A stretch of DNA of 64,000 nt from Terebella lapidaria (taxonomy: Eukaryota > Annelida > Polychaeta > Terebellida > Terebellidae). The position numbers and the translations under genes were made by a program. The DNA is taken from positions 24,176,694-24,240,693 of the forward strand of contig OX424570.1 in the NCBI GenBank assembly GCA_949152475.1. The letters are read 5' to 3'. The notes under the pieces were generated by a model. That model did no database searches and was not told where the DNA came from. It saw only the letters and a list, made by a program, of their open reading frames with translations. Shown here one piece after another: positions 1 through 64,000 of this stretch (positions are counted from its first letter, which is position 1; each line of letters starts with the position of its first letter).

Positions 1-263
1 CAGTATCCTGTGCCCAGTTGGATCAGAGATCAGGATCCTAGAGGGATACAGTGTAGCGAACACAACCGAAGAACCATTGGTTAATTTCCTGGACACTGAC
101 TGTGTCACACCACTAGATAATACAAGAATGAAAACTGCGAGAGACAAGTGCGAAGGCAGGATCGCGTGCACCCCACTGTCCTTGATAGCTTTAAACTTTA
201 GATGTCCTCGGACAAACATACTGTCAACACATGCGGTGCTGATTTACATATGTACAAAGAACG
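1..263 (+). CDS. SUEL-R1 exon, domain A (partial)
   Basis: Reads from base 2 in frame (starting S-I-L-C-P-V-G-S) and ends in phase 1 at a GTATGT donor. By comparison with the 312-nt homologous exons of R2 and R3, about 49 nt are missing at the left edge. The domain carries six cysteines in the complete copies. Confidence 0.85.
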
Positions 264-3079
264 GTATGTGATTTATGTTTGTACAGATAACCACTTCGGA
301 ATTTCATGTATTAGTAGCAGGAATAATACGCAATGGCAATGCCTAGTATTAAGTGGCGTGACATACGATATCATATAATACCATGTCACGATAATATATA
401 CCATTTATACTAGATATAATGTTTCTTATTGTGTAAACACGGTAAAGACCGTAGGGTTCATTGTCTGCAGAAGAACTTGCTGAAGTGAGTTGCGCTCAGG
501 AGATTTCTCAGACGGTCAGTTGTCATGACAACATGGTCGTTTTCTCTGAAGCCTACTTCGGGTTCGACACTGGACGAACATGTGATCCCAGCACAGCCCA
601 TCGAGTCGGGGACTGTGTGCTGACATATGACTCTGTGATTGCTCAACCCTTCACTCGGTGTGACGCAATGGCTGAGAGTTGCTGGTTTGTACCCCCAAGG
701 GTCCTCGATAAAACGTGCGGTGGTACTGTTCATGACGTCAACCTCTACTTCATGGTCTTGTATCACTGTGAGACAGGTATGAATCATTCGAGGAATTCTC
801 CAGTGGATTTCGAAAAGATTTTATGTTCCATACTTATAGTTATAGTCGAATTGTAACGCCTAATTAGTGAGTTCAAACAATACCATGGCTATCGTGGTCC
901 TCGGTCATGTTAACTGTATCCTATTAAATATTTTCCACATAGTTCTTCAACACGTTAGTGATACGTTTAGCACAAATATGCATGATACATATAGCAACTG
1001 GAAGAAATTAAATATTTCTCGAACTTGAAACTTTGGGGAAGATACACGATAAATGGCACATCTCCCTTACATTTCAGTACTACACACGTCAACCACATGT
1101 GTGAATGAAACTGTGAATATCACGTGCTCTGAAGGTAACCATATCGAGATCCTCTCCGCACGCTATAGTGTGGATGTTTCACCCAACGCACCGGTAGAAT
1201 CATCTTGCCCTGTACTGCCTGACGACACACCTGCTGATGGCCTCTGTGAAACTCTTCTCCCACGAAATAGTACCACTTACGTAGACATAGTGGTGTCATG
1301 CCAATACAGACGAACTTGTCAGGATCTTGTCGTATCCCCTGGGACTGCTAATTGTGGACGAGGAGAGTTACGAGAGGCACAATACCTTCGCATAAAGTAC
1401 AACTGTATACCTGGAATAGGTAAGTGTTCTGCTGGATTTCTTTATCCACAAACGAAACATTCATTCCTCTTGTATATTATATACTTATGAACAACGTACC
1501 AGTAGAGAATCAAGGTGTTGTGCTATTCTGGTGAAATATCCACCATGGCCATTAAATAGACGATGGGAAACTGAATAACATTCTGTAAACAGCAATCCCC
1601 AGTTTGTGTTATCTATTGTTATAGAAAAGCGTAACCCACACGTCCCACCGGAACGGCCTAACACATCCATACCATGGGTTCTGCCTCCAGACAATACCTC
1701 GTCAACTACATCCGGTAGCATTGATGACGTCACCACAATGAGTGACGCCATGGCTAACGAAGGGGATCCAATGACTAGTACAATGCTTCATGCGTGTAAG
1801 TGTGTGGTAGCGGACTGTTCGAAATTAATTGATGATTAAATAACAGTTAAATCAACTTTATCTCATTCCAGTATACTGAAAGTAGAAAGTTCCTGTGGAT
1901 ATGAGAAGATTGTCATATTGTCTACAATCCTTCACCGAATAAACTGTTCAATACAAATATATAGGTCTTGTGTGTACTATGAGAGCTTATGATGAAAACA
2001 CACGTACATTTCAGGGATTTACGTTGTACCGGTGATTTTGGTACTCATCATAATTGCAGTGGTCATAGCCTTTGTCGTTGTTCTAAGAAAGTACGTATTT
2101 TTATTGCATTTGCTTTATTTCGCATGTCTTGGGTTGTTTCTGGTTTGTTAATGTACATTTGAATGATATACCCATCCAGTGTACAGCAGAAACCACTATT
2201 ATATTTACCGTTTGTCCCCAATAACGTCAGTGTGGTACAGCTTTTTGTTCAGGAAATGTAGTTTACTATTGGTAGTTTACTATTTGTAGGTTCACTATTG
2301 GTATCATGAAAATCTGGTTGTATTGGCTCTAAACAACCAATAGTTGTTAGTTCGAGAAATGAAATAGTTAAATTTTCTGGCATATTTGCGTTACAGAAGA
2401 AATGCAAAAGATGAGCAGTCAGTAGAGGCGACACCTGGTGAGCCCGAGGAACACTATGAGGAAGCAGCGACTGTGAATCCTGATTCCGTACAGAGCATTG
2501 AAAGCGAGACACCCAGTATGTGATACAAGAATATTTGATATCATATGTCTTGAACCGTTTTTATCGACTGTGGGGAAGAAAGTATGAACCACCTGTAACG
2601 TGTTCAAATTTCTCTTTCATTCTCTCTTTTTGATGAGCAGTACTCTATTCACAATAGGGAACTCTGATGTCGGAGGGCCACGCACATCTACCAAATCTAC
2701 AGCTCCCGGTCAGCTACAAGCCTTCGGAGACAGTGAGCAATCCTATTTCAATTACGGGTCCCCAACTGTTCCTGCAGGAAGTAAAACTAGCGCTGGTCCA
2801 CTGCCAAGCCCACGGGTGAGAACAGGGAAACATACCAGGAGAAGCAATGTCAACACTTTGTACAAGAACGACGAAGAAGGCTGTACCAAGTTGAAGGGCG
2901 TCGAGGAAGGCGTTGAAGATCAGAGGGAGGACAGGAGCAGGCATTCGCCAGATGGCGCTCAGAGGGCAGATGACGTGTACACCGTTGTGAACAAGGTGTC
3001 AAGAAAGGATTCTGGAGGCACATTACTGACGGAGAACCCTCGCTATGTGTCATCTGCCGAGATGGACTTCCCCGCCTGA
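1..3079 (+). CDS. SUEL-R1: multi-domain SUEL-like lectin receptor with cytoplasmic tail (5' partial)
   Basis: Seven exons join in frame: 1-263, 471-776, 1078-1419, 1625-1795, 2015-2090, 2397-2515 and 2658-3079, giving about 565 residues ending at a TGA. The window opens inside the first visible exon, so the signal peptide and upstream domains lie outside. In order the product has lectin-like domains A, B and C, a Ser/Thr/Pro stalk, a transmembrane helix of about 23 hydrophobic residues followed by Arg-Lys, and a tail of about 180 residues. Domains B and C show the eight-cysteine spacing of SUEL/rhamnose-binding lectins, but the classical YGR and DPC motifs are absent. All junctions have GT and AG, and the phases agree. 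The family binds galactosides or rhamnose; the ligand here is unknown. It is the only paralog of the three with a long tail. The least secure junction is the acceptor at 2656-2657. Confidence 0.82.
471..776 (+). CDS. SUEL-R1 exon, domain B
   Basis: Acceptor TCTGCAG, donor ACAG|GTAT, phase 1 in and out, 306 nt. The eight cysteines and the core FSEAYFGFD are shared with the R3 copy at 53111-53416. Confidence 0.88.
1078..1419 (+). CDS. SUEL-R1 exon, domain C
   Basis: Acceptor ATTTCAG, donor ATAG|GTAAGT, 342 nt, phase 1-1. Motifs TTCVNET and ILSARY followed by cysteine pairs match the SUEL core strand pattern. NET and NIT are potential N-glycosylation sites. Confidence 0.9.
1625..1795 (+). CDS. 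SUEL-R1 exon, Ser/Thr/Pro stalk
   Basis: Acceptor TTATAG, donor GTAAGT, phase 1-1. It encodes a cysteine-poor linker rich in Ser, Thr, Pro and Asp, as expected of an O-glycosylated stalk between lectin domains and membrane. Confidence 0.75.
2015..2090 (+). CDS. SUEL-R1 exon, transmembrane helix
   Basis: Acceptor ATTTCAG, donor GTACGT, phase 1 in and 2 out. It encodes I-Y-V-V-P followed by about 19 Val/Ile/Leu/Ala/Phe residues, then L-R-K as a stop-transfer signal. Confidence 0.82.
2397..2515 (+). CDS. SUEL-R1 exon, membrane-proximal tail
   Basis: Acceptor TTACAG, donor CCCA|GTATGT. It is acidic and Glu-rich with one tyrosine (E-E-H-Y-E-E-A). Only this frame is open. The first bases resemble the terminal exons of R2 and R3, which are read in another frame there and stop at once. 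Confidence 0.75.
2658..3079 (+). CDS. SUEL-R1 last exon, cytoplasmic tail
   Basis: The acceptor AATAG at 2653-2657 is chosen because it alone keeps the phase. A pyrimidine-rich stretch lies upstream. It encodes about 140 polar residues with tyrosines in Y-F-N, Y-K-N and V-Y-T-V-V contexts. Stop TGA at 3077-3079. Confidence 0.75.
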
Positions 3080-3720
3080 AATGTTTTCTGGCAATGAATC
3101 GTTTTACTGATATGATTGTAATCACAATAGACTTCGCAGACTAAATCGTTGTATGACAATAATTCACTTTTCTGATGCGATCGTTATCACAAAATCCACA
3201 TGGTTGTTGCAAATATTCCGTATGTTTCTCGTGTGATATTCAGTGGGCTATATTATTGTAAAACATATTTCAGGTTCTTGCTTCGTGTGAAATTGTATGG
3301 CATGTGGTGAATTTTAACAGGTTTTTCCTTTACTTGTGATTTTAAGTGTATCCTGCTTACATATAACCAGGTAATGTTCTTCCTTTGGAAAATCGGTTGA
3401 AGAATTAAGTGTGAAGTCATTTAAGCACATCACGTTCATAGGAGTTCATGATTTTGATATGGTATGTTGGTTGAGGAAAGATGAATTTATAGGGAATTTC
3501 TATGAACATATAGAATGACATATTTTGTTCTCGTTGCGTATAATGCTTACAATATAGCCAAAGATGTTGCATTTATTCATATCAAACATATATATTGTGT
3601 GACAGGTTTCGTTTTTTGTTGTGTCTTATATATATATAGTTATAACCGAGAATGATTTATGAACTATCCCAGTAATTTAAGATGTTTTTCAGTATAATAA
3701 ACATGTCTTATTGAAAAGTT
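3080..3720 (+). terminator. SUEL-R1 3' UTR with polyadenylation signal
   Basis: AT-rich sequence after the stop, with a canonical AATAAA at 3696-3701. No coding potential. The UTR extent is inferred from that signal. Confidence 0.5.
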
Positions 3721-5085
3721 TTCAACCTTCCGCGTGGAAATTTATGGTCCCACTGCATGGAAATTGATCTCAACGGGAAGTAATCAAAACACGGGACATG
3801 TATGTCATGTATACATGTAATTATGAAGCTGGTAGATTGAGGCGTGAACGCCCGGGGTCACCTGCGGGACACGGCGATGTCATCTGTAACTTCCTCGATA
3901 GGAATGGTTATTGACATTTCATCTTCAGACTTTTCAACTACAAGTTGAATACCGTACAATGACATTTCACATCACTATATCATTGTCTTTGAAATACGGA
4001 TGTGGGAAGTGTGAATAACAATGTGAGCAACTACAAAATTAAATGAAGATGTAACTCAAAATTAACGAGAATATTTTTTTTCATTCATAATCTACGTATG
4101 AATACATGAACATTGTGCAGAAAGGATGACACTGGATAGCCACGTAACATGCTGTTTTACTGTAAACGCAGGCGGAACTGAGCTGAACTGAATTTTCTCA
4201 ACTTTCGGACAATTACATTATCACATGTGCAATCACAAAGTTGGTGGTTGATGAAAGAAAAACAGAACACGACTTAGCAAAAGAATGCTCTGTGATGAAA
4301 TAATAATAACAATAATAATTATACAAATAAAAACGACATGTACAGAACTTGTGAATTGAGCTGATAGAAGATGACCATTAAGATAGAATAATATACATAA
4401 TGGCCCCAGCTGTATCTCTAATATTATCAATTTGAAAAAAAGTCAGTCAAGAGTTCCCGCCAAACTTTATCCTCCCTTTGCGCTTTCAATGGTCTGTGTC
4501 GTTTCTCAAATTAAGTTTTGCAAACACATTTCATTGGGCACGTTTTTGGCACCTCTTAGGCTAACATTTTACATCTATATGAATTATCAATATACCAGTA
4601 TATCACACATGATTGTGAATACGAAAAAGATCCCGAAACACATGATAGATACCGAGGAGAATATGCTCACAACTCACAAAGCTGATAGTCTAATTCTGAT
4701 TGTAATTATCTTTTACACCATCGGGATAAAGAGTATTCCGATCAGAATAGATGTAAGTATCAATCTATCACCACCAATAGTCAGATTAATACATAGACCT
4801 CCCTATACAAAGCTGAATATGTCGATCAAAGTCAACTTCCGACAATTATTGAACGAAATAAATCCTGAAAATAATCTTTTCAGGCGACAAAAAACAAAAG
4901 TATGCTCATCACAGCAAGCCGCCTGGTTATTTACCTATGTATGTAAGTAAGTTTCAATCTATATGTAAATTCATCAATGCTCAAAAGTTTCAAGACCCAG
5001 CCCACTGGCCACAGTTACGTATGAATATGAGAGCCATCACACACAATCATTCATACAAATTCTGTCCTGCATTTTTCTTGAACAG
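3721..5085. other. Unassigned AT-rich intergenic sequence
   Basis: No convincing exon, repeat or structural RNA was recognised. A 172-codon open frame at 4432-4950 has no family resemblance and is not accepted as a gene. Confidence 0.5.
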
Positions 5086-6011
5086 TTTTGGTTACCGGAC
5101 CCACGGTCCAATAAACTATTGTCATGCATTACGTCCGTCATCCGTCGTCTGCCTACATTTTCATTTTTAAAGTTTATAATCAAATCTTTCTGAATTTGAG
5201 CACAAAAATGCCTAAAAATATTTCTAGAGGGAGGTTTTTTTAAGTTTTGCTTTCATTTTCAAGAGTTTTTTTTCAAATGGCAGCCATTTTCGACGGAAAA
5301 CGGCTATTTTTTTACTTTGGCATTCATCTTTTCCAAAATTGTTCAGACAGTTTCGATAATTTTGTTTCAAAAGATTACTCTTATGCACCCTTGCAATTTG
5401 TATAAGTTCTGTTGCCCTTGAATCGCCGGTCTGTGTGTGGTGGCCATTTTGAAATTCTGACAGGTCGACAAAAATTATTTTCGCCCAGGTCAAGTTATAT
5501 CCGTTTTGAGTGATTATCATTAAAAATGTGTTCGTCATTTATGAAATATTTTTGGACAGAAATTTCCACCCAATTTTTCCTTCGTAATGGGAGTTGTATG
5601 GAGTACAACACTTCAAGATAAACCTTGAATTTTTGCACATTTCAAATCATATATTGCAGTTTCAGTGGTGACCTTGAACTTGACCGATAGGTTGACAAAG
5701 ACATTTTCTTGTCCCAAATTGAAATGACTATTCATATTTTAGGCATTGAAAAAATTTTGGGACTTAGTCCAATAGTCCCAAAAAACCGACAACTCGTCAA
5801 AAAAATCAAAATGGCCACCACACACAAAAAGGTAAATTCTTTATGTATGATGGGAGCTTCAAGGAGTAAACTTCTAGAACACTTCAAGATAGGGCTTTAA
5901 TATTGGCACATTCGATTGAGGAGTCATATATGGCGAACTTGCAGGTGACTTTGAAATGACCTTCAATGACCTTTCTCTGATAACCTTTCTCAACCCTTGG
6001 GCTATTTTTTT
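5086..6011 (+). repeat. GGTTACCGGACC-family dispersed repeat, array-poor copy
   Basis: Begins GGTTACCGGACCCACGGTCC and ends with the reverse of AGCCCAAGGGTTGAGAAAGG, the same termini as copies at 19203-20983, 49094-52354 and 53640-56924. It lacks most of the 134-bp internal array but keeps the CCATTTTGAA stretches and a few GACCTTGAA half-sites. Confidence 0.65.
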
Positions 6012-6140
6012 TATTCAGAAATATGCATAACAACAAAATGTCCGTCTTAAATTCAATGGTGTAGTGATTTGTGTTCGGCTAGGTTTAGTACACGTTTATT
6101 AAAACGTTATATGTGGTTACCCGATGTTTTTTGGTCACTA

Positions 6141-8190
6141 TGAATGAATGAATGAAGTTTATTTGAAACTGCTCAAATACATGTTATATACATAGATATG
6201 AAATACAATAGAAAGGTGCAGTTTCTAGCCGTCGAAAAAGAGTCAGTGACTGTAAACCTCAAGATATGATACACTATAATACAATACATAATATGTGGAC
6301 GTAACGAGGCTTTCAACGGCTATTGCAGAGTAATAAATCACAGAAAATTCGGATAGAAAACAATTGAGGATAGAAGATACAATGTAATTATGAGTACTTA
6401 TGACAATGAAACATGTACACACCCTCAATATAGTACTGTACATTATACAATACAACAATGATACACAAATACATAGCCTAAATTGCAAGCCTGCCGGTTC
6501 GTGCCACCCCTACCCCCCGTGAAACCCCCCAAGAACAGCCGAAGCGCGTAATCACACACGATCAATTATATTCATTAAAAATAGTACGCTTGAATCGCGA
6601 GGAAAAGCATGATTTAGAGACCAGGCTATGATTTGACCTGCAATACAATGATGACGGCAGTTGGTTCCACACACCAGAGCCCATTTTTATAATACTTCTC
6701 GACGCCACACCAGTTCGGACTTTGGGTACTGGTAAATTCATAGCCGCGCAGTGACGCGTGTTATAATGATGAGTTTGTATGGATGGGGTGAAAATTTTGC
6801 ATATCGGAGGGGGTAACTGGCCTGATAATGACGCGAGCATATATCTGGAGACTTGCATTTTGTATATGTCTCGGAGTTTAAGAATATGTAGTGATTTAAA
6901 TAATGGTTCGGTATGCGTATTTATGAGTGAACCTGTGATAATTCGTATTAATTTCTTCTGTAAGATAACTAGCTTGTTAATGTAGATATCGTGAGTATTA
7001 CCCCACAATGTTATTCCATATATAAGGTATGGGTATACTAAGGCATAATATAAGGTTCGTAAATGACATTTGTTCAATACCTTTTTAGCGCGATTAATAG
7101 CAAAGAATGAAGCGCATACTTTTTTAGTTATTAGGTTGATATGCTCGTCCCATTTAAGTTGTTCATCTATCAGTAGGCCAAGAAACTTAACACTAGAGCT
7201 TCGATTAATGGTTTGGTTTGCAAGTTTTAGATCAACAGACGGTGTTTTTATATTATTTGTAAACAACATGTAATTGGTTTTTGAAACATTTAATGATAGC
7301 TTGTTCGCTCTGAACCAGTCTGTTAAATTGTCTAATTCTCTATTCATTATCGTGCATAGGTGGTCGTGATTGTGCGAGGAGAAATAAACTGTTGTGTCAT
7401 CAGCAAATAATATTGACTTAGCATCTTTGATTGCATTCGGTAAATCATTGGAATATATGATGAATAGAAGGGGACCTAATACTGAACCCTGAGGTACACC
7501 GCATACGACATCCAGGAGGTTAGAATTTTTTCCTTTGAAGTTAACGTATTGTTTCCTATTGGATAAATAACTTTTGAACCAATCCAGCCCAATACCCCTC
7601 ACACCATAGAATTCTAGTTTACTCAATAAAATATTGTGGTCTATTGTGTCGAAAGCCTTAGAAAGGTCTAAAAATATGGCAAGCATTGATTCCTTACGTT
7701 CGGTGGCAGTTATTGTATCTGAAACAAATTGTGTAATGGCATCGATAGTACTGCGTTTATTTCTAAAACCATATTGATTTTCATAAAGTATATCATTTTT
7801 TTCAAGAAAAAAACTAAGCCGCTTGTGCACAACTTTCTCTAGGATTTTGGATATTGCAGGTAAAAGGGATATTGGGCGGTAATTGCAGAAATCGTTCACT
7901 GACTTTGATTTATAAATTGGAATCACTTTTGCTGTTTTCATCTCAGTAGGCACTATTCCTGATAGGAGTGAGTTGTTTATTATTATGGTCAATGGAACGG
8001 CTATTGACCCCCCTATTGCTTTCAAAAGTTGGCTACTTATATTGTCGTGGCCTGAGCTTTTTTGGGGCTTCATTTTATTCAAGATTGTTATTAGAAAGGT
8101 TTACAAATGATTTTATAAGTGTATTTAAGTTTGGGTACTTTTCGGGGGCTTCAGTTGCTCTCAGACCTTGGTGGTCAAAATACATACTTA
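6141..8190 (-). mobile_element. 5'-truncated non-LTR retrotransposon (CR1/L2/Jockey-like)
   Basis: A LINE on the minus strand holding an intact-looking reverse transcriptase. Its 3' end lies at the left in a short (TGAA)n run at 6141-6155, the microsatellite-type tail usual for CR1/L2-like elements. Upstream of the reverse transcriptase the endonuclease part is absent. The frame is broken near 8085-8110, where remnants continue in another frame. Confidence 0.8.
6562..8082 (-). CDS. Non-LTR reverse transcriptase (LINE ORF2 fragment)
   Basis: About 506 residues. Visible reverse-transcriptase blocks include NYRPISLLPAISKILEK, FLDLSKAFDTIDHNILL, CGVPQGSVLGPLLFIIYSND and the catalytic FADDTT, followed by the thumb and C-terminal domain. 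These make target-primed reverse transcription its role. The first 7-8 codons after an in-frame stop (T-F-L-I-T-I-L) also fit the family, so the true protein was longer and the endonuclease is lost. No RNase H is seen. This copy cannot be autonomous but its reverse transcriptase reads clean, so it is fairly young. Confidence 0.88.
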   Translation of the reverse strand: MNKMKPQKSSGHDNISSQLLKAIGGSIAVPLTIIINNSLLSGIVPTEMKTAKVIPIYKSKSVNDFCNYRPISLLPAISKILEKVVHKRLSFFLEKNDILYENQYGFRNKRSTIDAITQFVSDTITATERKESMLAIFLDLSKAFDTIDHNILLSKLEFYGVRGIGLDWFKSYLSNRKQYVNFKGKNSNLLDVVCGVPQGSVLGPLLFIIYSNDLPNAIKDAKSILFADDTTVYFSSHNHDHLCTIMNRELDNLTDWFRANKLSLNVSKTNYMLFTNNIKTPSVDLKLANQTINRSSSVKFLGLLIDEQLKWDEHINLITKKVCASFFAINRAKKVLNKCHLRTLYYALVYPYLIYGITLWGNTHDIYINKLVILQKKLIRIITGSLINTHTEPLFKSLHILKLRDIYKMQVSRYMLASLSGQLPPPICKIFTPSIQTHHYNTRHCAAMNLPVPKVRTGVASRSIIKMGSGVWNQLPSSLYCRSNHSLVSKSCFSSRFKRTIFNEYN

Positions 8191-8199
8191 CGTAAAAAT

Positions 8200-8515
8200 G
8201 CTCCGAAGCGGATTTAGAACAATGCACATTGTTACGTGGTGTTTCTGATTGGTTATCAATCTAAAAAAATGTTCGGTAATAATACCAGTTTTGATTGGTT
8301 GGGGTAGGTCACGTGTCACCTATCCCAAAATGTATAAATAACGCCGACTCGCAGGAGTCAGTGCCTTTTGACCCTGGGACACCATCAGTACATATCGTGG
8401 TTCAGCCGAACTTGTCCAACGGAGAAGCAACCGAATGTGTCATCTCTAGATAAATTCACGACTATTCCAACCGACTGTATGATTCGCCAATAAAGCTTGA
8501 ACTGTAGCCGAAGGG
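8200..8515 (+). other. Promoter-plus-polyA segment, possible solo LTR-like fossil
   Basis: Contains a TATA-like TATAAATA near 8332 and an AATAAA near 8490 about 160 bp downstream, the spacing expected of a compact LTR or a retrotransposon promoter region. No matching second copy was found in the window and no coding part was recognised, so this is only a suggestion. Confidence 0.25.
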
Positions 8516-8734
8516 TTGATCTCTGAGCCGGCCCAGCTGACTCAGTGTTCGGGTATAGAGATGGAATGAAAGCGAAGTTGAACTTAGAAAAAGTAATAAG
8601 AGACTGGAAGTGCAGTCGGGTTGAAATCAAAGCGGATAACCCATGGGATAGCTGAGAACCCAAGCTATGAACCGAACATCCAGCCGAAAAAGAGTGGTTG
8701 ATAGAAGAAAACAAGATCGGTGATCCCTAGTCAG

Positions 8735-9115
8735 GGCACACGAGGAGCTGCAGCCCCGAAAATGCTACCACCGGGACGGCCTGCAGCCGGAGCACTGGAG
8801 TGCAACACAAGCCAAAGTACCAGAGTCGACTGAGATGGCTTGCAGCCGGAGCACCGGTGCCTCCTGAAGCGCCCCTGTAGCCGAAGTACCGGACAGCTTG
8901 CAGCCGGAGTACCGAAGCCTCCCAAAACCCCCTGGCAGCCAGAGTGGCAGAGTCTCCCGAAACACCTCTGTAGCCGAAGTGTCTAGTCAACCGAGATGGC
9001 TTCTTCTCCCGAAGAACTCCTGTAACCAATATACCGAAGTCTCCGAAAGTACCACTTCCCGAAGTATCCCTACAGATGGAGGACCAGAGTCGGCGAACCA
9101 AAGACCGACATCCAC
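8735..9115. repeat. GC-rich degenerate tandem repeat (GCAGCCGGAG units)
   Basis: Variants of GCAGCCGGAGCACCG and GTAGCCGAAGTACCG recur at irregular 40-60 bp spacing, interleaved with CCTCCCAAAACCC-type stretches. Composition differs sharply from the AT-rich surroundings. It is open in several frames on both strands, which is a by-product of composition. Confidence 0.55.
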
Positions 9116-9349
9116 ACATTGATTTGTCCAAGAAAATCTGAAGTAAAAATCGACCCCTAGAACCGTTATAATATTCCATCTATATAAACATTTGCATTTT
9201 TCACGATGTATCTCATGGCCAATATTATTGATCTATAACACTATTTTTGAACAGAATATACTACTTCTACGGCATGAGAATTCTAAATTTCTCAATTATA
9301 TCCTCTACCTCATTCCTATTGCCCCTAAATCCACACGTTATTTGTGAAC

Positions 9350-9830
9350 ATCTCAATCGACTCCCTCACAATTGTTTCCTTCATTCAACTACACAATATG
9401 TGAAAAACCGTACCAGTGGCCATTTCAAACACATACTTCACAGCATATTATTACGTTGAGGCACACGTGCCTTAGATAAATCTGGCTTACAATTAAGCAT
9501 AGATGGGCAAAGTTTTGCCATTTGTTGACCAACGCCCAAGGAAATACGTCCTCGAGACAGGAGAAGGGGATGTTTGCTGCCCCAGGTACACTGTCCCGTC
9601 TGTGTTTGTCTCAATTGAACAGAGCTAGATCAAACACAGAGCGAGCAGCCCAAGCTGACCAAGAATCAATGAGTTGTCATGATCGATGTATTCGTCAGTC
9701 GCAATCTACACAGTTGTGCTGTGAGAGGCCCAGTGTTGTGAGGCAGGGCTCATGGTCAGATCCAGAATTACATGGACTTTGAGACAGAGGGTAGTAAGAC
9801 AAAGGCGAGGACAGTGCTACAAGCATCAGT
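9350..9830 (+). promoter_or_regulatory. Upstream region of PAN-CTL1, duplicated at 40.06-40.49 kb
   Basis: From about 9350 the sequence aligns with 40060 onward (shared CAATATGTGAAAAACC and GTTGAGGCACACG). This marks the left edge of the segmental duplication and the likely promoter and 5' UTR. No clear TATA box was seen. Confidence 0.45.
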
Positions 9831-10128
9831 ATGTGGATTCATTACTTCATTCATTTTCTCATCGGTGTTGGATGTGTAGCCAGTGTTAGGATTTATTGCA
9901 GGAAACAGACGTTTTTCATCGTTGATGGCTACACTTCGCCAGGTGAAGTTATACAGATTGAAAATGACATTACACTTCCTCAATGTCAGAGGATATGTCG
10001 CCAATATTATGAATGTGAGTCATTCAACATGCATTGGTCGGACATATCCCAGACCAGTGGCAATTGTACGTTGCTAAGCAACTGCACGAGGCTGGGACAT
10101 ACTGTGCAAGCAGACCACAGCACACATT
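9831..10128 (+). CDS. PAN-CTL1 exon 1: signal peptide and PAN/Apple domain
   Basis: The ATG at 9831 is the one that yields a hydrophobic leader. Donor CATT|GTAAGT, phase 1 out. Confidence 0.87.
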
Positions 10129-11169
10129 GTAAGTAATAGATAGTGTTGCGTGAATATACATGAGTCCTATCATGTGTTACTAAATCTGAGAAAAATAGTA
10201 ATGTCCATGAGACTAATTAATCTCAAAACGTCTACTCCAAGTGATCGTTCAACAACACCTGACCGAACAAAATCCAGAATTTAGATTTAAAATATATATA
10301 TATGTGTGCAGTCGTTTAGGCTTGAGTTTACCGCATATTGAAGGTTTTGAATATTGATGTGATTTCAGTGAGTTGCCCACGTGATATGTTTTATGAAGAT
10401 GTCACTGGGAGCTGCTTCAGTGAACCAAAAAAGCTGACCTGGCACGATGCCAAGGAGTACTGCCCCTCCCTGCACCCAGAGGCCCGGACGCTCGAAGTCA
10501 GGGATGCGATATTACAAAGTTTGCTTCAACATTTAGCTGGAGGTACATGTGATGTGATTCGTTTAAAATTGAATGACTATCGAATTTTATTAATTCATGT
10601 GTTCACCTGAGGGGTGATTGTTTTCAAATATATGTAAAAACTATGTTCAATATTGAGCATCGATGGTAAATGGTGACATGGCTTTTTACACACATACGGA
10701 TAATTGCATTCACGTCAGTTCTTGAAATAGCACACGTAGAAACACGCTCCTACAATAATATTAAAGTTGTAGATATTGACAAATGTGTACGCGTTTTGAG
10801 TGTAATTTCTGGTGAAAGGGTTCACACAATGTTACTTTCAAATTTACATTTGTTTCATCCTTTGATACTATCCATAACCATTTCTGCCATTTTGTTTTTG
10901 TTGCTATCGAGAAATATTTCTGTCATTTTGCAGGTAGCAACCTCTGGCTGGGAATGTTTCGAAAACCTGGAGGTGGTAACGATCCTAACATTGATATCCT
11001 GTACGCTAGTGATAACACCACTTTGGCTTTCCATAACTTCCACCATACCCAGCCAGATGGTTCACCAGCTGGACAAGACGCCAACTGTGTCGTTGCTTAT
11101 CGTAACAATGGATACGTATGGTTTGATGCACCATGCGGGTCAGAAATCCCAGCTGTGTGCATATTTTGA
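9831..11169 (+). CDS. PAN-CTL1: secreted PAN/Apple plus C-type lectin domain protein
   Basis: Three exons (9831-10128, 10369-10542, 10934-11169), all joined in phase 1, encode 235 residues. The protein starts MWIHYFIHFLIGVGCVAS, a signal peptide. Residues about 19-100 form a PAN/Apple-type module (C-R-K...Q-C-Q-R-I-C...C-E-S-F-N-M...N-C-T-L-L). Residues about 102-235 are a long-form C-type lectin domain with six cysteines, WLG, a QPD motif in the long loop and V-W-F-D-A-P-C before the last cysteine. In the family QPD points to galactose-type, calcium-dependent binding; WFD replaces the usual WND. It stands tail-to-tail with SUEL-R2. A secreted recognition lectin is the likely role. PolyA candidate AATAAA at 11836-11841. 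Confidence 0.88.
10369..10542 (+). CDS. PAN-CTL1 exon 2: N-terminal half of the C-type lectin domain
   Basis: Acceptor GATTTCAG, donor GGAG|GTACAT. Carries S-C-P-R-D-M-F-Y, then G-S-C-F and W-H-D-A-K-E-Y-C, the long-form extra disulfide and first conserved cysteine. Confidence 0.9.
10934..11169 (+). CDS. PAN-CTL1 exon 3: C-terminal half of the C-type lectin domain
   Basis: Acceptor ATTTTGCAG. Carries N-L-W-L-G, T-Q-P-D-G-S-P-A-G-Q-D-A-N-C, Y-V-W-F-D-A-P-C and the terminal C-I-F before TGA. Confidence 0.92.
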
Positions 11170-12977
11170 CAAGTGTTTTCGATTTGAAATTTTGATACTG
11201 GAATCGGAACACATTTTCTTCACTTTTGATGTCCACTAGTGACCACCATGCTCAGAGGTGTCACTGAATCGAATTGTATCGCACATTCATGAGATCAAGT
11301 TATGCAACTTATGACGCATGGGCCTATACCTGTATAGTTACAATTGACATACATTTTGTTTACGTGTTTATTCAAGCATTGTTTCATCATTGGCATACGT
11401 TAGCTAGGGGTATTATCGTCGTATGACAAAATTTCAAGATAGTTGCTGGCACATACATGTATGTACATTTTTGACACTGATGACGTCATTGTTTGTTCAC
11501 ATGTTGACTGCACCGAAACAGGCTAATGAAAGCTGTTTTATCAAGACATGTCTCAAACACTTTGCTAATGCAATGCTAATATGAATGTTATTTCTACATA
11601 ATTATGACTGGCTGTTTCCACCCCGGATGGAATCAATTCCTGTGCAAGTTCACCCGTGCAAAATCCAATTGGGTGGCACATAATAATCGTCCAATTATTT
11701 ATAATCATGTCATTAAATTATTATATTGTGTCACCTTGGTTTCCAGGAAGAGTTTCACGAATTGGCTGTTTACCGGGGGTAGCCAGTTCGCGTTTTTGCT
11801 CTCTGTGCTACCATCTCCCAACAGACAACAGACCTAATAAACCGTGCAAGTAAATTGCAAACACTACAATACTTCTTTCAGCTGGTGATTGAAGTTGCAA
11901 ATTTTTATAATTTGAACACTGCATTCAGTTGTTTTTCGTTCAGGTTGGGCTTAAAATTTGCCATATTCCGTATCTAACCAAACTAATCATGATGAATATG
12001 GGTTATCACTCCCAGAAGCACACCATTCAGTTTCATGGTGTGCTAAGTCGCCAAGAACTCGTTGCGGGAGTACGCCTGAATTTCATGTCTTGGCCACAGT
12101 AAACATACACATGCAGTGTATCGACCATTCTCCTGATGAACAACGTCTTGTTTTACATGACATGTCATTCCATATCCGTTTACAAACAAGATCCATCAAC
12201 CAGTTTTGGTCACTCTCCTCGCTGAGATGCTGTATAGTCTTTCTCCTATACCTAGTTTGTGTAGGTTCCGTACAGAACACTAGTGAACAAACACAATTAT
12301 ACCTGCCACTCAAGGTGAAGTCGATAAGTCTCCAGCGATTTCAGGTGTCGGAATTCATGGCAAACACGAGTGAATCTCACGATTTGTGACGTTTTGTTCA
12401 GAAGCGTCGTCTATTTCATCACGCTGTATAAACAGCATGTGGTATTGACTGATAGCAAAAACCCATTATGGGTTTCAGATGATAGGAAATCATGCATATT
12501 CACATGATATCGTTAGTGGCAGATTCAATGACGGAAACCGGTTTACTTTACAGGGATTTTTTGTTGAAAATAAATGTGTTAAATTTTGGTCCTTATTTGG
12601 ACCTCAAATTTATGTATTTATCTGGACCTCTGGATTTCAAATAGTAACTGCACAGATAGTAATCTTTCTAGGAAGATCAGGTGTGAGAAATTTGCAAGGA
12701 TTGGTTGTCTTTAACACACTGGTCGCTGGTGTGTCAAGTAGGACAGTGTCAAGTACAATGAAGATTCCAAGTGTGCAAATTGAAAAAAGTATATAATCAA
12801 AATTACAATATGGGTTGGTGATGAAGATTTATGCTCAGGATAGTAGACAAGTGATTTCCTATTGCAAGATGTCTGAGCGATTGATTAAGAGGTACCTGTA
12901 GTATATTTTCCACATTGGTTCTCTCATGGGTAAATTTAATTCGTAAGGATTCAAAAGACCAAAAAGATCTAGCTAGT
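11170..12977. other. PAN-CTL1 3' flank, homologous to 41766-43397
   Basis: Non-coding sequence that aligns over most of its length with the flank of PAN-CTL2, for example the shared CATACATGTATGTACATTTT and ATTCGCGTTTTTG stretches. Holds the AATAAA candidate at 11836. No additional exon recognised. Confidence 0.6.
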
Positions 12978-12982
12978 AATAT

Positions 12983-13300
12983 CACTGTGGCGGAGCTTGC
13001 CCATGCGTGAGGAGAATTTTACCGGAAATTGCCCTTGATTCTCCCCGGGATGCCCGCGATTCTTTCCGGTGGTACACAGCACGCTGGTTTATAGGCATGG
13101 TAAATATGTATTTCTCATTCATTATTTCAATTTGGTAGATGCATTGAAACAACCATTTACCTGTGAACATTGACAAATTTATTCTGATGCAGATGCACTG
13201 TGCAGTGCCTGTTTTCCATTTTTATCAAAAGCCCATGATTTTTACCTGGGTGTCCAGGATTTTTACCGGCGTTTTGAACAGGGCCCATGATTCATTCCGG
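12983..13300 (+). repeat. Left terminal inverted repeat region of the CACTG element
   Basis: The first 90 bp pair with 16300-16396. Further inside, degenerate copies of CCATGATTTTTACC/CCAGGATTTTTACC pair with 15880-15960. Confidence 0.65.
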
Positions 13301-15879
13301 TAGTCCATGTGTATAAAAACACGTGTAAAAATGTTATAACTTCATGGATGACCCCACATGTGTGTAATTGAATAATATTATGTATTGCATATGTCCACGA
13401 TCATTATCGACGTTACCACTACAAAGCAAAATATGAAGATGTCGAAAAGACAATTCAACACTGTATCGAAAGCCACAATATGAACCGAGTACAGGTGTTT
13501 TACCAAGTACAGGTATTTACATTTTGACATTGACGGTGATGATGATGTGAAGTGCAATCCTTCCAAAGTGACATTATAATGTTGGATCTGGCGCGATTTC
13601 TGTGCCCAGCGATATGCTCCTTCACAGCCCAGCAATGAAGACGATGAAAGTTGGAGGAGCTAACGAAAAGTCTCTTTAAAAATTTTTAAGATTTGTTCGC
13701 AGTGAGATTTGTTGAGCCTATTAAACAAAATTGATCGTTAGTGGAACATTTCAACCTGAGATATACCTTTATGGTTTTGGCTGTGTTCCTTTCATTCCTC
13801 CTAATTTTGTATATGTTACTGTTTTGACCTTCAAACGTATTGGGTTTGCGATTATTAAGTCATGAATGCCCGAATGGCTTTGGATAAAAAAATTTCCATT
13901 TGTCCAGTATAATAACGCACAAGACCCATTCTTTTTTGTACCTACTGGGGTTCATGAGGACGGATTCAATGTTGATCTATGGACTTCGTTTCAAAGTCAT
14001 ATTCCGAGAATCTTCAGGCAATGAAAATAGAAGTTTGCATTAAGGTTCATACTAGGGAAAAATCCTATCGATTTTGGGATTGATGCATCACATTACCATC
14101 ATTTCTGCTGAGTCATCATTGAGGCTTCTTGTATATCTCGAGAAATGTGCATCGTAGAGGTAACACGTTATTTTCGGACCCGCGGCCCCAGCCAAACATG
14201 TCTTACTCTGGTGAACTTTGCCCTCAAACTTTCCTGCTAAATCTCCATTTTGGTATCTTCGTCTATATTCCTCCTCTGGTTGTCGTCACCACCAGCTTGA
14301 TCGGTGCCCATCAGGGAGCCGAATAAAAACGCGTGTTTGCGAAAACTAATAACGTAATCAAAGATAAAACATACGCTGTAAAACCAATAACAACTGGTGT
14401 TCGCATCGAGTACTTCACAATGGTGCCAATATTTTTCGTGTTGTCCCTACGATATTGAAGCAGAACCTATTTTTTATAATATAATATTATATTACTTTTT
14501 GGGAAAGCATATTGTCCATCTTGGATGGACAAGAGATAATTTAAAGTCTAACTAGAGTGTATCATTTTTATGTTCTTATACCGTGGAGATGGTTTCCCTG
14601 ATCATTTTGGTTTTTACAGAACTTGAAAATCTCAATCACAACCTGAGATATTCCTATTTTCGTGAATTACTTTTTTCCAATCTATCAGCAATTTGCAGGA
14701 CCGCATTAATTATTATAATTAGATATTCATGACGTCATATGATTCAAGTACATAATTAGCTATCTAAACCTCATTTATGCAAGGGTTATAATGTAGATAA
14801 AGGTTCCTATAGAGACTGATATGTTTTGTGGTAATGCATAGTCAGTCTTTTGTTATGCCAGCATGTTGTCAAGGCTACACAATCAGAGCTAGCGCCCCTT
14901 AGCAAACAGTTAACATTTTCACAAAGGATCATAATGTAACAAAAGTTGAGGTCCTAATAATGTGGAATCATCAGTGGTTAGCAACAAAATCTCCATAGCA
15001 ACGTGGTTGCTATGGGCCATATTCCGGTTCCGGTTGCCATGACACCAACAAAATTTATTCAAAATTTGAATATTTTCTGTATGGAGTCATTATGTGGAAC
15101 AAAAATTAGTTTCATGGTCTTTAATATTGTGCAGTACTGGTTTCAATGAGCTCATTATCTTTCAGTGACTCATATGACGTCATCATTGCTCATTTGCATA
15201 TTTGCATATGACATCGAAAGGTCAATAGGACATGTCATAAACAAACTTCCGTAGAATAGTGACTATTCAAGATATTTCAATTCTGTAAAAACAGAAATGA
15301 TCCCCAGACTTCCGTCTTTGATATTGACACTAAACCAAAATAAGTTATTTTTTCACTCTAGTTAGGCTTTAATGTGCACTTTTAAATTGATAGTACAGAA
15401 GTTACTCTTGTCTACGAAACATTACTTCAGTTTATTTAATGCAGATCATATCAATTTCTCCACCTACACACTCCCCACAACATTCCGAATAAGCCACTTT
15501 GTCGGTCTGTTCGCTATATCATGCATAAACATATCGGGATTTTGTCCATCCTAAATCCGTTACTTTCTGACGGTTTATGAGCAAAATAATGAATAATTTT
15601 TTACCGGTTACAAACAGACTGTTTCTCGTATATTCGATCGATCACGGGGCAACAAGATATAGAACCTGTGACCAATATTTTAAAAAAATACAGACCATCT
15701 TTAAAATTCGCAACAAAATTTCCTGAGCAAGAAAACAGCCATATATAATGTAAATTAAATATGCTGATCGTACGTAACAATTCTCTGCCATATTAAGTAG
15801 CGTTTACGTTTGATTTTACATGTTAACATGTTTGAAACGGCAGCATCTTATAAACAGTAATGGGAAAATGTTTGATATT

Positions 15880-16396
15880 CACGGGTGAAAATCCTGGACG
15901 CTTCGGTGAAAATCCTGGGCATGCCTAAGCGAGCCGGAAAAAATAAGGGGCTTCTGGTTTTATTTCACTAGCTTGAACGTTGCAATAAATACCCTTCAGT
16001 TTGTTTTCTTGTGATGCAATTATTATATACATACTGACGAAGGGTTGTGCACATTGGTGAGCGAAAATATGCAGTATTCATTCAACAATTTGCAGTATTT
16101 CCAGCCTACCCCGAATTTGCCGTTCAAATAACAGTTGTATCATTATGAATTACTGCTCAACTCAAGTTCTCTTCGCAATACCACCAACAGCCATTTATCT
16201 AACTATTTCGGCCACATTTATCATTGAAACATCGGTAATCACTGTTTTTTCTCCACATTCAAAACATACCTGCTTATTAAATTTACCTCCCGGAAAGGAT
16301 CACGGGCTTCCCGGTGAGAATCGTGGGCTTCCCGGGTAAAATCAAGGCATTTTCCGGTGAAAATCTCCTCACGTATGGGCAAGCTCCGCCACAGTG
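15880..16396 (-). repeat. Right terminal inverted repeat region of the CACTG element
   Basis: Several copies of GTGAAAATCCTGG and CGGGCTTCCCGGTGAGAATC in the opposite orientation to the left end. Terminates CCACAGTG at 16396. Confidence 0.65.
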
Positions 16397-17472
16397 AACA
16401 TAGCTGCAGAGGTTCGTGTATCTACAGATTCCACTCTCAGGAGTTATTAGATTTAGTGAGCTGAACCTCGACCTCGATCAAACAAATAGAATCACCAGTT
16501 GTCTGAGCAGTTACGAAATGGCGTATGTTGACGCTGTCATATCCGATTTTGGTGATGTTCTGGGGTAATTTGTCCGTGCTGTCACCGGGTTCCACAGACT
16601 AAGGAAACGAATGGTGTCTTTCACGGATAATCCTGTAATAGATTTGATTTATTGATGCGGAAGGTTGCATTTAATAAATTCCTTTCATAGAATGAAGAAC
16701 AAAACATTGTATATTACGTAATTTATTTCCGATCCTCTTTGCATATAATTGAATTATACAAGATCGCAGACTTGTAGCAGCAATATGCGTTTGCTCATTA
16801 CTTCTTTAGTTACATACTAGTATTGGTAATATTCAACCGTATACAATAAGCAATCGGTACAGTTACTCCGTCATTACTGCATCTTGCTAGCAAATTTTGT
16901 CATGTACTGACTGTATAGTCATGAGTACACATTAACACATCTTATGACTCAGATAATATATCAAGATGGGGAGGTTGCGAAACTTGATTATAAGTCTTGT
17001 TGTTCAAAGAGACTTTTTGAAGTATAGGGGCAAAAGAAACTCCAATATCACTATGATGCATAGCAAACATATGGGTGTCACCCAGTTAGCATACATTCAA
17101 TTCTTGAATAAACAGTGTTCAATCAAACTCATCACACAACAAAATAGTACACGTATGCATTGTTCTAGACACCTATAAGATTAACATAACAAATTATGAA
17201 AATACTCATTTGATCGCCATCATACTATGGAATAACAAGCTGGAGGGTTCGGTATTACACTACATAGTCTGTCCGTCCGATTACGGCGCAAACTTATGAA
17301 AAAAAAAAGATTATGTAGCCGTGCCTACCACCAGGCATGTGCTCTGCGACATGGGACCGCACTCATTGATACCAGAAATAAACATTATGTATTTCTGATA
17401 GTACCTGGTGCATTTACTTTGGGACAGGATATACAACTTTAATGTATATGGAAGCTTCAGATGACAGATGAA
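16397..17472. other. 3' flank of SUEL-R2, homologous to 43403-45391
   Basis: The shared stretches AAATAGAATCACCAGTTGT and TTCAATCAAACTCATCACAC place this opposite the R3 3' flank. No further exon was recognised; R2's stop codon lies just to the right. Confidence 0.55.
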
Positions 17473-17483
17473 TCACATTTTTC
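17473..17483 (-). CDS. SUEL-R2 terminal coding exon (G-K-M-stop)
   Basis: Acceptor TGTTTCAG, then GA AAA ATG TGA. The same acceptor and near-immediate stop occur in R3 at 45392-45402, which supports a real short terminus. Confidence 0.5.
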
Positions 17484-20400
17484 CTGAAACACAATAGACA
17501 TCCAATTGTATATTGAACTACAGAAAACAATAGGATTCATACACCATGGGTATATATGTAACATTGCTTTTACATCCACGAAATATGTACCAGTGACTGT
17601 TTACCTCTGATGAAAGCAATAACCGGGACAAGTGGTACAATGTTCATCCCTTGAAGATAAATAATAGGTCCATCATCAAATCATTGATATTACATATTTT
17701 CGATACTGAAACCATCAATAATAAATATATTATCAACATTGGAATCACTGGTAATTAATAAGTTACATATCGACTGTACCTATTGATCATATAGAAAACA
17801 CCATTGCACTACACGGAACGCTCTGTGGTCATTTCGCAGATGAGGAAGCTTTTTTGAATTCTGTATTAATTCATTTCAAATAGTTTGTCAATGAATGTTG
17901 ACTAACTCACCTGTGGCCTGTGAACCGCTGGGCAACGAACTCCCGTTTCCAGTCACCTCCTCTATACCAGACGTTGTGGAGGTCCCATCATGTCTGGGAT
18001 GTGTGGTTGATGTCACTAGATCTGAAACAGGACAGGTTTCGGAGTAGAGTGTATTGCAGTTTCTCGTAAGGTATCTTAATATGAACACCATATAGACCAT
18101 CTTTTATTTGTTCTGTGGGCGTGAGAACTGTTCATTATGCATTGAAATTAAACACATATTCAAATCATATACCACTTTCTTACTGTTTACTACTCATATA
18201 ACAATAGTGTCTGTAGCATAGCAATACTATATGGCTATATGGGTAACAATAACATAATTACGTAATGCTGGTAGACAATTGTAATAGACACGGAGGTACT
18301 TAGCCTCGACCAGTGATCCATCTCCACACTGGACAATTCCAGGTGACACCACAAGATCCTGACATGCTCGTCTATCCTGGCATGCCTCTAGTATGTCCAC
18401 GTATCTCGTACTAGAATATACTAGGTTGGTCTCGCAAAGTACATCAGATGGTGTATCTTCGGGCAGCAAACGACAAAATGCTGTTGATGTTGTATTGCGT
18501 TGAACTGTGTAGCTTGCAGAGAGGATCTTGATGATGTTGCCTTCAGAGCACGAGATGTTCAAGGTTTCATTCACACATGTCGTTGTCCTGTGTCGAACTG
18601 CGTTGTAGGTAAAGCATACTTGATGAGCAAATTTGTTGAACAAACATGCACCAGTCGTTTTGTTTCACTAATAAGTTGTGACGATGAGATGACAGAGTAT
18701 TAGCTTTTATAATTACTGTGGCTTCACAAGCATTTTGTTTTGTTTTTAAATGAAAAATATTATTTTTTCTTAAATGCAAAGTATTCTGAATAATACTCAT
18801 TCATCTGTAACCCTTTTAAGTTAATGGGTTTAGGTTTTGGGATTGTATTATAGGCATATAAGCAGTTACATCATTGGGAATTTCTCATGACCTTGAATTT
18901 GACATTCAGTGAATTTGACACATTGCGGCAATTTTACTGGAAACTTCTCAGTTTGACACAGTACATTATTTTCGGTAACCGTCCTTAGCCCTCGATCTAA
19001 TTTCTACACATCCAATAAACATGAACAAATAATATGCATATAATACACATATGAAAATATGTTCGAAAATGAAATATCAAATACATGTTGTTCAAATATC
19101 ATATTGAATATCATTTGATCAAAATGGAGTACTCATATAAAGTGATTGAATACAGTATAAAATTATAAATGATTCGCAAGGAATATTACAAAGTTGTAAA
19201 AGAATTAGCCCAAGGGTTAAGAAAGGTTGTCGAACAATGTTTCTTTTTAGATATTAGCGTTTTGTCCCATGACCTTGAATATAATGTCATTGATCAATTC
19301 AAGGTCACGAGAACATTCAGCCCATATCATTTCTAGCATGTCCACAATTGATTCCTAAGCTGTAAAGTCAACAATGAGTGAGATATCAGCCAATTTTGTG
19401 ATCCGACCTTGAAAATGAGGTCAAAGGTTAAGTTCAAGGTCATGAGAATATTCAGCATATGTCATTTCCAATATGTTCGCAATTGATTCCTAAGCTGTAA
19501 AGTGGATAATAGGGGAGAGATTATCTCCCCTATTATATTTATATAAAATATATAAATATTTTATATATTTCTAAAATATTTTCATAGGTTGTTGGGCAGT
19601 TGTATACTAATTCCATCTGGTGTACAGTAGAAACAACTACATTCAACACACTGTCTGCCCCTGATGACGCCAGTGTGGCTTTGGATAAACTATTTGGTCG
19701 GGCTTTGTTTCTATTGCAAAAAGTCAACAATGAGTGAGATATCAGCCAATTTTGTGATCTGACCTTGAAAATGAGGTCAAAGGTTAAGTTCAAGGTCATG
19801 AGAATATTCAGCATATGTCATTTCCAATATGTTCGCAATTGATTCCTATGCTGTAAAGTGGATAATAGGGGAGAGATTATCTCCCCTATTATATTTATAT
19901 AAAATATATAAATATTTTATATATTTCTAAAATATTTTCATAGGTTGTTGGGCAGTTGTATACTAATTCCATCAGGTGTACAGTAGAAACAACTACATTC
20001 AACACACTGTCTGCCCCTGATGACGCCAGTGTGGCTTTGGATAAACTATTTGTTCGGGCTTTGTTTCTATTGCAAAATGTTGTATTTTACGTTTGTTATT
20101 GGCATCATCAAAATCTACTGTATTTGTGGTAATAGATTGATACCTACATTAACCTTTTTTGTTCTCTGACCTTGAAAATGAAGGCAAGGTCAAATTCAAT
20201 GTCTCCAAGATATTTAGCATATATAATTCCCAATAAGTTCACCATGGATTCCTAAGCTGCAAAGTCAATAATAAGCGAGACATTACCCATTTTGTTCTTT
20301 GACCTTGAAAATGAGGTCGAAGGTCAACTCAAGGTCACCAACATATTCAGCATATATCATTTCCTATGTTCACAATTGATTCCTAAGCTGTAAAGCCAAT

Positions 20401-23400
20401 AATAAGCAAGATATTAGCCATTATGTGCTGTGACCTTGAAATTGAAATTAGGTCAAAGGTTAGGTCATTAGGTCATTTCCTATATCTCTACAATTGATTC
20501 CTAGTCTCCAATATGAATATTAAGTGAGATTTCAGGAACAAATATTTCCCATTATAAAGCATAGGAGAATTTAACATGTGAAAGTGTCATTCGGGACCTG
20601 TCAAAATATTAAAATGGCTGCCACAGGCAGATCGGCAATTCAATGGCAAGAAACTTATACACATCACAGAGGTATATGAGGGGAATCTTTTGAAACAAAA
20701 ATCTCAATCTGATCTGACAGTTTTTGAGAACACGAACACCGAAGTCCAAATTGGCTCTTTTTCGTCAAAAATGGCCACCATTTTGAAAGAATTGCGAATA
20801 TAAAAAAAAACGTCCGGACTCTCATCAACTAAAGAATATACCACCCTCTCAAAATATTTTTAGACATTTTTTGTGCAAAACTTCAAAAAGATAAACCTTA
20901 AAGATAAAAATGTAGATGGACAATGACGGACGACGGACGCAACACCATGGCAATAGGCTATCGGACCAAAGGTCCGGTAACCTAAAAATGTCCTATTTGA
21001 GCCACCATACATATATATATCAATAGTTAATTTCATTCGGAAGTTGCATACCAGTCTCACAATAATACACGACCATCAGGTAGAGGTTAGCTTCATACAC
21101 GATGCACCACACGTTTGGTCAATGGCTCTGCGCGGTACAAACCGGCAACTCTCAGCTCCCCTGTCACACCGAGGGAAAGGTTGACCAAACACAGAGTCAT
21201 ACGTCAGCACACAATCTTCGATTTGATAGGCCATGCGAGGATCACAGGTTCGGCTAATGTTGAACCCGAAGTAGGCTTCAGAGAAGACGACCTGGTTGTC
21301 CGGACAACTGATTGTTTGAATTGAGTCCTGAATGCAGCTTTCACTGACAAGTTCTGCAATGGCAAATGTAGACTTGTTATTTACCGCAAGAATGTAGATC
21401 GATCAGGTATGTCTGTCTGTTTGTTCGTTGGAACTCTGTAGGCCTCAGTTCTGAACGGATCGCCTACTAATTTTGTGAGCCGATCTTCAAGCTAAGTGCT
21501 TCAAACTATATGCGTTCTTTGTGTATATATACTCAAGGCCTATGTTCCATGTCTTTGACCGTGACCTTTGGATATGACCTAACGGCTCTAGTTCAAAGTT
21601 TCATGAAAAAAGTGATGTTATCCAACTTTCGGTTTGATATGATGTGGGACTGGCCTTGAGATCTATTCAGTCTGAGTCTACTTATGACCGTTTCCATAGC
21701 GAAAAATATCCTAAGCAAAATTGCTCATTTTAAGGTATCGATGTGGATATCAGCATGAATAATGGACATGTAAATCTGTTAGTGGACACTGTTAGAAGCA
21801 CAAGAAAGAGCATAGGTTCACAAATTATCAAGGCCAGAACCTTTAAATGCAAATCCCGTAATTAGATGTACCTCACATTTTAAAGAAGATAAAAACATGA
21901 AAGTAAAAACAAAATGTTGTTTTGACATATTCTAACAACTTCTAATTTTTAAACACCTAGAATAAAGAGCAACTTTTATACACCTAGAGCCCATCAGCTA
22001 TATATTTTCTAAGCCCCTAAGGATGACCTTTTCCGACAAAATATTGAGTAGCAACTTGTTAGAAATGAATCGAAGATTTCTCTCCTGTACCTATTTCCAT
22101 AATCCATCTTCATTTGACGTCATCATGGCGTCAAATGTTATCATAGACTTATATTCAGGTTTATTTTGTCACAACTGCTCAATTAAATTGTGCATTGTAA
22201 ATATGGTGCTGGAATATCATATTGGGATATTTAACTCAGGAACCTATGTCCTTGTCTTTCATATTGTAGATGTGCATAGCATACAAAATATCAGCATTGT
22301 GATAAATTGTAACAATGATACGCCATATACTGGCACTTACATAGAATTGGCAGGGAAAGGGATATCAGATCTACTCAAAAGGGCAAATTAAGATTGTATC
22401 GTAAATATGCTGAGAAATAAATTCGATAGAACATAAGATTACACCTGATGATAATAACCCTGCTTATGAAGTTTTTGAAATCTGCATCATATTTATTGTT
22501 GTGAAATATGCCATAATCGAATAAACATAATCCACCATAAATAACACCAACCTTTGTCATTCATTGGACAAGAATACATCAGCACCACATGTGTTGATGG
22601 TATATTGTTTCGAGGACATCTAACACTTAAAGCTGTCAGGGACAGGGAGGTACAGGCGATCCTGCCATCACAACGCACTCTCGCTGTACGTATTCTTGTA
22701 TTATCTAGTGGTCTGACACAGTCAGTGTCCTGGAAGTCTTCTATGGGTTCATCAGTCGTGTTCGCTACACTGTATCCCTCTAGGATCTGTATCTCTGATC
22801 CAACTGGACACAGGACGCTGTCTATTGCAGTATTCACCGTGAATCGGGATGATCTGGTCACATCTATAAAGTGCACATAAGGAGGAATAATGAATATAAT
22901 AATTTTTTATAAGCATTTTACATCAATGAATAATATATAATAGCTAAACATAACCATTTTTTATTGTGAAAAAAGAACGCGTCCTTACATCACCATAAAT
23001 AACGATTCGAGGTAATCGTTCCATATTGACGAGTCATAAAATTACGATATTGACCGATCGTGACGTCACATTCATTCATGGCCATATCACAAACAAGTCT
23101 GTTGTTTGACATTACCGTGATCAGAAGTCAGAGGCTGTCAGAATGACATACGACATCAAACAACAGGTGCTAAAACATTGTTTTTTTGTGTTTGATCAAT
23201 TTCATACTTTTTGGCATTTCTATTCGTAGTCTGATTAACACTCGACATGACAGAGATAATCGTTTCACAACAATGAGCTATGACTTTGGCTTGAGTATGG
23301 ACATTTTCCATAGAGAAAACACCAAAGAATGAATGCATTATTTGACCGAAAAAGTCTTGATGAGCATTTAGAAAAACATGTCTGACACATTTTACAGCAG

Positions 23401-26400
23401 TTTTATGTCAAAACACATAACAAGAGGGGAGAACAAAGAAACACCATGACTTCTATCAAGCATGGCCTGAATAGACATTTGCAGAGCACTGTGATTGATG
23501 GAGAAATCGACATCCTCAAGGGAGCAGAATTCAAGAACTCCACGAAAACAGCCAAAGCGATGACAAAGGAACTAGAAAAGCTCAAGCGAAGTATCATAGA
23601 GCAGAAGAGCTTTATTTCAGAGAGCAATCAGAGGCAGAGTAAAGGAAGGTTTTCGTGACTTCAGGAAGACTGATTTTAAATTCTGGAAGACGCAGAAGGT
23701 GTCCAGTATATTGAAATGGTCTGGGACGAGCAGACAAAACAAAAACCAGATAGACGATGACGAAAGGGTGAAAAGAAGTCTGTATGGAGTAAAGGGTACA
23801 GAAAAAAAATTCGGTATATTTGTTGTTCTGGCGACATTCATCATACGTCAGTATCTTTTTGAGTGTTTCGTTTAAAGAGGTGCCAGTTATGCCTGTCAGT
23901 ATAGGCATATGCCTGTCAGTATAGGCATTTTGTTGTACTACTGTTGTATTACATTGCGTCAAGAACACAAGGAAGGGCATGTAATTACTCGATTGTAGGT
24001 TACCCTATTAAAGTGCCCCGCTGTCTCTCCTTCGAGAAGTATATGTCGAAGCTGAACCTAGGCCGTGAGCTACTGCAACTCGCCGCTCGGACACAAAACA
24101 CTGGGGAAGATGCTCGCCACAGGATTGAGCACAAGGTACACAAATCGTTACCTCCAACCACAGCCGTGCACATCCTTGACAGTGCCCAGTCCTTGACAGC
24201 CAGGCACATTATGACAGTCACTGGGTACAAGTCGGAGCAGTCACTCAAAACATACAGTTTTGCACGATGACAACACGAGGGAAGGCATGTTCCAAACTCT
24301 CAGTGGAAAGTGTGGAATACAACCACAGGAGGTAGCAATCCGCAGATTGGTTGACACTCCACCAACAAGACCAACCTGGCAGTGATTGGCGCGACAGAAA
24401 CCTGGATCGATGACTCGGTGTCCTATGCAGAGATCGAAATCCCAGGTTTCCTCGTTGTTCGCCACGATCGGAATCGCGAAGGTGGGGGAGCGTGTATGTA
24501 CGCCAACAGCAACATTGCTTTAACCAACGCCAAGATGTTGAAGGTGATCTCGAGTCAGTGTGGATAGAGCTGTGTTGGCCCAAGACCAAGCCGATCCTAG
24601 TAGGTGGGTGCTACAGACCGCACAAACAGACTGATTTTTTCACAATATTTGGACAATCTCTATCAACTATTGAGTCGTTTAAATAACAGGAATGTATATT
24701 TCTTTATGATTTCAAAGTTGATTGTATGTAAACAAGAGTTCTGTATAAATCTCTCACTGAATGCATGTCATCCTTTAACTTGGAACGATTAATTAATGTC
24801 TTTACCCGTATCACCAAAGGTACCTCTACTATATCAGACCTTATTCTTGTATCAGATCCGGACAAAGTATATGAATCTGGTGTCCTAAACTACTGTGTTA
24901 GTGATCACTTGTTAATATATTGTACTAGAATATGTAAAAAATTCCAATTAGTTATCATCATACTGTCACATCAATATCATCCAAAAATTACTCCAAAGAA
25001 AACTTTGAGGATATGCTCAACAATGTTGATTGGAACTCTGTGTATGAATGCGAAGATGTAAACACCGCTTGGTCTTATTTTAAATGTGAATTTCTGGGTA
25101 TAATCAATGACATCTCTCCTATCAGATCAATTCGTGTTAAACAACGAACAGCTCCTTGGATGACTGGTGAACTGATAGAACTGATCAGAGAACGTGACAA
25201 AATGTTTCGTACGTTTAAAGCCACTAAATATCAAATGTATTATGATCCCTGTGTTTTGATAAATCTAAGGTCTCAGACTGCTTCATTAATTTTTTTACTA
25301 TTGTTGTCACTAAACTAGTTGAGAAACTTCCATCAAGTATCGGCGAATATGGTCAAAATCATTTGTTTGATTTTTATCGGTCCAAAAATGTACTAAGTGG
25401 CTCTTTCTGTCTCTCAGATGTATCTGCAGAACAGGTACATAAGATCCTGAGTAACCTTGACATGGGGATGGTTCTGCTGAACCGCCAAAAAGCCTTTGAT
25501 ACAGTGGATCATGACATACTGTTGATGAAGCTTGAGGCTGTGAGGCTCCATCAGAAGTCTTTGGACTGGTTTAAGTCCTACCTCAGCAAACGCCATCAGA
25601 TGGTGGAAATAGTGGGTACTCTGTCTGACCCAGCAAACATTTCATGCGGAGTACCTAAAGGGTCAATATTGGGCCCTTTACTTTTTCTGATCTATGTCAA
25701 TGACATTACCTCATCTGTAGGTTGTAAATTGCACCTGTATACCGATGACTCTGCTCTTATTGTGGACGGAAAGAGTTCCGATGTGATTCAACATGGACTT
25801 TCTGAGGAATTGGAATCAATCAGAGAATGGCTGATTGATAATAAACTGTCATCCCATTTAGGCAAAACCGAGCCTATCCTCTTTACTTCGAAGAGAAAAC
25901 TCAGCAAAGCAAAATCCATTAAGGTGCTCTGTGAAGGTAAGGAACTGACCTGTTGTACACAAGTCAAGTACCTGGACCTTACTTTAGACCAGTCTCTGGA
26001 TGGAGAGGGCATAGTGGACAAGATATTAAAGAAGTCCAAAGCCAGACTACTAAGTTTCTCTATCGGCAAGCTAACTCTGTTAGCAGAGAAACTAAGAAAT
26101 TGCTAGTATCGGCCCTAATTCAATGTCACTATGACTACGCATGTACGTCATGGTACTCTGGGTTGACTAGGAAGTGCAAACAGCGCTTACAAGTCTCCCA
26201 GAGTAAACTAATGCGTTTCATATAAGGTGCACCGGCCAGAACCCACATAGGGGCGGATGAATTCAAGCAGGTAATTATGTTGCCAGTAACACCCAATATG
26301 TTGAGTGTAACACCCAACTCAAGCTGAATCTAGTTTTCAAAATTCTCCATGATACAGCCCCAAAATTTCTTTCAGACCAATTCAGCTTGCTTCAAAATTC

Positions 26401-29400
26401 TCACTCTATAAACACCAGGTCAAGTGCTACTGCTCTGAAAAATACCTCACACTGGTCCTTTTGGTGCTACATCATTCATGTATAATGGTATTAAGGCTTG
26501 GAATATATTTCCAAGCCATATCCAGTCAAAAAACAATCTAGTCAATTTTGAGAAAACTGTTAAGTCACATCTTTTTAGTCAAATTGTAAACCAGGAATCC
26601 AACACTTTTATTTATTTTCAATTTTTTTTTCTGGTTGCCCCTTTTGGCATATATGTAGTTTAAATGTAATCTTATATATCATTGTCTATTTATAAAATAG
26701 TAAATGTATTATACAATATATTTTCCATACACCTATTTACCAGTTTACATAAGTATTCACATAATTATACTGTACTATGAGGATCATGTGATATTTTCTA
26801 GGACCACATTGGAAATAAGTGTTTTCACTTTCATGTGTTATCCTTGTTTTTAATGTCTTCCTTATACATGTATTTCTGTTATACGTTTTACATTATTTAC
26901 CAAATAAAATCAAATAAAATCACTATCATACTGCCACAATCTTCACAATCTCCAGGGCAGCCATAGGTGGATAGTGCTGTTTCTACACTTGCCAGTGCTG
27001 CACCTTCGTTCCCTCTTTTGACATGTTTTCAGGAACTGTTAGTCATCAAAGAGTTTCAAGATACCGATTTCAGCATATTATAGCACAAATCCTGACAGTG
27101 TATTCATTTCTGATTCCATTCAGGTCGAGAGATCAGTAACCAACGTGTTTCTTGGAATGCATACCCCAAATGTATTCTACAATTGTTTGAATGTAACGAT
27201 AAATTACAACTGGTCTCTGTTAAATGTTTTGAATCTCTGTTAAATGTTTTGAATCTCTGTTAAATGCTTTGAACTATACTTGTTCATACTCTTTGAGAAA
27301 CTTCTTTCCAGTATGAAAACTTTCCAGGTTTTGAAATACTGTTTTAGTCATTTTCAATGTAAATCAAAATATCACCATTCGCTAATGTAGATTGTGTTTC
27401 ACTACTTTTGAATGCAATGCTATGTAATATCCTGTTCTTGGTGTTTCTAATGTTCTAAGAGGTGGATATTTTTATCAGTTATTTTTGAGAGCCTTATATT
27501 GCTGGGTGATCTGTTCAGATCAAAATACACATGTATTGTAAAGCATGGCGGTTATGATTTTCTGAAACTGTTCAAAATGGAATACACGTTGTTGTCGTGT
27601 ATTATCAAGTGTTGTTCCATCCTGTGAATTTTTAACCTCGCCCCGACAGGGGGAGTGGGAATTGTATTTGGGTCTGTCTGTCTGTTTGTCTGTCCTTCCA
27701 CGCGCTTAACTCGACAACATATGGTTCTATAGACTTCAAACTTATAGGGATGAAGCGGTATTGCAGTGGCTGAAAAAAACGGTTGCCATGACAACGGAAA
27801 ATGTGAAAATCACATAAATGGCAATAACTCTCGTTCTACTCGATATTAATTTTTCCAACTATTTTTGTATTTTTCTTTGGCCAATTCCTGATCAAAACTC
27901 TCTAGTATCGCCCGATGTCGAAAAATTGGGGGTCACGATTTCGGTTATTTTTTGCCAGCGACTTTTCAGTGCTAATGTCTGCGCTCATAACTCAAAGACA
28001 AAACGTCCGATCAATCTGAAATTTATAGGGTAGAAGCGCTTTTGCAGTGGCTCGGTTTCATACAAATTTTGTTAAACTCGAATGAAAAACGTTGCCATGG
28101 CAACGGAAAAAGTGAAAATCACATAATTGGCTATAACTCCCGTTATACTTGATATTATTTTTCTAACTATTTTTGTATTTAACTTCGTCCAATTCTGGAT
28201 CGTATGGTGTACGGCCGATGGTAGTACCACGAAAACTCTCCATTATCGCCCAATGTCAAAAAATTGGGGGTCACGATTTTATGACTTTAGGTGTTCTGAG
28301 ATTCAAGACCATGACATATTGTGAAGCCATTTGTGAAGCCATCTTTTTAAACCGTTTTCATTCAGGAGACGTGTCTTGATAGTAGAAACAACATTGCGAA
28401 ATTTTACAGCACAATATCGAGCGACAAGCTCTAGGTCACAGAGAAGGTCAAAATCGAAAAGTCGCAATAGCTCTGCTTATACTCATTAATTTCCCTCAAT
28501 AATTTTGTATTTTTCTATAGTCAATTCCACATCATTTTCTACATGATCGATGGTCGTACGATCCAAATTCCCTTTTATCACCCAAGGTCGACAAATAAGG
28601 GTCATCAGCTTTGATTTTAGTCACTAAATCTGAAGGGGCGAGGGTCTGCAATCTCTGATTGTCTCGTTGTTTGTGTCATAAGCGCAAATGCATGCTTCCG
28701 CAATATTTTTTGAGGCATTAACGAGTGCTGGAAGATAAAATGAGATCTTTAATATACTCGAATTATATAATAATTTTCTGTAAAACAACATAATGACCTC
28801 ATAAAAGTCAATAAATGTTAAGGATTGATTGCATGTGATCGTCATCAATCTAGCATTGACCAGCTGTCCACTTATAATGTAAATATAAAGGTAACAAATT
28901 CATGAATTTACACACTTCCAATCAACGTGAAACTTTGCCTTTCTGATTGTTAGCCATCACGGATTACTAACCGAGACTCTGTTTCTTACTAAGCAATGTT
29001 AAACTTGTTAAATTCATCGTTTTCATATGTCATTTTCCGACCTATTTCTCTGTCTACAAAATACACTCACAACAGGGCGAGCGAAAGGAGTATACAGTAC
29101 AGCAAATGGCTAGTGAGGCCAGTAAAACTCACAGGTGATATGCACTCGGGTGCACCGAGGTGTTTGGGATTATCAGTGTTCAGCTCATTGTATTCATCTC
29201 ACAGAAAGTATAGCCCTAGATATTCTCATTATTTTGACGACAAGGAATAAATATATGCAACAGCCAGTGCTTGTCAAGCAGAACACTCGAATCTTCGTTT
29301 TGGTCAAACGTATAAAATGATTTATCTAATCATCAAATTGCACAGCTTTCCTGCTATCGTTTATGAAACCATGTTTCGGTTCATCATCCATAAGTATATG

Positions 29401-32400
29401 TGTGTGTGCTAGCCAAGTTTTAGGTCAGGGGATTGTATTGTTTTTGGTGATTTTGTTACCTTTACTTTCACATTATAAGTCAATGGAAAAGTGCCTCAGT
29501 GCAGTCACCGGTAAGTTACGTGCAATCACACCTTAAATATCACCTAATATTATACTTTGGGTTGTTAGTATACCGAATTCTGATTGCTGATTGGACAATA
29601 ACACATGCTGCGACCACTTTGCCAAGTGATAGTGGTCTCTGACGCTACTCTCTGCCCCCCAAAAAAGCAATATAGGGTCCCACATGGCTTTGTTATTTTA
29701 AAGAAATTACGCTTTCTAACGTCCCGAAAGTCAGACGACGATAACAACAGGAGAGCCTGCACATTAGCAAATCTGCTATTTGGCAATCCCGACAATATAA
29801 AATGTTTATACAAAAAAGCAAAACAAAAAAACTTGTCATTGCTCAAGATATGAATAAAAAGTATAACATTGTAACGGGGTTTCCCTCTCTGTGACGTCCG
29901 GATAACACGGTTTCTTGGAAGGTGGTTGAGTCTGTTTTAGTTAACCGGGGCTGGAACGGAAAATTCCGGAACGCTGCTGCTTGCACGGCTTGATCACTGC
30001 TAGAAGCCTCTAAGGGTTTGTAGCGTGGTCTGGAATGGACCTCCAACCGTTCTCTCCTCCCGACTGCAATCTGCAACTGCACCTGAAAGTAAGAATCCGG
30101 TGGCTTTTCCACCTCTGGATAGGGCAACTGCGGCTGCACCTGAAATGAGGAATTTGGAAGCGTCTCCGCCTCCGACTCTGCAACTTTTCCGTCAGGTACT
30201 GCCTCTGCATCCGCTCCGCTGCTTTTGTCTCCACTGCAACCGCGACGGCACCTGAAATGGAGATTCTAGAAGCGTCTCCGCCTCTGATACTGCAACTGCT
30301 CCTGTCTCCGCAACTGCTCCGTCAGGTACCGCCTCCGCAGTGGGTCTGTTGATTCCACCTCCGTCTCCGTCTTCTTCTCCGGTGATCTGGGTTCTGGATC
30401 ACCCTCAGATGTAACTTTGTCTTAACCGACCGTTAACTTGTCTCCCAACAAGTCTGTTGTTTGACATTACCGTGATCAGAAGTCAGAGGCTGTCAGAATG
30501 ACATACGACATCAAACAACAGGTGCTAAAACATTGTTTTTTTGTGTTTGATCAATTTCATACTTTTTGGCATTTCTATTCGTAGTCTGATTAACACTCGC
30601 CATGACAGAGATAATCGTTTCACAACAATGAGCTATGACTTTGGCTTGAGTATGGACATTTTCCATAGAGAAAACACCAAAGAATGAATGCATTATTTGA
30701 CCGAAAAAGTCTTGATGAGCATTTAGAAAAACATGTCTGACACATTTTACAGCAGTTTTATGTCAAAACACATAACAAGAGGGGAGAACAAAGAAACACC
30801 ATGACTTCTATCAAGCATGGCCTGAATAGACATTTGCAGAGCACTGTGATTGATGGAGAAATCGACATCCTCAAGGGAGCAGAATTCAAGAACTCCACGA
30901 AAACAGCCAAAGCGATGACAAAGGAACTAGAAAAGCTCAAGCGAAGTATCATAGAGCAGAAGAGCTTTATTTCAGAGAGCAATCAGAGGCAGAGTAAAGG
31001 AAGGTTTTTGTGACTTCAGGAAGACTGATTTTAAATTCTGGAAGACGCAGAAGGTGTCCAGTATATTGAAATGGTCTGGGACGAGCAGACAAAACAAAAA
31101 ACAGATAGACGATGACGAAAGGGTGAAAAGAAGTCTGTATGGAGTAAAGGGTACAGAAAAAATTTTCGGTATATTTGTTGTTCTGGCGACATTCATCATA
31201 CGTCAGTATCTTTTTGAGTGTTTCGTTTAAGGATGCTTATCAGTCCAGATCCATGCCTTATCAGCAGAATTTTGGTATGTTTTGTTTGGCCGCTAACTCT
31301 ACAGTTTGGTAATGGATTGCGCTGAAAATTGTTGTGTAGGTTCTATCCACGAATACAGTGCTTGTCCAATGGCCATATTGAAGACCCATTCGATATCCAT
31401 ACAGATCCTGAACGTTATACACCGCCAATCAAATGTAACTTACATAGAAAACTGACAGCGTTTTAGTGTATAGTTTCTTGACTATGGGTAGATTACCTAT
31501 CATAGAACAATAACCTACTGCCTGTTTTGGGATTTTCCTAAGCACTTGATAGGAGTTTGATGGTCAAAATAGCATGTTATATATCATCCGCATTGAAAAT
31601 ACACTGGGCAAAAGAAATAGATTGTCAATCGCATTAATAACGTCTATATCCGTTGGCATTGTAAACTCAACCGCAAACTACATCAAGAATTCAGCGACTC
31701 TAATATTTTCTGAGTGCAGTGTAGAACCCAAATCACAACAACATGTCACTTCTGAGTACAACGTTCTCGACAGCTGAGCATTGACGGTATTTGCCATACG
31801 AATAATCCGCTGATCTGTACTTATCTTAGCGCTTCACTGACCAGCGGCACAAGACATTTTCGCCAGATCGCAATAGATATACACAATTGCACATCAATTT
31901 GACATGATTATCGATGGGATACTTAAAATTTAAGGGTAGGTTATTGATCACGGATATGTGCACTCGCTGCAGTTAAGAAACTACACCATGTAATGCTTCG
32001 TGTACGCAACGTAAGTTACATTTGTTCAAGCAACATTCAACTCCATTTAAATACTAATTTATCAATGAATTCTTCAATCTCTTATTCACATCAGCTTTAC
32101 AGATATATACAGAACATATATTCCAAATTTCATGTAAGTTTGTTATGAAACGGCCGAGATATGAACCAAAATTGCACGTCGTATGAAACAATTGAAATTA
32201 CGTGGATCGTGCTCGATACTCAATCTTAAAGAGGTGCCAGTTATGCCTGTCAGTATAGGCGTCAAGAACACAAGGAAGGGCATGTAATTACTCGATTGTA
32301 GGTTACCCTATTAAAGTGCCCCGCTGTCTCTCCTTCGAGAAGTATATGTCGAAGCTGAACCTAGGCCGTGAGCTACTGCAACTCGCCGCTCGGACACAAC

Positions 32401-35400
32401 ACACTGGGGAAGATGCTCGCCACAGGATTGAGCACAAGGTACACAAATCGTTACCTTCAACCACAGCCGTGCACATCCTTGACAGTGCCCAGTCCTTGAC
32501 AGCCAGGCACATTATGACAGTCACTGGGTATAAGTCGGAGCAGTCACTCAAAACATACAGTTTTGCACGATGACAACACAAGGGAAGGCATGTTCAGTGG
32601 AAAGTGTGGAATACAACCACAGGAGGTAGCAATCCGCAGATTGGTTGACACTCCACCAACAAGACCAACCTGGCAGTGATTGGCGTGACAGAAACCTGGA
32701 TCGAAACCTCGGTGTCCTATGCAAAGATCGAAATCCCAGGTTTCCTCGTTGTTCGCCACGATCGGAATCGCGAAGGTGGGGGAGCGTGTATGTACGCCAA
32801 CAGCAACATTGCTTTAACCAACGCCAAGATATTGAAGGTGATCTCGAGTCAGTGTGGATAGAGCTGTGTTGGCCCAAGACCAAGCCGATCCTAGTAGGTG
32901 GGTGCTACAGACCGCACAAACAGACTGATTTTTTCACAATATTTGGACAATCTCTATCAACTATTGAGTCGTTTAAATAACAGGAATGTATATTTTTTTA
33001 TGATTTCAAAGTTGATTGTATGTAAACAAGACCAGAGTTCTGTATAAATCTCTCACTGAATGCATGTCATCCTTTAACTTGGAACGATTAATTAATGTCT
33101 TTACCCGTATCACCAAAGGTACCTCTACTATATCAGACCTTATTCTTGTATCAGATCCGGACAAAGTATATGAATCTGGTGTCCTAAACTCCTGTGTTAG
33201 TGATCACTTGTTAATATATTGTACTAGAATATGTAAAAAATTCCAATTAGTTATCATCATACTGTCACATCAATATCATCCAAAAATTACTCCAAAGAAA
33301 ACTTTGAGGATATGCTCAACAATGTTGATTGGAACTCTGTGTATGAATGCGAAGATGTAAACACCGCTTGGTCTTATTTTAAATGTGAATTTCTGGGTAT
33401 AATCAATGACATCTCTCCTATCAGATCAATTCGTGTTAAACAACGAACAGCTCCTTGGATGACTGGTGAACTGATAGAACTGATCAGAGAACGTGACAAA
33501 ATGTTTCGTACGTTTAAAGCCACTAAATATCAAATGTATTATGATCCCTGTGTTTTGATAAATCTAAGGTTTCAGACTGCTTCATTAATTTTTTTACTAT
33601 TGTTGTCACTAAACTATTTGAGAAACTTCCATCAAGTATCGGCGAATATGGTCAAAATCATTTGTTTGATTTTTATCGGTCCAAAAATGTACTAAGTGGC
33701 TCTTTCTGTCTCTCAGATGTATCTGCAGAACAGGTACATAAGATCCTGAGTAACCTTGACATGGGGATGGTTCTGCTGAACCACCAAAAAGCCTTTGATA
33801 CAGTGGATCGTGACATACTGTTGATGAAGCCTGAGGCTGTGGGGCTCCATCAGAAGTCTTTGGACTGGTTTAAGTCCTACCTCAGCAACCGCCATCAGAT
33901 GGTGGAAATAGTGGGTACTCTGTCTGACCCAGCAAACATTTCATGCGGAGTACCTAAAGGGTCAATATTGGGCCCTTTACTTTTTCTGATCTATGTCAAT
34001 GACATTACCTCATCTGTAGGTTGTAAATTGCACCTGTATGCCGATGACTCTGCTCTTATTGTGGCCGGAAAGAGTTCCGATGTGATTCAACATGGACTTT
34101 CTGAGGAATTGGAATCAATCAGGGAATGGCTGATTGATAATAAACTGTCATCCCATTTAGGCAAAACCGAGCCTATCCTCTTTGCTTCGAAGAGAAAACT
34201 CAGCAAAGCAAAATCCATTAAGGTACTCTGTGAAGGTAAGGAACTGACCTGTTGTACACAAGTCAACCTGTTGTACACAAGTCAAGTACCTTGACCTTAC
34301 TTTAGACCAGTCTCTGGATGGAGAGGGCATAGTGGACAAGATATTAAAAAAGTCCAAAGCCAGACTACTACGTTTCTCTATCGGCAAGCTAACTCTGTTA
34401 GCAGAGAAACTAAGAAATTGCTAGTATCGGCCCTAATTCAATGTCACTATGACTACGCATGTACGTCATGGTACTCTGGGTTGACTAGGAAGTGCAAACA
34501 GCGCTTACAAGTCTCCCAGAGTAAACTAATGCGTTTCATATAAGGTGCACCGGCCAGAACCCACATAGGGGCGGATGAATTCAAGCAGGTAATTATGTTG
34601 CCAGTAACACCCAATATGTTGAGTGTAACACCCAACTCAAGCTGAATCTAGTTTTCAAAATTCTCCATGATACAGCCCCAAAATTTCTTTCAGACCAATT
34701 CAGCTTGCTTCAAAATTCTCACTCTATAAACACCAGGTCAAGTGCTACTGCTCTGAAAAATACCTCACACTGGTCCTTTTGGTGCTACATCATTCATGTA
34801 TAATGGTATTAAGGCTTGGAATATATTTCCAAGCCATATCCAGTCAAAAAACAATCTAGTCAATTTTGAGAAAACTGTTAAGTAACATCTTTTTAGTCAA
34901 ATTGTAAACCAGGAATCCAACACTTATTTATTTTCAATTTTTTTTTCTGGTTGCCCCTTTTGGCATATATGTAGTTTAAATGTAATCTTATATATCATTG
35001 TCTATTTATAAAATAGTAAATGTATTATACAATATATTTTCCATACACCTATTTACCAGTTTACATAAGTATTCACATAATTATACTGTACTATGAGGGT
35101 CATGTGATATTTTCTAGGACCACATTGGAAATAAGTGTTTTCACTTTCATGTGTTATCCTTGTTTTTAATGTCTTCCTTATACATGTATTTCTGTTATAC
35201 GTTTTACATTATTTACCAAATAAAATCACTATCATACTGCCACTATCATACTGTTTCTTACTAAGCAATGTTAAACTTGTTAAATTCATCGTTTTCATAT
35301 GTCATTTTCCGACCTATTTCTCTGTCTACAAAATACACTCACAACAGGGCGAGCGAGAGGACTATGCTGTACAGCAAATGGCTAGTGAACCCAGTAAAAC

Positions 35401-38400
35401 TCACAGGTGATATGCACTCGGGTGCACCGAGGTGTTTGGGATTATCAGTGTTCAGCTCATTGTATTCATCTCACAGAAAGTATAGCCCTAGATATTCTCA
35501 TTATTTTGACGACAACAAGGAATAAATATATGCAACAGCCAGTGCTTGTCAAGCAGAACACTCGAATCTTCGTTTTGGTCAAACGTATAAAATGATTTAT
35601 CTAATCATCAAATTGCACAGCTTTCCTGATATCGTTTATGAAACCATGTTTCGGTTCATCATCCATAAGTATATGTGTGTGTGCTAGCCAAGTTTTAGGT
35701 CAGGGGATTGTATTGTTTTTGGTGATTTTGTTACCTTTACTTTCACATTATAAGTCAATGGAAAAGTTCCTCAGTGCAGTCACCGGTAAGTTACGTGCAA
35801 TCACACCTAAAATATCACCTAATATTATACTTTGGGTTGTTAGTGTACCGAGTTCTGATTGCTGATTGGACAAGAACACATACCGCGACCACTTTGCCAA
35901 GTGATAGTGGTCTCTGACGCTACTCTCCACCCGAATAAAAGCAATATAGGGTCCCACATGGCTTTGTTATGTTAAAGAAATTTCGCTTTGTAACATGCCG
36001 AAAGTCAGACGACGATAACAACAGGAGAGGCTGCACGTTAGCAAATCTGCTATTTGGCAATTCCGACAATAAAAAAAATGTTTATACAAAAAAAGAACAA
36101 AACTTGTCATTGCTCAAGATATGAATGAAAAGTATAATATAATAGTTATGAGTAGCTGGTTCGCTCACTGTGAGATTTGATGGGGTTCAGCCAGCAGACA
36201 TTGGGTTCGGGTTACGGTCTCACCCACTACGAGCTGACTTCACCCCTACGGGTCGTGGACCTATTACCGAGCTGTACCTATCAACGAGCATCACGGAAGC
36301 ACGATGTGTTGAAGATGTGTTTGTGTTGTGACGTTTTTGAATAGCAACGGGTCACCGCATTGTTTCGTAACGAAAATATTTTTGTCCTATTTTTCGCCAG
36401 TGACAGAACTACACTGTGTACATTATTGAGAAAATCGTACCTGGAAACAACATTGAGTGGCCTGTGCAACAATAAATATATCTGAAACACCATCGGGGGG
36501 TTGTGTTACTGCATCTCTGTATTTCGGTGGGTAGACGTGATCAAAGGTGTAAACTCAAACAAATGAACTCCAGTATGTTTACCGTAACGAAGGATAGGCT
36601 TTGTTATTCATATTTCTCATGAACGATCATTACGTAATAAAACAGGAATAGCGAACACCCGAAAAAAAAACACATGGGGAGCCAAAAAAAGTTGAACGAT
36701 TAATAATAGCCTACCAAAGATGCAAATTGTGCAATATTTCACATAATATATGATATTAATAGTTCTAAAACATCATTAAAAGTACCTTTTTATTATGATC
36801 ACCGATATGTATCGAGACATACTGCTACATGTCTACTGGCATATTTATGGACTACATTCACCACATGTATCAGATATATCGATTAGCATACCACATTGCT
36901 CATATAATATAAATGTCCATGTGTCGAAGTTTAAAACCATGGCAGAGCTGATCATGTTCACCGTGTGCACGATGAACAAAAGCCGACACAGGCAGTAGAA
37001 GTCCTTCACATAGGGGTGAAGATCTGTGCCACTGCCAGATATTAAGTTTGGAGTAGGGGCTAGTGCTACCACGATTTCTGGTCACCTACCTGGAAGGCCA
37101 CTATTTTTTTCATCTTGTGTGTAGACTATGAATAATATGGTTTGAACAATCTGCAAATTCGCCAACACCTTTCATTCCCTCTAATATTTATTCATATGAG
37201 CACGGGATGACAATTTGCTGTTATATAAAAACAGAGTGACAGTATTCAGAAATGGTCCCGCACGAATTTTCACTGACGATGAAGAGTTGAACCTGGTTGA
37301 CTATATTTTAATTCCTGCAAATGGAGGAAGTTGCCGCCAACCAAAGCACTCATCAGGGACACCATCCAAGACATCGTGAGGAAAAGTGGGCGAGCTTCCA
37401 CTGTGAATATGTCCGAGGGACCCAGTCACTAGTTCTGTACTAGTGTAACACGATAAATGTGTCGATTTCTTCAGCCACAAATCAGTGTAAACATTCTCGG
37501 TATTGTGTTTTTTTCACGTTGAAGGGTTCCTATTTCCTGCAATCCACCCGCATTCCGTCTGCATTTTCTCTATAATATATCTCTTGTACTCGAAGACCCA
37601 GTTTGTATTTATTGCCTGAAATAATACATTTCATACGCCTGTTTTGAAAATGGCTTATCCTGAACAATAAATATAAGTTTCTCTTAGAACATTACAGTCA
37701 TGTACATTTCTTTGTAATTTTATTCTATTGCAAATCAATACACGTGCACAAACTCTACATAATAATCAACAAAACTTCACAAACAACATATCGACCAAAT
37801 TATATATGTGTACTAGCGTACAGCGCTGCTTCATGACTGATTTCATTTAGTGCTCGGTAATAGGTACACTCCGCACGATCACGGCACCTTCGAGATATGA
37901 AAACTAATGGCCCATGTGAAGTTCTCGTCGGGGGGGGGGGGGGGTCTTGATTTGAACATTACCACCTACACGCGTATCTACTTCGACAGAATTTCCAAAT
38001 ACACTTTTTGGGTATCTGCGGCCGTTCAACTGAGCGTAATTGTTGATATACTACTAAAGGTGCTCGATAATAGGTCCATGACCTGTATAAATCTCATAGT
38101 CGGCTCACCAACTACCCATAACTATATAATATTGGTTTAAATTCATAATTTACCCTTGCGGTAAATGTTATTGTAATTCACTTGACGAGTTGATCATGTT
38201 GATTGAGTTAACATAGATTACAGTAACTAACGCATGTTTTGTCTATCTCTTTTATGTATTACAGTCTGTAGAGTAGAAACTTGCTTACCATAACTGTTGC
38301 TTGGGCATAAGTACTGCAGAATCACGTAAGATGTGTTTCCCCTTCCCGTGCAAGGTGCAATGTTCAATCTATTTCTTATTTCATTGCAACCGATCTGTCC

Positions 38401-39313
38401 ATTGCAATGACCCTGAATGTACTTCGCGTCTCGTTCATTCGCGACGTGGGCACATGCTTCGTCGTGTGGAAGGCAAGGCTCAGCACCTTCCGGGGACACC
38501 GCAGTGTAGAGTTCGTAGGTTTCAATCTGTGTTCCCACTGGACAGAGGACTTTGTGAAAATAGTCGTCTCTTGGGAGACAGAAATGCTTCAGTTTCTTCT
38601 CTGAAAATCAAAGACGATATTCTTTCGCCTATTTATTATTCCCTACCACATACAATTCAATCGTTCCACTACATTTATTCATCGAAAATACCATTATGAG
38701 GTAGGCCTAATGTATTTGTATCCATCCATCAGTTTTAAATGTTTGAATACTCTAATAATAATATAGTATGAAATATTATGTTTTTCGCCATTAAATTTAC
38801 CTTCAGGACTGACACACATATATTCCATTGTCACATAGTGTGTGTATATTTGAACATCTCCGCACATGGCTGGAAAGTCAACAACTGTGAAATCCGCACA
38901 TGCTGACTTATACTCGCATGAGGTGACAACCTCATTGTAGTTTTTCATGAATGATGTGGCGCTTATTTCCATTGTACAGTCGGTAATGTTGGCCGTACAC
39001 TGTTCAGGATCCTGACTCACACCAGCGTACACCCGAGCAATACGGACCACTTGATCCAGCGGGCAGAGAAACCGATCAAAGCTCTCCCCGTTACATCGTG
39101 TGATGCTCTTCAGTTCTGTTCAAATGTTTTGGTATGGTCAGGGTTGGATTCTAATTCAGTCTACCATATGTACTTCAAGTAAAACAACAAGTATACAGTA
39201 TGGCATGTTGTACTGCACAATAATGATGTTCCTAGATTGTTCAACTTACCTTCAGATTTTGCTACAAAACCAAAAATTATTAGTTTGATGCAGAATATAA
39301 TTAATTTATCCAT
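17473..39313 (-). CDS. SUEL-R2: five-domain SUEL-like lectin protein, tailless, probably decaying
   Basis: Nine minus-strand exons, 5' to 3': 39250-39313 (signal peptide), 38801-39115 (X), 38289-38600 (Y), 22552-22863 (A), 21052-21353 (B), 18262-18597 (C), 17911-18021 (stalk), 17605-17649 (hydrophobic) and 17473-17483 (G-K-M-stop). All internal exons start and end in phase 1. Exon B is 1 nt short relative to R1 and R3, and the hydrophobic exon is 15 nt shorter than in R3. Read through, exon B breaks the frame. Skipping it restores an in-frame product of about 501 residues, because its neighbours are phase-matched. Intron Y-A is about 15.4 kb and full of transposons. The role, if expressed, is extracellular carbohydrate recognition. 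A decaying gene, a splice variant or an assembly error are all possible. Confidence 0.68.
17605..17649 (-). CDS. SUEL-R2 exon, shortened hydrophobic segment
   Basis: Acceptor TTCAAG, donor AGAG|GTAAAC. Encodes M-N-I-V-P-L-V-P-V-I-A-F-I-R, too short for an ordinary membrane span. Identified by alignment to the 60-nt R3 exon. Confidence 0.6.
17911..18021 (-). CDS. SUEL-R2 exon, Ser/Thr stalk
   Basis: Acceptor GTTTCAG, donor ACAG|GTGAGT, phase 1-1. Ser/Thr/Gly-rich and cysteine-free. R3 has the matching exon at 45891-45998. Confidence 0.75.
18262..18597 (-). CDS. SUEL-R2 exon, domain C
   Basis: Acceptor CAACGCAG, donor TTAC|GTAATT, 336 nt, phase 1-1. T-T-C-V-N-E-T-L-N-I-S-C at the start and Y-Y-N-C at the end. 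Eight cysteines, frame open. Confidence 0.86.
19203..20983. repeat. GGTTACCGGACC-family repeat with GACCTTGA array, in R2 intron B-C
   Basis: One terminus is AATTAGCCCAAGGG at 19203; the other is GGACCAAAGGTCCGGTAACC ending at 20983. Between them lie several roughly 134-bp units with TGACCTTGAAAATGAGGTCA cores, plus the CCATTTTGAA region. Confidence 0.75.
19365..20076. repeat. 356-bp direct tandem duplication inside the array
   Basis: The segment starting AAGTCAACAATGAGTGAG at 19365 recurs at 19721 nearly unchanged. Each copy holds an 11-bp-stem hairpin, AATAGGGGAGA-GATTA-TCTCCCCTATT, and an AT-rich TATAAATATTTTATATA stretch. Confidence 0.75.
21052..21353 (-). pseudogene. SUEL-R2 exon, domain B with a 1-nt deletion
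   Basis: Acceptor ATTGCAG and donor ACTG|GTATGC are intact. The sequence follows domain B of R3 closely up to the seventh cysteine (T-C-G-A). There one nucleotide is missing near 21105 relative to R3, and the frame runs into a TGA. Beyond it the other frame resumes the conserved N-L-Y-L-M-V-V-Y-Y-C-E-T. A sequencing or assembly error cannot be excluded. Confidence 0.75.
22552..22863 (-). CDS. SUEL-R2 exon, domain A
   Basis: Acceptor TTTATAG, donor AAAG|GTTGGT, 312 nt, phase 1-1. Core C-P-V-G-S-E-I-Q-I-L-E-G-Y-S-V-A-N-T-T. Six cysteines, so one disulfide of the eight-cysteine module is absent in this domain type in all paralogs. Confidence 0.87.
23092..24270 (+). mobile_element. Crypton-like tyrosine-recombinase fragment, copy 1
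   Basis: Open part 23446-23658 encodes S-I-K-H-G-L-N-R-H-L, D-I-L-K-G-A-E-F-K-N-S and A-M-T-K-E-L-E-K, the N-terminal DUF3504-type region shared by Cryptons and ZMYM/QRICH1-like host genes. A second open part, about 24013-24270, ends A-R-H-I-M-T-V-T-G-Y-K-S-E-Q-S-L-K-T-Y-S-F, the C-terminal recombinase motif with its tyrosine nucleophile. The parts lie in different frames with a gap and the same break is in copy 2, so the element was dead before the block duplicated. Confidence 0.65.
24271..26937 (+). mobile_element. LINE (CR1/L2-like), copy 1, degenerate
   Basis: An endonuclease fragment near 24382-24690 shows V-I-G-A-T-E-T-W-I-D, G-G-G-A-C-M-Y-A-N and V-G-G-C-Y-R-P-H-K. A reverse transcriptase follows at 25363-26106 with Q-K-A-F-D-T-V-D-H-D, C-G-V-P-K-G-S-I-L-G-P-L and Y-T-D-D. 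The fragments are in several frames. The 3' end is an AAATAAAATC repeat at about 26908-26930. The catalytic YADD of copy 2 is YTDD here. Confidence 0.78.
26938..28975. other. Segment present only in block copy 1
   Basis: Lies between the LINE tail and the TGTTTCTTACTAAGC segment; copy 2 joins these directly at about 35250. Contains three 20-bp repeats of GAATCTCTGTTAAATGTTTT (about 27217-27275) and the repeat at 27632-28672. No gene recognised. Confidence 0.65.
27632..28672 (+). repeat. ACCCTCGCCCC-ended repeat, copy 1
   Basis: Starts ACCTCGCCCCGACAGGGGG and ends with the inverse GGGGCGAGGGTCTG, giving terminal inverted repeats of about 11 bp. Internally about 300-bp subunits share GTCGAAAAATTGGGGGTCACG and the GTTGCCATG-CAACGGAAAA stretch. 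The reverse-orientation relative is 46157-49004. Confidence 0.65.
28976..29868. repeat. Shared 3' segment of block copy 1
   Basis: Nearly identical to 35250-36138, beginning CTGTTTCTTACTAAGC. No coding family recognised in the short open frames it contains. Confidence 0.65.
29869..30446. other. GC-rich spacer between the block copies, with internal repeats
   Basis: Starts TGTAACGGGGTTTCC near 29873, ends CTTGTCTCCC, and contains repeats of about 112 bp around CACCTGAAATG and GAAGCGTCTCCGCCTC. Its composition is unlike its surroundings. It might be an LTR-derived fossil, but no partner or coding part is visible. Confidence 0.35.
30447..32574 (+). mobile_element. Crypton-like fragment, copy 2, split by an insertion
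   Basis: The same N-terminal region (30801-31013) and C-terminal tyrosine region (about 32316-32573) as copy 1, separated here by the TTAA-flanked element. Confidence 0.65.
31231..32225. mobile_element. 995-bp non-autonomous DNA element with TTAA target duplication
   Basis: TTAA occurs on both sides (31227-31230 and 32226-32229). Block copy 1 keeps the uninterrupted site at 23872-23875. Long divergent inverted repeats lie inside: CAAATGTAACTTAC near 31433 pairs with GTAAGTTACATTTG near 32010, and GAATTTTGGTATG/GGCCG near the left end pairs with the right end. TTAA duplication is the mark of piggyBac-type transposition. No transposase is encoded. Confidence 0.8.
32575..35240 (+). mobile_element. 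LINE (CR1/L2-like), copy 2, degenerate
   Basis: Endonuclease pieces at 32676-32980 and reverse transcriptase at 33662-34294 with C-G-V-P-K-G-S-I-L-G-P-L and an intact L-Y-A-D-D-S-A. The 19-nt internal repeat near 34249 shifts the frame after the reverse-transcriptase core. Confidence 0.78.
36139..38288. other. R2 intron sequence, unassigned
   Basis: Includes a somewhat GC-richer stretch at 36150-36500 with an AATAAA near 36470, a poly-G run near 37930-37945, and otherwise AT-rich sequence. No exon fitting the phase-1 pattern was found. Confidence 0.45.
38289..38600 (-). CDS. SUEL-R2 exon, domain Y
   Basis: Acceptor ATTTTCAG, donor TATG|GTAAGC, 312 nt, phase 1-1. Eight cysteines. Core C-P-V-G-T-Q-I-E-T-Y-E-L-Y and end L-Q-Y-L-C-P-S-N. 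Confidence 0.87.
38801..39115 (-). CDS. SUEL-R2 exon, domain X
   Basis: Acceptor GAACAG, donor GAAG|GTAAAT, 315 nt, phase 1-1. Eight cysteines. Begins E-L-K-S-I-T-R-C-N-G-E and ends Y-M-C-V-S-P-E, a complete SUEL-like module. Confidence 0.87.
39250..39313 (-). CDS. SUEL-R2 exon 1: signal peptide
   Basis: ATG at 39311-39313 gives M-D-K-L-I-I-F-C-I-K-L-I-I-F-G-F-V-A-K-S-E, a typical leader, with donor GAAG|GTAAGT in phase 1. The R3 exon 1 at 59180-59243 is its clear homolog. Confidence 0.82.
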
Positions 39314-40488
39314 GTCTCTGGTATCAGTAGATGGGTGTTACGCTGACAGACAAACGAGAATATCCAAATATTCTGGAAAACGTAGTGTTTGTTTCAATAT
39401 TTATTGTTTTCTTAAATGCTTGTTCTGTGTTGGTCGTCACATCATTCAAGTGATGGATTGTCTAATTTTCTTCACATCTGCCAATTTCCCCCTCATAACA
39501 AATAGCCCCTGGATGATTTACTAGATAATTACCTCTGCTTTGAACGAAATTCACTGTCGTGGTTTTACCCATTGTAAGTTGGCAACAGACCGCTCATCTT
39601 TGAGTGTGTATGTTTTGTGCATGACTTTGTGTGCATGACTTTGATTTAAGTTTATTTTTAGACAAACGAGTCACGTACGAGCAAAATACTCTGGGAAGCA
39701 TGAGTGCACCTGATAGAATTCCTCCACAGCCACCACCCGACAACCGAATAAAACAATTTAAATCCAAGTCGAACCTCTTGGAATAGGTGCATCACAAGTA
39801 AATACGTACCCGCAAACAAACCGAGTTGATGGCAGTGTGAATGTACCATACTTTTTGTGAGATTCGAATGATGACAAGGAAATTATTCTAGATTTATATA
39901 GTTCTGCACCACTAATATCACGATTTCGAATTGGGAATGCAAACTAGGAATCAATTAGGTTAAGCCGATTAGTCACGTCAACGTTAACTTATGCACGTCA
40001 ATACTGCATCAATGCTCAGTGGTTTCAAGATCAAGCCCACCTATTATTTCTAAATCAAATGACATTCAACTTCATTCAAATACATGCGGTAGAAGCACCA
40101 GTCAATATGTGAAAAACCATATCAGTGGCCATTTCAAACACATACTTTCACACCACATTATCACGTTGAGGCACACGCGCTTTAGATAAATCTGGAACAC
40201 AAATAAGTGTAGATGGGCATAACTTTGGCAATTTGTTGACCAACGCACAAGGAAATGCATCCTCTAGACAGAAGGGGATTTTTGCTCCTCCTGGTACACT
40301 GCCCCGTCTGTGTTTGTCTCCATTGAACAGAGCTTGATCAAACATAGAGCGAGCAGCCCAAGCTGACCAAGAATCAATGAGTTGTCATGATCGATATATT
40401 CGCAAGTCGCAATCTACATGCATGTAGTTGCTCTGCAGTTACATGTTCAGTGTTGTGAGGCAGTGCTCACAGTCAGATCCAGAACTAC
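39314..40488. promoter_or_regulatory. Divergent intergenic region between SUEL-R2 and PAN-CTL2
   Basis: The two start codons face away from each other across about 1.2 kb. The left 60 bp matches the sequence upstream of R3 (59244-59300). The right part from about 40060 matches the region upstream of PAN-CTL1. A shared promoter region is plausible but no TATA box or binding site was identified. Confidence 0.45.
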
Positions 40489-40786
40489 ATGGAATCTGAC
40501 ACAGGGGGCAATAAGACTGATGGTGTCGGGTGTGTAGCCACTGTGAGGATTTATTGCAGGAAACAGACGTTTTTCATCGTTGATGGCTACACTTCACCTG
40601 GTGAAGTTATACAGATTGAAAATGACATTGCACTTTCTCAATGTCAGAGGATATGTCGCCAATATTATGAATGTAAATCATTCAACATGCACTGGTCGGA
40701 CATATCCCAGACTAGAGGCAATTGTACGTTGCTTAGCAACTGCACGAGGCTGGGACATACTATACAAGCAGACCACAACACACACT
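40489..40786 (+). CDS. PAN-CTL2 exon 1: PAN/Apple domain, leader missing
   Basis: Start chosen as the nearest in-frame ATG; it may not be used. Donor CACT|GTAAGT. The PAN cysteines are all retained. Confidence 0.65.
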
Positions 40787-41765
40787 GTAAGTAACAGATA
40801 ATGTTGCATGAATATACACAAGTCATGTCATGTGTTAGTCTAATTAGTCTCAAAACATCTACTCCAAACATAGTAATCGTTCAGCAACACCTGACCTAAC
40901 AAAGTCCAGAATCTACGATTGTAAAGAAATATATATGTGCAGTCGTTTGGGTTTGAGTTTATCGCATATTGATGGTTTTGAATATTGATGTGATTTCAGT
41001 GAGTTGCCCACGTGATATGTTCTATGAAGACGTCACTGGAAGCTGCTTCAGTGAACCAAAAAAGCTGACCTGGCACGATGCCAAGGAGTACTGCCCCTCC
41101 CTGCACCCAGAGGCCCGGATGCTCGAAGTCAGGGATGCGGTATTACAAAGTTTGCTTCAACATTTAGCTGGAGGTACATGTGATGTGATCAGTTTGAAAT
41201 TGAATGACTATCGAAGTTTATTAATTCACGTGTTCAGCTGAAGGATGATTTTTTTTTCAAATATATGTAAAAACTATTTTCAATATTGAGAATCTATGGT
41301 AAATGGCGACATGGATTATTGTACATAGACGGATAATTACATTCACGTCAGTTCTGGAAATAACACCTATAGATATACGCTCCTACACTAATATTGAAGT
41401 TGTAGATATTGACAAATGTGTACGCTTTTTAGGTGTAATTTCTGGTGAAAGGGTTCACAAAATATTACTTTCAAATTTACATTCGTTTCATCTTTGATGC
41501 TATCGATAACAATTTCTGCTATTTTGCAGGTAGCAACCTCTGGCTGGGAATGTTTCGAAAACCTGGAGGTGGTAGCGATCCTAACATTGATATCCTGTAC
41601 GCCAGTGATAACACCACTTTGGCTTTCCATAACTTCCACCCCACGCAGCCAGACGGTTCACCAACTGGACAAGACGCCAACTGTGTCGTTGCTTATCGTA
41701 GCAATGGTTACCTATGGTTTGATGCACCATGCGGGTCAGAAATCCCAGCTGTGTGCATATTTTGA
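40489..41765 (+). CDS. PAN-CTL2: PAN/Apple plus C-type lectin protein lacking a signal peptide
   Basis: Exons 40489-40786, 41000-41173 and 41530-41765 have the same phases and, for exons 2 and 3, the same lengths as PAN-CTL1. The mature part is almost identical, including QPD, V-V-A-Y and L-W-F-D-A-P-C. Relative to PAN-CTL1 about 59 bp is deleted before V-G-C-V-A-T, removing the original ATG and hydrophobic leader. The only nearby in-frame ATG (40489) gives M-E-S-D-T-G-G-N-K-T-D-G, which is not a signal peptide. The product would be cytosolic and its disulfides would not form, unless an unseen upstream exon supplies a leader. It is divergent with SUEL-R2 and tail-to-tail with SUEL-R3. Confidence 0.78.
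41000..41173 (+). CDS. PAN-CTL2 exon 2
   Basis: Acceptor GATTTCAG and donor GGAG|GTACAT identical to PAN-CTL1; 174 nt. One visible substitution in the conserved stretch (A-R-M-L-E-V for A-R-T-L-E-V). Confidence 0.86.
41530..41765 (+). CDS. PAN-CTL2 exon 3
   Basis: Acceptor ATTTTGCAG, stop TGA at 41763-41765. N to S and V to L changes near the W-F-D motif; all ligand-loop residues retained. Confidence 0.88.
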
Positions 41766-43402
41766 GAAGTGTTTTCGATTTAACAGTTTGATACTGGATT
41801 TGGAACACATTTCCTTCACTTTTGATGTCCACTAGTGATTACCATGCTCAGAGGTTTCATTGAAACGAATTGTATCGCACATTCATGAGATCAAGTTATG
41901 CACTGTGAAGCATGGGCCTATACATGTATGCATACAATTGAGAGACATTCTGTTTATGTGTTTATTCAAGCACTATTTCATCATTGGCATACGTTAGCTA
42001 GGATTATTATCGTCATATGACAAAATTTCAAGATAGTTGCTGGCACATACATGTATGTACATTTTTGACACTGATGACGTCATTGTTTGTTCACATGTTG
42101 ACTGCACCGAAACAGGCTAATGAAAGCTGTTTTATCAAGACATATCTTAAAACACTTTGCTAATGCAATGCTAATATGAATGTTATTTCTACATAATTAT
42201 GACTGGCTGTTTCCACCCCGGATGGAATCAATTCCTGTGCAAGTTCACCCGTGCAACATCCAATTGGGTTGGCACATAATAATCATCCAATTATTTATAA
42301 TCATGTCATCAAAGTGTTCTATATTGTGCCGCCTTGGTTTTCAGGACGAGTTTCACGAATTGATTGTTTACGGGGGGGGGGGGGGGGGGAGGGCAGCCAA
42401 TTCGCGTTTTTGTTGTCTGTGCTACCATCTCTCAACAGAGCTAAGTGAATATTATTGTAAATTGCAATGATGCAAACACTACAATGCTTCTTTTTGCTGG
42501 GAATTAGAGTTGCATTTTTGTTGTATAATTTGTCCACGACATTCAGTTGTTGTTGTTGGAATGTGAGAATTGATTCATGTTGGGCTGGAAATTTGCCATA
42601 TGGAGATTCTGAAGTTAAAGAAGCTATTAGCTTCTTATGATGAACTCGAATTTATTATTCCCAAATGTAGCACACCAATTCGTTTTATTTTGGTGTTGCG
42701 TTCAATCGCTGAGAAACCGTACCAGGAATACGCCTGAATTTCATGTCTTGGCCACAGTAAACACACTCCTCTGGCTGAGTAGCTATATAGTCTTTATCCT
42801 ATACCCAATTTGTGTAGGTTTCCGTACAGAACACTAGTGAGCAAACACAATTATACCTGCCACTTAAGGTGAAGTCGATAAGTCTCCAGCGATTTCAGGT
42901 GTAGGAATTCATGGTTAACACGAGAGAATCTCACGATTTGTGACGTGGTGTTCGGAATCGTCGTGTATTTCATCACGCTGTATAAACAGCATTGACGGGG
43001 TTGAATTATAGGGAATCATTTATATTCATCTTTCATGGCAGACTCATTGACGGAAATCGGTTAAATCGAGTTTTGTTTTTTTATCTGGACTATATCAAAA
43101 CGTTACTGCACATACAGTGTATACTGATTTTTTTCTATAAAGACCAGGTTTGAGGATATTGTTAGGTTAGGATGAAGATTCCAAGTGTGCAAATCGATGA
43201 AAAAGAAAAAAGTGTTTGCTCAAAATCATCCTGGGTTTGTGATGAAAATATATGCTTAGGATAGTAGATAATTGATTTTCAGTTGCAAGATGTCTGAACG
43301 ATTGATCAAATAGTTTGTCACACCCACGGGTCCTCTCGTGAGTAAATTAGTCGGAAGGCATTCAAAAGACCAAAAAGTTATAGCTCGTAACATGATTGTT
43401 AC
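41766..43402. other. PAN-CTL2 3' flank (duplicate of 11170-12982)
   Basis: Carries a pure G run of about 18 near 42371-42390. Contains the uninterrupted target site of the CACTG element at its right edge. No exon recognised. Confidence 0.55.
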
Positions 43403-45391
43403 TGGAGAGGCTCATACATCTACAGACTCCACTTTCAGGAGTTATTTGGTTTAATGAGCTAAGCTTCGACCTTGTTTAACCAAATAGAATCACCAGTTGT
43501 GTGAGCGGTTACGTACTGGCGTATGGCGTCATGGGACTGTTTGTAAAAGGTCTGGAGGTACAAAATATGTGCAACAAGATAAATTGATATTGCAAAGCTG
43601 TACATGTAGCTACATTGAAATGTTCTTGGAAACTGTCCGATTGAAACTGTTATTAAACGCGATGTGAAATCCTGTCCTCTGTAGTCCATCCAATTTCCAT
43701 GACTTCTAAGCGAAGAAAATCACCAAAGATTACTCACGTTCATACTTTTCATATTGCATTATTACACATATGAAATTCTGCGATCAATTTTGTGCTATAG
43801 CATGAATGCATATTTGAATAATTTCTATCCACCACAAAATCTGGGACCTCATCGAGAGTAATTAATCTGTCATCAGCATCTATAACCTGTTGACGCTGTT
43901 CTATTCGATGTTTTGAATGTACTGGAGTAATTTGTCCGTGTTATCACCAGACTCGGCCTTCGAATTGTGTATTTCATGATCCCGTAGGTATTATGGCTAG
44001 TCCCATAATATATTTGAGAATAAATAAATAAAAAAAACATCGTACTTTTCATATTTTATTTCGGGTCCTCTATGTGTCTAACTGGATAACACAAAATCGC
44101 AGACAACAGTTCATAAAATGTTTCAAAACAGACATAATACAATGTTGTATTTTACGTTTGCTATTGGTATCATCGAAATTCAGTTATATTTGTGGTAATA
44201 TATTAATATTTACAATGTATCAGCAATACGTTCGCTCACTACACATTCACTCATATAATAAACTATAGGTACTATCCACCTAATTTAACTACATACAGCG
44301 GCTTGTCCAGTTATTCCGTTTCTTTTCATTGAAAAGCACAATGGTAAAAAAACACTGACATGAACCTCTAGGGTGTGATATACGATTTGGTCGCGGTTGA
44401 TATTACTATTTATTTTGCTATCATGATCTCCGGATTTATAGTGATATCACTTCTCTTGTATCGGAGCATTATCACACACATATGAGGAAAGTTGGTGGTC
44501 AATACAGCCTTTGACAATCTATCAGTGTTCCACCAGTAAGATTAACAAAGTCTTCAAATTGTCCACACGGGACATCACTGCTCTACACTAGTCTTTCGAG
44601 GCTACCACACTAAATCTCACTACCAACTTCTGTCATGGAGGAACAAGGTTTGTGGTCGTTTCTAATATCGTCATGAGACTGGATAATAAATCAAAACACG
44701 GAATTGTGAAACTGGATCGTATAGTGCTAGTTGTTCCAAAGGGACATCTTAATGTTTAATAGCAACAGAAATCGATCATGAATATCACATATGATACACG
44801 GCAAACATAAGTTACCCGTCTGGTAGTATACATCTAATTTGTGAATAAACTGTGTTCAATCAAACTCATCACACACAAAAAAAGTGCAAATATGTTCCAT
44901 CCACATAAAATATTGAACATCACATGTTATGGATACTCGTGTGATGGCAACCAAACCAATAATGAGCAGCAAATAATTATTTGCAACAAAATGGAGGGTT
45001 TGGTATACAAAACATGATCTGTCCTCCCGACTGCGGCACGAAGTTGATGTAAATATATATACAAGTATAGAATAGACAACAAACATCCGTAGGTATGACG
45101 AATACACGAGTCAATCCTCGAACTTAGCGAGAGGATTAACAAGTGTAAAGTCATACCCTAGGCTGTGAGTTGTCTATTGAACTTGTACCACGGGTGTGTC
45201 TACGTGGAATAGACCATGGTCTGGCCTATTGTTGAAGGCGTCAATCGTGGTACAAATGAACAGTATGTTACCGAACCTAACAATAGGTCTGTGCTTTGTA
45301 ACATCGGTACAATAGCATTCAAATTGGGACGTGATTTACAACACAATATACATTGTAAACTTCACCACGGAACCTTCTGTTGGGAGATGAT
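43403..45391. other. SUEL-R3 3' flank (duplicate of 16397-17472, longer)
   Basis: Alignable in patches with the R2 flank. Also contains an ATGTTGTATTTTACGTTTG repeat near 44140 that is shared with 20078. No coding exon recognised. Confidence 0.5.
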
Positions 45392-45402
45392 TCACATTTC
45401 TC
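45392..45402 (-). CDS. SUEL-R3 terminal coding exon (G-E-M-stop)
   Basis: Acceptor GTTTCAG then GA GAA ATG TGA. The sequence aligns with the start of the R1 tail exon (AGAAATG) but is entered in another phase and stops at once. Confidence 0.5.
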
Positions 45403-48400
45403 CTGAAACACAAAAGACATGCAATTGCATTTTCATCTGCATAAAAATATAAGATCATTCAGCATATGTATATATCATTGCTTATACCTCCACTAAATTT
45501 GTAATAATGACTAACCTAGGACAAGATCAATAACCACCGCAACGATGACAAGAACAACTGGAACAACCTTCATCCCTTGAGGATAAGGAAATATGTTCAT
45601 CATCAGAATAATTGATATTGCATATTTTCAATATTGAAACAATCGGTATTAGATATCATCAAAATTGGAATCATTGATATTAGGTATTACATGTATGTGC
45701 TCAGATAGTCAATTAAATCAAAATAGATATGTGAAACACGCAATATTTTTATATCGATCATAATATGAAACACGATTGCAATACATTTAACATTATATGG
45801 TCATTTAAGTATGAAGGAAGCCGTTTTGAAAAGCTGTACTAACACTAAGGTCGTTTCAAACAGTTTGTCATTGAAATATAGTTAACTAACTTGTAGCTGG
45901 TGAACAAGTGGGCAACGAACTCTTTATTAGAGTCGTCTCTTCCATACTAGACGTTGTGGAGGTGTCACTCTGTCTGGAAGGTGTAATTGCTGTCACGTCT
46001 GAAACAGGGCAGGTTTGGCGAAGAGTGTGCTGCAGTTTCTCGTAAAATATCATGATACGCACACAATATTGACATCTTACTCTTGTTCTGTGGGCGTTAC
46101 AATCACAAATTTGCAGTGAAACGTTTCATATATCTACGATTGTAAATAGCGGCATACACAACGAGACAATCAGAGATTGCAGACCCTCGCCCTTTCAGAT
46201 TTAGTTACTACAAAATAAAAGCTGATGATCCTTATTTGTCGACCTTGGGTGATAAAAAGGAATTTGGATCGTACGACCATCGATCATATAGAAAATGATA
46301 CTATAGAAAAATACAAAATTAATGAGGGAAATTAATAATGAGTATAAGCAGAGCTATTGCGACTTTTCGCTTTTGACCTTTTCTGTGATCTTGACCTTGT
46401 CGCTCGATATTGTGCTGTAAAATTTCACAATGTTGTTTCTACAATCAAGACACACCTCCTGAATGAAAACGGTTGAAAAAGGATAGAAAATGGCTTCGCA
46501 ACATGTCATGATCTTGAATCTCAGAATATCTAAAGTCATGAAATCGTGATCCCCAATTTTTCGACATTGGGCGATAATGGAGAGTTTTCGTCATACTACC
46601 ATCGGCCGTACCATCAGAGTTAAATACAAAAATAGTAAGAACAAATTATATCAGGAAGAACGAACGTTATTGCCAATTATGTGATTTTCAAAAAGCGCTT
46701 CTGCCCTATAAATTCAAGATTGATCGGACGTTTTGTCTTTGAGTTATGAGCGCAGAATCAGCACATTAGCACTAAAACATTAGCACTGAAAAAAATTACC
46801 GAAATCGCGACCCCCAATTTTTCGACATCGGGCGATAATGGAGAATTTTCATCCTACGATCATCGATCGTACACCACACGATTGGAAATTGACCAAAGAA
46901 GAATTCAAAAATAGGTAGAAAAATTAGTATTAAGTAGAACTGGAGTTATAGCCGATTATGTGACTCACGTTTTCCGTTGCCATGACAACAATTTTTATCC
47001 GATTCCGACAAAATTTGCGGAAAACTGAGCCACTGCAAAAGCGCTTCTGCCCTGTAAACACTGGGTGGGAGCTTGCCAATGATTCTTGACAGTAAAAATC
47101 TTACCTCGCAGGGGCTTTGCTCGGCAAAAATGTTTTGTCGCATGGGCTTTCAGATGCCCCTGTGATTAAAGATTTTTGCCGAGCAATGCCCTTGCGAGGA
47201 AAGATTTTTACCGAGTTGACTCATCAAGAATCATGGGCAAGCTCCCACTCAGTGATGAATTTCAGATTGATCGGACGGTTCGTCTTTGAGTTATGAGAGA
47301 GACATTAGCACTGAAAATTCGCTAGCAAAAAATAACCAAAATCGTCACCCCCAATTTTTCGACATCGGGTGATAATGGGGAGTTTTCATCCTACGATCAT
47401 CGGTCTTACACCACACGATCGGGAATTGACCAAAGAAGAATACAAAAATAGTTGGAAAAATTATTATTAAGTGTAGCTGGAGTAATAGCCGAATCTCAGA
47501 ATATCTAAAGTCATGAAATCGTGATCCCCAATTTTTCGACATTGGGCGATAATGGAGAGTTTTCGTCATACTACCATCGGCCGTACCATCAGAGTTAAAT
47601 ACAAAAATAGTAAGAAAAAATTATATCAGGAAGAACGAACGTTATTGCCAATTATGTGATTTTCAAAAAGCGCTTCTGCCCTATAAATTCAAGATTGATC
47701 GGACGTTTTGTCTTTGAGTTATGAGCGCAGAATCAGCACATTAGCACTAAAACATTAGCACTGAAAAAAATTACCGAAATCGCGACCCCCAATTTTTCGA
47801 CATCGGGCGATAATGGAGAATTTTCATCCTACGATCATCGATCGTACACCACACGATTGGAAATTGACCAAAGAAGAATTCAAAAATAGGTAGAAAAATT
47901 AGTATTAAGTAGAACTGGAGTTATAGCCGATTATGTGACTCACGTTTTCCGTTGCCATGACAACAATTTTTATCCGATTCCGACAAAATTTGCGGAAAAC
48001 TGAGCCACTGCAAAAGCGCTTCTGCCCTGTAAACACTGGGTGGGAGCTTGCCAATGATTCTTGACAGTAAAAATCTTACCTCGCAGGGGCTTTGCTCGGC
48101 AAAAATGTTTTGTCGCATGGGCTTTCAGATGCCCCTGTGATTAAAGATTTTTGCCGAGCAATGCCCTTGCGAGGAAAGATTTTTACCGAGTTGACTCATC
48201 AAGAATCATGGGCAAGCTCCCACTCAGTGATGAATTTCAGATTGATCGGACGGTTCGTCTTTGAGTTATGAGAGAGACATTAGCACTGAAAATTCGCTAG
48301 CAAAAAATAACCAAAATCGTCACCCCCAATTTTTCGACATCGGGTGATAATGGGGAGTTTTCATCCTACGATCATCGGTCTTACACCACACGATCGGGAA

Positions 48401-51400
48401 TTGACCAAAGAAGAATACAAAAATAGTTGGAAAAATTAGTATTAAGTGTAGCTGGAGTAATAGCCGATTTTGTGATTTTCACGTTTTCCGTTGCCATGAC
48501 AACCGTTTTGATCCCATTCCGTCGAAATTTGAGGAGAACCGCGCCACTGCAACAGCGCTTCTGTCCTGTAAATTTCAGAGTGATTGGACGGTTTTTCTTT
48601 GAGTTATGAGCGCAGAAATTAGCACTGAAAAGTCGCTGGCAAAAAATAACCGAAATCGTGACCACCAATTTTTCGACATCGGGCGATAATGGAGTTTTCG
48701 TCGTACGACCATTGGTCGTACACCATACGATTGGCCAGAGAAAAATACAAAAATAGTTGAAAAAACTAATATTAAGTAGAACCGGAGTTATGACCATTTA
48801 TGTGATTTTTACGCTTTCCGTTGCCATGGCAACCGTTTTTATCCGATTCCGACAAAATTTGAGGACCGAGCCACTGCCATACCGCTTCATCCCTATAGGT
48901 TTGGAGTCAATAGATCCATATGTTGTCGAGTCATGCGTGCAGAAGGACAGACAGACAGACAGACCCAAATACAATACCCTCTCCCCCTATCGGGGCGAGG
49001 GTAACAATGGCGAAATTACCTATTACAGGTGGCTAATTGTAATGCGTGTGTGGTTAAAGTGTCTTGATCAGTGTTCAATTATGCATGTTAAAAAATTAGC
49101 CCAAGGGCTAAGAAAGGTTACCGGACAATATATATTTTAGATCTTAGCCTTTTGTCTGATGACCTTAAAAACAAGGTCATTGGTCAATTCAAGGTCGTGA
49201 GAATATTCACCATATATCATTTCCTATATGTTCGAACTGATTCCAAAGCTGTAAAGGCGATAATAAGCGAGATATTAACCATTTTGCACTCGGCCCTTGA
49301 AAATGAGGTCAAAGGCCAAATTCAATGTCACGAGAATATTCTGCATATATCATTTTCTATATGTCCACAATTGATTCCTAAGCTGTAAAGTTGATAATAA
49401 AAGAGATACTACCCATTTTGCGTTCTGACCTTGAAAATGAGGCCAAAGGTCAAATTCAAAGTCACAAGAATATTATGGATATATCATTTCCTATATGTCC
49501 ACGATTGATTCCTAAGCTGTAAAATCGATAATAAGCGAGATATTAGCCATTATGTGCTATGATCTTGAAAATAAGGTCAAAGGTCAAATTTAAGATCATC
49601 AGAATATTCAGCGTATATCCTTTCCTATATGTCCACAATTGATTCCTAAGCTGTAAAGTCGATATTAAGCGAGATATTAGCCATTTCGGGCTCTTGACCT
49701 TGAAAATGAGGTCAGAGGTCAAATTCAAGGTCACGTGAATATTCAGCATATATCATTTCCTACATGTCCACAATTGATCCCTAAGCTGTAAAATCGATAA
49801 TAAGTGAGATATTAGCCATTTTGTCCCGTGACCTTGAAAATGAGGTTAAAGGTCAAATTCAAGATCATGACAATAATCTGCATATATCATTTCCTATATG
49901 TTCATAGATAATAAGTAAGATATTAGCCATTTTGTCCCGTGACCTTGAAAATGAGATCAAAGGTCAAATTCAAGATCATGACAATAATCTGCATATATCA
50001 TTTCCTATATGTTCATAATTGATTCCTAAGCTGTAAAGACGATAAGAAGTGAGATATTACCCATTTTGTCCTGTGACCTTGAAAATGAGGTCAAAGGTCA
50101 AATTCAAGGTCATCAGAATATTCAGCATATATCATTTTCTATATGTCCACAATTAATTTCTAAGCGGTAAAGTCGATAATAAGCAAGATATTAGCCATTT
50201 TGTTCTTTGACCTTGAAACTGAGGTCAGAGGTCAAATTCAAGGTCACGAGAATATTCAGCATATATCGTTTCCTATATGTCCACAATTGATTCCTAGTCT
50301 CTAATCTCAATATTAAGTGAGATATAAGGCATTATATCCCATTATAAAGCATAGGAGAATTTAACATGGGAAAGTCCCATATGGGCCAAGTTTGGCCCAA
50401 AATGGCCCACTTCGAGCGATTCAAGCGCAACGAAACTTATACACATCACAGGAGTACATATGAGGAGTGATGTGTATCAAAAAGAAAAATAAGTTACTGA
50501 ACAGTTTTTGAGAAAATGGCCGCCAAAGTCCAAAATCAGGCATTTTTTGTCGAAAATGGCCGCCATTTTGAAAAAAATTAGCCCAAGGGCTAAGAAAGGT
50601 TACCAGACATTATATATTTTAGATATTAGTATTTTGTCCCGTGACCTTCAAAAAAGGTCATTGGTCAATTCAAGGACACGATAATATTCGACATATGTCA
50701 TTTCTAGTATGTCCATAATTGATTCCTAAGCTGTGAAGTCAATAAAAAGCGAGATATTGGCCATTATGTCCTGTGACCTTGAAAATGAGGTCAGAGGTCT
50801 AATTCAAGGTCATAGCAATATTCAGCATATATCATTTCCTATATGTTCACAATTGATTGCTAAGCTGTAAAGTGGATGAAAAGCAAGATATTAGTCATTT
50901 TGTCCTGTGATCCTGAAAATGAGGTCAAAGGTCGAATTGAATGTCATGGCAATAATCTGCATAATCATTTCCTATATGTCCACAATTGATTCATAAGCTG
51001 TAAAGTCAATTATAAGCGAAATATTAGCCATTTTGAGCTCTGACCTTGAAACTGAGGTCAGAGGTAAAATTCAAGGTCACGATAATATTCAGCATATATC
51101 ATTTCCTATATGACCACAGTTGATCCCTAAGCTGTGAAGTCGATAATAAGTGAGATATTAGCCATTTTGTCCTGTGACCTTGAAAATGATGTCAAAGGTC
51201 AAATTCAAGGTCATGACAATAATCTGCATATATCATTTCCTATAAGTTCATAATTGATTCCTACATTGTAAAGTCAATAAGCAGCGAGATATTAGCCATT
51301 TTGTGCTCTGACCTTGAAACTGAGGTCAGAAGTCAAATTCAAGGTCACGAGAATATTCAGCATATATCATTCCCTATATGTCCACAATTGATCCCTAAGC

Positions 51401-54400
51401 TGTAAAATCGATAATAAGTGAGATATTAGCCATTTTGTCCTGTGACTTTGAAAATGAGGTCAAAGGTCAAATTCAAGGTCATGACAATAATCTGCATATA
51501 TCATTTCCTCTAAGTTCATAATTGATTCCTACACTGTAAAGTCAATAATAAGCGAGATATTAGCCATTCTGTGCTCTGACCTTGAAACTGAGGTCAGAAG
51601 TCAAATTCAAGGTCACGAGAATATCCAGCATATATCATTTCCTATATGTTCACAATTGATTCCTAAGCTGCTAAATCGATAATAAGTGAGATATTAGCCA
51701 TTTTGTGGTGTGACCTTGAAAATGAGGTCAAAGGTCAAATTCAAGATCATCGGAATATTCGGCATATATCATTTCCTATATGTCCACAATTGATTCCTAA
51801 GCTGTAAAGTCGATAATTAGCGAGATATTAGCCATTTTGTGCTCTGAACTTGAAACCGAGGTCAGAGGTCAACCTCAAGGTCACAAGAATATTCGGCATA
51901 TTTCATTTCCTATATGTCCACAATTGATTCCTAGTCTCTAATCTCAATATTAAGTGAGATATTAGGCTTAATGTGTCCCGTTATAAACCATAGGAGAATT
52001 TAACATGGGAAAGTCCCATTTGGGCCGAGTTTGGGCCCAAAATGGCCCATTTCGAGCGATTCAAGGGCAACGAAATTCATACATGTCACAGGGGTACTTA
52101 TGAGGAGTGTTATGCATTGATAAGAAAAAAAATTACTGAACAGATTTTGAGAAAACGACCGACAAAGTCCAAACTTGGCCATTTTTCGACGAAAACGGCC
52201 GCCATTTTGAAAAAAAATTCGAAAATCAGAAAACTAAAAAAAAACCTTTCCTTGAAATATTTTTAGATATTTTTGTGCAAAATTTCAGAAATATTCCACG
52301 GACGCCGGACGCAACGCCATGGCAATAGGTTATCGGACCAAAGGTCCGGTAACCTAAAAATGCGCAAAATCGAAAAACTAAAAAAAAGACTTTCCTGGAT
52401 ATATTTTTAGGTATTTTTGTTCAAAATTTCAGAAAGATTCGACCGTAAACTTTAAAGATAAAAATGTGAACGGACGACGGACGACGTACGCAACGCCACG
52501 GCAATAGGTTATCGGACCAAAGGTCCGGTAACCTAAAAACGAATAAAACAGAATACATACCCAGTCCGTTAGAACACTTGTAACGTATGTGAAGGTATTG
52601 CGCCTCGCGTACTTCTCCTCGTCCACAATCGGCAGTTCCAGGGGGCACCACAAGATACTGACAAGTTCGTCTATCTTGGCATGATGCCAAAATCACCATT
52701 AAGGTCATGCTATTCTCGTCGAGCAAGGTTTCACAGAGGCCATCTGCAGGCGTGTCGTCAGGCGGTACAAGGCAAGGTGATTCTACAGGTGTATTGCGTT
52801 GTACGGTGTAGCGTGCTGAGATGATCTTGATGACGTTGCCTTCAGAGCACGTGATGTTCAAGGTTTTATTCACACATGTAGTCTCCCCGTGGAGTACTGA
52901 ATTGAAGGCAGAATGTATACCTTTTAACAAATTTTATATCACCCAGCAGAAAATATACTTTTTATACACTACACCCAATACGTAAAAATAGAACTGATAG
53001 TTGTGTTTTACATGCCCTATAATATATGTTACTGATAAGCCAGGGTATTAGCAATTGTATTGGAATCAAATTGAGAATAAATTCCGTTGGGAAGTCCCAA
53101 ATGTTCATACCTGTCTGACACTGATACACGACCATGAAGTAGAGGTTGACCTCATTCACAGTACCACCACACGTTTTATCGAGGACCCTTGGGGGTACAA
53201 ACCGGCAACTCTCAGCCGGCTCATCACACCGAGTGAAGGGTTGACCAAACACAAAGTCATACGTCAGCACACAGTCTCCGATTTTATAGGATGTACGTTG
53301 GTCACATGAGCGGCTGGTGTCGAACCCAAAGTAGGCTTCAGAGAAGACGACTATGTTGTCCGGACAATTGATTGTTTGAACTGCGTCCTGAATGCAACTT
53401 TCACTGACACGTTCTTCTGCAAATACAAATGTACAACTAGAATTTTAGTCTTGTCTAGGATGTGACTAACATCAAAAAATATATGCCTTTTGTATGTGAC
53501 TGTGATTCAAACACTTGATGTAAAATGCCGTAGTTCATTGCAGTGCACTGCAGGTATATGCAATATGGCAGCCATATATATTTTTTATCAAACTGGATTG
53601 GATCAAATTGATGTTATTTAAAGTGTTATAATCAATTTTAGGCTACCGGACGTATGGTCCAACAACCTATTGCTGTTTCGTTACGTCCGTCCGTCCGTCC
53701 ATCGTCGTCGTCGTCGTCCGTCCGCATTTTATCTTTAAATTTACGGTCTAATTTTTCTGAAAATTCGGGAAAATATAAATTAAAATGGTTCGAGGAGGTA
53801 ATTTTTAGTATTTGATTTTTCTCAAAATTGTGCCCAATTAAGTAAAAAAAAAACGCTCAATTTTGAACTTTGGCGGCCATTTTATCAAAAACTGTCTGAT
53901 CAGTTTTCAGTTTTTTTTTCAAGATTCCTTTAATACACCTCTGTGACGTGGATAAGTTTTGTTGCCTTTGAATTACCGGTCTGCATGTGGTGGCCCTTTT
54001 GATTCTTTTGACAGATGTCAAAAAGAACTTTCCCATGTTAAATTCTCCTATGTTTTATAATGGGAGATAATATGCTTAATATCTCACGTAACATGAAGAT
54101 TAGAGATAAGGAATCAATTGTGGACATATAGGAAATGATATATGCCGAATGATCTCGTGACCTCATTTTCAAGGTCAGAGCCGAAATGGCTAATATTTCG
54201 CTTATTATCAATCTTACAACTTCAAGGAATCAATTGTGCACATATAGGAAATCATATATGCTGAAGAAGAAATGAAGCTTAACGGCACTTTGGGCTCAAG
54301 GAGCCATTTCAGTGCCAAACATGGATATAAAAGTAGTATCAAGAATGATAAAACCGCAAGTTCTACAATTGAAAATTTGCAGTGAACAGTGAAAGCTTAC

Positions 54401-57400
54401 AAGATTAATTGTGAACATATTGATGACTAGATCTAGACTCAAACGAGTTGACTAGAATTGTATGTCTAAAAATAAAAGTATACCCCAATTTCCCGAAGGA
54501 AATTGAGGATTTTATCAATATTAAAATCATTGAATACATCATATATTGACTGACACTCGTAAAACAATCGACGAGTGTCAGCCAAATCTTGACAATGTAC
54601 CCGGACATGTTCAACGGTCAGCCACTCTCGACAGGGCACACACACAGGGGCCTCCTCCCCACGGATCAGGTAACCCTGAGTAAGGTATGTATGCCCTATA
54701 CGAGTTCGTGACATGACCAGTAGATCACGCCTGGACATTTCGTTTATTGGGGTACAACAACCAAGAGTTGGTTTGACATTGTGTAATTTTTTATCAACCT
54801 GCTCATCCCAGAATGACTGCCATTCTGCGTACAAGAACGTGTGGATGAGCAGCTTGAAATCAGAATGTGGCACCCTGAAAAATGTGACATCCAGATCAAG
54901 AGCTGCGCTGGCAGCCTTGTCGGCATGTTCATTCCCAGGAATGTCCACATGACTGGGTACCTAACAAAATATCATAACTTTATGCATTTGAAAAGTACGT
55001 TGATGTTCAGTGAAAATATCCGAAATTAGAGGATGGTCAATATTACGATTCTCTATGGCTTGAAGGGCTGATAGAGAGTCTGAACAAATGACAAAAACCA
55101 CTTCCCCGGACCGGCGGATATGGGACAGTGCTAACAGTATTGCTTTCAACTCAGCTGTGTACACTGAACACACATCAAGGAGACGTTGTTTGTATGTTAT
55201 CCCAGAGGTGACAGCGGCACAGCCTACTTTATTACCATCCTTAGAACCATCAGTACAGATAAACCTAAAATTTGGATAATCTAACTGAACATCATTAAAA
55301 CCACTGTGAAAATCCAAAGAGTTGAAGGTAGACTTCTTCCCAATCCTGAGAGAAAAGTTATGGTAGTTTTCAATTCCATGGTGAAACCTTTGAAATTTTT
55401 TACTCAGCTATTGTGTTCAAGTCAATATTTAAATCCGCCAATAGATGTTTCATGTGAATACCAAAGGTTGGTATCGCATTTGGCCTGGATTCAAACAGAC
55501 GAACACATTTAGGTTTGAAAACAACACTATGGGCTGGATTGTTCAGTAAAGACTTCACCTTGATGGTATACTAATGAGAAAGTTTTTCCCTCCTACGATA
55601 AAGGAAGGGTTCGTTGGCCTCAACATACAGGCTCTCCATGGGAGAGGTTCTGAATGTACGAGACACAAACGCAACCCCTGGTTATGGATAGTATCCAGAG
55701 CCTTTATGTAGGAGGGTCTGGCTGAGCCATAAACTATCAAACCATAATCAAGCTTTGACCGGACGAGTGCTCTGTATAAACGGAGCAGCACGTCACGATC
55801 AGCTCCCCAATCCATATGTGATACTACCTTGAGAAGATTCAGAGCCTTGTAACACTTTGTTTTAATGTACTTGATGTGGGGTATGAATGATGGTTTCCTA
55901 TCAAAGAATACCCCCCCCCCCCCCAAAAAAAAAAAAAACTTGAATTATTCCACCAAGGGAATAACTGTACCATTTAACTTTAATTCTGGTTCAGGGTGCA
56001 ACTTGCGCAAATTGCAGAAATGCATGCAGACAGTTTTCGTTTTGGAAAAGCGAAAACCATTTCGGTCTGCCCATTTCTCCATTGGCGCAAGGCACTGCTG
56101 TAATTGACGTTCTATTGTATGCATTTGTTTTGATGAATAGCAAACAAGGAAGTCATCCACATAGAGTGAAGCATTCACTCCAGGGGACAAAATCCTTACT
56201 ATGCTATTGATTTTGATACTGAACAGGGTTACAGACAAAATGCTGCCTTGAGGGACACCCTCCTCCTGATCAAACATATCGGAGAATGAAGTGCCCACCC
56301 TGACAGTAAATTTACGATTGGTCATATATGCTGAAAATTGTCATGAGCTTGAATTTGATCTTTGACCTAATTTTCATTGTCAAAACACAAAATGTCTAAT
56401 ATCTCGCTCATCATTGACCGCGCAGCTTAGGAATCAATTATTGTGCACATATAGGGAATGATATATGCTGAATATTCTCATGACCTTGAATTTGACATTC
56501 GACCTTCACTTTCAAGGTCAGAAAGTGAACATATAGGGAATAATATATGCTGGATATTGTCATGACCACGAATTTGACCTTTGACCTAATTTTCAAAATC
56601 AGAGCACAAAATTGCTAATATCTCGCTTATCATCGACTTTACAGCTTAAGAATCAGTTGTCTACATGTAGGGAATGATGCATGTTGAATATTTTGATGAC
56701 CTTTAATTTGACCTTCAACCTTTTTTTCAAAGTCATAGAACAAAATTACTGCTCTTGTTACTGAATTTACTGCTAAGCAATCAATTTAGGTCATATGGGG
56801 AATGATATACACGTTTGCATATCATGATATTGTGACATTATTTTCAATGTCACGGGACAAAATGAATAATACCTAAAAAATGAAACATATTGTCCGGTAA
56901 CCTTACTTAGCCATTGGGCTAATTTTTGGTTTTCCAGGTGAAAGTGATCTATCGCTATCCTCAGAGTAGCTGTACAGTGCAAAAGTTCCGATGAGCACAC
57001 GAATTTGTGAAAATTTGACATTGAAAATCAGATTTTTAAAAATAGTTTCGCACATAACGATCAACATGCAGTATTGGAAAAATAACAAAATTAACTGGAA
57101 CTATAGAAAAGCCCAATCACTTGAAACACGTATATTTATGGTATATCATAGTAATGAAACCCAAAATATTCAGTTTTATCCTTTTGTGTTGCATATAACA
57201 ACATTATAGGAAACTTCATGTCATTGTTTATGTTAGCGCAAATGTAAACAATTCGTTCACAACGTGGTTTTTTTTCGGTATGTTCTAATGCCACTGCAGG
57301 GTCATGCGGACGTATTTCAGAGGTTGTAACGGTGCTATATTATCTAATAAATGCGAGCCAATTGATTTATAAAAAAACATTCAGAAACCGGTTATTCCAC

Positions 57401-59243
57401 TTTAATACTAAATACGGAGTAGCAGTGACCATGGTGATGTAGAACAGTTACACAAGTTAGTGTTGGTTACTCAAATTGGCAAATTATGAGATTTCCAACA
57501 AAGTATTGTATTGCAAATACCGGTATGCTGAGAAACAGAATTCACTGAATCATCACCACCTGGTAGTAAACACCCTGATCATAAAGCTGAAACTCAAGAG
57601 AGAACTTTTCCAAACTTTTACCAAAAACTCAAATGAATATAATGAACAATAAATATCACCAACCCGCGGTTTTCTTTGCACAGGTATAAATCAGCACCAC
57701 ATGCGTTGACGGTGTGACAACGTCAGGACATCTGACGTTTGGAGCTGTCAAAGACAGGGAGGTACAGGCGATTCTGCCAGCGCACCGCCGTCTCGCTTTA
57801 TTCATTCTTATACTACCTAGCGGTCCGACACAGTCAGTGTCCAGGAAGTTGTCTATTGGTTCCGCAGTCGTGTTCGCCACACTGTATCCCTCTAGGATCT
57901 GTACCTCTGATCCAATAGGGCACATGGCGCTGTCCATAGCAGTGTTCACTGGGGATCGGACTGATCTGGTTACATCTGCATAGCACAGTCATGATGGGAA
58001 TAAATAATCAGTGTGTCCATATTCAGATGTGGATCACACCTGCATAGTACATAAATGCATATGACTTACTATTCATCCTGTCCTGGTTAATAAAATATCT
58101 ATGTTCAAATCTCACTGTAATACGCATATATCGTGTCAAACGTGCTGACCGTGTACACATTGATCTCAGTAGCATGACAGTATATATTATCATACCATAA
58201 CTGTTGCTTGGGCATGAGTACTGCAGAATCACGTAGTGTCTGCTCCCAGGTCCTCTGCAAGGTGCAACACTTAGTCTATTTCTGAAAACATCGCAAGTAA
58301 TTTGCCCATTGCAACGCCTCTTTATGAAGTTCGCGTTTTGATCATTTGTGACGTGCGCGCATGCTCCGCCGTGCAGTAGACATGGCTCAGCACCTTCCGG
58401 GGACACCGCAGTGTAAAGTTCGTAGGTTTCTATCTGTGTTCCAACTGGACAGAGGACTTTGTGAAAATAGTCGTCTCTTGGAAGACAGAAATGCTTCAGC
58501 TTCCCTGAAAACAAAAGACAATACACTTCTGCTACTTCTTTATCTTCTACGAAATATAATCCAAACTAATGTTCCAACTGGATTAATTAATCTCGGATAA
58601 TGTTATCATGTAAGCCTATTATATTAGTTCTAGCAATCAGCTTCAAATGTTTTGAATACACCAATATGAAATAGTATTGGTGAATGCCAGCGAGTTTACC
58701 TTCAGGACTGACACAGATATAGTCCATGGTCACATAATGTGTTTGTAGGTGAATACGTCCGCAAATGGCTTGAAGTCTGGTGATTCTGAACTCTGCACAT
58801 GCCGACTTGTTCTCGCATGAGGTGACAATTTCATCGTATTTGCTTGGGTAGTTTCGGAATATATCTACTATACAGTCCGCACGGCTGGATGTACATTGGT
58901 CAGCTTCTAGACTCACACCAGCATAGACCCAGGCAATACGGACCACTTGATCCAGCGGGCAGAGAAACCGATCAAAGCTCTCCCCGTTACATCGTGTGAT
59001 GCTCTTCCGTTCTGTTCAAAATTTTCAATAATTTGTTCGAGAAAATTGTTTATAATCATTGTTTTGCAAAACATTAGAAAAAGTGAGTTTTACAATTCAA
59101 AAGACCATATTTGGCCAAACACCAATTGTATTATCCATGAAAATGCATATTTTGAATGTACGTCATTTGTTGAACCTACCTTCAGATTTGACAACAAAAG
59201 CATATATTGATAGTTTGATGCAGAATAAAATTAATCTATCCAT
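45392..59243 (-). CDS. SUEL-R3: complete five-domain SUEL-like lectin, tailless or GPI-anchored
   Basis: Nine exons on the minus strand: 59180-59243 (signal peptide), 58700-59011 (X), 58196-58504 (Y), 57664-57975 (A), 53111-53416 (B), 52561-52896 (C), 45891-45998 (stalk), 45516-45575 (hydrophobic) and 45392-45402 (G-E-M-stop). They total 1818 nt and 605 residues without a frame break. Domains X, Y, B and C each have eight cysteines and A has six. The C-terminus is a stalk, R-M-K, then about 17 hydrophobic residues with one Asp and three last residues. That could be a GPI-attachment signal or a tailless span. By family the domains bind galactose or rhamnose-type sugars. Introns C-stalk and A-B are swollen by repeats. 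Confidence 0.82.
45516..45575 (-). CDS. SUEL-R3 exon, C-terminal hydrophobic segment
   Basis: Acceptor CTCAAG, donor CTAG|GTTAGT. Encodes M-K-V-V-P-V-V-L-V-I-V-A-V-V-I-D-L-V-L, the counterpart of the R1 transmembrane exon but phase 1 out rather than 2. Confidence 0.7.
45891..45998 (-). CDS. SUEL-R3 exon, Ser/Thr stalk
   Basis: Acceptor GTTTCAG, donor ACAA|GTTAGT, 108 nt, phase 1-1. Ser/Thr-rich, with one Cys near the end (L-P-T-C-S-P-A-T). Confidence 0.72.
47059..47254. mobile_element. 196-bp CACTG MITE, first copy
   Basis: Starts CACTGGGTGGGAGCTTGCC and ends with the inverse of CACTGAGTGGGAGCTTGCCC; nearly the whole element is inverted repeat. Ends resemble the 3.4-kb element at 12983. Related units without the insert (48565-48590) read straight through TGTAAATTTCAG. 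Confidence 0.75.
48034..48229. mobile_element. 196-bp CACTG MITE, second copy
   Basis: Copied passively with the 975-bp unit rather than by a second insertion, since flanks and body match the first copy. Confidence 0.75.
49094..52354. repeat. Long GACCTTGA/AGGTCA array, more than twenty 134-bp units
   Basis: Starts AATTAGCCCAAGGGC and ends GGTCCGGTAACC, with a second internal start at about 50576, so two elements are fused. Each 134-bp unit has TGACCTTGA, AGGTCAAAGGTCA and TCAAGGTCA, then TCATTTCCTATATGTCCACA and GATATTAGCCATTTTGT. In R3 intron C-stalk. Confidence 0.85.
52366..52533. repeat. Terminal fragment of the GGTTACCGGACC family
   Basis: Repeats the last 170 bp of the preceding element and again ends GGACCAAAGGTCCGGTAACC, 27 bp from the domain C splice donor. 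Confidence 0.7.
52561..52896 (-). CDS. SUEL-R3 exon, domain C
   Basis: Acceptor AATTCAG, donor CTGG|GTATGT, 336 nt, eight cysteines. The 3' splice flank abuts a repeat fragment ending at 52533. Confidence 0.88.
53111..53416 (-). CDS. SUEL-R3 exon, domain B
   Basis: Acceptor TTTGCAG, donor ACAG|GTATGA, 306 nt, frame intact, unlike R2. Core F-S-E-A-Y-F-G-F-D-T-S-R-S-C. Confidence 0.88.
53640..56924. repeat. GGTTACCGGACC-family element, reverse orientation, split by a LINE
   Basis: Begins GGCTACCGGACGTATGGTCC, has a (TCG)n/(TCCG)n microsatellite at 53690-53725, array units on both sides of the LINE, and ends in the inverse of TTAGCCCAATGG near 56924. Confidence 0.72.
54265..56321 (-). mobile_element. 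5'-truncated LINE with RNase H (I/Nimb/Ingi-like)
   Basis: Flanked by an exact 13-bp target duplication, TCATATATGCTGA, at 54252-54264 and 56322-56334. Minus-strand order: reverse transcriptase (E-G-V-P-Q-G-S-I-L and Y-V-D-D-F), the region after it, then RNase H with C-T-D-G-S, Y-T-A-E-L-K-A, C-S-D-S-L-S-A-L and G-N-E-H-A-D-K-A-A. Coding is broken into three or more frames. The 3' tail at the left is (GAA)-like. Insertion into the array element dates it as younger than that element. Confidence 0.85.
57664..57975 (-). CDS. SUEL-R3 exon, domain A
   Basis: Acceptor ATGCAG, donor GCGG|GTTGGT, 312 nt, identical in length to the R2 exon. Core C-P-I-G-S-E-V-Q-I-L-E-G-Y-S-V-A-N-T-T. Confidence 0.88.
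58196..58504 (-). CDS. SUEL-R3 exon, domain Y
   Basis: Acceptor GTTTTCAG, donor TATG|GTATGA, 309 nt, phase 1-1, eight cysteines, end L-Q-Y-S-C-P-S-N. Confidence 0.88.
58700..59011 (-). CDS. SUEL-R3 exon, domain X
   Basis: Acceptor GAACAG, donor GAAG|GTAAAC, phase 1-1, eight cysteines. The core L-C-P-L-D-Q-V-V-R-I-A and end Y-I-C-V-S-P-E match R2. Confidence 0.88.
59180..59243 (-). CDS. SUEL-R3 exon 1: signal peptide
   Basis: ATG at 59241-59243 gives M-D-R-L-I-L-F-C-I-K-L-S-I-Y-A-F-V-V-K-S-E with donor GAAG|GTAGGT, phase 1. Too short to show up as a long open frame; identified by homology with 39250-39313. Confidence 0.83.
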
Positions 59244-59314
59244 AAGGCTGATATCAATAGATGTGTATTGTGCTAACAGGCAAACCTGAATATCCGAATT
59301 GCTACCTGGTTTTT

Positions 59315-59988
59315 ACAGTGGCTGATAAGTGACATTGTAAAATTCCTTAATTTTTTCGGAGTAATTTTTACTTGTTCAAAATGGACATAATTTGCGCCAA
59401 AAAAAAACGTTATTTCCGCGTAAATACCGTTATTTCCGTGAAAAAAAATGTTGTTTACGCGTAAATAAAGTTATTTCAGTGTAAGCAAAGCTTTTTCCGC
59501 ATGAATAAAGTTTTTTTACGCGGAAATTACGTTATTTACCCCCAAACGACCAAGGGAAAGATCACAGCACGTGTAGGCAGTATTTGGTTAGTATCACACA
59601 CGGCAGGAGTAAATAATGTTACTTCTGCACAAATAACTATATTTCCACGTAAAAAGCTTTATTTACACAGGAGAAACGTTACTCACGCAGAAATCACAGC
59701 ACGTGTAAACAGTATTTGGTTAGTATCACACACGGCAGGAGTGAATAATGTTACTTCTGCACAAATAACTGTATTTCCACGTAAAAAGCTTTATTTACAC
59801 AGAGGAAACGTTACTTACGCGTAAATAACATTATTTACACGGAAATAACGTTATTCACGCAGGAATAACGTTATCTACCTTATCGACCAAGAGAAAGATA
59901 GAAGCACGTGTAGGCAGTATTAGTATCTCACATACGGCAGGATTACTTCGAGAAGTTTCCATTCGCAATGTCACTTATCAGCCACCGT
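59315..59988. mobile_element. 674-bp MITE with ACGCGT-rich internal repeats
   Basis: The ends are inverted repeats: ACAGTGGCTGATAAGTGACA at left and the inverse of ACGGTGGCTGATAAGTGACA at right. The inside holds many variants of TTTACGCGTAAATAACGTT and a 132-bp direct repeat (59563 and 59695). A CAGTG-type end suggests hAT-like mobilisation, but no clear target duplication was seen. Confidence 0.72.
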
Positions 59989-60979
59989 AGGATTTTGTTT
60001 TATGGGCCTTTTTGAATTTCCGTGTTTGGTTTGATTGAAAGTTACGCGTCATGACAGGTGATGAATTACGTAATCTTCGTGGCTTCTGCCAAATTTTGCC
60101 CCCACGACAACCTGCCCAAGGGTTATTCTTGATTTATCAAGGTATTATAATGAGTGTCCTCACTCAAAATATCATCTTTTTTCTTATTTACTGTCATTGT
60201 TTTATGCGCCGTGAAATTAAAACGAAACCATCATTTGCAAATGTTGCACGGTTAGACAGACTGAATTGATCTTTGATATAGACGTTTATTATTACAAAAT
60301 GTACATGCTTTCAAATGTTTTCATGAAAATGAATACAATACTTAGATCAATATATCAGTAATTGTTGCTGAATTATTTTGGTAGCTTGGAACGTTACCAT
60401 CCTTTGTTTTCAATATGTGATGTATGTCATTTCTTCAGTGCACTCCTGAACGGTCTCCTGCCTCTTTTATCCCATGAAATTGGCATGTGTCGCATATAAA
60501 ATATACATGTACGAGATGACTTGGTCATTGATTTGAGAGGAATTGACAAGAGCACACTCCTGGCACTTTCAAGCTGAAAGGACAAAGTGTGAGTTCAACA
60601 TTCACATAGAACATAAGCACAAGTAATTTACGAACACATACCGGCGAGGACTAACTGTTCCTAATAATATGGTTGACGGCGGTTTGGCATGTGACATGTA
60701 AAACAGGTGTGCCTATTTATATATGTAATTTGTGGAAGTATTAAACAAAGTCATTCACGTGGGGAAAATGCTAGTTTTCATCCTACTGAACTGCGGTGTT
60801 GCGCTTTTTATAGTGATTTCAATTTTATTCTGATACCAGTACATGTGTGCAGAATGTAAAAAAATATTTTGCTAATATAAAGTATGTACACAGTATGAAG
60901 ACACAAAGCAATTGAAAGACATTAACTTATATGCAAATACATACATGTATTAGAAAGAACATACAACATTGTACAATAG
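59989..60979. other. Unassigned intergenic sequence
   Basis: AT-rich, no exon or repeat family recognised. Confidence 0.45.
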
Positions 60980-60993
60980 CGGATAAACAAGAA

Positions 60994-61245
60994 GAAGAAG
61001 AAGAAGGAATGGAGTTTAACGGCACTTTGGGCTCAAGAAGGACATTCCAGTGCCAAACGAGGATATAAAAGTAGTATCAAGAATGATAAAACCGCAAGTC
61101 CTACAATTAGAAATTTGCAGTGAAAAGTAAAAGCTTACAAGATTAACTGTGAAAATATTGACGACTAGATGTAGACTCAAACGAGTTGACTAGATTTGTA
61201 TGTCTAAAAATGAAAATATACCCCAATTTCCCGAAGGAAAATCAC
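60994..61245 (-). mobile_element. Short 3' fragment of the RNase H LINE
   Basis: Matches the 3' end of the element at 54265-56321 (GGCACTTTGGGCTCAAG onward). Flanked by an exact 14-bp duplication CGGATAAACAAGAA at 60980-60993 and 61246-61259. The left end is a (GAA)n tail. A strongly 5'-truncated insertion. Confidence 0.85.
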
Positions 61246-61259
61246 CGGATAAACAAGAA

Positions 61260-63030
61260 ACCGGTCTCCAAATACATACTGTCCTGAGCCAACAAAACCA
61301 AGTTATTTATATAGTCTCAAGGTCCAATGTCAGGCAAAACTGATAAAATCGTATGGAACTTCATGACAATTAATTTGTCGAAGCAATTTAGAGACTATCT
61401 GGGAACTTCGATGAACAAACTCCTAATATCAACAAAAAGGATATGGCATGTGAAAATGGCGTGTGAATATGTGTAAGGATTTCAAAAGGATTGTAGATTT
61501 GATTATATCACACCTAAAATGGAGCTCAAGCTGAGTACACATATGTAGGGATTTTTTTCTACGAACACGATTCAGGCTTTGTCTGATTCAAGAAAGTCGA
61601 TCAAGATCCAACCTATTCACAATAGCTGCTACCAAAATATTGATCTGGTCGTATCCAACTGAAAGTTTAACATATCATGATATAGGAAGTGTCCACATCT
61701 ATGTCGTCTCACTTGATCCAATGTATGACCGCGATGACTACCCTCGGGAGTCATAACTCAGCTGTCAGATATAGTTCAGTCGTCGAACATGTTCCATTTG
61801 GAGCAGTTGACTGCAACATATTATTTATTTTTATGATCGCCAGTAATTCTGTCATTTATATTTCAACTATGTCGATTACATAAGTAACATCCATATAATT
61901 GTTACATTCTTACACGCTTCCAATATTTAGGATCTGACTTTGAGATGATAATTCAAGCTATTACCACAAATACAATCAGATCTTCATGGTGCGAAACGCA
62001 AACTTCAAATACAACATTTTCACAATGAAAAGCCGATGAAATATTTACAACCAAAGCGTCATCGGCGGCAGGTCATACCATTAGTGTGCTCGCGTTCATA
62101 TCTCGCGCCTCATGACCGTTATCACTAGGCAATGTTACAATCTTGTGTGATAATTGCTCCCTGATTCTATTGACTTTTCTCATGATACGTTGCTGTTTTG
62201 TTATTATTACTGATCACTAGTTTTTGATGATTTCCAGGGACGGAAACACCGCGATGACCAGATGGTGCTCGGAAGAGATAATTATGTGATAGACATTGTG
62301 AAGCAATGTGGAAAGATAAATTGAACTTATCAAAAACAGCCAGGCAGTGCAAAAAGATAAATTGAACTGATCAAGACAGTCACGCATTTAAATTATCTCT
62401 AATAATGAAGAACTAATCAAATTGTTTTTTGCCCATCTGCATCATTGGTGTTAACTCGGCTTGGCAAATCCATTATGATTTTCTTGTTTCTAATGCAGTA
62501 GGGTAGAATAATGAAATTCATTCGTTGTTCAAATGCGCTGATCAATCCACATGGTACCGTGTGAGATTTTGGACAAAAATATACTTTCCCAATCTCAAAA
62601 TGTTCCCACGTCTCACTCTCAGACCACAACGTTCAATTTACTGAGAATCCTATAATAATCCTCACTCATTTTCTATTTATTACCATTGTTTCTGTATATT
62701 TGCGTTTTCAGTATGTTTTGCAATATCGCAACTAATCATAAAAATAAACTTCCTTGTTGAAAACGCATCTCGTAGCCGTTCTTTCGACCAATCTCAGGCC
62801 TGAAAATTTAGCTGATTTTTCCTCACAATCATTTCCAATGAGATCTACATGTAGTGAAGTCAGTGAAAAATTAGTGGTGTTATTGTGGTAAAGCGACGAT
62901 ATGAGAACATGTCTGGCAAAATCACATGACTTTCATTTGTCAAGATAAGATCAGATAAGATCAGATAAGATAAGACGATAAGACTCATGGAAGCAGATTA
63001 AAAAAAAACTCTAATCCCCCATCATTATAT
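61260..63030. other. Unassigned intergenic sequence
   Basis: Contains a 25-bp direct repeat around AAAGATAAATTGAACT (62310 and 62355) and a GATAAGATCA microsatellite at 62941-62985. No gene recognised. Confidence 0.45.
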
Positions 63031-63034
63031 TTAA

Positions 63035-63451
63035 GGTAGTTCGCTCCAAACAGTGAGGGGAGGGGTTCAAAGAGTTTTTTAAAATAAATAACTGTGTCAA
63101 CATAATCTAGAGCTTCAAAATGATATATGTTATAGAGTAACTGTTCAGCATCCTAAAACTGAAAAGAAAATAGGGGGTCACCGTATCCGTTCTCATGGAA
63201 AACACGATGCAAGATGTGAATATGGACGAAAAAATGTGCAAAAATGCCAGAATTTATGTCATTTTAGGTAAATATGTGTGATTTTGATCGAATATGTAGA
63301 AGAAACGAGCACTGTGACCCCCTATTTTCTTCTCAGTATTAGGATGCTGATCATTTACTCTATAAAATAATGTCATTTTCAAGAGATAATATTCAAGAAA
63401 TGACTTTTAAATTTTGACTCGCCGTTACCTCCATGTTTGTAGCGGACTACG
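63035..63451. mobile_element. 417-bp MITE with TTAA flanks
   Basis: TTAA at 63031-63034 and 63452-63455. Terminal inverted repeats GGTAGTTCGCTCCAAACA and CGTAGTCCGCTACAAACA. A second, stronger inner inverted repeat (GAAAATAGGGGGTCAC) lies at 63165-63182 and 63316-63335. Confidence 0.75.
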
Positions 63452-63455
63452 TTAA

Positions 63456-64000
63456 TGGCATAAAATCGATCCATTCCATATTCACCATTGGCTCATATAT
63501 ATCATGTTATCTCCCATACTGCCACCACTTGGCATCTTTGTTGACACCACTTTCTGTTTAGGCTGAATAATTTTCAACAGTTTGTCCCATGCACTGTCGT
63601 ACACTTGACTGTCTGAGTCATGCATCATATTGATGGATTCATCATTATTGTAAATTTATGGATTGACATTCAATGGGAGGATTCAATCAACAGATTCAGT
63701 AGATCCTCTGTCAAACGCTGAGGTATCAGGGTTAGAACACCTACCCTTACACATCACCTGGCTTATCAAATGGAACAAAACTCAAACCAAACGCTACACA
63801 ACGCCACCAGCCGATTTATAGGAGTTAAGATTGACGGCTTCAAATAATGGTTCCCTATAGGTAATCAAATCATGTATCAAATTAAACGTTAACGACCGTG
63901 AAATTCGTGTTCTCAGTCATTTTTTATCACAAGCTATGAATTTGTCTGAAACTACCAACAATACTAGGAACACACAGTGATGTGTTAACCTTTACCGAAA
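63456..64000. other. Unassigned sequence at the right edge
   Basis: No coding or repeat feature recognised. Confidence 0.4.

Follow-up and report, generated by a model that had tools for sequence, protein, structure and literature searches.

A tailless lectin-type receptor gene, possibly encoding a GPI-anchored protein, beside its tailed paralog in the annelid Terebella lapidaria

The 64,000-nucleotide stretch of Terebella lapidaria DNA analysed here (the window; contig OX424570.1) appears to carry a small cluster of single-pass cell-surface receptors of lectin type, one with a cytoplasmic tail (R1) and two without (R2 and R3). For R3, we judge the chances to be about even that selection has kept the gene as a tailless receptor, most likely GPI-anchored, which derived from a tailed, R1-like ancestor. 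The three genes are linked neighbors, and exon models rebuilt with GT-AG introns give all of them a common plan, in which a signal exon is followed by five domains of one exon each, a stalk exon and a transmembrane (TM) exon. Ectodomain dN is 0.21–0.22 in each of the three pairs, and the stalk-TM-tail region of R1 gave no blastn match to R2 or R3. Alike ectodomains combined with a differing signalling part, the feature sought as characteristic of immune paired receptors, were thereby found in this cluster.

R1 lies on the + strand, from -1453, before the window, to 3079. Its signal exon (-1453 to -1390) and the exons of domains 1 (-1122 to -808) and 2 (-612 to -295) are upstream of the window, and that of domain 3, supported by the exon model and tblastn, starts outside at -42 and occupies positions 1–263. 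The exon models then place the RBL/SUEL-type domains 4 (471–776; 70/101 amino acids identical to domain 4 of R3) and 5 (1078–1419; with a predicted structure), a Ser/Thr/Pro-rich stalk (1625–1795) and, with hydropathy, a TM exon (2015–2090) whose phase 2 exit leads into a basic stop-transfer cluster. Two exons encode the cytoplasmic tail, the first at 2397–2515, of which a genome search found no further copy, and the second at 2658–3079, which ends in a C-terminal YTVV...NPRY module. The acceptor of this last exon was picked by phase: that at 2641 broke the frame and was set aside for the one at 2657/2658, which preserves it. The resulting tail of 181 residues behind a full TM helix agrees with the preliminary description, which had put it at about 180.

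The repeated domains look like rhamnose-binding/SUEL lectin domains (RBL fold), a resemblance based on 11 domains in a profile and one modelled structure. The profile of the 11 domain exons matched latrophilin-type chains in nine of nine cases (best E 1.9e-5), and the AlphaFold model of R1 domain 5 (pLDDT 86.3) retrieved latrophilin and SUL-I lectins in Foldseek at E<=0.001 and CSL3 at 0.015, the lectin matches having a large rmsd of 5.3–7.4. With Pfam SUEL_Lectin at E up to 10, three of the 11 domains matched (best 5.8e-5) and R1 domain 5 did not; for domains 1 and 2 of R3 taken together the score was 13.7 bits, with the cut-off at 31.4, and the Pfam scan assigned no family to R3 domains 3, 4 and 5.

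The R1 tail bears tyrosines, one YxxPhi motif (YTVV) and one NPxY motif (NPRY), while a motif scan found ITIM or ITAM at none of its six tyrosines and a Pfam scan of the TM segment and tail found no family at cut-off. Since R1 lacks ITIM and ITAM, the term “immune paired receptor” is an analogy, and neither the signalling role nor the membership in an immune-receptor family that had been suggested earlier was upheld; we infer that the tail may signal. The tail is related to those of the C8 paralog (6/500 shuffles reach the score) and the distal C17 paralog (2/500), the relationship including the YTVV...NPRY module of tail exon 2, and the C8 and distal C17 tails are related to each other (0/500). 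The C12 tails could not be aligned to R1, C8 or distal C17, shuffles being as good in 89, 340 and 463 of 500 cases, respectively. The distal C17 tail contains one ITIM-like match.

R3 lies on the - strand, from 59243 to 45392, as an intact frame of 605 amino acids ending ...MKVVPVVLVIVAVVIDLVLGEM. Its signal-peptide exon (59180–59243) encodes an N-terminus, MDRLILFCIKLSIYAFVVKSE, that is hydrophobic by inspection, and the exons of domains 1 (58700–59011), 2 (58196–58504), 3 (57664–57975), 4 (53111–53416, intact) and 5 (52561–52896), all supported by tblastn as well as the exon model, are followed by a modelled stalk exon (45891–45998). The hydrophobic C-terminal exon (45516–45575; 60 nt), placed by tblastn, exon model and hydropathy, exits in phase 1 into the terminal exon, whose coding part (45392–45402; exon model and alignment) reads G-E-M and stop. 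Past the end of R3, the first gene that can be recognized encodes a C-type lectin; it lies on the + strand and is convergent with R3.

R2, also on the - strand (39313 to 17473), comprises a signal-peptide exon (39250–39313), domains 1 (38801–39115) and 2 (38289–38600), domain 3 (22552–22863) behind a 15.4-kb intron, domains 4 (21052–21353) and 5 (18262–18597), a stalk exon (17911–18021), a TM exon shortened to 45 nt with a phase 1 exit (17605–17649) and a terminal exon whose coding part (17473–17483; exon model and alignment) reads G-K-M and stop, the last exons together reading ...MNIVPLVPVIAFIRGKM. All are from the exon model, with tblastn support for domains 1, 2, 4 and 5 and, for domain 4, the ORF list. 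The long intron before domain 3 holds two near-identical repeat copies. The domain 4 exon, at 302 nt, has a net loss of one base, and the shifted frame runs into a stop after ...TCGASCMKLTST. This frameshift, a feature missed in the first sequence reading, means that R2 as assembled is no intact receptor: its role as a working tailless partner is thereby withdrawn, and the gene is probably a recent pseudogene. Skipping of the domain 4 exon, which would leave the neighboring exons in frame, was considered, and nothing speaks for it.

Both genes thus end as first described, with a hydrophobic C-terminus followed by G-K-M or G-E-M, and the proposed entry into the terminal exon in another phase through a change at the TM-exon donor was likewise confirmed. 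The TM exon measures 76 nt in R1, 45 nt in R2 and 60 nt in R3; with a common entry phase of 1, the exits fall in phases 2, 1 and 1. The suggested alignment of the terminal exon with the beginning of the tail exon in R1 was recovered, at 23/42 identical positions for R3 and 22/42 for R2, as a homology of modest strength. Among 4,231 loosely pyrimidine-filtered AG sites in a 104-kb context, four reach 23 identities, two of which are R1 itself and R3, and six reach 22; by eye, the ancestral phase gives R-N-V at the beginning of the terminal exon of R3, against R-N-A in the R1 tail exon. In R1 and at all three outgroup junctions read, the TM exon is left in phase 2 by way of basic residues, and all four outgroup paralogous 3′ ends examined are long-tailed (the other C8 copy, 20617196–20618077, and two C4 matches having been left out); these comparisons show that tail loss is the derived state, a point newly made here. 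A search for a source of the R2/R3 3′ module at other genomic sites bore none out: it gave 47 matches, of which one was the query locus and 46 fell at query positions 751–963, where the 3′ region of R3 contains a dispersed repeat. The sensitivity of this search was limited, as scoring covered only 40 of the 1,377 candidates and R2, at 69% identity, was itself absent from the matches.

The losses in R2 and R3 would probably trace to a single common event. In the ancestral form, retained by R1, a basic cluster would have stopped the TM helix ahead of a long tail bearing tyrosines. Bases would then have been lost around the TM-exon donor in an ancestor shared by R2 and R3, moving the exit from phase 2 to phase 1 on balance; the next exon would have been put out of frame, with a stop after a few codons, and the tail exons that lay beyond would have disappeared. 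Recombination among the three genes is possible: by the intron between domains 1 and 2, R1 sorts with R3, and by the 3′ module R2 does, the stalk-TM-terminal modules of R2 and R3 aligning at 523/774 sites. The R1–R3 signal is confined to that intron, and the block of domain 1 exon, intron and domain 2 exon as a whole yields no closest pair (R1–R2 620/818, R1–R3 617/815, R2–R3 624/811). Informative sites differ among the domain exons (chi-square p 6e-7), but this mosaicism by itself is no proof of conversion, as third codon positions alone give p 0.12.

That missed exons or alternative splicing still give R2 or R3 a tail is very improbable. The R3 terminal exon is open, by eye, for ~21 codons in the ancestral phase and for ~28 in another, so that a weak alternative donor could yield a short tail, and a 110-codon frame on the - strand downstream of R3 (42319–42651), covered by the tail searches only, could be enlisted; against this, the R1 and C8 tail queries each gave three matches at E<=10, all of them away from R2 and R3, and the gene met next past R3 is the convergent one. 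A somewhat stronger, though still improbable, alternative holds that R2 and R3 are both decaying, tail loss being the first step of pseudogenization and R3 being intact through youth. The frameshift and the 45-nt TM exon of R2 are in keeping with it, as are the many repeats in the introns of both genes and the dN/dS of the R3 branch, which is the highest of the three (0.52 versus 0.40 and, for R2, 0.36). Yet the R3 value, measured on the ectodomain rather than the C-terminus, has a confidence interval of 0.35–0.83 and reaches 1 or more in 9/2000 bootstraps, none of 2000 neutral simulations at the R3 dS of 0.205 left the frame free of stops, and all nine R3 exons preserve frame and GT-AG sites. 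The R3 ectodomain is under purifying selection, and the decay explanation would persist in the residual form of a very recent switch to neutrality. R2 would have been kept through most of its history and then broken by the domain 4 frameshift.

How R3 is held at the membrane is less certain. A GPI signal requires small residues at omega and omega+2, with a signal of about 20–30 residues, according to one account (PMC7125958). Under a loose, simple rule (15–32 residues from the end, no Pro at omega+1), R3 has one site, a T with S at omega+2, 28 residues from the end, and R2 has eight candidates. Thr is a less usual omega residue. The R3 segment has a mean hydropathy of 2.78 over 19 residues and ends 3 residues before the C-terminus, having lost the following basic residues that R1 and the three outgroup junctions keep; the GPI anchor proposed earlier is therefore plausible as regards this segment and weak as regards its single omega site. 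A less favored yet appreciable alternative makes R3 a tailless single-pass TM receptor with only G-E-M beyond the membrane, acting as a silent decoy or, through an Asp, as one chain of a pair. The hydropathy of the 19-residue window speaks for this; its Asp (VVID-LVL) sits, by eye, where R1 has Ala, and could pair with a partner chain bearing a basic residue; and short-tailed horse CEACAMs with TM-exon stops were judged to be TM rather than GPI-anchored proteins. In length, the R3 segment suffices to cross the membrane, a point against GPI, as are the R and K directly before the hydrophobic stretch and the D inside it. Basic residues of membrane segments are usually not on the luminal side. 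In R3, however, basic residues stand on that side, against the usual bias; none follows the segment, and no partner is known. We infer that GPI anchoring is the better explanation of R3: its truncated TM segment would act as the GPI signal and present the ectodomain on the outer membrane leaflet, where, if R1 and R3 share a ligand class, it would bind that of R1 without a tail, as decoy, co-receptor or adhesion form.

Parts of this arrangement recur in known proteins. The adhesion GPCR latrophilins (L1–L3 and nematode LAT-1), seven-TM receptors with a single RBL domain, share the lectin fold and give the best profile and fold matches, but R1, R2 and R3 each combine five such domains with one membrane segment. 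SUL-I and CSL3 are secreted rhamnose-binding lectins whose RBL domains stand in tandem and have the fold seen here; R1 differs from them in its TM segment and tail. EVA-1/EVA1C are likewise SUEL-type single-pass receptors, with two such domains and another cytoplasmic part, compared with five domains in R1; a literature search found no publication joining EVA1C with SUEL. With the CED-1/Draper/MEGF10 engulfment receptors, which have an EGF-type ectodomain and NPxY and YxxPhi-type motifs in the tail, R1 shares the short motifs NPRY and YTVV and nothing more. Among the matches listed in the literature search, titles and abstract openings mention no tailed/tailless lectin-receptor pair of this kind, and the search found no publication that links SUEL or rhamnose-binding lectins with both GPI anchoring and TM segments, or paired receptors with invertebrates, GPI and lectins.

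By analogy, the closest precedent would be the GPI-anchored primate CEACAMs, in which paralogs of one ectodomain type carry different membrane modules and, in CEACAM1 versus the GPI-anchored CEACAM5–8, a duplicated family with a tailed ancestor had its TM exon cut by a small deletion or stop. CEACAMs differ in having immunoglobulin domains and ITIM/ITSM or ITAM tails: profile and Foldseek searches found no immunoglobulin domains in R1, R2 or R3, only the RBL fold, R1 lacks ITIM/ITAM, and the GPI anchor, established for CEACAM5–8, is putative in R3. As a tentative, on balance unlikely generalization, we propose that tailed/tailless pairs arise outside the immunoglobulin superfamily through a CEACAM-like lesion (a small TM-exon deletion, immediate stop and GPI conversion) together with exchange that keeps the ectodomains of neighboring tailed and tailless genes alike, with R1 signalling and R3 serving as an outer-leaflet decoy. 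If R3 is a GPI-anchored or otherwise tailless partner of R1, a lectin family outside the immunoglobulins would have arrived at tailed/tailless receptor pairing by convergence, through a cheap molecular route like that of primates. This would favor a general rule by which a frame slip in the membrane exon readily makes decoys from neighboring receptor genes, and R1 and R3 offer a concrete, testable pair whose outgroups are clear and share its genome.

R1, R2 and R3, three neighbouring paralogous receptor-like genes that were rebuilt one exon at a time from the 761.6-Mb genome (438 contigs), share a common plan: a signal exon is followed by five domain exons (D1–D5) of ~300 nt, each encoding a single cysteine-rich domain, and then by the stalk and membrane exons. 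Their exon–intron structure and domains suggest an animal source. R1 (+ strand, from 1,453 bases before the window to 3079) continues into two tail exons, while R2 (− strand, 39313–17473) and R3 (− strand, 59243–45392) finish in a terminal exon of which 11 nucleotides are coding. The long R1 tail of the preliminary description, put at ~180 residues, is 181 residues in the rebuilt model, and the difference between tailed R1 and tailless R2 and R3 is a real structural one that is also derived. Of the two tailless receptors claimed there, R3 is an intact gene, open throughout its 605 residues, whereas R2 carries a single lesion as assembled. Repeats are found in and around these genes: a reverse-transcriptase-like frame of 512 codons downstream of R1 (6562–8100, − strand; recognised by eye); near-identical copies (95–99%) in the 15.4-kb R2 intron between D2 and D3 (23092–26941 with 30447–35247, and 28979–29869 with 35251–36140), also carrying reverse-transcriptase-like frames by eye; and, in the R3 intron preceding the stalk exon, a 977-base tandem duplication (99.8% identity; 46516–48467, − strand) and a satellite-like array (49090–52295; unit ~134 bases from the spacing of self-matches).

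Of the 15 domain exons, 13 lie completely or partly within the window; 11 of them were aligned, after exclusion of R1 D3, which the window edge cuts, and R2 D4, which carries the frameshift. Pfam alone was weak, matching SUEL_Lectin in 3 of these 11 domains at E up to 10 (best 5.8e-5). A profile of the 11 domains matched nine solved chains, every one of latrophilin/ADGRL type (best E 1.9e-5). The predicted structure of R1 D5 (pLDDT 86.3, pTM 0.79) retrieved latrophilin lectin domains and the sea urchin lectin SUL-I in Foldseek at E≤0.001 and the lectin CSL3 more weakly (0.015), with query TM-scores of 0.47–0.57 and rmsd of 5.3–7.4 for the lectin matches. By profile and predicted fold, the domains are thus of RBL/SUEL type, with putative sugar binding.

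The ancestral state was read from paralogs elsewhere in the genome. The R1 ectodomain gave at least 35 exon matches, 15 in R1–R3 and 20 on C17 (1.18–1.19 Mb), C8, C12 and C4, these counts being lower bounds. 3′ ends were read for four of the copies, one on C8, one on distal C17 and two on C12; all four have a long tail frame. Few shuffles reached the score of the R1 tail against the C8 tail (6/500) or the distal C17 tail (2/500), and none reached that of C8 against distal C17 (0/500), as compared with 89/500 for R1 against C12 and 340/500 and 463/500 for C12 against C8 and distal C17. Judged by these scores, the R1 tail has relatives in the C8 and distal C17 copies, and a relationship with the C12 tail is not demonstrable. 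The C12 paralogs (L046 4122–4520; L055 942–1340) have a different, tyrosine-rich tail, unalignable to that of R1 and ending in YMDM, which we take to be a p85-type motif. The final 34 residues of the C8 tail occur again, as a partial second copy, ~30 kb downstream of that receptor (L056 2455–2622; C8:20655518).

The transmembrane (TM) exon is exited in phase 2 in R1 and at the three paralog junctions read (C8, distal C17 and the first C12 copy), where basic residues straddle the junction, and in phase 1 in R2 and R3, so that on sequence comparison the change is derived in the R2/R3 line. R3 has lost all basic residues after the hydrophobic segment; R2 retains R and K among its last residues. 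The R2/R3 terminal exon had been described as aligning with the beginning of the R1 tail exon but entered in another phase. The phase difference stands, and 23 of 42 bases (R3) and 22 of 42 (R2) are identical to those at the beginning of the first R1 tail exon. The mean for 4,231 AG sites is 13.0; four of these sites reach 23, namely R1 itself and R3 plus two others, and six reach 22. A multiple alignment of the full region disagrees, setting the terminal exon against the R1 intron instead. The match is moderate evidence for homology, because R2 and R3 do not count as independent cases and the splice-acceptor consensus accounts for part of it. Read directly in the ancestral phase, the terminal exon begins R-N-V (R3) or K-N-V (R2), compared with R-N-A in R1, and closes after ~21 codons, and genome searches with the R1 and C8 tails found no further tail copy near R2 or R3; the tail was thus lost both by frame and by missing sequence. 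A ~190-base dispersed repeat lies in the R3 3′ region (~45048–45260, − strand), with at least 46 other genome matches (40 of 1,377 candidates scored).

The R3 branch has a dN/dS of 0.52 (95% CI 0.35–0.83) across 501 codons aligned among the three genes, with 9 of 2000 bootstraps reaching 1, and none of 2000 neutral histories simulated for its frame, with no indels modelled, remained stop-free. R3 has been maintained. The R2 D4 exon (21052–21353) has 302 nt, compared with 306 in R1 and R3; three of the missing bases are an in-frame difference at its start, and the loss of the fourth shifts the frame into an early stop, which blocks translation within D4 as assembled. The D5, stalk and membrane exons of R2, the last two read directly, are open in their own frame, and its branch shows no relaxation (dN/dS 0.36, compared with 0.40 for R1); the frameshift is therefore probably of recent origin, polymorphic or an error of assembly.

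These genes may differ in history between their 5′ and 3′ parts. In the 195-base D1/D2 intron, R1 and R3 are closest (145/194, compared with 117/190 for R2–R3 and 125/191 for R1–R2), in 1000 of 1000 bootstraps relative to R2–R3 and with 40 versus 16 informative sites (p 0.0018), while the stalk-TM-terminal module aligns at 523/774 between R2 and R3 and gives no blastn match of R1 in either. There R1–R3 (348/765) is at the level of its single shuffled control (372/817) and R1–R2 (320/711) exceeds its own (209/663), so the control is noisy. This pattern suggests, from sequence, recombination or conversion between the R1 and R3 lineages, although no pair is ahead over the whole D1-intron-D2 block (620/818, 617/815, 624/811), exon heterogeneity falls from p 6e-7 at all sites to p 0.12 at third positions, the D3–D5 flanks are unalignable in every pair, and rapid evolution of the R2 intron might contribute to the intron pattern. 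A similar convergent gene (+ strand) adjoins both R2 (9394–12988) and R3 (40103–43399), so the duplication that gave these two probably copied a whole block. This gene has a C-type-lectin domain above the Pfam cut-off and a PAN-like domain below it, and matching segments of its copies are 74–91% identical (longest 85%).

A motif scan of the R1 tail found six tyrosines, one YxxPhi (YTVV), one NPxY (NPRY), two YxN and no ITIM or ITAM; the C8 and distal C17 tails share its C-terminal Y-x-x-V ... N-x-x-Y arrangement. We take these motifs to fit phosphotyrosine adaptor binding or endocytic sorting, with signalling putative. R1 and R3 likely represent a lectin-type receptor and a maintained tailless sister. 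As to how R3 is held at the membrane, mean hydropathy is 2.78 in its 19-residue C-terminal window, 3.61 in the R1 TM and 1.35 in R2. The GPI signal rule of PMC7125958 (small omega and omega+2 residues, ~10 hydrophilic and ~20 hydrophobic residues) finds one site in R3, T-C-S, placed 28 residues before the C-terminus; the rule, used uncalibrated, probably lets many Ser/Thr-rich stalks through, and passing it is weak evidence. For horse CEACAMs with TM-exon stops, a published study detected no indication of GPI linkage. GPI anchoring of R3 would be by analogy, as would an immune function for R1–R3, whose pairing of signalling and tailless members had been likened earlier to immune receptor families.
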